The translations under genes were made by a program, and so were the position numbers. A stretch of 36,700 bases of DNA. It comes from a virus. How positions within the stretch are numbered: the first letter of the stretch is position 1; each line of letters begins with the position of its first letter. Where the stretch lies: the IMG/VR virus record IMGVR_UViG_3300021420_000086, positions 1 through 36,700 of that record, one strand, 5' to 3'. Under the pieces are notes generated by a model that was not told where the DNA came from, did not search any database, and saw only the letters and a program-made list of their open reading frames with translations. Shown piece by piece: positions 1 through 36,700 of this stretch.

Positions 1-70
1 TCTTGAAAACAAACGGCCCCCAACGCGCCGTAGATTGATGATACCGAGTAAGTGGAAACCGTGGGTATGA
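1..70 (+). CDS. 3' end of small membrane protein (partial)
   Basis: This is the last part of a protein whose full-length version is at 35745-36014; the 70 bases are identical to 35945-36014. It encodes the basic C-terminal tail ending in Lys-Trp-Lys-Pro-Trp-Val and a TGA stop at 68-70. The window edge cuts the gene. The match is the first sign that the contig wraps around. Confidence 0.7.
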   Translation, partial: LENKRPPTRRRLMIPSKWKPWV

Positions 71-71
71 A

Positions 72-181
72 ATGGATCACGAAGGGCGCCAAATTCTGTA
101 CCGCGTGGGGCTGTGGTGCTCCCGCGACTGGAAGTGATCGACGATCTGCGCAGCGGCCGGCCAGTAAAGGAAAAGTTCCGA
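72..181 (+). pseudogene. Truncated copy of the 74-residue protein at 36016
   Basis: The ATG at 72 starts the same protein as the intact gene at 36016-36240, but 91 bases are missing after position 127 compared with that copy (36072-36162 absent). The deletion is not a multiple of three, so the frame reaches a TGA at 135-137 after 21 residues. The downstream homologous bases (128-181) are still present and identical. The gene is therefore broken here and intact at the other end of the window. Confidence 0.7.
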
Positions 182-235
182 AGTCGGAAATACGATCTCG
201 ACGTCGCGCGAGTAGTAAATGATCCGTGCGATTAA

Positions 236-266
236 GCAAAAGGCCCCGGTAAGGGGCGCTTTTTGC
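236..266 (+). repeat. Conserved hairpin element, copy 1
   Basis: An inner stem GCCCC/GGGGC closes a GGTAA loop. It is extended by an outer stem GCAAAAG/CTTTTTGC after a bulged G, with one extra T. A T-run on the 3' side makes it terminator-like. It lies 14 bases before the ATG at 281. Other copies are at 5396, 23926 and 34993. In the second haplotype (36217-36483) the position is taken by a gene instead. Confidence 0.75.
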
Positions 267-280
267 GGAAAGGCTGACCA

Positions 281-769
281 ATGGAAAACCCACAAAATAG
301 CGTGTTGCGCGCAGTGAAGTTCGTACTTCTAGGGATCGTGATCGGGGCGATTCCGGGATTGATTCAGGTCGATCAAATGCGCCGGGAGTTACAGGCAGAC
401 ACCGCCCAGGCTCAAAAACTGAGCGTCGAAGCGCGCAAGCAAATCCTGGAAGCGATGGGCGATGCCGTGGAAGCCAAGCGGCAAATCGACGTCGCGCATC
501 AGGATTGCCAGAACGCGATCCTTGGCGACGGCGCGCGCACGATTCTTTTGGACCTAAATCATCCGTGGGGCTCTCCGATCCAGCAAGTGATGGGCGTATC
601 GCTCACGCTGCCGCCGCCAGGCAATTCTTCCTTTGCCACCGGGCCGATGTGGGTGATCCCGCGGGCCATCACGCCGCACGTGGTGGACGGCGTGCTCGGC
701 GCGGCCTACACGCACATCTGGCCCGATGGCCACACTGACGGCTGGCAACGGCCGGCGAGGGCGGAGTGA
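281..769 (+). CDS. Membrane-anchored coiled-coil protein, unknown function
   Basis: The protein has 162 residues. Residues 10-28 form a hydrophobic segment (VKFVLLGIVIGAIPGLIQV), followed by a Glu/Arg/Ala-rich helix up to about residue 75 that should form a coiled coil. A Pro/Trp-rich beta-like domain follows. An AAAGG motif at 268-272 is the likely ribosome site. The stop overlaps the next start (GTGA). The first 217 bases recur at 36484 with 13 differences, all silent, so the protein is under purifying selection. I do not recognise a family; the topology would suit an inner-membrane protein with a cytoplasmic stalk. Confidence 0.75.
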   Translation: MENPQNSVLRAVKFVLLGIVIGAIPGLIQVDQMRRELQADTAQAQKLSVEARKQILEAMGDAVEAKRQIDVAHQDCQNAILGDGARTILLDLNHPWGSPIQQVMGVSLTLPPPGNSSFATGPMWVIPRAITPHVVDGVLGAAYTHIWPDGHTDGWQRPARAE

Positions 770-1062
770 CCGACAAAGAAATGATCGCGATGCTCGACGG
801 CTGGATCGAAGCCACCTATCCGTTCGATAGGGCCAAGTGCGGATTTAATGTGGCGGAGCACGTGTATGGGGAAGAATACGATCCGTGCTGCGAAGAACCG
901 GCCCACGCAAAGCTTCGCGCCGAGGCCAAGAAAATAAAATGGGATCATAGCTTTAGAGTCCTGGACTGGATCACGAGGAATCACGATCAGTTAATGGCAC
1001 TCAGGACGAGATATCGCAAATTCTGGAAGGAAACGACAAATGCAAGAAAAGCTAGTCACTAG
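766..1062 (+). CDS. Small hypothetical protein
   Basis: A 98-residue protein starting at a GTG that overlaps the previous stop (GTGA). It is charged and helical, with a Cys-Cys pair in the middle (DPCCEEP) and a basic C-terminus. The last 23 bases overlap the next gene. There is no recognisable domain. The tight coupling places it in the rightward early operon. Confidence 0.65.
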   Translation: MTDKEMIAMLDGWIEATYPFDRAKCGFNVAEHVYGEEYDPCCEEPAHAKLRAEAKKIKWDHSFRVLDWITRNHDQLMALRTRYRKFWKETTNARKASH

Positions 1063-1459
1063 CCATTCACCACTCGCCACTGAACCCGAGCCCGCGTGGA
1101 TTCGCGACGTCGAGGCTGCCACGCTGATCGTGGGCGGGCCGAATCCGGGCAGAATGCCGTCCGAGATGGTAGCGGAAATCTGTGCCGGCGAAACCACGTG
1201 CTGCGAGCATTGCGGCGAAAAATTCCCCATGTGGCCCACAAAACAGTGGGCCGATCATTTCCTGACGGCGCACGGCGATGCCCTCACCATCCAGGCGCGC
1301 ACCGTCACGGCCATGATGTGCGCGGACGCCGTAAACGAAGCGCAAGGCGTTTTTTTCAGCATGATGTTGGGCACGCGCGTCAGCCTGCGCCGCCGCGGGT
1401 TTTTACTGGGGTATCTGAAAGCCGCCGGGGAAGAGTGTCGAATTCACATTCCAAACTGA
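1040..1459 (+). CDS. C2H2-type zinc-finger protein
   Basis: The protein has 139 residues. Around residues 54-78 it has Cys-x2-Cys, about 14 residues, then His-x4-His (CEHCGEKF ... DHFLTAH), which matches a C2H2 finger and suggests nucleic-acid or protein binding. The N-terminus (residues about 5-16) is encoded by a degenerate 7-bp repeat tract, so the true start or the N-terminal function is uncertain. It overlaps the previous gene by 23 bases. Confidence 0.7.
   Translation: MQEKLVTSHSPLATEPEPAWIRDVEAATLIVGGPNPGRMPSEMVAEICAGETTCCEHCGEKFPMWPTKQWADHFLTAHGDALTIQARTVTAMMCADAVNEAQGVFFSMMLGTRVSLRRRGFLLGYLKAAGEECRIHIPN
1052..1086. repeat. Degenerate 7-bp tandem repeats, tract A
   Basis: The sequence splits into CTAGTCA, CTAGCCA, TTCACCA, CTCGCCA and CTGAACC: five heptamers with a shared pattern. 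It lies inside the 5' end of the zinc-finger gene. Similar tracts occur at 7602, 19371, 27224 and 35323. Confidence 0.6.
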
Positions 1460-1465
1460 GGACAC

Positions 1466-1717
1466 ATGGAACGGCAGAGACTTCTCGAAGGCTGGAACCA
1501 AATGCGGCAGTTACTTCCCGCGGACGCGCCGCCGATTCAAGTCCGGGAAATGAAGCGCGCTTTCTATGCTGGCGCCACGACGTTTTACGGGATTCTGATG
1601 AACCACATGAGCGGCGGAGATGTGGACGTGGTGACGCAGGGCGATCTAGATATGATGGCGGCGTTACACAACGAAATCGTGGAATTCCAAAAACGCGTGC
1701 GGATCGGCCAGGAATGA
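1466..1717 (+). CDS. Small hypothetical protein
   Basis: An 83-residue, mostly helical protein rich in Met and Gln. The stop overlaps the next start (ATGA at 1714), so translation is probably coupled. No known domain is visible. Its place between a zinc-finger protein and a 57-residue protein suggests an early, possibly host-directed role, but nothing in the sequence proves this. Confidence 0.65.
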   Translation: MERQRLLEGWNQMRQLLPADAPPIQVREMKRAFYAGATTFYGILMNHMSGGDVDVVTQGDLDMMAALHNEIVEFQKRVRIGQE

Positions 1718-1887
1718 CGAAGCCGCCCGCCAATCCGCAGTTTGAGAGCGCGCAAGAGGAACTGGCGCGGCGAATCAAGGAACTCTATGCGCTGGCGGAC
1801 AAAATGGGCCTGAGCCTGACGATCAGCATGAAAACGAAACGCGCCGCCCCGCCAGCGCCGCCAGTCCGCGAGCCGGGCGAGAATTAA
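1714..1887 (+). CDS. 57-residue hypothetical protein
   Basis: It starts at the ATG that overlaps the previous stop. An amphipathic helix (residues about 10-32) is followed by a basic, Pro-rich tail (KTKRAAPPAPPVREP). A longer open frame runs upstream to 1096, but that part is out-of-frame shadow of the two preceding genes. Confidence 0.6.
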   Translation: MTKPPANPQFESAQEELARRIKELYALADKMGLSLTISMKTKRAAPPAPPVREPGEN

Positions 1888-1926
1888 GCCGCCCTTCACA
1901 AAGGGCGTTCAGGGTAAAGGGGAAAA

Positions 1927-2274
1927 GTGAGCGTAGATATCACTCTCGAAAGTCCGATGAAGTGCCCGCATTGCGGTGGCGATCTGCACGGCGGGCAGGA
2001 ACTATTTTCCGCGAACATCACACACAACGTGATCCCGATGTGGCGAAAAGCGGGTGTGTTCGATGCGATCTACGAAAGTGACGGCAAGCGCGCATCGGAC
2101 TACATCGAGGCCCTTCGCGCGGGCGTGGCCGATTTTGAAAAGAATTATCCCGAATACGAAAAGCTGAATTCCCCAAATGGCTGGGGCCTTGCCGAGGATG
2201 CGTTGCCTTGGCTTAGGAAAGTACTTGCAGCGTTTGAAAACAACCTTGATGGCTATATCAGAGTCTCGCGATGA
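1927..2274 (+). CDS. Small protein with Cys-Pro-x-Cys knuckle
   Basis: A 115-residue protein beginning with GTG; GGTAAAGGGGAAAA just upstream supplies the ribosome site. Residues 12-16 are CPHCG, half of a zinc ribbon, but no second Cys pair follows. The rest is acidic and helical. The stop overlaps the ATPase start (ATGA at 2271), so the two are probably translated together and may work together. Confidence 0.65.
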   Translation: MSVDITLESPMKCPHCGGDLHGGQELFSANITHNVIPMWRKAGVFDAIYESDGKRASDYIEALRAGVADFEKNYPEYEKLNSPNGWGLAEDALPWLRKVLAAFENNLDGYIRVSR

Positions 2275-4499
2275 TTCTTCTCGGATGGGAAATCGGGACG
2301 GGGCGGCGGGTGGAAATCCCGGATACGGGACATCTGGCGTGGTTTGGCCAGACGCAGCTCTCCGGGAAAACCACGGCATTGGAAGCCATCGCCTATCGCG
2401 GCGAATTGCGCGCCGTGGCGTTCATCACGAAACAGGGCGAGGGCGGATTCCTTACCGGACGCATGATTTCGCCGTACTTTTCCGAACCGACAAACGACGA
2501 GGAGCAACCGCTCTGGCGTTGGGTGAAATCCATCCTGGAAGCGTCGCAGCAACGGAAGCTGAATTTCGAGGAAGCATGGATCATCCGGTGCTGCGAGGAT
2601 CCCCGCAGCGCCAGAACGCTGAAAGACGTGCACGAAAACATCAAGGCGCTGCTTGGCGGCGAGGGCGGCTACGTCGAAAAAGGCCGCGGCAAAAAAAAGA
2701 AAAAGGAATGGAAGTACACACGCAAGCCGGTGAGCGGGATCAACGCCGGCGTCTACACGTCCCTGAAAGCGTATTTCGATATTGTGATGCCGCAGCTTGC
2801 TCGCCTGCCGTACACGAAGAAATTAACGCTGCACGACGGGCTGAACGTCATGGACCTGCGCGAATACGCGATGGAAACCCAGGCGCTTGTGATCCGCAGC
2901 GTGATGGAATGGGTGTACCAGCACGAAAAGGGCGTGCGCGTGATCGTTCCCGAAGCGCAGGATTTCGTCCCGCAAGGGAAAAACTCCCCGGTAAAAATGG
3001 CGTGCGAGACGCTGGTGCGCAAGGCTGGCGCGAACAAAAACTTCATGTGGCTCGATTCGCAAGATATGGCCGCGGTGGATAAGATCATGCTCCGCGCCTG
3101 CTCGATCGTGGGCATCGGCGTGCAAACCGAAGCGCACGAAATCGATCGCTCGCTAGACGGCCTGTTCATGCCGCAGCTTCGTCCGGTGGACATTGCGCGC
3201 CTAAAGATCGGGGAATTCTTCGTACGCACGCCCGAAGCAAAAGTGTCCAAGGTATACGTGCAGCCCGCCTGGATGAATTCCGAGCTCCACGCCCAGGCCA
3301 TCGCCAAGGGCGAGGAATCGGTGTCGAGCGCCCGGCAAATGCTCCGCGCGTTTAAGGATTCCCACGTGATGATTCACGATGGGATCAAGACCCCTGGCAA
3401 AACTACGCCCTTACAGTTACTCCAAGTTCAAATTCAAGAGGTGCCTGATGGCGATGTCGAAAGCAATTCGCATTCCGATGCCCAGGATCACATCCCCGGG
3501 AAGGAATTGGATCTCGATCACGTTCGATTTCAGCCCGGCCGAGGGCCAGATGTTCGTTCGGGAACTCTTGAAGATCTTTCCGGTGGAGAGCAATCCGAAA
3601 AAATCCCGTCCCCGCAAATCCTAAACGAAAACCCTTCGCGTGCCGAAAGCCCGCTCAGGGTAAAGGAACCTGGCAAAGATGAAAAACCCTTCACACAAGA
3701 CGTTCAGGGCAAGCAACCCTTCACAGAAAGCACTACGCAATCCGGCGATTCCGGTGCCGGCGAAGCTGTTATCCCGTCTGAGGGTGCAAGCGGAGAAATT
3801 CCGCTCGATGCGTCCGTATCTGGAACACTTTTTCGCGGACAGTTCTATCCTGACGGCGCGAGCCGCCATGCAAATGAAAGCGAGGCCTCGATGCCGCAAG
3901 CCAAAACGTCAGCGGAAGTCCTAACCGCGCTTTTGGATACCTACAATGTGGCCCGCAATATGCCGAATCTCGAATCACCGCTGCGTGCTCTTTTGAAAGA
4001 GCACGCGGCGCTGATCGAAGCGCACGACGCGCTGGCCGCGCGCGTCCGCGCGTTCGAGGATCACGAATTCGAGCGCGACGAGCGAATTTCGTCTCGCGTA
4101 CTCGATGCCGAAAAAGAGATTGCATCGGCCAACGGCAATTCGCTGGAAAAAATCTACGCCTACGTCAAAGAGCGGGCCGCGATCGATCCCGGCATCCTGG
4201 AAATCCTCTCGCACCGCCCGGAGATTCGCGTGAAGGTGGAGCGGCAAATTATCCACGCCAAGGGCGACACGATGGACGGCCGGCTCGCCCTACTCGTCCA
4301 CGAAGGTTTCTTTGACAAACAGAAAAACCGCGCCGACGTAGGCGCCGAACTGCGCCGCCGCGGCGTCTTAAAAGACAAAGCCAATCTAAAAATCCTAAGC
4401 CCGTATCTCGCCAAGCTGACGAGCTACGGTTTCCTAACCCGCGAGGGCGATTCCTTCCGCGCCGTCGCCGAAATGAAAAAACAGGTCGCCGTCGCGTGA
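2271..4499 (+). CDS. HerA/FtsK-superfamily ATPase, candidate genome-packaging motor
   Basis: The protein has 742 residues. Residues 26-34 form Walker A (GQTQLSGKT). Residues 223-229 form a Walker-B-like strand ending in Pro-Glu-Ala (RVIVPEA), and Ser263-Gln264 sits where HerA-type ATPases carry a polar sensor. ATPases of this superfamily pump DNA in PRD1-like, PM2-like and sphaerolipo-like viruses, in conjugation and in chromosome segregation. No terminase is present, so packaging is a reasonable guess. Residues about 390-550 are a low-complexity acidic linker whose +1 frame holds two ORFs. Residues 551-742 form a coiled coil and a winged-helix-like end that could also be made from the ATG at 3891. 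The gene lies in the early operon, which argues for caution: a replication or partition role is also possible. Confidence 0.8.
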   Translation: MILLGWEIGTGRRVEIPDTGHLAWFGQTQLSGKTTALEAIAYRGELRAVAFITKQGEGGFLTGRMISPYFSEPTNDEEQPLWRWVKSILEASQQRKLNFEEAWIIRCCEDPRSARTLKDVHENIKALLGGEGGYVEKGRGKKKKKEWKYTRKPVSGINAGVYTSLKAYFDIVMPQLARLPYTKKLTLHDGLNVMDLREYAMETQALVIRSVMEWVYQHEKGVRVIVPEAQDFVPQGKNSPVKMACETLVRKAGANKNFMWLDSQDMAAVDKIMLRACSIVGIGVQTEAHEIDRSLDGLFMPQLRPVDIARLKIGEFFVRTPEAKVSKVYVQPAWMNSELHAQAIAKGEESVSSARQMLRAFKDSHVMIHDGIKTPGKTTPLQLLQVQIQEVPDGDVESNSHSDAQDHIPGKELDLDHVRFQPGRGPDVRSGTLEDLSGGEQSEKIPSPQILNENPSRAESPLRVKEPGKDEKPFTQDVQGKQPFTESTTQSGDSGAGEAVIPSEGASGEIPLDASVSGTLFRGQFYPDGASRHANESEASMPQAKTSAEVLTALLDTYNVARNMPNLESPLRALLKEHAALIEAHDALAARVRAFEDHEFERDERISSRVLDAEKEIASANGNSLEKIYAYVKERAAIDPGILEILSHRPEIRVKVERQIIHAKGDTMDGRLALLVHEGFFDKQKNRADVGAELRRRGVLKDKANLKILSPYLAKLTSYGFLTREGDSFRAVAEMKKQVAVA
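3448..3624 (+). CDS. Nested ORF 1 inside the ATPase gene (58 residues)
   Basis: It is read one base out of frame with the ATPase. An AAGAGGTG ribosome site at 3436-3443 ends 4 bases before the ATG. The product is basic at both ends with a regular middle (WISITFDFSPAEGQ, then MFVRELLKIFP) and ends in KKSRPRKS. Its codons end mostly in G or C, like the real genes here, whereas the ATPase frame over the same bases does not. I do not know its function. Confidence 0.5.
   Translation: MAMSKAIRIPMPRITSPGRNWISITFDFSPAEGQMFVRELLKIFPVESNPKKSRPRKS
3679..3924 (+). CDS. Nested ORF 2 inside the ATPase gene (81 residues)
   Basis: It lies in the same +1 frame as the nested ORF at 3448, with AAAGGA at 3662-3667 as a possible ribosome site. 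From about residue 22 it reads as an ordinary basic protein (PVPAKLLSRLRVQAEKF, RPYLEHFFADSS) with a strongly basic tail. It overlaps a possible internal start of the C-terminal ATPase part at 3891. This may be a true overprinted gene or a relic of separate genes that fused. Confidence 0.4.
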   Translation: MKNPSHKTFRASNPSQKALRNPAIPVPAKLLSRLRVQAEKFRSMRPYLEHFFADSSILTARAAMQMKARPRCRKPKRQRKS

Positions 4500-4628
4500 A
4501 AGTTAGCGACTTTTTGCGGCGCTATCAGCTTTCAGGTGAACTGCCTGACGATGAAAAAACAGGTCGCCGTCGCGTGAAAGTTAGCGACTTTTTGCGGCGC
4601 TATCAGCTTTCAGGTGAACTGCCTGACG
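4473..4628 (+). repeat. Perfect 78-bp tandem duplication
   Basis: Bases 4473-4550 and 4551-4628 are identical. The unit covers the last codons of the ATPase gene, its stop and the first codons of the next gene, so the gene junction itself has been doubled. Because 78 is a multiple of three, the following ORF stays open and gains 26 residues. Confidence 0.9.
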
Positions 4629-4771
4629 ATAAAGGGGATTCGATGTTGAATTTCTACGCCGGATGGCTGATAGGCGCCGCCGCCTATAAGGGAACACTGA
4701 TTGATCTAGATCAAGCCAGGGACTTCGCGATCAAAGTTTCGGAGTTTATCGAGGCTCGCGCCCGTGAGTGA
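4496..4771 (+). CDS. Small protein with duplicated N-terminus
   Basis: The 91-residue ORF begins at a GTG overlapping the ATPase stop (GTGA). The duplication makes VSDFLRRYQLSGELPDD appear twice, separated by EKTGRRRVK. The second copy carries its own GTG at 4574, so the ancestral 65-residue protein may still be made. The C-terminal half is a helical domain (NFYAGWLIGAAAYKG...). The stop overlaps the next start. Confidence 0.65.
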   Translation: MKVSDFLRRYQLSGELPDDEKTGRRRVKVSDFLRRYQLSGELPDDKGDSMLNFYAGWLIGAAAYKGTLIDLDQARDFAIKVSEFIEARARE

Positions 4772-4952
4772 GCACTTCCCAAAGTCGACGCTGACGGCCA
4801 CGGGCTGGTGCCTGAAATGCCGCCGCAACACGGAGCATCAGGTCGACGATGGCCGTCTCGGCCGCTGCCTCGATCCAGCACACCCCGCCCCGCCCGTGGC
4901 GGTGCCCGCCGCGCCGCCCCGCGCCGAACAAAAGGATTTATTCGAGAAATGA
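4764..4952 (+). CDS. Zinc-knuckle protein with possible clamp-binding tail
   Basis: A 62-residue protein starting at a GTG that overlaps the previous gene. Cys-x2-Cys at about residues 16-19 (CLKC) and a later Cys suggest metal binding. The C-terminus reads EQKDLFEK; Gln-x-Asp-Leu-Phe resembles the bacterial beta-clamp binding pentapeptide (QLxLF type). The stop overlaps the next start. Clamp binding is inference only. Confidence 0.55.
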   Translation: MSEHFPKSTLTATGWCLKCRRNTEHQVDDGRLGRCLDPAHPAPPVAVPAAPPRAEQKDLFEK

Positions 4953-5158
4953 GCAGAAAACGAAGCCCCGGCGGATATCGAAGCGCGATCAAAATGGCGA
5001 TTGAAATCCTTTCCGGTCAGATCGCATGGGGGTATTACTCTCGAAAAAAGATCGTTGCGGAGTTACGGAAAAATTCTGAATCGCTGCGAATCGCATCGAC
5101 AAATTATTCGCGGAAGCGTCGGCAGCAAGAGAAGGCAAAGAAAGCCGATTCACCATGA
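4949..5158 (+). CDS. Small basic protein
   Basis: A 69-residue protein with overlapping start and stop (ATGA on both sides). It is rich in Arg, Lys and Ser, with a central helix (AIKMAIEILSGQIAWGYY) and a basic tail, compatible with nucleic-acid binding. No family is recognised. Confidence 0.6.
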   Translation: MSRKRSPGGYRSAIKMAIEILSGQIAWGYYSRKKIVAELRKNSESLRIASTNYSRKRRQQEKAKKADSP

Positions 5159-5412
5159 GCGATTGGCCCTACAAATCGAGCGAGGATCTGGCGCGGGCGG
5201 GATACAAGTGCCGCGGGCCGATGCTGTGCCCGCTATGCGGCCGGGAACTCGTCATCTATCAAATCCCCGAACGCATGCCGGTGTTTCTGCATCCGCTCAC
5301 GTTTCAGCCGCACCTGGCCGAAGCCGTCCACGCCGATCCGCCAGCGGTGCCGATCGACGGCAAATCCGCCGCCGCGGGGGAAATGTGCGAAGTGAGCAAA
5401 AGGCCCCGGTAA
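5155..5412 (+). CDS. Small zinc-ribbon-like protein
   Basis: An 85-residue protein. Residues about 19-31 hold Cys, then Cys-Pro-x-Cys-Gly (CRGPMLCPLCGREL), typical of half a zinc ribbon. Its stop codon lies inside the GGTAA loop of the second hairpin element, so the gene end and the hairpin overlap. It is coupled to the gene before by ATGA. Confidence 0.65.
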   Translation: MSDWPYKSSEDLARAGYKCRGPMLCPLCGRELVIYQIPERMPVFLHPLTFQPHLAEAVHADPPAVPIDGKSAAAGEMCEVSKRPR

Positions 5413-5425
5413 GGGGCGCTTTTGC
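5396..5425 (+). repeat. Conserved hairpin element, copy 2
   Basis: GCAAAAG-GCCCC, loop GGTAA, GGGGC-(bulged G)-CTTTTGC: twelve pairs with a perfect outer stem. It covers the end of the gene at 5155 and precedes the GTG at 5442 by 16 bases. Confidence 0.75.
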
Positions 5426-5441
5426 GGAAAGATTGCTCACC

Positions 5442-5705
5442 GTGAACGATCGCCGGAAACGGAAATCAGCCAAAGTGGGCGGACGGGCATCACGAGCAAA
5501 GCCCGTCAAAACTGGGCTGCTGCGAAAACCGCTTCCGGCGATCGCTCATGATGAATCGGAAGTGAAATTGCGAATGGCATTGCTCGATATGATCCGCTTC
5601 TACGATCGTGTTTCGGGCGTTGCCCATACCGGCACGGGTTGGACGGTTGGAGATGTTTTGAGGCTGAAAGAAATCCGCGCTCTCTGTTTTGGGGAACCCG
5701 TATGA
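5442..5705 (+). CDS. Small basic hypothetical protein
   Basis: An 87-residue protein taken to start at GTG 5442, right after the hairpin, with GGAAAG at 5426-5431 as the ribosome site. The N-terminal third is basic (NDRRKRKSAKVGGRASRAK) and the rest is helical. The frame is open upstream to 5001, but that stretch is shadow. The stop overlaps the next start. Confidence 0.55.
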   Translation: MNDRRKRKSAKVGGRASRAKPVKTGLLRKPLPAIAHDESEVKLRMALLDMIRFYDRVSGVAHTGTGWTVGDVLRLKEIRALCFGEPV

Positions 5706-5986
5706 AAATCGTGTGCGCGTGCGGCAAAGAGCATCCCTTGACGGACTACCATCCCGAATTCCTGGAAGTGACGAGTTTCGTCCTGTTCCACGGGCACGAT
5801 CCTGAGCCGCCCGAAACCGTCACGGCGGTATGCCGCTGCGGCGCCCGCCGCGTGATCGGTCCGGGCAACGTCCCGGAGCCCCGCACGAGCGCCCAACTCT
5901 TGTCTCAGGGGATGTCCGATGGTGAGTGGCTCAAATCCCACGCCCGCTGTGGCGAGCCCCTCGGCCCTCGGGGTAAAGCGGCATGA
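5702..5986 (+). CDS. Zinc-ribbon-like protein
   Basis: The protein has 94 residues. It has two Cys-x-Cys-Gly knuckles, CACG at residues 5-8 and CRCG near residue 44, which could together bind one zinc. It is linked to both neighbours by ATGA overlaps. Function unknown; small zinc proteins are common in early phage operons. Confidence 0.65.
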   Translation: MKIVCACGKEHPLTDYHPEFLEVTSFVLFHGHDPEPPETVTAVCRCGARRVIGPGNVPEPRTSAQLLSQGMSDGEWLKSHARCGEPLGPRGKAA

Positions 5987-6132
5987 GATACCTTTACCCT
6001 GATACCAGAAGGGCCAACGCCGCGAATGCGGCTGCCCGTGGCGCGCAAATAGGCTGGCCAAGCTACCCCAAGCCCAGGAAACCCCGGAAAATCGCTCCAA
6101 TCGCCCCGCTTGCCCTGAGTTGCGAAGGGTAG
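5983..6132 (+). CDS. 49-residue basic peptide
   Basis: A short ORF starting at an ATGA overlap with the previous gene and ending at TAG 6130-6132. It is rich in Arg, Ala and Pro with a KPRKPRK run and no Cys knuckle. The overlap is the main support. It fills what would otherwise be a 150-base gap before the methyltransferase. Confidence 0.45.
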   Translation: MRYLYPDTRRANAANAAARGAQIGWPSYPKPRKPRKIAPIAPLALSCEG

Positions 6133-6143
6133 CGCCTGTTTTT

Positions 6144-6821
6144 ATGCGCCCCTACTACGAAGAGGACGGGATTTCGATTTACCACGGCGATTGCCGGGCA
6201 ATCCTTCCGGGGTTGGACATCAAGCCCGGCGCGATCATCACAGACCCGCCCTACGGAATCGATATCCGTCCAGGCTTGCAAAATATGCCGGGCCGGACCC
6301 ATCAAAACCATCCGAAAGTCACCGGCGACGATGAAGCATTTGATCCCAGCCATTTGTTGCCCTTTGATTGCCCGATGATTCTTTGGGGCGGAAACAATTT
6401 TGCCGCGCGGCTTCCGGATTCAAATTCTTGGATCATCTGGGACAAGCGGGACGGGCTGGAGCCGGATGCATTTTTCGGCGATGCGGAATTGGCGTGGACA
6501 AATCTCACCGGCGGTCCCCGGATCGTACGCTATGCATGGGCGAGCGGCGATCAGCGCAAAACGGATGGCCGCTGGCACGGTACGCAAAAACCCGTGGCCG
6601 TGATGCGCTGGTGTATCGATCTAATTTCATGGATCACCGGGCCTGCGAAACTTCGTTCGTGGGGGGGGGTAGTTTTGGATCCGTATGCAGGTTCAGGCAG
6701 CACGCTTTGCGCGGCGAAACTTCTAGGGCGTCCGGCCATCGGGATCGAAATCGAGGAAAGATATTGTGAGGCCATGGTGCTGCGTCTGGCACAGGGAGTC
6801 TTAGTGTGGCGACGACCATGA
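6144..6821 (+). CDS. DNA N6-adenine or N4-cytosine methyltransferase
   Basis: A 225-residue SAM-dependent enzyme. Residues 34-38 are DPPYG, the catalytic motif IV of amino-methyltransferases. Near the C-terminus is DPYAGSGST, the SAM-binding motif I, followed by IGIEIEERY. This catalytic-first order is typical of beta-class and related phage enzymes. It probably modifies phage DNA against host restriction. I chose the ATG at 6144 rather than a TTG at 6120, since the fold begins with YYEEDGISIYHGD. The stop overlaps the next start. Confidence 0.88.
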   Translation: MRPYYEEDGISIYHGDCRAILPGLDIKPGAIITDPPYGIDIRPGLQNMPGRTHQNHPKVTGDDEAFDPSHLLPFDCPMILWGGNNFAARLPDSNSWIIWDKRDGLEPDAFFGDAELAWTNLTGGPRIVRYAWASGDQRKTDGRWHGTQKPVAVMRWCIDLISWITGPAKLRSWGGVVLDPYAGSGSTLCAAKLLGRPAIGIEIEERYCEAMVLRLAQGVLVWRRP

Positions 6822-7267
6822 AAGCACTTACGCTTTGGCAGCCGTGGGCGTCGCTTATCGCGCTAGGTGAAAAGCGCATCGAGACGCGATGCTGGCAAAC
6901 GTCCTACCGCGGCGAACTTGCCATCCACGCCGCGCAAAAACTTCCCCCGCGATGGCTGGGCGCATCAATGCACGGCAACGAATTCCGCTGCCAGCTTGCC
7001 GACATCCTGAATTGCCGCGTGGATCACGTCGACGCCGCGATCCGCGGCCTGCCCTACGGCGCGATCGTGGCCATCGCGCGGCTCGTCTCCATCGAGGAAA
7101 CATCCCGCGTGCGCGATGAACTTGCGGACCTGAACCATCGCGAATTTCTTTTCGGAAATTACGATGATGGCCGCTACGCCTGGCACCTGGCGCTCGTGAA
7201 GAAATTCGATGCCCCGATCCCCGCCAAGGGAAATCGCCTGCTCTGGAACTGGAAAATCACTTTCTAA
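6818..7267 (+). CDS. ASCH-domain protein
   Basis: A 149-residue protein starting at an ATGA overlap with the methyltransferase. Its opening (MKALTLWQPWASLIALGEK, then RIETR) is the signature of ASCH-family RNA- or nucleotide-binding beta-barrel proteins, common in phages. GELAIHAAQK and the closing strands fit the same fold. Some ASCH proteins act on modified cytidines or RNA. Pairing with a DNA methyltransferase suggests a nucleic-acid-modification role, which is not proved. Confidence 0.82.
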   Translation: MKALTLWQPWASLIALGEKRIETRCWQTSYRGELAIHAAQKLPPRWLGASMHGNEFRCQLADILNCRVDHVDAAIRGLPYGAIVAIARLVSIEETSRVRDELADLNHREFLFGNYDDGRYAWHLALVKKFDAPIPAKGNRLLWNWKITF

Positions 7268-7343
7268 CTCGAAAACTTTAGTACCATTCCGCCCGTACCC
7301 TCGCTCTATTACCCTCGCCGGTGCCGTCCTGCATTCTTGCTTC

Positions 7344-8066
7344 ATGGACACTTCGACTGTTGTCTCAGTGCAAGCACTTCGTGGCAACGATTCAGTGCAA
7401 GCACAGAACGAGAAGCAAAGAGGCAAGGAAAAGGAAATCCGAACCGAATCCGATTGGCTGCGGGAATCGGCCGCGCGCCATGAACAGAAGGGCGAGACGG
7501 TATGGGCGCTGCTCTATCGCAACGAAGCCATCCGGCTTGAATTTGAGCTGGCACATCCAGGCCGCGCAGCACAATTTCGCGCTGATGAAGCGTTAGATTT
7601 TCACGGGACACGAATCACGAGTCACGAATCACGCGCTTTTCGGCGGCGGGGCGGGGCTGGCCGCGGGATCAAGGTACGCTTCCACCTGCGGCAGAAAGCC
7701 CTTGATATCGTTCACCAGGGATTGATCGAGCGACACGCTGATGCCGTTCGCGCCGGCCGCCGCGCCCGCATCTTTTACCGCGTTGGCCGCCACGCCCCAC
7801 ACGTCCAGCAAGTGCTGCTCAAACGTGGAACTGCCTTTCAGCACCATTTCGCTCATGGCTTCCACCGTAGGCGCCACCTTTTGAATTTCGGCCTGCACCG
7901 CGGGCATGTCGCTCGCGATCTTCGACAATGCGCCCTTCACGGCGCGGCCGACTTTCAGAAACCACGTGCCCGCCCGGGCGTACCACGCGGCGTGCGGCGT
8001 TGCGGGAGTGGGGGACGACGGCGTTGTGGACATTTTTGCTCCTACTTTACCGCCGTGGCCACCTGA
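7344..8066 (+). CDS. Hypothetical protein; real part probably ends near 7600
   Basis: The first 85 or so codons read like a real protein (ESDWLRESAARHEQKGETVW, then ALLYRNEAIRLEFELAHPGR). Then the frame enters a 7-bp repeat tract and runs, without a stop until 8066, antisense through the gene at 7629-8033. The original stop was probably lost when the repeat arose. A 13-base direct repeat (TCAGTGCAAGCAC at 7365 and 7392) gives a repeated SVQA. No clear ribosome site is seen. It is the last rightward early gene and meets the leftward late operon head-on. Confidence 0.45.
   Translation: MDTSTVVSVQALRGNDSVQAQNEKQRGKEKEIRTESDWLRESAARHEQKGETVWALLYRNEAIRLEFELAHPGRAAQFRADEALDFHGTRITSHESRAFRRRGGAGRGIKVRFHLRQKALDIVHQGLIERHADAVRAGRRARIFYRVGRHAPHVQQVLLKRGTAFQHHFAHGFHRRRHLLNFGLHRGHVARDLRQCALHGAADFQKPRARPGVPRGVRRCGSGGRRRCGHFCSYFTAVAT
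7602..7636. repeat. Degenerate 7-bp tandem repeats, tract B
   Basis: The heptamers are CACGGGA, CACGAAT, CACGAGT, CACGAAT and CACGCGC. The tract sits at the junction of the converging early and late operons and overlaps the end of the late gene at 7629. Confidence 0.65.
7629..8033 (-). CDS. Last late gene: hypothetical helical protein
   Basis: A 134-residue protein with a Ser/Thr/Pro-rich start, a helical core (AWYARAGTWFLKVGRAVKGA onward) and an Ala/Pro-rich end. No membrane segment or known domain. It follows the lysis-type genes at the end of the leftward operon. The 3' end runs into a heptamer repeat tract, so its last residues may be variable. Confidence 0.6.
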   Translation of the reverse strand: MSTTPSSPTPATPHAAWYARAGTWFLKVGRAVKGALSKIASDMPAVQAEIQKVAPTVEAMSEMVLKGSSTFEQHLLDVWGVAANAVKDAGAAAGANGISVSLDQSLVNDIKGFLPQVEAYLDPAASPAPPPKSA

Positions 8067-8758
8067 GCGGCGGGCCCGGCGAATTCGCGCAGAAAAGACT
8101 TTATCACGTTCCAGGTGCCGCGCGCGGGCGTCGTTTCCCGGTGGACGAAAGCGGCAATATCCCGGCTGGCCGCGTCCGCATTGCCCGCCACGCCGTCGAC
8201 GTGCGCCAGCGTCTCATGGATGGTCGGATCGGATAAATCTTTTCCCGCCGCTTTCATCGCGGCGGATGCGCCCGCCGAGGTTTGCACGAGGTTCGCAATC
8301 GCCGGGCGCAGCGCGTCGATCGTGGCATCCAGCCTGGCCGTGGTGTCTGCCACGCTTTCCGTGGCCGTGCGCTCGAGCGCCGTGGACGCATCGAGCGAAG
8401 CCGAAACCCGCGGCACGAGGACGTCATTCACAGATTGATCCGTGCGCACGATGGTGATCCGCAGCGCCGCCATCGTCTTATAGGTTTCGAGCGAGGTTTT
8501 GTTCCAGTAGGCGGCCTGTTGATCTGCGGCGGCCGACAATTTATCCTCTGCCGCTGTGGCTCGCGCGATCGCATCCTGCGCATTCTGTAACGCGATGTCC
8601 GCGTCCCGCGCAATCGGTTCGACCTGTTCGCGCGCTTCCTTAAAAAATACGCCCGCTTCGCCTAAAGCAAATGCACCCGCCATGGCCATCACGCCCAGAG
8701 CGGCGTGCTGGAAATTTCTCCACTCATAACCGCGCATGCGCATGTGACGGACTATCAT
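8042..8758 (-). CDS. Membrane-anchored coiled-coil protein
   Basis: About 238 residues. An N-terminal hydrophobic segment (AALGVMAMAGAFALGEAGVF) is followed by about 200 residues of Ala/Asp/Thr-rich helix typical of a long coiled coil, as in methyl-accepting or spanin-like stalks. It lies just after the lysozyme and the tiny membrane proteins, so a spanin-like role in disrupting the envelope is possible. An alternative start is the ATG at 8743. Confidence 0.6.
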   Translation of the reverse strand: MIVRHMRMRGYEWRNFQHAALGVMAMAGAFALGEAGVFFKEAREQVEPIARDADIALQNAQDAIARATAAEDKLSAAADQQAAYWNKTSLETYKTMAALRITIVRTDQSVNDVLVPRVSASLDASTALERTATESVADTTARLDATIDALRPAIANLVQTSAGASAAMKAAGKDLSDPTIHETLAHVDGVAGNADAASRDIAAFVHRETTPARGTWNVIKSFLREFAGPAAQVATAVK

Positions 8759-8766
8759 GGTTTGTT

Positions 8767-8886
8767 TTATCGCTCCGCATGGCAATGAAGTAAGGCCAGG
8801 GCCATCCGATACAAGAGCCACGTTGCAAAGGCCGCAAACGCCGCGCCGGAAATCCCGCGAGATACCGCTTGGAGTTTTTCAATCAT
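8767..8886 (-). CDS. 39-residue single-pass membrane protein
   Basis: It starts at an ATG overlapping the previous stop (ATGA) and has one hydrophobic segment (ISGAAFAAFATWLLYRMALAL) and a short HCHAER tail. Its size and position after the lysozyme fit a holin or antiholin component. That role is inferred from position only. Confidence 0.55.
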   Translation of the reverse strand: MIEKLQAVSRGISGAAFAAFATWLLYRMALALLHCHAER

Positions 8887-8963
8887 CGTTCCGCCAGGAT
8901 CATCAGCGCCCAATCCAGAAAGCCCCAGGCCGCGAAGATTACAAGCGTCGCGGCCGCCGCCAC
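8883..8963 (-). CDS. 26-residue membrane peptide (start uncertain)
   Basis: A GTG at 8963 would give a peptide that is nearly all hydrophobic (AAAATLVIFAAWGFLDWALM). The stop overlaps the next ATG by ATGA, the same coupling used by real genes here. It overlaps the gene before by 25 bases. The start could lie further upstream at a TTG, adding about 10 residues. Confidence 0.4.
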   Translation of the reverse strand: MAAAATLVIFAAWGFLDWALMILAER

Positions 8964-9103
8964 GGCCAGCCCAAAAACCGCGCCAGCAAACAAAACAGCG
9001 GCACTGCGTAGAGGAGTGCGGCGAAAAACAGGACGAGGGCGGCGAGGGCGTACACGGAAGGATCGTGCAAAACGTACCGGGCGAATTCCTTGAAGTGCTG
9101 CAC
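8939..9103 (-). CDS. 54-residue membrane protein, holin candidate
   Basis: It starts at a GTG 3 bases after the lysozyme stop and ends at TAA 8939-8941. It has one long hydrophobic stretch (residues 17-43, through ALVLFFAALLYAVPLFCLLA) and a basic tail (WPWRRPRRL). The basic tail puts the C-terminus in the cytoplasm. A small membrane protein right after the endolysin is the usual place for a holin. Confidence 0.6.
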   Translation of the reverse strand: MQHFKEFARYVLHDPSVYALAALVLFFAALLYAVPLFCLLARFLGWPWRRPRRL

Positions 9104-9106
9104 GAT

Positions 9107-9526
9107 TCAGACCCACACGCCCGTCCGCATTTGCGAAGAGAGCCGTACGGCGCGGTCGCCCACCTGGCGTGCCCATTCGGATTCCCGCATTTCATCCGCG
9201 GCCACTTCCCAATTGCTGTGCAGGCACGCATTCAGAAACGCAGGAAATTTGTCCAAGCCGTTCACGCCCAGATTGAACGCCATGTTCAAAAGCACGCCTT
9301 GCCGCGGTTCATCTAGATTTTCAAACCAAGGGAACCGCTCGGAAAGAGTGCTGCCGATCGCCTGAATATCGGTTTTTAGCAGGTATTCGATTTCATGGCC
9401 ACGGAGTCCCACATCCGTCAGATTGCGCCCGACGCCAATCGTCAACTTTCCGGCAGTGTCCGTGTACGGAAAATTCCGCACGCCTTCATCGCGGCGTAGT
9501 TGGCTGTAAATGTCGGTGGGCGTCAC
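9107..9526 (-). CDS. T4-type lysozyme (endolysin, GH24)
   Basis: A 139-residue muramidase that cuts peptidoglycan at lysis. The catalytic Glu14, Asp23 and Thr29 have the same spacing as Glu11, Asp20 and Thr26 of T4 lysozyme (DEGVRNFPYTDTAGKLTIGVG). ALL-type helices follow, with the conserved LLNMAFNLG and late AVRLSSQMRTGVW blocks. The length is close to the family minimum. There is no signal peptide, so it needs a holin to reach the wall. Confidence 0.92.
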   Translation of the reverse strand: MTPTDIYSQLRRDEGVRNFPYTDTAGKLTIGVGRNLTDVGLRGHEIEYLLKTDIQAIGSTLSERFPWFENLDEPRQGVLLNMAFNLGVNGLDKFPAFLNACLHSNWEVAADEMRESEWARQVGDRAVRLSSQMRTGVWV

Positions 9527-9538
9527 GGCGGGAGACTA

Positions 9539-9964
9539 TCACTCCATGCGCGGTTTGGGAAGTGCTCCGTACCTGCACCATTGCACGATCCATGCGAATT
9601 CCTCGGCGCTGGCAATCCACTGCCGGCGGTAGCGGTTTGCGAGATAGGCCAGGTAGTTCCTCCCGTTTGTCGAAAGCGCCGATGTGTCCGGATTCAGGTC
9701 GCGCACGAATCGTTTGTGCGAACTGCCGGGCACAAACGTGACGCTCGCCTGCATTTTACGGATGATGGATTTTTCGATTTCATCGAGCGGCGTGCGCGGC
9801 TGGTTTGCGGCGGATTCGCGAGGGGCCTTTGCTACTGCGGTGCGCTGATTCGCGGCAGATTCGCTGCCGGTACTGTGCGCCCGATTCGCGCCGGCCCCTT
9901 TGTACCCATTTGCCTGTTCTGGCGTTGGGGATTCGGGAATCTCATTGCCAAACAAATCGAGCAT
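9539..9964 (-). CDS. Conserved phage-type hypothetical protein
   Basis: The protein has 141 residues. It starts with MLDLFGNEIPE, which resembles a beta-clamp-binding peptide; many phage proteins begin this way. A disordered Ala/Asn/Ser linker leads to a C-terminal domain (IRKMQASVTFVPGSSHKRFV to ANRYRRQWI...WCRYG) rich in Arg and Trp. No function can be assigned. It lies between the transglycosylase and the lysozyme. Confidence 0.65.
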   Translation of the reverse strand: MLDLFGNEIPESPTPEQANGYKGAGANRAHSTGSESAANQRTAVAKAPRESAANQPRTPLDEIEKSIIRKMQASVTFVPGSSHKRFVRDLNPDTSALSTNGRNYLAYLANRYRRQWIASAEEFAWIVQWCRYGALPKPRME

Positions 9965-9967
9965 GTT

Positions 9968-10492
9968 CTAATCCAAGAGCGAGAAAAGCACCCATCCGGC
10001 CAGAAGCGTCCCGCCGATCCAAAAAAAATCCGTCATCGATGGATACCCCGTGGCCGCGGGCTGCGGCTCGCCCGCGGCGTTTACGGCGGCGGCGGGCGTT
10101 AAGCCCGGGATCGCGGGCTGCGGCGCGGGCGCGGCCACGCCCATGTAAGCTTCGTAGGCGCCGGAATTGTACGTCGCCCAGGGAGTGAATCCCCCGGCGG
10201 TGGAATAAATTTCGTAGGCGTCATTGGCGTTCGTTTGCGGATCGTAGAGATTATCCGCGGCGAATTCGGGATGCTCTTTGAGGTAAATCTGCCACAGGCC
10301 GTAGGATCCCTGCCCCGCCGGCGTGCCGCCGGATGCGCCCGTTTCGGGATTGTACACGTTGGGATTTCCGGAACTTTCGGCCAGGGCGATGGCCACGGCG
10401 GTTTGCAGGTCCTGGCCATCAAACCCGGCGATCTGCGCGTAGTAGGCAATCTGCGCCGGGGTAAGAATCGTCGCGTTGGGGATGGCGCTCAC
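9968..10492 (-). CDS. Lytic transglycosylase with C-terminal membrane anchor
   Basis: A 174-residue protein starting at a GTG that overlaps the previous stop. Its SLT-type fold shows in AVAIALAESSGNPN, with Glu39 as the likely catalytic acid, and GSYGLWQIY at about 62-70. After a Pro/Ala-rich linker it ends in a hydrophobic helix (DFFWIGGTLLAGWVLFSLLD). The enzyme cleaves peptidoglycan glycan strands. A membrane-anchored transglycosylase recalls P7 of PRD1, a virion membrane protein that opens the cell wall at entry; the match is by architecture only. Confidence 0.82.
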   Translation of the reverse strand: MSAIPNATILTPAQIAYYAQIAGFDGQDLQTAVAIALAESSGNPNVYNPETGASGGTPAGQGSYGLWQIYLKEHPEFAADNLYDPQTNANDAYEIYSTAGGFTPWATYNSGAYEAYMGVAAPAPQPAIPGLTPAAAVNAAGEPQPAATGYPSMTDFFWIGGTLLAGWVLFSLLD

Positions 10493-10929
10493 GCCGTGAC
10501 TCGCTTTTTGAAAATGTGCTTTCCATCGCGGGTATATCCGGCGAATAGCCACCCTGCTTTTTTGTAGCAACATCCCGGATTTGAGGATTTTATTTTTCGG
10601 GAATCGACCATCGTAAAGGCTTCGCCGCCGCCCCATCGTTCAAATGCGAAAGTCTCAGCCTCTAGAATAATGTCACTTGCCAATCTACTGGATTCATTCC
10701 GAAACCACTGGTCATTAAATCCGAGGAGTCCGTCTGCGCGAAACTGTTGCTTGAGCCAAACGAAAAGAACAAGTCCCGCGCTATCTCGCAGCACGATCTT
10801 TTCTCCATTGCCAGCGAACTGCCGAGCTCCGGGCGATTGGCGGGAATAGTGGCGATCTGCGAGGAAAGCCATTTCGGGATCGAAATGGTGCGTGCGGATC
10901 AAACCGTCAGTGAATGGCAGCAACATCAA
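10489..10929 (-). CDS. Possible GNAT/Mom-like DNA-modification protein
   Basis: The protein has 146 residues. It contains ADRHYSR near the N-terminus and NPGCCYKKAGW near the C-terminus, flanking a hydrophobic strand (LVLFVWL). This His-Tyr-Ser-Arg and Asn-Pro-Gly-x-Cys pattern recurs in phage proteins that I associate with the GNAT fold and with Mom, which modifies adenine in phage Mu. The assignment is from memory of the pattern and is tentative. It overlaps both neighbours by ATGA/GTGA. Confidence 0.5.
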   Translation of the reverse strand: MMLLPFTDGLIRTHHFDPEMAFLADRHYSRQSPGARQFAGNGEKIVLRDSAGLVLFVWLKQQFRADGLLGFNDQWFRNESSRLASDIILEAETFAFERWGGGEAFTMVDSRKIKSSNPGCCYKKAGWLFAGYTRDGKHIFKKRVTA

Positions 10930-11147
10930 TCCTCGTCATCGTCGGACCACTCAGGAATATCGTCGATATGGTCAATTTCCTCGATCACCATTTTGCGATC
11001 GAGCGCCGGGCCGAACGCCTTGCAGCCGCCGGCGTGCTCGTCGCGCAATCGCTCGCATTCCTCGATTGTCTCCCCGAAAAAGGTGTGCCGCACGCGAATC
11101 GTGCCATCCGCTTCCAGCTTGTCAACAGTGAGTTGCACCGCCATCAT
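10926..11147 (-). CDS. Small acidic hypothetical protein
   Basis: A 73-residue protein with a beta-rich N-terminal half (VQLTVDKLEADGTIRVRHTF) and a very acidic C-terminus ending in DDDED. It is coupled by ATGA to the glycosyltransferase before and the Mom-like gene after it. No domain is recognised. Confidence 0.65.
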   Translation of the reverse strand: MMAVQLTVDKLEADGTIRVRHTFFGETIEECERLRDEHAGGCKAFGPALDRKMVIEEIDHIDDIPEWSDDDED

Positions 11148-12028
11148 CGTGACCCGCGAGCCGCTTGCCCTGACGAAGGAAGGGTGCCGTATTTATCCTG
11201 CGTGATCTGGAAATCTTCCACCTGCACCGGGCGCTTTCTGTCCGTGCCGTATTCCGCGAGCCAGGCGTTCAAGTCGAATCCCTTACACACGCGGAATTCG
11301 TCCAGGTCCATCAGGTTCGCGCCCTTCGGGCCAAGGCCCTGCCGGATTTGTTCCAGCTTTTTCTGCACCGGCATGCGGTGCGTGTGCCAGGCGTACATCG
11401 CCTGATCGTTGGCCTCGCGCATGATGTCCAGAACCGTGGTGAATTTGAGGCCGTAGCGCGCAATGTTCAGCGAGAGCATGTAATCGTCGATCAGGTGATC
11501 GGGGGTGAGCCCCGCCTGGCGCTCGATCACGATCGGCTGAATTTCGTCCAGAGTTGCTTTTAGATCAGGATTCGTCCAATTTTCAGGCTTAGGTAAGGGA
11601 CCAAAATAAACTCGCTGATCCAACGGGTGCCACAAATCCATGCACCAGTCGCTCGCCACGGCAAACCAGTTGCACGAGCCGATGTTGCGCCCGTCGCGCC
11701 GGAAATAGGCGTTGGATTTGAAGCGGTTGATGCAGTGGTCCCGCCCGTAATGCGCCACGGTGTTTTTCGGGATGCGCTCCGTCACGTCAAACATATCCGG
11801 AAAAATCACGGCGTCGGAATCGATGTACACGTTCCAATCGTTCCCACGGCCCAGATAAAAAATTTGCAGCTTTTCGTACGTGACGGGCATTTCCGGGAAG
11901 CGTCGCTCATTGATGATCTGGAAATCCGCGCCGATCTTGCGCGCGTAGGCGAGGAGCAGCGGATAGGTGAGCTCGCACAGTTCCGGAGCGTAGTTCCCGA
12001 TGTTCAAAGTCCACAGCGTTTTCCTCAT
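11144..12028 (-). CDS. Glycosyltransferase-like protein (GT-A fold)
   Basis: The protein has 294 residues. Asp70-Ser-Asp72 in WNVYIDSDAVIFPD is a classic GT-A DxD motif that binds a nucleotide sugar through a metal ion. The upstream LLLAYARKIGADFQII, YEKLQIFYL and the later TPDHLIDDYMLSL fit such enzymes. The target could be the virion, host surface sugars or modified DNA; the nearby Mom-like gene makes the last conceivable. The ATG at 12028 overlaps the small upstream gene (ATGA) and is preferred over 12043. Confidence 0.75.
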   Translation of the reverse strand: MRKTLWTLNIGNYAPELCELTYPLLLAYARKIGADFQIINERRFPEMPVTYEKLQIFYLGRGNDWNVYIDSDAVIFPDMFDVTERIPKNTVAHYGRDHCINRFKSNAYFRRDGRNIGSCNWFAVASDWCMDLWHPLDQRVYFGPLPKPENWTNPDLKATLDEIQPIVIERQAGLTPDHLIDDYMLSLNIARYGLKFTTVLDIMREANDQAMYAWHTHRMPVQKKLEQIRQGLGPKGANLMDLDEFRVCKGFDLNAWLAEYGTDRKRPVQVEDFQITQDKYGTLPSSGQAARGSR

Positions 12029-12117
12029 TCGTGCATTTTCCAATCGATGTAAACGATCCAGAGAAGCGCTCCTACGGCCAGCGCTGCGAAAGTAAAGCCA
12101 AGGATTAAGTCACGCAT
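12025..12117 (-). CDS. 30-residue membrane peptide
   Basis: ATG at 12117 directly follows the stop of the previous gene, and the stop at 12025 overlaps the glycosyltransferase start. The product is a single hydrophobic helix (LILGFTFAALAVGALLWIVY) with a short charged tail (IDWKMHE). The precise coupling on both sides argues that it is translated. Confidence 0.6.
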   Translation of the reverse strand: MRDLILGFTFAALAVGALLWIVYIDWKMHE

Positions 12118-12360
12118 TTACCAGTCCGTTGGGGATTTGCCCGCGGCCCAGCCCGAGACCACGCGGTTCTGCGCTTCGGCGATCACGGATTCCCGTAAGC
12201 CTTCGGGGAGCCGGCCAATCACCCAGGCGATGCGCACGATGCGTTCGCCGCGCGTGGCGTCCGCGTGGACGCTGTTCAGGATCAGGCGAATATCGCGCAG
12301 CGCTTCGTCGAAAATCTTTTCGGATTGGATCATGGCATCAGGTTGTTTCGGATCGGGCAT
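12118..12360 (-). CDS. Small helical hypothetical protein
   Basis: An 80-residue protein with an acidic first half (SEKIFDEALRDIRLILNSV) and a helical second half (IAWVIGRLPEGLRESVIAEA). No membrane segment. Its stop is directly followed by the ATG of the 30-residue membrane peptide. A start at 12372 is possible but less likely. Confidence 0.65.
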   Translation of the reverse strand: MPDPKQPDAMIQSEKIFDEALRDIRLILNSVHADATRGERIVRIAWVIGRLPEGLRESVIAEAQNRVVSGWAAGKSPTDW

Positions 12361-12398
12361 TTTTCCCCTCAAAAATCCTGCTCTTTCGCGGCTCCCTT

Positions 12399-12587
12399 TT
12401 AGCAGGCGTCCAGGGCCTCGCTATTCTGAGCTGACAGCATGGAATTGACTGAAGTTTTCGAGTTGCCTACACCAAACATCGTGATTACTCCTATCGCCGC
12501 TAAAAGTAACGGCCCAACCACGAGGACAGTCCCAGTAAGCACTCGTATCATTCCCAATCTTCGTCGGCTCAGGTGCATTTTTATCAT
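12399..12587 (-). CDS. Small membrane protein
   Basis: A 62-residue protein with a basic N-terminus (KMHLSRRRLG), one hydrophobic segment (VLTGTVLVVGPLLLAAIGVI) and a polar tail. A GGGTG motif lies upstream of the ATG. The arrangement puts the N-terminus inside. It is one of several small membrane proteins in this stretch. Confidence 0.6.
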   Translation of the reverse strand: MIKMHLSRRRLGMIRVLTGTVLVVGPLLLAAIGVITMFGVGNSKTSVNSMLSAQNSEALDAC

Positions 12588-12632
12588 GTGGGCATCACCC
12601 GCCTTTGCGCCGCCGGTTGCGACGCGTCCGTT

Positions 12633-12926
12633 TTATCCCTTCGGCTTGGTAGAGTCAACCGGTTTACCCTGAGCGGCATCATCGCGAATAGGAACCGTTG
12701 TGGAATTCAGCGTGGGGATCGGCGGCGCGGCGGATGGCGATGCGCCGTAGAGCCGCATGAGCAGGCTGCGAATGTTCAGCGCGCCGTAATAGCTCACGAG
12801 GTCCAGAAACTTGTTGTACTTCGGGGAGTTAAACGTCTCCCGCGGCGGCGCGAGCAAGTACACCGCATTCCAGAAGAAAGCCCAGTAAACCACGATGTCC
12901 GTAGCGATTTTCAAAGGGATGTGCAT
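12633..12926 (-). CDS. Membrane-associated hypothetical protein
   Basis: A 97-residue protein with one N-terminal hydrophobic segment (DIVVYWAFFWNAVYLLAP), an amphipathic middle (LDLVSYYGALNIRSLLMRLY) and a disordered Pro/Ala-rich tail. It sits in a run of small membrane proteins downstream of the spike genes. It could be a structural or host-takeover protein. Confidence 0.65.
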   Translation of the reverse strand: MHIPLKIATDIVVYWAFFWNAVYLLAPPRETFNSPKYNKFLDLVSYYGALNIRSLLMRLYGASPSAAPPIPTLNSTTVPIRDDAAQGKPVDSTKPKG

Positions 12927-12934
12927 CGTCGCTC

Positions 12935-13165
12935 CTATCTGGGATCGATCAGGTCCGCCAGGTGCATCAGCTTGCGTTTGCTGATCGGTTCATCTTCGGC
13001 CAGGGCGCGCAACTGAAACGCGATCGACCGCCCGAACTTGCGCCCCAGGCCGTTCACATCTCCGGCGGTTTTGTTTACCCGCGCGCGCATCGTGGCCCAG
13101 GCCACGCCCGCGCCAAAGATCCCGCCAAACGCCGCGCCCAGAAGCGTCAGTGTCTCGCTAGTCAC
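12935..13165 (-). CDS. Small membrane protein
   Basis: A 76-residue protein starting at GTG 13165, which overlaps the previous gene by 8 bases. Residues 5-26 are hydrophobic (TLLGAAFGGIFGAGVAWATM), followed by a basic cytoplasmic-like part (RARVNKTAGDVNGLGRKFGR) and an acidic-basic tail. A holin-like or signal-anchor role is conceivable. Confidence 0.6.
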   Translation of the reverse strand: MTSETLTLLGAAFGGIFGAGVAWATMRARVNKTAGDVNGLGRKFGRSIAFQLRALAEDEPISKRKLMHLADLIDPR

Positions 13166-13409
13166 TGTTTTTGCAATCCGTGCCCGGAATCTTGGAATCC
13201 CGGCCGCATTGTCGGTTGTACTCTTCCACGATGTCGATATGCCGGGGCCTTTCCGGCATCTTGTCCGTGTTCAACAGGCCCACGCAGAACAGTTCAAAGT
13301 GGCTGCAGCACGATTTCACCGGACCCCAGAAGTGCGACGCGGGAATGGGGCAATCGGTGCCATCGTCTAGCTTGAAATCGCATTTCGGCGGAAATTCAAG
13401 TGGCACCAC
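13158..13409 (-). CDS. Cys-rich small protein
   Basis: An 83-residue protein with seven or so Cys residues (Cys at 10, 20, 34, 35, 42 and later ones), including a Cys-Cys pair. Spacing is irregular, so either a metal site or disulfides are possible. It starts at a GTG with a GGGGG ribosome site upstream. Disulfides would be plausible if exported, but no signal peptide is seen. Confidence 0.6.
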   Translation of the reverse strand: MVPLEFPPKCDFKLDDGTDCPIPASHFWGPVKSCCSHFELFCVGLLNTDKMPERPRHIDIVEEYNRQCGRDSKIPGTDCKNSD

Positions 13410-13484
13410 ATGGCCCCCAGCCCACCCTTACCTATCTCGTTCCGTCATTCTATAGCAACATTCTCGCGGCCCGCACCGGAGAAT

Positions 13485-14492
13485 TCAGGCTTTAGAACAG
13501 AAGATTACCTTTACGAAGGCGGGGCGATTGTCGAAGCTGTTGCCGGTCCACGTTTCGGCGGGCACCGTGCCCGCTTGTCCGGTAAACACTTCCGCGGGCA
13601 CGCTTCCCGGCGTCCCCGTGAACGCGGGCGCGGAATTCGTCCCCGATGGCGTGAAACTCACGGTGCTGTTGGTTCCGGCGGGTGTGAAGGTCACTGTGCC
13701 GTTCGTGGGCACGCCTGCGGGCCACGCCACGGTGCCCGCCGCCGTGTCCGTATGTGTGTGGGTGGCGAGCGCCGATCCGGTAAACACTTCCGCGGGGACG
13801 GTGTGCGTGTGAGTCCCCATCGCGCTCCCGGTAAACGTGGGCGCGGGATGCGTGTGCGTATTATTGGCGGTGTTTTGCCCGGAAGCTGCCGCCGTCGTAA
13901 GGGCTGCCGTTGCCGTTGCTGTGATCGCGCTGATCGTTCCGGCCGGCGTCCCTGCGCTGGTGGCGCCCGTAGTGACGGTTCCGTTCGTCCCGGCCGGCGT
14001 CCCGGCACTGACGGCGCTGGTGGTCACCTGGCTGCCCGTGAACGTGGGCACGCCGGCGGGCCACGAAACCGTCTCTGCGGGCACCGTCCCGGCGCTGCCC
14101 GTGAAAGTCTCGGCGGGCACTGTGCCGCTCGATCCCGTGAACGTGGGCGCAGCCACCGATCCCGCAGGGGTAAAGCTGGCCGTGGCATTAGATCCCGCCG
14201 GGGTAAAGCTGGCCGTGGCGTTCGTGCCCGTAGGCGTCACGGTATTCGATCCGCCGGTACCGCCTACGTCGCCATTCGCGGCGATGGTGCCATAAGGCAT
14301 CGCGCCGTTCATGGCGGAGACTTCCGTGTACCCTGCGGGACACGCCGAAAGCATCATCAAAATGGTGCCGCGTGGCACTTCGTTGGCCACGAGGTACGGC
14401 CCTTGGGCGCGCACGGAAAAAAATCCGCCCATCAGGTTTCCGATCAGGACCCCGCACATCAGAAACGCCGCGAATTGTAGTTTTTGTTTCAT
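13485..14492 (-). CDS. Exported tail-collar/fibre-like protein with GT-PAE repeats
   Basis: The protein has 335 residues. It starts with a signal peptide (basic MKQK, hydrophobic LQFAAFLMCGVLIGNLMGG, then SVRAQG). A short collar-like block (PRGTILMMLSACPAGYTEVS) follows, then about 220 residues of low-complexity Thr/Gly/Ala repeats such as FTGSAGTVPAE, then His-Thr-His runs. It ends in NRPAFVKVIFCSKA, as many phage fibre tips do. The repeat zone is strongly beta. It probably forms a receptor-binding or adhesion fibre. A Sec signal on a fibre is unusual. Confidence 0.75.
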   Translation of the reverse strand: MKQKLQFAAFLMCGVLIGNLMGGFFSVRAQGPYLVANEVPRGTILMMLSACPAGYTEVSAMNGAMPYGTIAANGDVGGTGGSNTVTPTGTNATASFTPAGSNATASFTPAGSVAAPTFTGSSGTVPAETFTGSAGTVPAETVSWPAGVPTFTGSQVTTSAVSAGTPAGTNGTVTTGATSAGTPAGTISAITATATAALTTAAASGQNTANNTHTHPAPTFTGSAMGTHTHTVPAEVFTGSALATHTHTDTAAGTVAWPAGVPTNGTVTFTPAGTNSTVSFTPSGTNSAPAFTGTPGSVPAEVFTGQAGTVPAETWTGNSFDNRPAFVKVIFCSKA

Positions 14493-14499
14493 GGAAAAA

Positions 14500-17406
14500 T
14501 CAATTCAGGCCAAGCTGTTCCACGGTTACGCTGATGTCGTACGTAGGCGTGTTGGCGATCGTGGTTTGGTACTGGATCGCCGTGGCATTCTGCGCACGGA
14601 AGGTTACATCCTGGCTGGTATTGCTGGCCGCGCCCAGCGTGGTGCATGTGGCCGCCGTGCCAGTCACCGTCTGCGCCGTTCCGGAGGTATCCGTATAGAG
14701 CACTGCGGGCGTCACCGTCGCCGCCGCAGAACTTGTGGTGCATTCCACGGAAAGATGCACGCGGAAAAACGTAGTTTGCCCGCCCACGGTGAAGATTGTT
14801 TTGGCGGTTTGCGCCGCAGCCTTGGCCACCTGGCGATCCGATCCTACCGTCTGCGGGTTTACATTTAGAACGATCGTGGATGGTGCAATCGCTGATGATC
14901 CGGCAGTGATGGCTGTGCCTGCCTGTACGTTCACGGTCCCAGTGCCGTTGAAAGCGTTGTTTGTCGTGCCGCTGGGAGTGACTGTAGTATTTTGCAGGGT
15001 AGCAACAGAAGTTCCCGCCATCGTGAACGCACCGTTACCAGACCCGCAATTTACCGCCGTTATCGAATCGCCGTAGCCGTTGAACTTTGACGCTGTTGCT
15101 AAATTGATCGTCGTTCCTATATTTTCGCCGTAGGAATTGAAAATGACGGCACTACCGTTTCCGATTGGCAATCCCTGCCCACATCCGCCGGATTGACCGT
15201 AGCTCCCTCCATAAGAGTTGACTGTGCCTGCCCCTGTGATCACCATGCCTTGGTTGGAATCTCCGCAAAACATCTGGTACATATTCGTCGGTTGACCGCC
15301 AGCGGTGAGAGCCATGCAGGGCTGTCCGCAAAAATCGGACTGGATGTTGATATAAACCGAAGTGGAACCCAACTGATCGCAAAGAAGATTCGTGCGGTTC
15401 GGGCAAAGATTATTTGTATAGACGTTCGTTGCCAGATAGGACTGATTACTGAGATTCAAGAGCGTAGCGGCTGAGCCAGGGCAATTCGTATTTTCGCCAG
15501 ACCCGTCCACTACGAAATCATGGGTGTAGGGTTGAGCCACGAAGCTGTTACTACTGGAAAAACCGAAGAGTTGCGTATGATTCGCTCCAACGGATACCGC
15601 CGTCCACGAATAATCCGCAGTGATGGCGAGCGCGCTGCTAGACGGCCCGCATCCCGCGATGGTGGGAATGTAGGTGGAATGCGAGGGCGATCCGCCGCCG
15701 ATTCCGGCGTCGATTAAAGAAAGGCCGCAGGGGATTTTCAGAAAAGCCGGGCCGCTGGTAAGCGCCAAGACAAAGGCATTCCATGCGTTCTGCCAGGGGC
15801 CTGTTCCCGCCGAAGTTTGATCCACATCGCCCCAGACGAGCCGCGCCGTGGCCGTGCAGTTGTTCGCGGCATTATTGCTTACGTGGATTTGGTTCGCGCT
15901 GTCGATGCTGGTGATCGTGGTGCTGGCCGGGATGATATAAGAGCCGGCGGTACAAGATTGAAACCCTTTATTTGCAAACACGCGCTGTCCGATCACAGCC
16001 GTGGTCGTGAAATTGCAATCCGAATTTGGGCAGGTGACAATTGGGCTGCCGCTCGTGGTGGTGGCATCGGATACCGCATGCCCATCGGCTTTCACGCCAA
16101 ACGTGCGAGGATCAATTACGGCCACATCTTCCCCGCAATAATTGGTCGTGGTGACGCTATTCACTACGAAGTAAAGGCAGCCATTTGTTAAAATTCCGGA
16201 AAGTTTCTGGGTCGAATTCACGATGTCCAGCATGTTGGCCGTGGTGGATGCGTTCAGATTTCCGATCGTCACGGGAACTTGGCTAGTTGTGTTGGGATTC
16301 TGGATGAGCGAGATTCCCATTCCTCCGGGCACGGACGCGGCACCGTATACGGATGGATTTCCGTCGAAGGTGATCGCATCGTAAACCCCGCTGCTATCGC
16401 CCACCGCGTTTCCGCCAGTGATTTCAGCGATGCCGTTATCAGGTACGAAGAATTGCATCGTCGAAGTCCTGCTGCCCGATGACGCCGCCTGTTTATTGGT
16501 GATGATCAGCGCATCGTTGGCCGTCGCGGAGCTTTCCTGCTGAATTGCCATGACGGTGGTGCTGCCGCCCGGATTGAACGCACCATAGCCCTTGCCTTCG
16601 ACTAGCAATGGAGCGGCCAGCGTTCCGGTTCCGGCGCCTCCGGTGCTTTGATTGTTGACGTCGATCAATGGGATCGATTGCGTCGAGGAATGGGAATTTA
16701 CCTGCAGTGGATTGGTCGTGTCCGCACCGGCCGTAAGCGCGATCGCGCCGGTTGATCCCGTCACGGCGCTGCCGGCGATGTCCGAAAGCGTGTTTGCCGC
16801 GCTGGCATACGGAATGTGGGTCGAAGTGATCGTGCCCGCGATCGTGGCGCCGCTTACGTTGCACGTGGGGCAGGAAATCGTGCCCGTCGCAGTGATTGGG
16901 TTGGGCGTCACTACAATGGGGGACGAAGCCGCCACGCTGGTGACGCTTCCGGTGCCCGTCCCGGAGAAGTTCGTCAGCTTAGGTGCTAACGCATTCAGTG
17001 CGGACGTGAGGCTTACGGGCGAACTGCCGCTGATTGTGGTGCCGGAGCTCGTGTAGGTGAATTGCTGGGAGCCTGTCCCGAACGGCAGCGGGATGCCCGG
17101 CGCGATCGATACCGTGATCTGCCACTGCGGGCTGCCCGGACTGATCAGCGTCACATCGCCAAACTGCGCCGTAAATTTGCCCGTAGAATCGAGCGTCACG
17201 GGGCCGACTTTTCCGGAATAGGGCTGGCCGTTCAGCGTGTAGCTGCCGGTACCGCCCATCAGCACAGCATTCAGCACGGCACCAGAATACGGGATGCCGT
17301 TGGGATCCTGCACCGTGGCCGTGACAGTGGTGAACTGCGCGCGAGCGGCGGGCGCAAAAAGAAACGCCCCGGCAAGTACCAGGGCGACACTGAGAATTTT
17401 TCGCAT
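14500..17406 (-). CDS. Very large exported spike-like protein with beta-helix region
   Basis: The protein has 968 residues. It starts at ATG 17406 with a signal peptide (MRKILSVALVLAGAFLFAP, AARAQ). An Ig-like or carboxypeptidase-regulatory-like domain follows (VTATVQDPNGIPYSGAV). A long Ser/Thr/Gly-rich body comes next, then a pectate-lyase-like start (VDPRTFGVKADGHAVSD) and beta-helix-like repeats with many Cys. The C-terminus reads as an adhesin head. Function is likely receptor binding or depolymerisation. No catalytic residues were identified. Confidence 0.75.
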   Translation of the reverse strand: MRKILSVALVLAGAFLFAPAARAQFTTVTATVQDPNGIPYSGAVLNAVLMGGTGSYTLNGQPYSGKVGPVTLDSTGKFTAQFGDVTLISPGSPQWQITVSIAPGIPLPFGTGSQQFTYTSSGTTISGSSPVSLTSALNALAPKLTNFSGTGTGSVTSVAASSPIVVTPNPITATGTISCPTCNVSGATIAGTITSTHIPYASAANTLSDIAGSAVTGSTGAIALTAGADTTNPLQVNSHSSTQSIPLIDVNNQSTGGAGTGTLAAPLLVEGKGYGAFNPGGSTTVMAIQQESSATANDALIITNKQAASSGSRTSTMQFFVPDNGIAEITGGNAVGDSSGVYDAITFDGNPSVYGAASVPGGMGISLIQNPNTTSQVPVTIGNLNASTTANMLDIVNSTQKLSGILTNGCLYFVVNSVTTTNYCGEDVAVIDPRTFGVKADGHAVSDATTTSGSPIVTCPNSDCNFTTTAVIGQRVFANKGFQSCTAGSYIIPASTTITSIDSANQIHVSNNAANNCTATARLVWGDVDQTSAGTGPWQNAWNAFVLALTSGPAFLKIPCGLSLIDAGIGGGSPSHSTYIPTIAGCGPSSSALAITADYSWTAVSVGANHTQLFGFSSSNSFVAQPYTHDFVVDGSGENTNCPGSAATLLNLSNQSYLATNVYTNNLCPNRTNLLCDQLGSTSVYINIQSDFCGQPCMALTAGGQPTNMYQMFCGDSNQGMVITGAGTVNSYGGSYGQSGGCGQGLPIGNGSAVIFNSYGENIGTTINLATASKFNGYGDSITAVNCGSGNGAFTMAGTSVATLQNTTVTPSGTTNNAFNGTGTVNVQAGTAITAGSSAIAPSTIVLNVNPQTVGSDRQVAKAAAQTAKTIFTVGGQTTFFRVHLSVECTTSSAAATVTPAVLYTDTSGTAQTVTGTAATCTTLGAASNTSQDVTFRAQNATAIQYQTTIANTPTYDISVTVEQLGLN

Positions 17407-17480
17407 CTTTTTTCTCCGACGCACTCGATGTGCGTCCCCTTCCCTTCCCTGCCGCGCCATAGCCGCAGGCGACGGCGGGC

Positions 17481-18638
17481 CTACTGACTACTGACCGTGA
17501 TATCCATCGTCGCGCTGGCCTTCACGCAAATACCGTTGTTGAACAGCACGTCGTAAATCTCCGGCGCGGCCGGAAACGTAGACGTGGCCGTGATCACCGA
17601 AACTACGTTCGTGGCGGGCGTGCCCGTACAGCTTCCGGATGCCAGATCAAACAGGCTGATCGTGCCCGCGGCGGGCGTGCCTACCACGACGGTATGCACC
17701 ACACCCGGGCCGGCCTTTACGACGGTGGCCGTCGTGCCCGTGATGTGCGTGTAGAAATTGGAGATTCCGGTGCCCGGCTGCGGGAAAATATAATCCAATC
17801 GAACGGTGTTCGAACTCGTCGTCCCGGCGTTGTATCCCACTACGGCTACGGGGCACGTCGTTGCTGGGACATGAATCGCCTGCACGCCCGCAGTAGTTGA
17901 CGGAGTGAACGTGTAAAGCTGCGCCGTCACCGTTTCGCTTGCCGCAAGGCAGGCGATCGTGATCGTCGTGCCGGTCGGCCCCGTACCGCTGAAATTGACG
18001 ACTAAATCACCGAGAGAGTTGGCGAAGGGCGGCTGAAACGTCACATTTGTATTCGTTCCAGCGTTGAAGCCTTGCAGAAGAGTTTTGTCTACCTGCGTCA
18101 GGAGATATCCGCCGGCATTCTCACTCGATGCCGCCGAGCTCCCGCTATAGCTCAGGGTAAACGATCCCGTCGACGCCGGAAGGCAGCTCACCACAACTTG
18201 AACGGTGGGATAGTATCCGACGCCGGTTAGCAGAGGGTTCGCGCCGCTGGCCACCGCACCGTTCGTTGCGACATCCGAAATTAGAAACTGGTTGCCAGAC
18301 GCATCCACGCCATACAGCACCATCGTCAACTGAGTTACCGTCGTGGTGATGATCGATGCGTAATGCCTTGTCTGGTTTCGATTGTTGACGGTGAAAGTCT
18401 GAGCCGAGCCGGTGCAGGCTGTATTCGTCGCCAGCACTTGCTGCGTAGGCTGAATGATTACCGGAGTCTGAGCCCTGGCGGTAGCGGCCACGAATGCGAA
18501 CAGGATGCAGGCCATCAGCTTCGCCAGGCGCTTTTTCATGGACGGAATAAAGGCGCGCGGCGTCCTGCGATTCGCAATCGCTTTGCGCAGCCCTTTGATT
18601 TGTGCCGCCTTCGGCATGTTCATTTTTCTTTTTGCCAT
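17481..18638 (-). CDS. Exported beta-rich structural or adhesion protein
   Basis: The protein has 385 residues. The first 33 residues are a basic helical module (AAQIKGLRKAIANRRTP) seen in small phage proteins; then comes a second Met at 34 and a signal peptide (KRLAKLMACILFAFVAAT, ARAQ). The rest is beta-rich, Thr/Val/Gly-rich with paired Cys residues. Translation could begin at 18638 or at 18539; only the latter puts the signal peptide at the N-terminus. It is the first of three exported proteins in a row. Confidence 0.7.
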   Translation of the reverse strand: MAKRKMNMPKAAQIKGLRKAIANRRTPRAFIPSMKKRLAKLMACILFAFVAATARAQTPVIIQPTQQVLATNTACTGSAQTFTVNNRNQTRHYASIITTTVTQLTMVLYGVDASGNQFLISDVATNGAVASGANPLLTGVGYYPTVQVVVSCLPASTGSFTLSYSGSSAASSENAGGYLLTQVDKTLLQGFNAGTNTNVTFQPPFANSLGDLVVNFSGTGPTGTTITIACLAASETVTAQLYTFTPSTTAGVQAIHVPATTCPVAVVGYNAGTTSSNTVRLDYIFPQPGTGISNFYTHITGTTATVVKAGPGVVHTVVVGTPAAGTISLFDLASGSCTGTPATNVVSVITATSTFPAAPEIYDVLFNNGICVKASATMDITVSSQ

Positions 18639-18645
18639 CGGATCG

Positions 18646-19359
18646 TCACCACGCTACCGGGGTATCCGCCGTATCGAACTGATCGTCCCACGTCTTGGGA
18701 TAGAAATAGCCACTCAGGAGCGCGCCCGCATTTGGAGTCGTGGGCAGTGCGTTGTTGCGTAAAACCCACTGGATCACATCGTTTTCAAAAATGCGGATGC
18801 CGGAAATCGTCGCAGGCTGGGCGATCAGGCCGAGCGACGCCAGGATGTTCTGGTAGTTCCGCTCCGCAAAGCCGCCCGTATTCACGCCCGCGCTGGGGTT
18901 GCGCACGATTTGCCAGACGGCATCGCCCGAAAAATCGCTCCACGCGCCGCCTACGATCACGTTGGCGATGCGTTTGATCACGCCATTGCGCCCTGGCGGG
19001 CACGTCATCGAAAGTACGACCGTGTAATTTGTGGGGCTGATGGCGGGCACGGCGATCCCCGCGGTGAAATGGAAAGATTCCGAATCCGGCGGCTCGATCA
19101 GCCACGGCGCGGAGATCAGCCGCGTGGCGCGCTGCACCTGCTGCATCACGCCCTGTAAATCCTGCACCGAGGAAATCAGCGGATCGTCTGTGGCGGGGGC
19201 GGCCGGCGGCGGACGCAGAATGATTTTCGGCGCGAGGCTCTTATCCGCGTACCGGCTGTACGGCCACGTGGAGCCGCGAATCGACGATGCGGCAGCGTCG
19301 GTGACGTTCGGCTCGCCCGCGGCGTCCGAAGGATCGGCAAATAGTTTGTCGTAAGCCAC
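18646..19359 (-). CDS. Beta-rich virion protein candidate
   Basis: The protein has 237 residues. An acidic/Ala N-terminal arm leads to a beta domain (FHFTAGIAVPA, TCPPGRNGVIKRIANVIVGG, ISGIRIFENDVIQWVLRN) that ends in LLSGYFYPKTW. The Pro-Pro-Gly-Arg-x-Gly-Val motif and the closing Gly-Tyr-x-Tyr-Pro resemble jelly-roll proteins; the same ending appears in the 186-residue protein at 20136. It is probably a penton, spike-base or minor capsid subunit. Confidence 0.6.
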   Translation of the reverse strand: MAYDKLFADPSDAAGEPNVTDAAASSIRGSTWPYSRYADKSLAPKIILRPPPAAPATDDPLISSVQDLQGVMQQVQRATRLISAPWLIEPPDSESFHFTAGIAVPAISPTNYTVVLSMTCPPGRNGVIKRIANVIVGGAWSDFSGDAVWQIVRNPSAGVNTGGFAERNYQNILASLGLIAQPATISGIRIFENDVIQWVLRNNALPTTPNAGALLSGYFYPKTWDDQFDTADTPVAW

Positions 19360-19370
19360 GAGTAACCCCT

Positions 19371-19433
19371 CAGTTCACAGTTGACAGTTGGGAGTTTAGA
19401 GGACTCTGGACTCTCAACTCTTGACTCTCAACT
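19371..19433. repeat. Degenerate 7-bp tandem repeats, tract C
   Basis: Nine heptamers: CAGTTCA, CAGTTGA, CAGTTGG, GAGTTTA, GAGGACT, CTGGACT, CTCAACT, CTTGACT, CTCAACT. The left and right halves are roughly inverted, so a weak hairpin is possible. It fills the gap between two virion genes. Confidence 0.7.
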
Positions 19434-19439
19434 GCCTTT

Positions 19440-19943
19440 CTACTCTCTCCACCAAGTCGAGTAGCCGAACATGCAGAGGTCCACGATGTTGGACGCGCTG
19501 CCGCTCAAATTCTGAATTTTGCACACTACCGGCGAGCCGCCGGCGATGAAATGCGGGATGCGCACGAGGCCCGGCTCCTGCGCCGTGGGCGCGAAGTTGG
19601 ATTGATTCTGCCCGTACTTGGAATATTTGTAGGCCCCCTCCTCTTCCGTGATCTGGAAGCGGAAGCTGCCTTGATTGCCGATGCTGGCGACCGATGCGCG
19701 CGCCATCACCGCCACGAGCCAGAAATCCTCCGTAACGGTGACGCGCGTCAGGTCCGTTTGCCCGGCGGTAAGCGTCAGTTCCGGGAACTGGTACCAGAAA
19801 AGGTGCGTGCCTTGGAGCGAGAGCCGCGCCCACTGCGGCACGGTCCACGCCGCGGACGCAAGCTTGCGCCGATTCTGCCACGCGCCCAGCGTGGGATTCA
19901 TCGGCGCGCCGGGCACTCGTCCTTGTATCCACGGGTTAATCAT
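19440..19943 (-). CDS. Jelly-roll-like capsid protein candidate (paralogue)
   Basis: The protein has 167 residues. It can be aligned by eye with the 186-residue protein at 20136: both share a LTLTAG- or NLTHAG-type strand, an Asp-Phe strand, a [Val/Ile]-Thr-Glu turn, NF...TAQ.P, and SGSA-plus-beta ending in GY. This suggests a gene duplication of a beta-sandwich virion subunit, as in viruses that use two related single jelly-roll proteins. Homology is judged by eye only. Confidence 0.6.
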   Translation of the reverse strand: MINPWIQGRVPGAPMNPTLGAWQNRRKLASAAWTVPQWARLSLQGTHLFWYQFPELTLTAGQTDLTRVTVTEDFWLVAVMARASVASIGNQGSFRFQITEEEGAYKYSKYGQNQSNFAPTAQEPGLVRIPHFIAGGSPVVCKIQNLSGSASNIVDLCMFGYSTWWRE

Positions 19944-19980
19944 TTTTTACTCGCGCACTCCATGTGCGCGATTCCGCCTT

Positions 19981-20139
19981 TCAGTGACTTGCTTTCCCTT
20001 TGCATTTCTCGCAGCACGCGCGATGCCTTGGCCTACCTTTCCCAAATCGCGCCAACGGGCATTTCAAAAGCGGTTTCCCGCAGTGAAAGCATGGCCAGCC
20101 AAACGCAGCCCGTGGCGTCGGGTGTACGTTTACGATCAC
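19981..20139 (-). CDS. 52-residue zinc-ribbon protein
   Basis: It begins at a GTG that overlaps the previous stop (GTGA at 20136-20139) and ends at TGA 19981. Two Cys pairs, CFHC at residues 17-20 and CCEKC at 42-46, with basic residues between, make a clear four-Cys zinc site. A small zinc protein inside the capsid gene set is notable; it could bind nucleic acid or staple a subunit. Confidence 0.65.
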   Translation of the reverse strand: MIVNVHPTPRAAFGWPCFHCGKPLLKCPLARFGKGRPRHRACCEKCKGKASH

Positions 20140-20696
20140 GACGGCGACGGAAGCGCGCCGAGCTGCGCGGCCATTGCCGCGGGATACAGCTTGTAGCCCC
20201 AGAAATCCACCTGCACGGTGTTGGCGCTGCCGCTCGAATCGACCGTAGTCACCTTGTACGATCGCTTTTTCGGCATCAGCTGCGGGATCAGCCCCGCCGG
20301 GAACGGCAGTTGCGCCGTGCCCACGAAATTGTCAAAGTTCACGGGATTGGACTGCCAGGCCAGCCCGCCGGCGCCGCCCTCCGTCACCTGAATCGTGAGC
20401 GCGTTGCTGGTGCGGCTGCCGATCAGCATCAAAAGCTGGAAATCGGCGTCGCTATCAATCTGGAACGATTGCGATTGCGTGTCGTTCCCGGCGTGCGTCA
20501 GATTGACGATGTAGTGAAACAGCTTGGCGATATAAAGCTGGCCACCAAGCTCCATGATCTGCGGATCGGCTTGCAGCGCGTTCAGTTGGTCCTGCGTCAG
20601 TGCCGGCGCTTGCGAGGACATCATCGCCGCGGGCAAATTCCTTGCGAGCTCGAGCGCGGATTGATCCGCATCGAAAACTGTCAGAATCTTTTTCAC
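20136..20696 (-). CDS. Jelly-roll-like capsid protein candidate
   Basis: The protein has 186 residues. An N-terminal helical arm (DADQSALELARNLPAAM) is followed by a beta domain: LFHYIVNLTHAGND, QSFQIDSDADFQLLMLIGS, LTIQVTEGG, NFDNFVGTAQLPFP, and a closing SGSANTVQVDFWGYKLYP. It is related by eye to the protein at 19440. A GAGGG ribosome site lies before the GTG. It is a good candidate for a major or second capsid protein. Confidence 0.62.
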   Translation of the reverse strand: MKKILTVFDADQSALELARNLPAAMMSSQAPALTQDQLNALQADPQIMELGGQLYIAKLFHYIVNLTHAGNDTQSQSFQIDSDADFQLLMLIGSRTSNALTIQVTEGGAGGLAWQSNPVNFDNFVGTAQLPFPAGLIPQLMPKKRSYKVTTVDSSGSANTVQVDFWGYKLYPAAMAAQLGALPSPS

Positions 20697-20883
20697 GGCA
20701 ATTCCCTCTCTTCACCAGCCGGTGTAATGCGTGCGGGCCACCACGCCTTCGCGCCTATGGCCCGCAATCGTGTTTTTCAAACTGTGCGGGAATTCGTAGC
20801 TGCTCGATTTGCCCGCTCGGCTTATGTCTCCCTAGCCGAAGAATTAGCCAGCGAGACACTCCGAACAGCTACGCATTCCTGCA
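20697..20883 (-). other. Gap between capsid genes holding possible tiny ORF
   Basis: The 187 bases show no membrane or domain-like gene. One frame from about 20836 to 20712 reads as a natural-looking tail (LKNTIAGHRREGVVARTHYT, then GW, stop at 20712). Its only standard start is TTG at 20780, giving 22 residues. It may be a tiny gene, the leftover of a longer one, or chance. No convincing promoter is seen. Confidence 0.3.
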
Positions 20884-21648
20884 CTAGAGCACCGCACGCG
20901 CTTTTTGGCCCTCGAGATACACCCACGCGTTGATCCCGGTGCCGATCGGCACGGTATTGTTCGCGTTGGTGGTGAATCCCGTGGATTGCGCCCACGCCGC
21001 CAGCGTCGGATCGACTTCCACCTTGAACGCCTGTTGCTGGGCGATCAAGATGCCGTCGATTTCCGGGAACTGGTCAACGCCGGGCGTGCCGGGGCATCCT
21101 GGATCCGTCAAGCGGAATCCCTGATGCTCGCTGGGCATGCCGTTGCCCACGGGGCCAATAATGGTGTTGGCCGCCGTGGCGCCGAATTGCTGCGCCCAGA
21201 TGCCGCCGCCCGCCGGAAGCTTCATAAAGTGCGCGATCACAAAGAACGACTTCGTGGAGATGAAGAAGTTCACGATCGTTTGGCTTCCGAACTTGATGGC
21301 GTCCGTCTGGTTGCAGAGGTTATCCAACAGGCAGGTGATCCCGCGAACGAGCATCCGTTCTGGGGCCTGGAGTTGGTTCGGCTGCACCATGCTCGTCATT
21401 TGCAGGGTTTTCGCCACGGTGGCGCCGCCGGTGATGGTGAAGTTGTTGTTCTGCACGATCGAGAACAGCGTTTGCTTCACTACCGCCGTCGAAACCGCCA
21501 CACCGTAGTAATCCCATTCCGGCTGTACGACGAAATCGCCCAGCCCTGCCGCCAACATATTCTTCAAGCGGAAGCGGGGCCGGCCGATTTCGTGCGCGGA
21601 AAGTTCCGGCAAATGAGCGAATCTTTTTACGTTTTTCAGGAGTTTCAT
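20884..21648 (-). CDS. Candidate major capsid protein
   Basis: A 254-residue beta-rich protein with a short basic N-terminal arm (MKLLKNVKRFAHLPELSAHE). The middle contains TSMVQPNQLQAPERMLVRGI with a following Cys, then SQTIVNFFIS and SFFVIAHFMKLPAGGG, and it ends in INAWVYLEGQKARAVL. The protein at 28190 has the same order (NIVQP.ML.A..SFVIEGIEC, then CVFLNG). The size and pattern fit a jelly-roll capsid subunit. A GGGG ribosome site precedes the start. No family is recognised by name. Confidence 0.62.
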   Translation of the reverse strand: MKLLKNVKRFAHLPELSAHEIGRPRFRLKNMLAAGLGDFVVQPEWDYYGVAVSTAVVKQTLFSIVQNNNFTITGGATVAKTLQMTSMVQPNQLQAPERMLVRGITCLLDNLCNQTDAIKFGSQTIVNFFISTKSFFVIAHFMKLPAGGGIWAQQFGATAANTIIGPVGNGMPSEHQGFRLTDPGCPGTPGVDQFPEIDGILIAQQQAFKVEVDPTLAAWAQSTGFTTNANNTVPIGTGINAWVYLEGQKARAVL

Positions 21649-21730
21649 TTTTCTTTCCCCTTTCTCCCGGCCTAAACCGGGTACGTTGGCCGGCGAGAGC
21701 GTTCCGGAAACAGAACGCGCCCGCCGGGTT

Positions 21731-22210
21731 CTAACTTACGTATTTCGAGTACACGCGCTTCGGTCCAAGCATGCCCATCGCGGCCGCGGCGGCTGTCGTG
21801 CCGTTGCCCTTCGATGGTCCAGTCTTGGAAGCGGACGCGGCGATCGCCGGTGCGCCAGCCGAATATGCGGGCGTCGGGATCGTGAAGTTGAGCGGTCCGT
21901 ACTGGCCGAGCGAAGCCGTAAGCAGCGTCTTGCCCGTGACGATGGTAATCGCCCGGGAAACGGCCTGCACCGATCCGCCGATCAGCACGCCTTCCGAAAG
22001 GTCTTCGGACATTCCTTTCAAAAGGTACGCGCCGCCGAACGCCACGACGAGGGCCAGTCCCACGCCTGCCCAGCCCGTATTCATCGACGGGCTGACCATG
22101 TTGGGAATGGCGGAAGCGGCTACCGCACCGCCGAGCGCGCCGGCCACCTTCACCGCAAGTTTGTTGATGCTGCCCGCGGCAAAGGGATTGCGCCTTCTGT
22201 GATGTGCCAT
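21731..22210 (-). CDS. Virion membrane protein candidate
   Basis: The protein has 159 residues. It opens with MAHHRRRNPFAAG, a basic stretch followed by Asn-Pro, then two hydrophobic segments (AGALGGAVAASAIPNMV; GWAGVGLALVVAFGGAYLL) and a third weaker one. The C-terminal 50 residues are Ala/Gly/Ser-rich and disordered. The ATG at 22210 has a GGAGGA ribosome site. It is just upstream of the candidate major capsid gene, as membrane proteins are in tailless membrane phages. The longer frame up to 22297 is not needed. Confidence 0.65.
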   Translation of the reverse strand: MAHHRRRNPFAAGSINKLAVKVAGALGGAVAASAIPNMVSPSMNTGWAGVGLALVVAFGGAYLLKGMSEDLSEGVLIGGSVQAVSRAITIVTGKTLLTASLGQYGPLNFTIPTPAYSAGAPAIAASASKTGPSKGNGTTAAAAAMGMLGPKRVYSKYVS

Positions 22211-22293
22211 AAATCCTCCTTCCCCGCCGTGATTTTCCTTGCGGACGCGATGACGCCGGCGAGCGTCATACGTCGGATTGACGAGCCGGACGA

Positions 22294-23025
22294 TCATATT
22301 TGTCCGACTCCCAAATTCACGCGCGGCGCGACGGATGGATCGCTGCGCACCGCGTTCAGATCCATTTGATCGCCCAGGTCGTACCGGCCGCCCTTGAAAA
22401 ACATTTCGCCGGTATAGGGATCGACGAGGAGCGCCATCTTGGTCCCGTCAAAGCTCGAGAGCGACGAAATCGGCATCTTGTAGCTGCCGAGCGCGCCCCA
22501 GGTGGCCCCGCGCCCCGCCGTCACGCACACGATCTGCGCCACGGGATGAAAGATCAGGAAATTCAAAAACCGCGCCGAAGCGATTTCTTCCAAACGCTGC
22601 GTCAGCTTCGGCGCTTCGCGTTCTTTTTCGCCCTCGGGCAGGTGCGATTGCCCGTGCTGGTCGACGAGGTAGGGATTCTGCTCCGGGCGTTCCGCATCCG
22701 GAACATCGGGGAGCCACGCCAGACCCTTGCGCAGCGGCAGCCGCGACGCGATCAAAAGATCGCCTTCGGGGATGGAGCGCGCAATCGACGGCCCGCCTTC
22801 CGGCCAGTAGATGCGGCGGCCCACTTTCGCCGCCTTGTGCAGCGGCATCCGGCAATCGGCGTCCGGCTCAAAATAAATCGTTTCGATCATGCCAAACACG
22901 TTGTAGCCGCGCCCGGGCCCGGCGGCGATGCGTTCGCGCTTAATCTTCAAGGAAAATTCCAGGTCCTTGGCAGCGCCGCGCACCAGATTTTCCTTGCTGA
23001 TTCCGTGATCCGTTCCCGCCAGCAT
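22294..23025 (-). CDS. Hypothetical structural-region protein
   Basis: A 243-residue soluble protein with an alpha/beta mix. It has ERIAAGPGRGYNVFGMIETI at residues 30-50, a Pro/Glu-rich middle and a C-terminal beta part ending SVAPRVNLGVGQI. AGRGATWGALGSYK is glycine-rich but is not a clean Walker A. GAAGA... no known fold is recognised. It sits between the 258-residue protein and the membrane protein of the capsid block. The SD AAGAGGAAAAG precedes the ATG. Confidence 0.6.
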   Translation of the reverse strand: MLAGTDHGISKENLVRGAAKDLEFSLKIKRERIAAGPGRGYNVFGMIETIYFEPDADCRMPLHKAAKVGRRIYWPEGGPSIARSIPEGDLLIASRLPLRKGLAWLPDVPDAERPEQNPYLVDQHGQSHLPEGEKEREAPKLTQRLEEIASARFLNFLIFHPVAQIVCVTAGRGATWGALGSYKMPISSLSSFDGTKMALLVDPYTGEMFFKGGRYDLGDQMDLNAVRSDPSVAPRVNLGVGQI

Positions 23026-23062
23026 CTTTTCCTCTTCCCTTCCCTTTTCCGGTTGCCTGGCA

Positions 23063-23103
23063 GCGGTGCGTGCCGTCTACACGGCTTGCCCTTCACGCAC
23101 CGC
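23063..23103. other. Strong stem-loop in a late-operon gap
   Basis: GCGGTGCGTG at 23063-23072 pairs perfectly with CACGCACCGC at 23094-23103. Inside it, GCCGT (23072-23076) pairs with ACGGC (23081-23085). There is no T-run, so it is unlikely to be a simple terminator. It may protect or process the late transcript. Confidence 0.6.
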
Positions 23104-23135
23104 CCCAGACATGTCGTCGTCAGGTGGTATCTCTA

Positions 23136-23912
23136 CTAGTTCACGATTCCTTCCGGTTCGATGGTGTATTCCCCGCCCGCCAGAAACAGCCGCCCTTGCG
23201 GCCCGCGGCGATCGTACATGAGCCGGGGACGGCGGCCCGTGACGTCGCCAAACTTGTGCTCATAATCCGAAGCGATGCCGTCGACGTGCATCTTTTTCGC
23301 GCGATAGGCGATGGCCATGCACTCGCCCAGGTCCAGCATTTCTTTCGAGTTGTCCACGCCCAGATGCGTCAACTGGCCGCGCGTGATTTTTTGATCGCCG
23401 CCCACGAAATAAATCTGGGAGTGGCCCACGTTCCCGACGGCCTGCACGCCCTTGCCCGTGAAATCGAGGATGCCCCACTTCCATCCGCCGTCGCGCTTCA
23501 CCTGCAGTTCCACCAGCACGCCAAGCTGGCCAAGGTTCGCGGGCCGCGGTTCGGGCTCGATGTAGGTGTCCACATGCTTGCCCGGCTCGCCGTGAAACTC
23601 TTCGTAAACTTGGGAAGCGCCCGCGAGGCCGCTGGAAGGATTGGCAATCGTCTGACGTATCGTTCCCTCTTGTTGCAATCGCCCAGCATTTTTCGCTGAA
23701 TGGAAAGCCTCGCTTTTGGATTTATGCCAATTCCTTCCACCATCGAAACTGTAATAGCGTTTACCGAATGAAGTCTTATACTCAAAAATATATCGCTTGG
23801 CCCCATGAGTGGCCCTCCCTACATAAGAGGGATTCCCGCCCATCAGGACGAGCTCTGACGGGTTGGCGCTCATCAGCACCAGTTCCGCCGGGTTTTTCTT
23901 TCGTGCTCGCAT
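23136..23912 (-). CDS. Conserved mobile-element protein of unknown role
   Basis: The protein has 258 residues. The N-terminus repeats NP.ELVLM (NPAELVLMSA, NPSELVLMGG, NP), a motif seen at the start of several phage proteins. The body (YEEFHGEPGKHVDTY, LGQLGVLVELQVKR, SQIYFVGGDQKI, YEHKFGDVTG) resembles a conserved uncharacterised family I have seen in bacterial mobile elements. The residues 32-66 segment (RYIFEYKTSFGKRYYSFD...) looks inserted. It lies in the structural block, upstream of the capsid genes. Confidence 0.65.
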   Translation of the reverse strand: MRARKKNPAELVLMSANPSELVLMGGNPSYVGRATHGAKRYIFEYKTSFGKRYYSFDGGRNWHKSKSEAFHSAKNAGRLQQEGTIRQTIANPSSGLAGASQVYEEFHGEPGKHVDTYIEPEPRPANLGQLGVLVELQVKRDGGWKWGILDFTGKGVQAVGNVGHSQIYFVGGDQKITRGQLTHLGVDNSKEMLDLGECMAIAYRAKKMHVDGIASDYEHKFGDVTGRRPRLMYDRRGPQGRLFLAGGEYTIEPEGIVN

Positions 23913-23925
23913 GATGGCTCTTGGA

Positions 23926-23955
23926 GCGAAAGGCCCCGGTAAGGGGCGCTTTCGC
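23926..23955. repeat. Conserved hairpin element, copy 3
   Basis: GCGAAAG-GCCCC, loop GGTAA, GGGGC-(G)-CTTTCGC. Compared with copies 1 and 2, the outer stem has A to G on the left and T to C on the right, so pairing is kept by a compensatory change. It lies between two minus-strand genes and is read in the opposite sense to them. Confidence 0.75.
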
Positions 23956-23957
23956 GT

Positions 23958-24236
23958 TTAGGCTGACGCCGCCTTTTCGTGCTCGCCGCGCGCCTTCACC
24001 TGTTCCGGCGGGAACGCGATCGTCTGGCAGTGCTTCAAGTGCCCTTGCTTGTAGACCTGCACGTCCACCAGATTTTTCTGCGTCTGCACGGAGCGCACCA
24101 CGCCTTCCATTTCCTCGCCCAGTACGGGCACGAGTACTGCATCGCCCGGCTGAAAATCTGTCGCTTCCATAATTTTTTTCTCCTTGTGCGGCGCATGCGC
24201 CGCTGGATGATGCGATTTTCCCGAATGTGAAGTCAT
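23958..24236 (-). CDS. Small SH3-like (KOW-type) protein
   Basis: The ORF encodes 92 residues, with a strong AAGGAG ribosome site before an internal ATG at 24170, so the made protein may be 70 residues. Then TDFQPGDAVLVPVLGEEMEG and VVRSVQTQKNLVDVQV suggest a small beta-barrel. The 24236 start overlaps the previous stop (ATGA) and would add a His-rich tail. It may bind nucleic acid or act as an assembly adaptor. Confidence 0.6.
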   Translation of the reverse strand: MTSHSGKSHHPAAHAPHKEKKIMEATDFQPGDAVLVPVLGEEMEGVVRSVQTQKNLVDVQVYKQGHLKHCQTIAFPPEQVKARGEHEKAASA

Positions 24237-25033
24237 CGGCGTTTTCCTGTGAAATTGTTCAGCAAAACCAAAGCCCCGACCGCCGCGGCGATGTAGATCG
24301 CGTTATTCTCAAACCACGTGAGCGGATCGGTGGCCGCCGCGGCCACGGTGCCCGCCGGCGTTGACGGCGTGGAAATCAGCGCGATCTGGTTCGTGGTCAA
24401 GTTGCCGCTGCCGATCACGCTTTGGACGATGGTCACCACGATGGATTGCGCGTCGGTGAGCAGCGCGAAGCCCACGCCCGTAACGGCGATCGTGGCGGTG
24501 AATCCCGCCGTGCCCACGCCCAGAAGCGACGATCCGGTGGAATTGAAACTCAAAAGCTGCATTCCGGATGCCGTCAATTTAGAACTGAGCGCGGCTTGCA
24601 CGTCGGAAACGGAGCCGTGGATCGGGGACCATCCGCCGGTGTAAGAAAATTGGCTGCCGGTGGGAAGCTGTCCAACGGGCGCCGCCGGCGTGGCCGCATA
24701 TCCCGGCGTCGCTACTGGAGTTGGAGTTGCCGAGGGTGTGTTGGCGGTGGCCGTCGACGCCGGCGGAATCGTCACGCCGTACTGCGCGTACAGTTGCGAG
24801 AGCGTTACGTTTCCGTTGATCAGGTTCGTCAAATCCTGATCCGTGGCGCCCAGGGAATTCAAAAGATCGATGTCGCTCGTGGAAATTCCCGCGTCGACGG
24901 CGGCGTTTTCCATCGAGGGCGAAAAAGATCCCAGCGTCGATCCTGGATGGTATCCGAGCAGAGCGTGCGCGCCGGGCTGGTACCCCATGCCCGGGCGAAG
25001 TTCTTCAAATGCGGGATGGTTAGGGAAAATCAT
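24233..25033 (-). CDS. Virion membrane protein with GYQPGAHALLG motif
   Basis: The protein has 266 residues. Residues 16-27 are GYQPGAHALLGY, shared with the protein at 25880 (GYQPGAHALLGM). A Pro/Thr/Ala-rich linker leads to a beta-rich region and then a C-terminal membrane helix (NNAIYIAAAVGALVLLNNF) with GKRR at the very end. The ATG overlaps the previous stop. The same layout recurs in its neighbours, so this is a paralogous family. Confidence 0.68.
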   Translation of the reverse strand: MIFPNHPAFEELRPGMGYQPGAHALLGYHPGSTLGSFSPSMENAAVDAGISTSDIDLLNSLGATDQDLTNLINGNVTLSQLYAQYGVTIPPASTATANTPSATPTPVATPGYAATPAAPVGQLPTGSQFSYTGGWSPIHGSVSDVQAALSSKLTASGMQLLSFNSTGSSLLGVGTAGFTATIAVTGVGFALLTDAQSIVVTIVQSVIGSGNLTTNQIALISTPSTPAGTVAAAATDPLTWFENNAIYIAAAVGALVLLNNFTGKRR

Positions 25034-25671
25034 CGCCGTTTTTTCCTTCCGCCCATCAGCCAAGCTAGAGCAATCACGCCGCCGGCAAGTAGCGCGCCAT
25101 TCGGCACGCCGGCCCAGTACGTCTGCGCCGAAAGCCACGTCTCGAATTCAGAGAAAACGTCCGTCGTGGGTGCCGCGCTCGTAGCGGCAGCCGCGGCGGG
25201 CTGCGCCTGCGCGATTTGGGCCGCCGTGGGCGCGGGCGTGCCGGAAATCAGATCGCCCTGCGCGGCAAGCGCCGAGCCTTGCGTCGTGAGTTGATTTCCG
25301 CCCGTCAAAAGCGAGCCCGATTGATACAGCGTTTGCGCGTCCGGGGTGAGATACCCGGAATAGGAAATCCCCGTCACGGGATCGATGATGTTCGTTAGCT
25401 CCACGGGCAGCCCGCCCGGCGATCCGGACGTGGAAACGGTTTCGCCCGTCACGGCGATGGGGCCTTGCACCTGCACGGGAAGCTGTTCCGGCGGGACCGT
25501 AGTTTGCATCGGCAAAAGAACGGGCGCGGGAAACGGCTGCGGCGGCGCGCTCGTGGGCGCAGCGGATGACGATGGCGCCACGTAGGGCGTGGCCACGGAG
25601 CGAATCACCGGCGCCGGCTGAATCGATCGCGCCGTCGCGGCTCCCAGCCGAGGATCGTTGACGGCGATCAT
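25030..25671 (-). CDS. Virion membrane protein with basic C-terminal tail
   Basis: The protein has 213 residues. It starts at ATG 25671, which overlaps the previous stop. It has a long Pro/Ala/Ser-rich linker, a Gln/Ala/Thr region and a C-terminal block WLSAQTYWAGVPNGALLAGG, VIALAWLMGG, RKKRR. The C-terminal block matches the proteins at 25880 and 26884 (Trp-[Leu/Met]-x..., Pro-Asn, hydrophobic, basic). One membrane pass is predicted with the basic tail inside. Confidence 0.65.
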   Translation of the reverse strand: MIAVNDPRLGAATARSIQPAPVIRSVATPYVAPSSSAAPTSAPPQPFPAPVLLPMQTTVPPEQLPVQVQGPIAVTGETVSTSGSPGGLPVELTNIIDPVTGISYSGYLTPDAQTLYQSGSLLTGGNQLTTQGSALAAQGDLISGTPAPTAAQIAQAQPAAAAATSAAPTTDVFSEFETWLSAQTYWAGVPNGALLAGGVIALAWLMGGRKKRR

Positions 25672-25883
25672 CGGTAATCGATTCCCTTCCGCCATTTGCT
25701 CTGATCGAAGCATTTTTCGCACGCGCTCTCTAAAACATTCCCCGGAAGCCAACGATACCTTCGGTGAATCACGAGGCACAGGTAGAATTTCAAAGTTGAG
25801 AAATCCCACCAGAATTTAAGCCGATACCGCCAGCGCCCTATCGCTCCCACTTTCGGAACTTCTGACAGTTTGGCGTCGATCAT
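25668..25883 (-). CDS. Small basic aromatic protein
   Basis: A 71-residue protein coupled by ATGA to both neighbours. It is rich in Lys, Arg, Trp and Tyr (GRWRYRLKFWWDFSTLKFYL), with a possible weak membrane-surface segment. It may anchor to a membrane or DNA. A longer frame upstream exists but the coupled start is preferred. Confidence 0.55.
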   Translation of the reverse strand: MIDAKLSEVPKVGAIGRWRYRLKFWWDFSTLKFYLCLVIHRRYRWLPGNVLESACEKCFDQSKWRKGIDYR

Positions 25884-26653
25884 CGGCGCCTCTTTTTTCC
25901 GGACATGAGCGATGGAAGCGCGATCAGCGCCACAACGCCGATTCCGAGCACAGCCATATTCGGGATGCCCGGAAACAAAGTGGAGCCGGACATCCACGAC
26001 GTGAGCGAAGAAATCGCGCCGGAAATTCCCGTTGCGGGCGGCGCGGCGTAAAGATTTCCGCCGGCCAGAAGCGCTTGGCCCTGCGCCGTCAGTTTCCCCG
26101 CGGCATTCACCAGTTGCCCTGCGGCTTGCAGCGCCTGCGCGGCCGTCGTGAGGTTATTCGTGTTGATCGTGGACGTCGCGCCGGTATTCGGATCGGTGAT
26201 GTTTATGTTCTGTCCCGTGGCCGTCGTATCCACCGCCGCCGTGGCCGCGCCCGTGGTGGCCGCGGTAACTTGCTCCGCGATCGAGTACGGCACCAGCTGC
26301 CCCGTTTGAATGTTCGTATAGTTGCCATCGCCGTTGCTGGTGAATTCCGTGCCCACGCTCGAGGGATACATCGATTCAAGCGCCGGCGAAAGTTGATTCG
26401 GCAGAGGCAAGGCGCTCGGATCGGACGTGGAAAAAATCGGCGGCGTGAGATCGATGATCGGCGAAACGGATGAAGTATCCGGCGGAACGAGGCTGCCGGG
26501 ATCCGTGGACGTGGTATCGATCACCACGGGATCGTCGCCCAGCATGCCGAGCAGCGCGTGCGCGCCCGGCTGATAGCCGCGCATGCCACAACATCGCTCG
26601 CCCGTCGAAGTAACGGTGAGTCCGGGAAGCGGAGAATCCAGTTGCGCGTACAT
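25880..26653 (-). CDS. Virion membrane protein with GYQPGAHALLG motif
   Basis: The protein has 257 residues. It contains RGYQPGAHALLGM near residue 25, a disordered Thr/Ser/Pro/Asp-rich middle, a helical Ala/Gln-rich region (TAAQALQAAGQLVNAAGKL) and a C-terminal block WMSGSTLFPGIPNMAVLGIG, VVALIALPSLMSG, KKRRR. The C-terminal block is close to that of the proteins at 25030 and 26884. The stop of the preceding gene directly abuts this ATG. Confidence 0.68.
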   Translation of the reverse strand: MYAQLDSPLPGLTVTSTGERCCGMRGYQPGAHALLGMLGDDPVVIDTTSTDPGSLVPPDTSSVSPIIDLTPPIFSTSDPSALPLPNQLSPALESMYPSSVGTEFTSNGDGNYTNIQTGQLVPYSIAEQVTAATTGAATAAVDTTATGQNINITDPNTGATSTINTNNLTTAAQALQAAGQLVNAAGKLTAQGQALLAGGNLYAAPPATGISGAISSLTSWMSGSTLFPGIPNMAVLGIGVVALIALPSLMSGKKRRR

Positions 26654-26887
26654 CTATTTGCACACCTCGGGCTGATGAAGCGCCGCAACGCCAGGTGAAC
26701 TGGCGCCAATGGAATGAGAAACGTAGACGATATTTCCACGCGGCCCGTCACAGTAAACGCGCAGGATGCAGCAGTCTGTCCCTTCCAAATCCGTTTGGTC
26801 GACTAGCCGGATCGTTGGGGACCATGCTTTTGCGGCCCACGTGAAAAGCAAAAGAAAGATCACGGCCATCAGGACGGGGCGGATCAT
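26654..26887 (-). CDS. Small exported or membrane-anchored Cys protein
   Basis: A 77-residue protein starting at an ATGA overlap. Residues 1-22 (MIRPVLMAVIFLLLFTWAAK, AW) are a signal peptide or anchor. The outside part has Cys-Cys and a later Cys plus one at the end, which could form disulfides. It is flanked by virion membrane protein genes. Confidence 0.62.
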   Translation of the reverse strand: MIRPVLMAVIFLLLFTWAAKAWSPTIRLVDQTDLEGTDCCILRVYCDGPRGNIVYVSHSIGASSPGVAALHQPEVCK

Positions 26888-27216
26888 CGGCGTCCCCCGA
26901 AAACCTTGGCCGCGAGTAGCGCGCCGCCGAGGATCACGAAAATCGAATTCGGCATCCCCGGCAGAAGCGACGATTGCCCCATCCACGTAAGCATCTGATC
27001 GAAAATGCTGGTTTGCGTGGGCGTGGTGGCCGTACTGATGGCGAACTGCCCGCCGGGACCAAAGGAAATATTCGTCAACGGCGTGTCGCCGAGGCCGCGA
27101 AAGTTCGGGCTGATGCCGTTTTTGTTGCGCGTGGAAAGCAGGCCGTACGCGCCGAGTCCACGGAAATTCGGATTCAGCCCGTTGCCGTTTTTCGTGGATA
27201 GGCGCGCGTAAGCCAT
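26884..27216 (-). CDS. Virion membrane protein with doubled FRGLG repeat
   Basis: The protein has 110 residues. The N-terminus holds two copies of a unit, LSTKNGNGLNPNFRGLG and LSTRNKNGISPNFRGLG. The protein at 27258 has a third copy (LSTRNANGLRPGFRGLG). The C-terminus is WMGQSSLLPGMPNSIFVILG, GALLAAKVFGG, RR, matching the family. The shared start suggests exchange or duplication among the genes. Function is unknown. Confidence 0.68.
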   Translation of the reverse strand: MAYARLSTKNGNGLNPNFRGLGAYGLLSTRNKNGISPNFRGLGDTPLTNISFGPGGQFAISTATTPTQTSIFDQMLTWMGQSSLLPGMPNSIFVILGGALLAAKVFGGRR

Positions 27217-27223
27217 TTTTCAG

Positions 27224-27254
27224 TGACTCGTGACTTGTGACTCGTGACCCGTGA
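27224..27254. repeat. Degenerate 7-bp tandem repeats, tract D
   Basis: Four heptamers, TGACTCG, TGACTTG, TGACTCG, TGACCCG, then TGA. The tract lies in the short gap between two virion membrane protein genes. Tract B has the same unit on the opposite strand (CACGAGT). Confidence 0.7.
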
Positions 27255-27257
27255 AAA

Positions 27258-28187
27258 TCATCCCGCCACCATCCAGGCGCCGGCGGCCGCGAGCGCGATC
27301 CAGCCCCATGCGGGAATCTGTGAAAAAATATTTGCAGGCACAGGCACGCCGCCCACAACTTCCGGAACAGTGGAGCCGCCCTGCGAACTCGTGGCGCTGG
27401 TGGCCGCGGCCTGCTCTGCCGCGGTGGCCGCCGCGGCTTGGAATTGCCCCTGCCAGTAATAGACCATCCCCAGGACGATGATCCCTAATTCGCAATTCGA
27501 GTTGCAGTACGGCGAATCGTTGATCGCCGTGCCGCCGCTGGGAATCGATGTGGGGCCATTCTGCCCGCCCGATGCGCCGCCCGCGCTCATATACTGCGAA
27601 TAAATTTCCTGCAGGGAGTTGGCCGCATCCGAGGGCAGAATATTTCCGTCCTGCACGCCCTTGATGATCACGGCCATCGCGTTGTTTACCGCGGGGATCG
27701 CGGAGCAGCCGAACTGTAAATCGCGCGCCACGGCCTGCGCGTGGTGCCGGAAAATCGCTTCGATCAGGCCGATAATCGCGCCGATGCCGGCCACGATCCA
27801 TCCCACGATCGGCACGGCCGCCGCAGGGATCAGCGCCACGGAACTGCTGGCCAGCACGCCGGTGGTAGCCGTCGCAGTGCTCAGCGCCATGCCGCTGGCC
27901 GTGGCCAAAAGATTCATGGGCTGCGCGGTTTGCCCCGCGCAATTCGGGCCGAGGCCGCCGGTCACGTCGATCGCGGCGCTTGAGATTGCCGCTTCCGCCG
28001 CGGTGAACCACGCGCTCGTGGGCGCAAGGATATTCGGATTCACATGGAAATTGGAATACGCCTTGATCGCTGCGTTCAAGGCGTCGGTGGGAGAAAGTGG
28101 AGTGGACGCATCACCCAGGAAGCCGAGGCCTCGGAATCCGGGGCGGAGTCCGTTAGCGTTTCGCGTGGATAGGAGTGCGTAGCTCAT
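27258..28187 (-). CDS. Multi-pass virion membrane protein candidate
   Basis: The protein has 309 residues. It begins SYALLSTRNANGLRPGFRGL G, sharing the repeat of the gene at 26884. Two long hydrophobic stretches in the middle (residues about 120-160, ALIPAAAVPIVGWIVAGIGA, IIGLIEAIF) form a hairpin, then paired Cys (CNSNC), an Ala/Gln helix and a C-terminal hydrophobic segment (PAWGWIALAAAGAWMVAG). It is the largest of the membrane proteins and could make a pore or conduit. Confidence 0.65.
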   Translation of the reverse strand: MSYALLSTRNANGLRPGFRGLGFLGDASTPLSPTDALNAAIKAYSNFHVNPNILAPTSAWFTAAEAAISSAAIDVTGGLGPNCAGQTAQPMNLLATASGMALSTATATTGVLASSSVALIPAAAVPIVGWIVAGIGAIIGLIEAIFRHHAQAVARDLQFGCSAIPAVNNAMAVIIKGVQDGNILPSDAANSLQEIYSQYMSAGGASGGQNGPTSIPSGGTAINDSPYCNSNCELGIIVLGMVYYWQGQFQAAAATAAEQAAATSATSSQGGSTVPEVVGGVPVPANIFSQIPAWGWIALAAAGAWMVAG

Positions 28188-28189
28188 TT

Positions 28190-28762
28190 TCAATATTCCG
28201 GCACTCGCAAAAGCCCATTCAGGAAAACGCACAGTTTCGATGGTGCAGTGCGATTCTCCCAACGGGCCATGCACCAATCCGTAAAACTCGCTTCCACTTT
28301 AAAATATTCTTGTTGGCGGATTTCGACCGGCGTTTGAAGTTTCGATTCAGCGCGGAGCTCGTCAAAATCTTCTTTGGAAAGCAGGGCTTCTTTTTCCATG
28401 TTGATGATCGAAGCCATCGCTGCGCATTTCGCGATTGGGCCTTGCCACTTCAACTTCGATCCGACAAAGACGGCAAGCGTGGATTCGGCATACCAGCGAG
28501 ATTTCGCGGGGATGATTCCTTCATCGTCCACGAAATAGCATTCGATCCCCTCAATCACAAATGATTGAAGGGCTGGCAACATCGCCGGCTGAACGATATT
28601 CGTATCGTTTTCCGTTTTTACGTGTATGCCATATTTGAGCAAAACTTGTTGGCCCTGCGGATAGACGAATCCTGTGCAATGATTCCCGGCGAGACTTGAT
28701 GGCAAGTAAATCGTGTCGAACTGCGGTTGGCAGATTTCTTGCATTTGAATTTGTTGTGGCAT
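28190..28762 (-). CDS. Capsid-like beta protein, paralogue of 20884
   Basis: The protein has 190 residues. Start of fold: FDTIYLPSSLAGNHCTGFVY, PQGQQ; then TNIVQPAMLPALQSFVIEGI, EC, and a last strand LCVFLNGLLRVPEY. The VQP..L.A...F.I.GI.C block matches SMVQPNQLQAPERMLVRGIT C in the candidate capsid protein at 20884. The two may be the vertex and facet subunits of one capsid. Its start overlaps the previous stop (TAATG). Confidence 0.62.
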   Translation of the reverse strand: MPQQIQMQEICQPQFDTIYLPSSLAGNHCTGFVYPQGQQVLLKYGIHVKTENDTNIVQPAMLPALQSFVIEGIECYFVDDEGIIPAKSRWYAESTLAVFVGSKLKWQGPIAKCAAMASIINMEKEALLSKEDFDELRAESKLQTPVEIRQQEYFKVEASFTDWCMARWENRTAPSKLCVFLNGLLRVPEY

Positions 28763-29595
28763 TATTCGCTCGCGAGCCACCAGATGCTGCCAATCACCGC
28801 GGCAAGGAAAAGCAATTCCCCGGCGGGCGTCGATAGGAACGAAGCCGCTTGCGGTACTGCCATCGCGGCGCCGCCCGGGCCGATCGCGGGCTGTACGACG
28901 GGCTGCACCGATTGCCCGCCCACGGATTTGAGCGCCCCGCTCGCGTCCGTCAAAATCGCGGCCACATCTGAAGTGACGCTGCCGAGCCCGCGCAGCGTTT
29001 GCGGGCGATACCCGGCCATCGTGCCCGAAGCGTCGCCGGGATAATCCTCGTGGGAATCGTCGGTCAGGCTCCACCACATGCGACGGTAAAAACGATCCGG
29101 GGCCACGCCGATCACGGCGCCGGGGCGCGCGGCGTCCAGGGGATACCATTCGCCGTCAATGAACACTTCGCAGTAGACGTGCGAAAAATAATCCGGCATG
29201 CGCGGATCGCTCGCCACCGTCACGAGCCGCGTTTCAAATCCGATGGTGCCCAGGAGCGCGGGCAGGACGTTGGCGTTGATATCGTCACAGTCGCCGGCTT
29301 TCAGTTTCAAAAGCTCGCGCGTGGGGCGCACGGCTTCCTTGGTGATGGGATCGTTTACAAAATAAAACGAGCGCGCGTAATCGTAGATCGCGGCGATTTG
29401 CGCCTGCGAATCGTGCGGCTGCGCGCCGGCGTTGCGGATGATTTCGATGGCCGTGCGGTTGACGAAGGGGTCTTTCCAGGCGTCATCCACCAAACTGCGG
29501 AGCACCGCGACGGTTTGCGCCGTGCCATCGTCGCCGCCCATCAGCGGCGCGGCAAATAAAAGCCCGGAAGAATCGCCGAGTGGAAAAATTCCCAT
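28762..29595 (-). CDS. Transglutaminase-like cysteine protein with membrane anchor
   Basis: The protein has 277 residues from ATG 29595 (29604 is an alternative). Cys103 in KLKAGDCDDINA, His139 in YFSHVYCEVF and Asp154 in WYPLDAARPGA form the Cys-His-Asp triad of the transglutaminase-like (papain-like) fold. Such proteins act as cysteine peptidases or amidases. A linker with AGYRPQTLRGLG leads to a C-terminal hydrophobic helix (ELLFLAAVIGSIWWLA). It is the first gene of the late operon and could be a maturation protease or wall-opening enzyme. Confidence 0.75.
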   Translation of the reverse strand: MGIFPLGDSSGLLFAAPLMGGDDGTAQTVAVLRSLVDDAWKDPFVNRTAIEIIRNAGAQPHDSQAQIAAIYDYARSFYFVNDPITKEAVRPTRELLKLKAGDCDDINANVLPALLGTIGFETRLVTVASDPRMPDYFSHVYCEVFIDGEWYPLDAARPGAVIGVAPDRFYRRMWWSLTDDSHEDYPGDASGTMAGYRPQTLRGLGSVTSDVAAILTDASGALKSVGGQSVQPVVQPAIGPGGAAMAVPQAASFLSTPAGELLFLAAVIGSIWWLASE

Positions 29596-29665
29596 GCGCG
29601 CGATCATGCACGCACTTTTTGCGGCGCGAAAGAACATCATGGATGTAAACACCCGTTATTCCATC

Positions 29666-29699
29666 GGATGTAACATCCGGATGTATGCGTGACATCCGG
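29666..29699. promoter_or_regulatory. Overlapping palindromic operator
   Basis: GGATGT-A-ACATCC (29666-29678) is a perfect palindrome. It overlaps a second perfect inverted repeat, CCGGATGT (29677-29684) and ACATCCGG (29692-29699). A further GGATGT lies at 29641-29646. This is the layout of a binding site for a dimeric regulator between two divergent transcription units. Confidence 0.6.
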
Positions 29700-29718
29700 G
29701 CTTTTCGTGTGCTTTACT
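29689..29718 (+). promoter_or_regulatory. Possible rightward promoter under operator
   Basis: GTGACA at 29689-29694, an 18-base spacer and TTTACT at 29713-29718 give a plausible sigma70-type promoter for the gene at 29744. The -35 box lies in the right arm of the operator, so a bound regulator would block it. It matches consensus only partly. Confidence 0.4.
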
Positions 29719-29743
29719 AGGCAACTGGAAAGGGGGAAAGCAT

Positions 29744-29917
29744 ATGGCAATTGGTGCAGTAGTCGCCGCAATCGTAGTGCTCAACGCGCTACGATCGTCA
29801 CATTCCGCCGAGATTCCGCGCGAGACTGACAAGATCGATGAAAAGAAAGCCGATAGCAAATATTGCGTTCCCATCGCATTTAAGTACGAAAATGGAGGAT
29901 CTAAGTGGCTACGATGA
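29744..29917 (+). CDS. 57-residue membrane-anchored protein
   Basis: An ATG with a strong GGGGG ribosome site starts a short protein with a hydrophobic N-terminal helix (AIGAVVAAIVVLNAL) and a charged, mostly polar rest. The 3' end overlaps the next gene by 13 bases. It is the first rightward gene after the divergent promoter region. Confidence 0.6.
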   Translation: MAIGAVVAAIVVLNALRSSHSAEIPRETDKIDEKKADSKYCVPIAFKYENGGSKWLR

Positions 29918-31236
29918 CTCAACCGGCTCCCGGCACGCGTTTTCGGAAAACAATCGAATCTGAAGTCTTACCGCCGAGGGACCCCGACTCCGACGCGCAG
30001 CCATCGAAGTTTTATTCCGACTCGTGGGAAAACGTCGTCAATAAGCTGACGCAGGCGCAATGGGCCGAACATCTGGTTCGCGTGTACCGCGCCGGCGAAA
30101 AATGGGAGCAAGGTGCCGCCCCAGTCGACAACGTGTTTACCGGGCCGTTCAGTGAGGAAGATATTCGAGCGCGTTTCGGTGGGGGAAAATTCATCCTATG
30201 GATGCTGGGACCGCCGAAAAAGCATACTCTGGTTGCAAAATGGCAAGTAGAGCTCGAGGGCGCACCGATCGTGAACAGCGTACCGCGCAGCGTTGCCTCT
30301 GGATCCGACTCCGTGGCCATCGAGGCCATGCGCATGTACGCCAATCCTCAGTTCATACAGATGCAAATGGACGTGATGACCAAAGCGACTCTGGCGGCCA
30401 TTGAAGTGGTGAAAGCCCAGATGCCTCAAACGCAGGACCCGCTGGCCACGTTGCGCAACGCGAAAGAGATTCTGGGAATCGGGGTGCCCGCACCGAATCC
30501 CATGAACGATCTCATGCAAAGTTTTATGACCGCAGCGATTCAGAAACTGCTCAATCCCCCGGAATCGAACTCCCTGCAAAGCACGATCAAGCTGATCAAC
30601 GATGTCAAGGCCGCGGGGCTGCTCGGCGGCGCGCCGAAGGCGGACCTGGCCGCCACGTTCGCGAATAACCTGCCGATGCTGGTGGATCGGCTGGTGGGCG
30701 GGCTGCACGAATTCCGCCTGAACTCCGAAGCGCAGGAACGCACGGTGCGATTGCAGCGCGGCGAAATTCGCGCCAGCGATCCCAATGTGATCGATATGCC
30801 GGCAGCTTCTCCCATTGCCACGGCCGCCCCTGCGGTGAGCGGAGCGAATCCGTCTCCCTCCCCCGCGGCCACGAGCGCCGCCGTTTCTCCCGAAGTGGCG
30901 CAAGGCATCATCGTGCAATCCCATTTGCATCGGCTGGTGGCCGGGATCAACGATCCCGAATCCGACGGGCAGGACATGTACGACTACTTGCGCAACGCCT
31001 GGCCCGAAATCCTGGACGCGCTCACAAAGTTTTCAGCGGAACAGTTGCTGGGCCTGTTTAAGAATCGCGACGCGCAAATCCAATACTTCGGCGTGGACAT
31101 TCTGACGCAGGTGGCCGATAACCCGCGCCTGCCAAAGATCATCGAGGATTTTCTGCGCATCGCAAAAGAGGCCGAAGCCGCGGAGAAATCCGCCGTATCG
31201 GAAAAATCTTCCGTTGCGTCCGGCGGCGTCGTTTAA
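29905..31236 (+). CDS. Conserved hypothetical protein, possibly scaffold or replication
   Basis: The protein has 443 residues from GTG 29905 with a GGAGG ribosome site 6 bases ahead. The N-terminal block (LTQAQWAEHLVRVYRAGEKW, then FSEEDIRARFGGGKFILWML) resembles proteins seen in other phages and plasmids. A helical middle, a Pro/Ala/Ser-rich linker and a helical C-terminal domain (AGINDPESDGQDMYDYLRNA) follow. No enzymatic motif is seen. The role is unknown; candidates are scaffold, DNA-condensing or replication accessory protein. Confidence 0.68.
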   Translation: MATMTQPAPGTRFRKTIESEVLPPRDPDSDAQPSKFYSDSWENVVNKLTQAQWAEHLVRVYRAGEKWEQGAAPVDNVFTGPFSEEDIRARFGGGKFILWMLGPPKKHTLVAKWQVELEGAPIVNSVPRSVASGSDSVAIEAMRMYANPQFIQMQMDVMTKATLAAIEVVKAQMPQTQDPLATLRNAKEILGIGVPAPNPMNDLMQSFMTAAIQKLLNPPESNSLQSTIKLINDVKAAGLLGGAPKADLAATFANNLPMLVDRLVGGLHEFRLNSEAQERTVRLQRGEIRASDPNVIDMPAASPIATAAPAVSGANPSPSPAATSAAVSPEVAQGIIVQSHLHRLVAGINDPESDGQDMYDYLRNAWPEILDALTKFSAEQLLGLFKNRDAQIQYFGVDILTQVADNPRLPKIIEDFLRIAKEAEAAEKSAVSEKSSVASGGVV

Positions 31237-31252
31237 TTGGAGGAGAAAGAAC

Positions 31253-31696
31253 ATGGCCACACGATGCATTGAGAAAGGCTGCGCGTACTACGCCGTCGAC
31301 GGCGAGACGAAATGTTTGCAGCACCACACCCGTATGGTTCCGAAAGCCGCGAGCGTGGAAACCGATGGGTACGCCTTCGTTTCGATGTCCGAAGTCCCCA
31401 CAAACGCCCGCTACAACGAAGCCGCCGGAAAACTATTTGCCGCGGTCAAGGCGTCGCAGCCGGGGCACGCGCTGAAAGTGAGCATGGCGAAATTCAAGAA
31501 AGTCACGCTCGTGACGGCGCAGCGATACGCGCTCGCCGGCGGGCTGCGGATCGGCGTGCGCATCGTGGGCGAAAGTGGCTACCTGTGGAAATTGAGCGAG
31601 ACGGAATTAAAGGCCGTCCAACAGAAGGCCGAGCGCATGAAGGTCGCGAGGGCATCGCGCGGAAAAACTTCCAAGTTGAAAAAAATGTCCGCGTGA
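31253..31696 (+). CDS. Zinc-knuckle protein with basic C-terminus
   Basis: A 147-residue protein with a very good ribosome site (GGAGGA) before the ATG. Residues 5-25 (CIEKGCAYYAVDGETKCLQH, H) carry Cys-x4-Cys-x10-Cys-x2-His, a small zinc finger. The rest is basic and ends in GKTSKLKKMSA. It suggests a DNA- or RNA-binding protein. It is followed by a strong terminator. Confidence 0.7.
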   Translation: MATRCIEKGCAYYAVDGETKCLQHHTRMVPKAASVETDGYAFVSMSEVPTNARYNEAAGKLFAAVKASQPGHALKVSMAKFKKVTLVTAQRYALAGGLRIGVRIVGESGYLWKLSETELKAVQQKAERMKVARASRGKTSKLKKMSA

Positions 31697-31788
31697 GATA
31701 GGATTCGCCGTGCCAGACTCCACACGGGGAATGGTGCACGGATAGGCCAAACAGCTAGTGAGGGGAAAGCAACGCCTCTTTGTTGTCC

Positions 31789-31836
31789 CGGCCCGCGCCG
31801 TAGGTGGTTCGACCATCGCGCGGGCCGTTTGTTTTT
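31789..31836 (+). terminator. Strong rho-independent terminator
   Basis: CGGCCCGCGC (31789-31798) pairs perfectly with GCGCGGGCCG (31818-31827) and is followed by TTTGTTTTT. A second short hairpin follows, CAGCGCC-GGCAA-GGCGCTG (31837-31855). Together they end transcription of the 29744-31696 set. GGTTCGACC in the loop is not part of a tRNA. Confidence 0.8.
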
Positions 31837-31855
31837 CAGCGCCGGCAAGGCGCTG

Positions 31856-32069
31856 CCAGAATAAAGTCCGCCGTTGATTTTTCTTCGCTTTTCCACTTCC
31901 GCACATCTTTTCCACAAACTCTTTGGACACATCCGCCGATTCTCCCTTGACTCCGTACTGTGAGTACCGTAGTTTCATCCCCGTTCCGCAGCACGCGCCC
32001 TCACCGGGCGCAAAATGCACCGGAGCAGGAACGCCCGAGCGTCACCGCGCCGAGGCTTTCTAGAGGGGG
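31856..32069. other. Non-coding stretch, no clear gene
   Basis: About 210 bases between the terminator and the next element. A minus-strand frame through it (to 32020) is Arg/Thr/Ser-rich and Cys-rich and overlaps the terminator; it does not look like an expressed protein. No promoter stands out. Confidence 0.4.
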
Positions 32070-32124
32070 ATCGGGGCGCTCTACCTTGCCAGGTTCCAGA
32101 GCGCCCCGATTTCAGACCTGGCAA
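32070..32124 (+). promoter_or_regulatory. Switch-like double inverted repeat before the methyltransferase
   Basis: ATCGGGGCGCTCT (32070-32082) pairs perfectly with AGAGCGCCCCGAT (32098-32110). TTGCCAGGT in its loop (32086-32094) is perfectly complementary to ACCTGGCAA (32116-32124), which ends 2 bases before the ATG. The two pairings share space, so they may be alternatives or form a pseudoknot. The second would hide the start codon. No ordinary ribosome site is present. Confidence 0.6.
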
Positions 32125-32126
32125 AC

Positions 32127-33041
32127 ATGGAAAAATTAGGCCAATTTTCTTCCGGCAGTGAACTTCCCGTTTGCGACGATTTGTATTGCGGCCTCGGCGG
32201 CTGGGCCGATGGTTTTCTTTCCGAAGGTTTTCGCGTTCGCGGCTACGACATTGAAAAGCACGACTACGGCACGGGCACCTATCCCGGCGAGCTTTTCATC
32301 TGCGACGTGCGCAGCATCCACGGCTCGCAGTTGAAAGATGCCGCCGTGATTGTGGCTTCGCCGCCGTGCCAGGAGCCGAGCTACCGCGCGATGCCGTGGA
32401 AACGCGCCAAGGCGCTGAATGCGATAGGCCCTCCGCACAACTTCATCGAACTGTTCAACGCCTGCTTCCGCATCCAGCGCGAAGCGAGCGAAGCGGCGGG
32501 GCGATACATTCCGCTCATCGTGGAAAACGTTGGGGGCGCGCAGCGATGGGTCGGTCGCGCGCGCTGGCATTTCGGCTCGTATTATCTCTGGGGCGACGTG
32601 CCCGCGCTCATGCCGCTGACGCTACGCTGCCGCAAATCGCAGCACGTACCGCTCGTTGAAACGCCTCCGGGTACGGGCGCGACTTCATGGTTCTTCGGAA
32701 ACTCGAAACACGAAGGACGATTCTACGGAACGAAAAGCGAGGGGCAGGATTGGAGCCGTCACGCCGAGACGGGCCAGACTTCTCCGCACTGGCGATTGGA
32801 AGCGACTAAGGGCATGCCACACGCGCCGAAAGGGCACTGGACGAATCCGGCTGAGAATGAAGGTGTAAAAGGCTTCAGGCCGAACGGCGAGCCACTGGGG
32901 AAAAACACTCTTGGCAAGCACGGCAGTAAAAGTAAAGCGCGCAAGGCCGCGTCCGCCGAGATCGCCAAGATACCCTTCCCTCTCGCGCAATGGATCGCTC
33001 GCTGCTACAAACCCCAATCCAGATTGACGGCGGTTTCCTGA
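32127..33041 (+). CDS. C5-cytosine DNA methyltransferase
   Basis: A 304-residue enzyme. Residues 18-25 are DLYCGLGG (motif I), 79-82 PPCQ (motif IV with catalytic Cys81) and 133-135 ENV (motif VI). The usual motif VIII and the target-recognition region are not obvious and the C-terminal half is basic and Gly/Lys-rich. It adds a methyl group to cytosine C5, probably to protect phage DNA or to mimic host modification. The leader holds a switch-like structure. The stop overlaps the next start. Confidence 0.85.
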   Translation: MEKLGQFSSGSELPVCDDLYCGLGGWADGFLSEGFRVRGYDIEKHDYGTGTYPGELFICDVRSIHGSQLKDAAVIVASPPCQEPSYRAMPWKRAKALNAIGPPHNFIELFNACFRIQREASEAAGRYIPLIVENVGGAQRWVGRARWHFGSYYLWGDVPALMPLTLRCRKSQHVPLVETPPGTGATSWFFGNSKHEGRFYGTKSEGQDWSRHAETGQTSPHWRLEATKGMPHAPKGHWTNPAENEGVKGFRPNGEPLGKNTLGKHGSKSKARKAASAEIAKIPFPLAQWIARCYKPQSRLTAVS

Positions 33042-34531
33042 TGGCCCGCACGTCCGCATCCGCCGCGCAAACCGCTCCCGAACTCCCCAACAACATCGAG
33101 GCCGAGCGCGCCATTCTGGGCGGAATCATGGTGGCGTCGTCCCTCAATCCGCACGATGCGGTGGCCGCGCTCGATTCTGTGGCCGATAAGCTGATCCCCG
33201 ATTTTTTCTACCACGTGAACCACAAAAAGATTTACGACGCCATCCTGGCCTTGCACGAAGATGAAAAGCCGATGGACGATATCCACGTGATCGATTGGCT
33301 TTCTAATGCCAAGACGCTGGAGCTCGCCGGCGGCCCCGCCTACATTGCCGCGCTGATGGACGGCCGCCCGTCGATCGCCAATCTGGGCCACTACGCGGAC
33401 ATCGTGCAGGGCAAGGCGCGGCTGCGGAAGCTGATCAAGGAAACGGATTTCATCCAGAAGCGCGCATTCGATGGCTCGTGGGATATTGAGAATCTGGAAG
33501 AGGAACTGAAAAACTCGATCGAGTCTAACGCCATCGTGCCCACAAACGGCAACGGAAACGGCAACGGGCATCTGGGCAGCTCGCTGCTCGATTTCCTGAA
33601 AATGGAATTCCCCCCGCAGGAGCATTTGATCGAAGGGCTGATCCCCCGCCGGGCTTCGGTGATGATCGTGGCCCTGCCGCACCGGATGAAAAGTTTTTTC
33701 ACCACGGGGCTGGCCCTGGCCGCCACGGTGGCCAGCGACAAAGCGATGGGCAAGCTGGAAGTGAAGCGCCCGATCAAGACCATGCTGGTGCAGGTAGAGG
33801 ATCCCGAAGAGGTAGTGCAGAAACGCATCCGGGATTTTATCACCACCACGCAGTTTATGAATTGCGATCCCGCCAACGTCTGGGTGGTGAAGCGCAAAGA
33901 TTTTACGGGCTTCACGCCGCAGTGGTGCAAAAAGCTGGTGAAGCAAGCCCTCGAATTTAAGGCCGATATGATCGTCCTGGACGTGCTGCGCCGGATATTC
34001 GAGGGCCACGGCGACCTGAACAGCCCCACCGACACGTCAAAGTTTTTAGAGACGATCGACGCCATGCGGGACGTTACCGGCGCCGCGATCGTGCTGGTGC
34101 ACCACGAAAACAAGAAAGACGCGGACCTGATGAACGCCGCCGCCGGCAGCTACAATTTCCCCGGTTGGGCCAACGTGATGATCCAGTTCAAGAGGAAAAC
34201 TATGACCGGCAACGTCAGCCACGTGGAAATCGAAGTGGATAATAAACTAGGCGCGAGCGCCGAGCCGATGCGCATGGTGCTCGATCTGGCGTCGCCCTAC
34301 CCTGTGGTTCTGCAATCGCTCGAGGACGGCGAAGGGTTGGCCGACGCCCTGCACCAGATGGACACCGAGTGGACCATTCGCACATTGATCGAAGTGATGG
34401 GAATCTCCCGCACGAGCGCCCAGCGTCGGATCAAGGAATGGGAAAAGCAGGGCTTGATCCACAAAGTGTCTGGCGGTAAAAAAGGCCGCGGCGGCCTGGC
34501 CATCTACTCCGGTTCATCCTTCGCAGAGTAA
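33041..34531 (+). CDS. DnaB-like replicative helicase
   Basis: A 496-residue protein starting at ATG 33041. The N-terminal DnaB domain reads PELPNNIEAERAILGGIMVA. From about residue 203 is a RecA-like core of the AAA_25/RepA kind. The Walker A position reads ALPHRMKSFF: Lys and Ser are kept but both Gly are replaced. Walker B is MIVLDVLRRI, followed by VLVHHENKK. A C-terminal winged helix (GISRTSAQRRIKEWEKQGLI) is present. It would unwind DNA at the fork and recruit primase. It is next to the putative origin. Confidence 0.85.
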   Translation: MARTSASAAQTAPELPNNIEAERAILGGIMVASSLNPHDAVAALDSVADKLIPDFFYHVNHKKIYDAILALHEDEKPMDDIHVIDWLSNAKTLELAGGPAYIAALMDGRPSIANLGHYADIVQGKARLRKLIKETDFIQKRAFDGSWDIENLEEELKNSIESNAIVPTNGNGNGNGHLGSSLLDFLKMEFPPQEHLIEGLIPRRASVMIVALPHRMKSFFTTGLALAATVASDKAMGKLEVKRPIKTMLVQVEDPEEVVQKRIRDFITTTQFMNCDPANVWVVKRKDFTGFTPQWCKKLVKQALEFKADMIVLDVLRRIFEGHGDLNSPTDTSKFLETIDAMRDVTGAAIVLVHHENKKDADLMNAAAGSYNFPGWANVMIQFKRKTMTGNVSHVEIEVDNKLGASAEPMRMVLDLASPYPVVLQSLEDGEGLADALHQMDTEWTIRTLIEVMGISRTSAQRRIKEWEKQGLIHKVSGGKKGRGGLAIYSGSSFAE

Positions 34532-34550
34532 TCCACCTTCCCATCGTTCC

Positions 34551-34727
34551 AAATGCCCGGTAGCAAACAAACGGCGAAGTGTGCGGAAAACCCTCACGCG
34601 CGCGCGTAGCGGGTGGGAGAGGTGGGCATTTAGCCCTTAACGCCAATGTACACAATCACTTCGGAATGCCCAAGGGCGTTGGGCATTTGGGCTTTTTGGG
34701 CATTTGTGGGCATTTGAGTGGGCATTT
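34551..34727. repeat. Iteron cluster, possible origin
   Basis: TGGGCATTT occurs at 34623, 34680, 34697, 34707 and 34719, with inverted copies at 34551 (AAATGCCC) and 34665. The inverted copy at 34665 and the direct copy at 34679 form a 9-base palindrome, AATGCCCAA-gggcg-TTGGGCATT. An AT-rich stretch and a promoter follow. It directly follows the helicase gene, as replication origins often do. Confidence 0.55.
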
Positions 34728-34919
34728 GGGATGTGTGTGATTCTGTGTGTCTTAGCGTTTTTTTGGGGCTTATTGCCCGCGTTTCTCTCCCTCACCCCCC
34801 CCTGCGAATGACAATGCAAAAACTACACGATAAAAACAGTGTGGCTGTGGAGAGCGCAGTTCACTTACTTTCTCTTTCTTTCTTTCTACGTAACCCCGTC
34901 AAAATTCGGCACTTATAAA
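34728..34919. other. AT- and pyrimidine-rich non-coding region
   Basis: The region has GTGTGTGATTCTGTGTGTC, a seven-T run, CCCCCCC, and TTTCTCTTTCTTTCTTTC. It has no good coding frame. It could be the melting (unwinding) part of an origin. Confidence 0.4.
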
Positions 34920-34937
34920 ATAACTGAAAATAGTTAT
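34920..34937. promoter_or_regulatory. Operator-like inverted repeat at early promoter
   Basis: ATAACT (34920-34925) and AGTTAT (34932-34937) form a 6-base inverted repeat with 6-base spacing. It ends on the first base of the -35 box. It is a natural site for the ribbon-helix-helix protein encoded just downstream. Confidence 0.5.
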
Positions 34938-34965
34938 TGACAATTCTTATTTTATCGCGTATTCT
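34937..34965 (+). promoter_or_regulatory. Strong sigma70-type early promoter
   Basis: TTGACA (34937-34942), 17-base spacer, TATTCT (34960-34965). The -35 is perfect, the spacing ideal and the -10 has four of six consensus bases. It would start the whole early operon from 35019 through the junction to 7267. Confidence 0.75.
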
Positions 34966-34992
34966 GTCCCTGCCTGGCAAGAGAGCGAGAAA

Positions 34993-35008
34993 GCCCCGGT
35001 AAGGGGCG
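34993..35008 (+). repeat. Conserved hairpin element, copy 4
   Basis: Only the inner part is kept: GCCCC-GGTAA-GGGGC-G. The outer stem is lost. AAGGGG in it may be the ribosome site for the ATG at 35019, 12 bases further on, placing the hairpin in the leader of the first early gene. Confidence 0.65.
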
Positions 35009-35018
35009 GTAAAAACAG

Positions 35019-35273
35019 ATGGCGAAGAAAGAGCAAACACCAAGAAAGACTCCGAGCGGCGAATGGGTTTACGTGACGATATCGGCCAAGCCGGAAGAGC
35101 GGGAAGCGTACCGGCAGATTGCCGCGCTCGATTCGCGATCGGTTTCGTGGTGGATCCGGGACGTGCTCAACAAAGAAGTGGCCAGGCGGAAAGCGAGCTC
35201 GAACAATGAAACTCAACTTGAGGGCGCGAATTCAACTGTGGGCCTGGAAACAGTTTCTCCGGATCGGGCATGA
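35019..35273 (+). CDS. Ribbon-helix-helix DNA-binding protein
   Basis: The protein has 84 residues. After a basic, Pro-rich N-terminal arm, a beta strand (WVYVTISAK) and two helices (PEEREAYRQIAALDS; SVSWWIRDVLNKEVARRK) match the Arc/CopG-type ribbon-helix-helix. These bind DNA as dimers. It is the first gene after the early promoter and an inverted repeat, so autoregulation of the early operon is likely but not shown. Confidence 0.72.
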   Translation: MAKKEQTPRKTPSGEWVYVTISAKPEEREAYRQIAALDSRSVSWWIRDVLNKEVARRKASSNNETQLEGANSTVGLETVSPDRA

Positions 35274-35748
35274 CCTAGTTTGGAAGGCGGACGAGTGGTT
35301 TCAGCGGCAGGAAAAGGCTTTAGTCAACAGTCGAGAGTCAAGAGTAGAGAGCCAAAACTCTAAACCCTCAACTGTCAACTCTCAACTTGTTAGGGGGACG
35401 AATGAAAGCGACGATCGAGAGCACCACACAAACACTGGTTTTGAACGGGCTGAATCTGCGCGTCTGGGAAGGCACCACGGAGAAGGGGATTCGCTTCGTG
35501 GCGCTGGTGAACCGGCTGCAGAGCGCGGAAGAGGGACAGGAACATTTGTTGATTGGCGAGACGAGCGCGAAGCCGCCGAAGGCTCCGGAAGCGTCGACGG
35601 CGGGCGCGCTCGAGCGGCTGGGAATCGTGACGGGCGTCCCCGCCGGGTACGGCGACAAGCCAGCGCCGCCGACTTCGACCACCGCATAACGGCGAAGAGA
35701 TCGGCGTTTGCCGGGATGGTTTTGGCGCGGGCGCAGGTTTCCGAATGA
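35206..35748 (+). CDS. Overlapping ORF, only its start looks genuine
   Basis: An ATG inside the previous gene opens a frame whose first 38 residues (KLNLRARIQLWAWKQFLRIG, then HDLVWKADEWFQR) look real. It then crosses the heptamer tract and runs in another frame under the gene at 35402, ending in ATGA with 35745. The later part looks like shadow. Probably a short gene that lost its stop to the repeat. Confidence 0.35.
   Translation: MKLNLRARIQLWAWKQFLRIGHDLVWKADEWFQRQEKALVNSRESRVESQNSKPSTVNSQLVRGTNESDDREHHTNTGFERAESARLGRHHGEGDSLRGAGEPAAERGRGTGTFVDWRDEREAAEGSGSVDGGRARAAGNRDGRPRRVRRQASAADFDHRITAKRSAFAGMVLARAQVSE
35323..35385. repeat. Degenerate 7-bp tandem repeats, tract E
   Basis: Nine heptamers: GTCAACA, GTCGAGA, GTCAAGA, GTAGAGA, GCCAAAA, CTCTAAA, CCCTCAA, CTGTCAA, CTCTCAA. 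The two halves are roughly inverted as in tract C. It lies before the gene at 35402. Confidence 0.7.
35402..35689 (+). CDS. Small hypothetical protein
   Basis: A 95-residue protein from ATG 35402 with AGGGGG just upstream. The first half (TTQTLVLNGLNLRVWEGTTE) is beta-rich; the second is Ala/Pro-rich and disordered. No family recognised. It belongs to the early operon. Confidence 0.6.
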   Translation: MKATIESTTQTLVLNGLNLRVWEGTTEKGIRFVALVNRLQSAEEGQEHLLIGETSAKPPKAPEASTAGALERLGIVTGVPAGYGDKPAPPTSTTA

Positions 35749-36014
35749 TTACCGGGTTGATCGTGTTCTGTCTTTGGATCGCGCTGATGGTTTTAATTCT
35801 CGCGGTTCGTGTGGATCGATTACGGAAGTGGAAAAAACGGATTGAAGGCGCAACATCGGGCGAGTGGGCATCGGAAGAACAATTTCAGGAATTTAAGAAC
35901 TATTTTTTCGATGTCCGGTGGGACTTTGAAAGACGGATCGGAAATCTTGAAAACAAACGGCCCCCAACGCGCCGTAGATTGATGATACCGAGTAAGTGGA
36001 AACCGTGGGTATGA
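35745..36014 (+). CDS. Small membrane-anchored protein
   Basis: An 89-residue protein with an N-terminal helix (ITGLIVFCLWIALMVLILAV), a charged coiled-coil-like middle (RLRKWKKRIEGA, FKNYFFDVRWDFERRIGNLE) and a basic tail. It is the full-length version of the fragment at 1-70. N-terminus out or in cannot be decided. Confidence 0.7.
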   Translation: MITGLIVFCLWIALMVLILAVRVDRLRKWKKRIEGATSGEWASEEQFQEFKNYFFDVRWDFERRIGNLENKRPPTRRRLMIPSKWKPWV

Positions 36015-36015
36015 A

Positions 36016-36240
36016 ATGGATCACGAAGGGCGCCAAATTCTGTACCGCGTGGGGCTGTGGTGCTCCCGCGAATGGGGCAACGCCCTGGCGCGGCAGATGC
36101 CACAAAACCCGATGCCGCCCGATCAGGCAGCACCGTTTGAAATCTTCGCCTGGCACGATGCGCTGGAAGTGATCGACGATCTGCGCAGCGGCCGGCCAGT
36201 AAAGGAAAAGTTCCGATGCGAATTTTCAAGTACAAAATGA
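36016..36240 (+). CDS. Small hypothetical protein (intact allele)
   Basis: A 74-residue protein, intact here and broken at 72-181. It has a Trp/Arg-rich start (RQILYRVGLWCSREWGNALA) and an acidic helical middle (AWHDALEVIDDLRSG). The 3' end overlaps the next gene. Loss at the other end shows it is dispensable in at least one strain. Confidence 0.65.
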   Translation: MDHEGRQILYRVGLWCSREWGNALARQMPQNPMPPDQAAPFEIFAWHDALEVIDDLRSGRPVKEKFRCEFSSTK

Positions 36241-36473
36241 CGGGTAACGAAGTGTCGATCAAAATGCCACTCGGCGCCCGATTCCTTTCCGTGCAGTGCC
36301 AGTTCGATGAAATCTGTTTGTGGATGCAAGTTCCAGACGGGGCAAAAATCGAAGTGGAGCGCAGGTTCGTCGCGATTGGCACCGGGCATCAGTTTGACGA
36401 ACGAGGATTGCAATACCTTGGGACGGTTCAGCAAGCGGAAGGCCGATTGATCTGGCACATCTTTGAAAAGTGA
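36216..36473 (+). CDS. Small conserved phage protein (DUF7352-like)
   Basis: An 85-residue beta-rich protein (RIFKYKMTGNEVSIKMPLGA, RFLSVQCQFDEICLWMQV, ending GRLIWHIFEK). The pattern MxIxKY...MP.GA..LSVQ.Q....CLW....GTGH...YIGTVQ...W.HF fits a widely seen small phage protein family of unknown function that I associate with DUF7352. It is absent from the first haplotype, where a hairpin stands in its place. Confidence 0.68.
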   Translation: MRIFKYKMTGNEVSIKMPLGARFLSVQCQFDEICLWMQVPDGAKIEVERRFVAIGTGHQFDERGLQYLGTVQQAEGRLIWHIFEK

Positions 36474-36483
36474 GCCGAAAAAA

Positions 36484-36700
36484 TGGAAAACCCACAAAAT
36501 AGCGTGTTACGCGCGGTGAAGTTTGTACTTCTGGGGATCGTGATCGGAGCGATTCCGGGATTGATCCAGGTGGATCAAATGCGCCGCGAACTACAGGCAG
36601 ACACCGCCCAGGCTCAAAAACTGAGCGTCGAAGCGCGCAAGCAAATCCTGGAAGCGATGGGCGACGCCGTGGAAGCCAAGCGGCAAATCGATGTGGCGCA
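36484..36700 (+). CDS. Second allele of the 281 membrane coiled-coil protein (partial)
   Basis: The 217 bases match 281-497 at about 94 percent. The 13 differences are all silent, so the protein fragment is identical. The window ends inside the gene. This shows the contig continues into a different strain of the same phage. Confidence 0.75.

Follow-up and report, generated by a model that had tools for sequence, protein, structure and literature searches.

Only a handful of phages with single-jelly-roll capsid proteins have been characterised, and these stem from hot or salty habitats. The known tailless, membrane-containing phage SSIP-1 has been an orphan, with a genome that hardly resembles anything in GenBank (PMC6356626), and the realm Singelaviria has recently been split from Varidnaviria (PMC12714852). 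The whole stretch of DNA analysed here, hereafter the window (IMG/VR record IMGVR_UViG_3300021420_000086, 36,700 nt), is a complete circular (or circularly permuted) virus genome of ~36 kb. With a probability of about 0.83, it belongs to an icosahedral phage that has no tail, contains an internal membrane, builds its capsid from single-jelly-roll proteins and is broadly of the SSIP-1 type, because a jelly-roll model, capsid fold matches and a match to the SSIP-1 protein gp34 all point in this direction.

Ten close relatives of 34.1-37.5 kb have the same circular gene order as the window with permuted starts, and nine of them carry exact end repeats of 77-127 nt. Beyond this group, 14 distant viral contigs encode homologues of the 20884 product (genes are named by their first coordinate in Table 1). 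The 12 distant contigs examined measure 41-62 kb and include seven that carry exact repeats of 97-127 nt at their ends; all 12 keep the order transglutaminase (28762), 23136, 20884, 20136 and 18646, single members falling below threshold in some contigs. Altogether, 25 viral contigs (the window and 24 others), mostly of 34-62 kb, have the virion gene set in common; G014 and G015, found via the transglutaminase and clearly significant for that gene alone, were left out. Most proteins have no match to anything. No provirus or host was found when GTDB genomes were searched with the capsid family, and a collection of 50,697 phage records, queried by tblastn with ATPase, capsid and distant proteins, yielded no useful match.

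Table 1. Features of the window, with strand and supporting evidence.
Coordinates	Strand	Feature	Evidence
2271..4499	+	P-loop ATPase, 742 aa, possible packaging motor	Walker A GQTQLSGKTT, Walker B VIVPEAQDF
9107..9526	-	phage lysozyme, endolysin candidate	PF00959 E 1.2e-7, assigned from sequence; 5/10 relatives
9968..10636	-	SLT transglycosylase, hydrophobic C-terminus	PF01464 E 3.2e-7; PHROG 3874 E 0.0023
14500..17460	-	spike or fibre candidate, 986 aa, hydrophobic 21-39	10/10 relatives
17481..18638	-	late protein, 385 aa, adjoins spike candidate	10/10 relatives, 48-62%
18646..19359	-	conserved capsid/vertex candidate, 237 aa	10/10 relatives; 12/12 examined distant contigs
19440..19943	-	third candidate capsid protein, 167 aa	10/10 relatives, 60-92%; paralogue of 20136
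20136..20696	-	second candidate capsid protein, ~161-186 aa	10/10 relatives; most distant contigs
20884..21648	-	candidate major capsid protein, 254 aa, single jelly roll	conservation, homologue model, fold matches
21731..22297	-	membrane protein just before capsid gene, 188 aa	10/10 relatives
22294..23025	-	conserved late protein, 243 aa	10/10 relatives, 62-86%; pN/pS 0.33
23136..23912	-	conserved late protein, 258 aa	E 1e-10 to 1e-28 in 12 distant contigs
24233..28190	-	five proteins (24233, 25030, 25880, 26884, 27258), hydrophobic C-terminus	all in 10/10 relatives
28762..29652	-	transglutaminase-like protein, C-terminal membrane anchor, late block's first gene	PF01841 E 1.8e-8
29905..31236	+	conserved protein, 443 aa, transcribed divergently from transglutaminase gene	10/10 relatives, 46-69%
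32990..34531	+	DnaB-like replicative helicase	PF00772 E 9.7e-24, AAA_25 E 3.8e-26, phrog_19

The hallmarks of tailed phages are absent by profile search. Terminase, portal, sheath, tail tube and tape measure, which the preliminary description had already missed among the reading frames, do not appear in the complete Pfam listing of the 56 window proteins at a cut-off of E 0.01, and neither does an HK97 capsid. Among the best 25 of 41 families, the PHROG scan of the window gave none of these genes either. The profile searches for terminase and portal that it had called for, run over whole genomes with controls that gave signal, agree: the portal model PF04860 and the terminase models PF03237 and PF03354 each match 0 of 20 genomes, SSIP-1 among them, although PF03354 misses lambda and the diversity of terminases is only partly covered by either model. 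If this were a member of the Caudoviricetes, with terminase, portal, capsid and tail genes too divergent to be recognised, most proteins would likewise match nothing, and two tail-labelled PHROGs lend this reading something, namely a label with a tail function among the best 25 of 41 families for the window, probably that of the lysozyme, and one named tape measure (phrog_2276) among the best 25 of 79 for the complete distant genome G012. Such a tailed phage is nevertheless improbable, given that a recognisable terminase and portal are missing from close and distant genomes alike, and that the single-jelly-roll model, the excess of membrane proteins and the link to SSIP-1 described below all speak against it.

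The late minus-strand genes form a block (7629-29652) that is truly coding: the core genes tested have pN/pS values of 0.16-0.50, as opposed to 0.98-1.23 for two overlapping antisense ORFs. The many membrane proteins reported earlier for this structural block are likewise borne out as an excess, since under a strict rule 13 of 32 late proteins contain a hydrophobic segment, compared with 1 of 20 lambda structural proteins; SSIP-1, at 7 of 20, shows a similar excess. This lends indirect support to a predicted tailless icosahedral virion with a membrane inside. The run at 24233-28190 consists, judging from its sequences, of candidate internal-membrane proteins, and homologues of the 21731 product occupy the same position in G016, G021 and G025. 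The domain of 23136 recurs within longer proteins in distant relatives, always encoded between the transglutaminase and capsid genes. In the 14500-17460 protein the N-terminus is conserved and the rest variable, the best-aligned part lying within the first 160-300 residues, and its neighbour at 17481-18638 has a hydrophobic segment near the N-terminus. Beyond the transglutaminase end of the block, a large divergent ORF takes the place equivalent to 29905-31236 in G012, G013 and G025, homology to it being undetected.

The first gene of the block connects the window to a described phage, SSIP-1, with which part of the virion module is shared. Its transglutaminase-like product, found in 10/10 close relatives and 13/14 distant contigs, matches gp34 of SSIP-1, annotated as a structural protein (E 5.4e-17; hhalign 98%), and this is its sole match among the ORFs of lambda, P23-77, PRD1, SH1 and SSIP-1; a gp34-type transglutaminase-like virion protein, an SSIP-1-like trait, is thus present in the window. 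The membrane-anchored transglycosylase of the preliminary description was recovered as the SLT match at 9968-10636, present in 4/10 close relatives, and is likely an entry enzyme. If the beta-rich late genes instead made a structure that is secreted or displayed on the cell surface, the window could be a plasmid-like or otherwise mobile element; this would fit the circular genome, the N-terminal signal-like segments on several late proteins and a Pfam listing of window proteins that contains no integrase. Such an element is hardly credible in view of the lysozyme, the transglycosylase, the virion protein held in common with SSIP-1 and the capsid-like fold matches.

The capsid candidates lie side by side in the block. 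Of the late proteins tested, the 20884 product is under the strongest constraint (pN/pS 0.16, 83-96% identity in nine relatives), and its window family is joined to the distant family by profile-profile comparison (E 8e-11). AF2 gave no usable fold for the window protein itself from six near-identical sequences (pLDDT 27); from 19 diverse sequences it modelled a distant homologue of ~200 aa, ~30% identical to the window protein, at medium confidence (pLDDT 69, pTM 0.66) as an all-beta single jelly roll with eight main strands. Among the best solved structures on the VIA fold list of this model are the capsid proteins of SPV1 (Z 7.8, rmsd 3.5, 134 aligned), HHIV-2 (Z 6.6), SH1 (Z 6.5) and HCIV-1 (Z 6.4), Z values below 8 being able to mirror a common arrangement, and the top BFVD match is I1ZBH9 (E 1.2e-4, prob 1.00). 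At 211 aa, I1ZBH9 is like SSIP-1 gp46 in length. The single-jelly-roll fold, a trait of Singelaviria/Helvetiavirae, is thus found for 20884 through its distant homologue at medium confidence; the family resembles single-jelly-roll proteins and not HK97, the fold that had been named beforehand as evidence to the contrary, and the 20884 product is the candidate main capsid protein.

As regards the trait of two major capsid proteins, 20884 is accompanied by the paralogues 20136 and 19440 (hhalign 97%, E 4e-10) and by the weakly VP16-like 18646. The conserved part of 20136 begins near 20621, the gene directly follows 20884 in most distant contigs, and its family is linked weakly, by profile comparison, to gp47 of SSIP-1 (E 8e-4). 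The 18646 family weakly matches the small capsid protein VP16 of P23-77 over 44 residues (hhalign 66%, E 5.6e-5); its 10.7 bits compare with 7.9 for the best of 2000 shuffles. The ORF called at 28190-29149, whose 5' part overlaps the transglutaminase gene and which is likely a gene of 28190-28768, was rejected as a core capsid protein, as it is variable and present in 3/10 close relatives at E 1e-3. Fold evidence was gained for one of the at least five jelly rolls first proposed, 20884, via its homologue.

Gene content of the internal-membrane kind, a membrane-anchored transglycosylase and a P-loop ATPase could also belong to a member of the Bamfordvirae with double jelly rolls, as in PRD1/PM2, and the double-jelly-roll proteins of PBCV-1 and STIV do occur further down the fold list. 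However, the 20884 homologue has ~200 aa and eight main strands (a different window protein could be double), the best capsid fold matches are single-jelly-roll proteins, the genome is far larger than that of PRD1 or PM2, and gp34 points to SSIP-1, so that this alternative is very improbable. The new, large tailless membrane phage lineage initially suggested survives in terms of the missing terminase and portal, the jelly-roll model and the gp34 link; of the PRD1, PM2 and sphaerolipo types cited at first, the window looks to be on the single-jelly-roll (SSIP-1/Sphaerolipoviridae) side and not on that of PRD1/PM2.

The ATPase is the weakest piece of evidence for a tailless membrane phage. Its HerA-like motifs lie in the N-terminal half, followed by a variable linker and a C-terminal part. 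The HerA/FtsK type previously assigned to it holds for the Walker motifs and not for family membership: there is no Pfam family, PDB sequence or DUF87/HerA match, whereas the same search does connect the packaging ATPases of SH1 and P23-77 with DUF87 (E 1e-4), and the HerA-like identity of the window ATPase is accordingly a putative one, drawn from motifs only. When compared by hhalign with the ATPases of SH1, P23-77, PRD1, lambda and SSIP-1, it resembles that of P23-77 alone, at Walker B, both on visual inspection and in an alignment that is shallow and very weak (E 0.019). In three of its homologues the surroundings of Walker B, and no other part, also give a weak match to a 'terminase' PHROG (E 0.009-0.03). 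With somewhat less than even odds, the ATPase serves replication, segregation or transcription, and another enzyme packages the DNA or the capsid assembles round condensed DNA; this is a variant of the SSIP-1-type reading and does not exclude it. The gene sits among early plus-strand genes, no homologue was found in the 12 distant relatives or SSIP-1, the HerA protein of the distant relative G017 has no detectable similarity to it and lies outside the virion block, and the annotated SSIP-1 ATPase gp40 looks RecA-like by sequence. In favour of a motor are the Walker B likeness to the P23-77 packaging ATPase and the strong conservation of the N-terminal domain, the first 360 aa being 86-96% identical in eight relatives.

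In the working that we infer for a tailless, membrane-containing phage, from its lipid and particle shape to the role of each late protein and any ATP-driven packaging, plus-strand early genes would replicate the DNA, with the DnaB-like helicase, and modify it, and minus-strand late genes would build the virion. The main protein of the shell would be the 20884 product, with the paralogues 20136 and 19440 serving in the shell or at its vertices and 18646 doing likewise; 21731 and the C-terminally anchored 24233-28190 proteins would lie in the membrane beneath the shell. The transglutaminase-like protein may be a membrane-anchored virion component, acting as a protease or cross-linker, the transglycosylase would open the cell wall at entry, 14500-17460 and its neighbours might form spikes, and the 2271-4499 ATPase perhaps pumps DNA in.

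Taken together, the window, its close relatives and the 14 distant contigs may constitute a new single-jelly-roll lineage of order level or higher, outside hot and salty habitats, with SSIP-1 as its first known relative, a transglutaminase-like virion enzyme as its hallmark and capsids filled without the conserved HerA/FtsK packaging ATPase that is characteristic of other single-jelly-roll viruses, a proposal that we hold tentatively, at just under an even chance. The 25 viral contigs with their common virion gene set would make the orphan SSIP-1 part of a lineage, supplying sequence diversity for structure work and bearing on the Singelaviria/Varidnaviria split (PMC12714852). They would also show that surveys based on known capsid and terminase profiles miss these viruses: no PHROG matches the capsid candidates. 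As a packaging ATPase common to the group is apparently lacking, how the DNA is packaged becomes a testable question.

When compared with known systems, the window shares with PRD1 and PM2 the general logic of membrane proteins, lytic enzymes and a P-loop ATPase, but its capsid candidate has one barrel's worth of strands, its genome is two to four times larger and it has no profile matches to PRD1 ORFs. Among solved structures, the fold list is headed by the capsid protein of SPV1 (Portogloboviridae), although no sequence similarity was seen; SPV1 has an archaeal host and a gene content unlike that of the window. Sphaerolipoviridae/Matshushitaviridae (SH1, HHIV-2, HCIV-1 and P23-77; realm Singelaviria) contribute other best-matching single-jelly-roll capsids, the VP16 of P23-77 and a virion block with small membrane proteins and lytic enzymes, but differ in genomes of 17-31 kb, in a HerA/FtsK packaging ATPase that lies near the capsid genes and is recognised by DUF87, and in having no clear sequence homology to the window. 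SSIP-1 differs in its annotated integrase and sigma factor and in capsid candidates, ATPase and replication genes without clear sequence similarity to those of the window, the gp47 link being weak; direct comparison of 20884 with gp45/gp46 was not significant, and a scan of IMG/VR with gp46 found SSIP-1 itself alone. The likenesses to SSIP-1 are these: a circular dsDNA of similar size (44 kb), no terminase match there either, gp34 with a C-terminal hydrophobic segment, a hydrophobic gp44 followed by structural gp45-48 of 130-256 aa, which parallels 21731 by position only, and the transglycosylase-like gp54, whose C-terminal hydrophobic segment gives it the same layout as the window protein at 9968-10636.

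The window, 36,700 bases long, spans an entire virus record in IMG/VR, and its genome is circular or circularly permuted, and complete, because its relatives carry end repeats, start at permuted points and share a common circular order. Ten such relatives (34.1-37.5 kb) were retrieved by the protein of 20884, the candidate major capsid gene, and then again by the ATPase; exact end repeats, 77-127 nt long, occur in nine of them, and the order of core genes is identical in all ten, save for two similar adjacent genes ambiguously assigned in one contig. The ends of the window itself overlap imperfectly, and the differing copies are strain variation at the circular junction. Among other repeats, a perfect 78-nt tandem duplication looks very recent; a GC-rich hairpin (GGCCCCGGTAAGGGGC core) occurs in three almost identical copies of 33 nt, possibly as shared terminators or a protein-binding site; and two far-apart, mostly intergenic pairs of simple inverted repeats, of the types ACTCTCAACT and GTGACTCGTGACT, may be host-type repeats, useful for host finding.

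Purifying selection is evident in the minus-strand late genes tested (pN/pS 0.16-0.50), whereas two long antisense ORFs gave 0.98 and 1.23. The product of 20884 has the lowest ratio tested (0.16) and is the most conserved late protein (83-96%), which fits the expectation for the main shell protein; the shell would be composed of this product and the further capsid candidates, of which 20136 and 19440 are paralogues (hhalign 97%). A profile search with the transglutaminase-like protein (28762) uncovered a distant pair of contigs, G012 (61.5 kb, with an exact 97-nt end repeat) and G013 (44.5 kb), both encoding homologues of 18646, 20136, 20884, 23136 and 28762 in the order of the window, and their capsid proteins in turn retrieved twelve further contigs. 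In profile-profile comparison the window and distant capsid families match at E 8e-11, and the transglutaminase-like protein is encoded in 13 of the 14 distant contigs. In the twelve whose full length was read, the genes transglutaminase, 23136, (21731, a membrane protein), 20884, 20136, 18646 keep this order wherever they could be detected, although single members score below threshold in some contigs; exact end repeats, 97-127 nt long, occur in seven of the twelve. A GTDB search found the capsid family in no genome. Two other contigs, G014 and G015 (L075-L081; 42 and 66 kb), in which a transglutaminase-like protein has small membrane proteins and a further hydrophobic one as neighbours, are possibly a further, more distant branch.

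Features of the window and of two distant contigs
Feature	Coordinates	Strand	Remarks
Left end copy	1-498		94-99% identity to right end copy; indel ~258 nt
Right end copy	35,945-36,700		~258 nt longer; extra small ORF at 36216-36473
Hairpin copies	234-266, 5394-5426, 23924-23956
ATPase	2271-4499	+
Tandem duplication	4473-4628		spans ATPase gene end and start of next ORF
DNA methylases, early region	6120-6821, 32127-33041		N4/N6 and cytosine-C5 types (Pfam tally); outside gene set common to at least 3 relatives
Inverted repeats, first pair	19372-19434, 35328-35387
Inverted repeats, second pair	7596-7632, 27223-27259
Transglycosylase	9968-10636	-
Glycosyltransferase-like, late block	11144-12043		DSDAVI motif (by eye); 9/10 relatives
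Fibre-like late proteins	13485-14492, 14500-17460, 17481-18638		N-terminal signal-like hydrophobic segments
Candidate major capsid protein	20884-21648	-
Transglutaminase-like	28762-29652	-
G012 protein (L068)	7691-11865		similar N-terminal hydrophobic segment (by eye)
G017 (L115-L118) HerA/DUF87 ATPase	47154-48635		E 1.2e-11; outside virion block

The preliminary description had reported no large terminase, portal or tail genes and, within model coverage, these hallmarks of tailed phages are indeed absent. The Pfam listing of the 56 window proteins, complete at E 0.01, comprises DnaB-type helicase, DNA methylases, lysozyme, transglycosylase, transglutaminase core, ASCH domain and few others; families of terminase, portal, capsid and tail proteins are all missing from it. 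The profile searches it had suggested, run as whole-genome scans with Terminase_6N and Phage_portal (controls positive), found nothing in any of 20 genomes, the distant ones and the membrane-containing phage SSIP-1 included; a second terminase model, of partial coverage since it misses lambda, gave no match either. The PHROG tally of the window covers the best 25 of 41 families, the main late proteins being additionally scanned one by one. The proposed HerA/FtsK type of the ATPase is based on two motifs, a Walker A (GQTQLSGKTT) whose spacing exceeds the classic one by a single residue, and a Walker B (VIVPEAQDF) resembling VVDEAHQFFP of P23-77; searches of Pfam, PDB and DUF87 gave no match in its favour. 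The protein is conserved within the close group, and the distant contigs and SSIP-1 yielded no homologue. DNA packaging would be driven by a motor, and the chances that this ATPase is the one that packages the DNA are about even. The distant contig G017 encodes a true HerA ATPase, with a helical and winged-helix-like tail and no detectable similarity to that of the window.

By one rule, a membrane-like segment occurs in 13 of 32 window late proteins, compared with 7/20 in the SSIP-1 virion region and 1/20 in that of lambda. Such a predicted content speaks for an internal membrane but falls short of demonstrating one; the virion would contain lipid. Three of the 13 segments are N-terminal and signal-like, on fibre-like proteins, an unusual trait in the spikes of a phage that points to export or to anchoring in a membrane.

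The fold was modelled on the G013 homologue of 20884, with 19 diverse sequences, rather than on the window protein, and shows an all-beta core of eight main strands and a helix (pLDDT 69, pTM 0.66). After re-alignment, the capsid protein of SPV1 leads the PDB matches of this model (Z 7.8, rmsd 3.5, 134 residues); second comes a tail-fibre domain from a phage, and ranks 3-5 are taken by the HHIV-2, SH1 and HCIV-1 capsid proteins (Z 6.4-6.6). Values of Z below 8 may reflect an arrangement that is merely common, and beta sandwiches of unrelated proteins come next at Z 6. The best BFVD match, I1ZBH9 (E 1.2e-4, TM 0.58), has 211 residues, the length of SSIP-1 gp46; that the two are the same protein is no more than conjecture. 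The model and the PDB and BFVD matches jointly make a single jelly roll likely but not proven for the 20884 family.

The transglutaminase family profile, built from the window group and the distant contigs, matches the SSIP-1 structural protein gp34 (E 5.4e-17) and no other ORF in lambda (first 20.5 kb), P23-77, PRD1, SH1 or SSIP-1. Weaker links join the 20136 family to SSIP-1 gp47 (E 8e-4) and the 18646 family to P23-77 VP16 (E 5.6e-5 over 44 residues, beating the best of 2000 shuffles). None of the open-licence papers searched was found to describe the lineage. Both gp34 and its window counterpart end in a hydrophobic segment; in SSIP-1, the hydrophobic gp44 precedes several small structural proteins in a row (gp45-48), and gp54 is transglycosylase-like with a hydrophobic end, the window transglycosylase being the enzyme that would serve cell entry. 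The window phage is probably a new form of single-jelly-roll membrane phage, with SSIP-1 as its nearest characterised relative.
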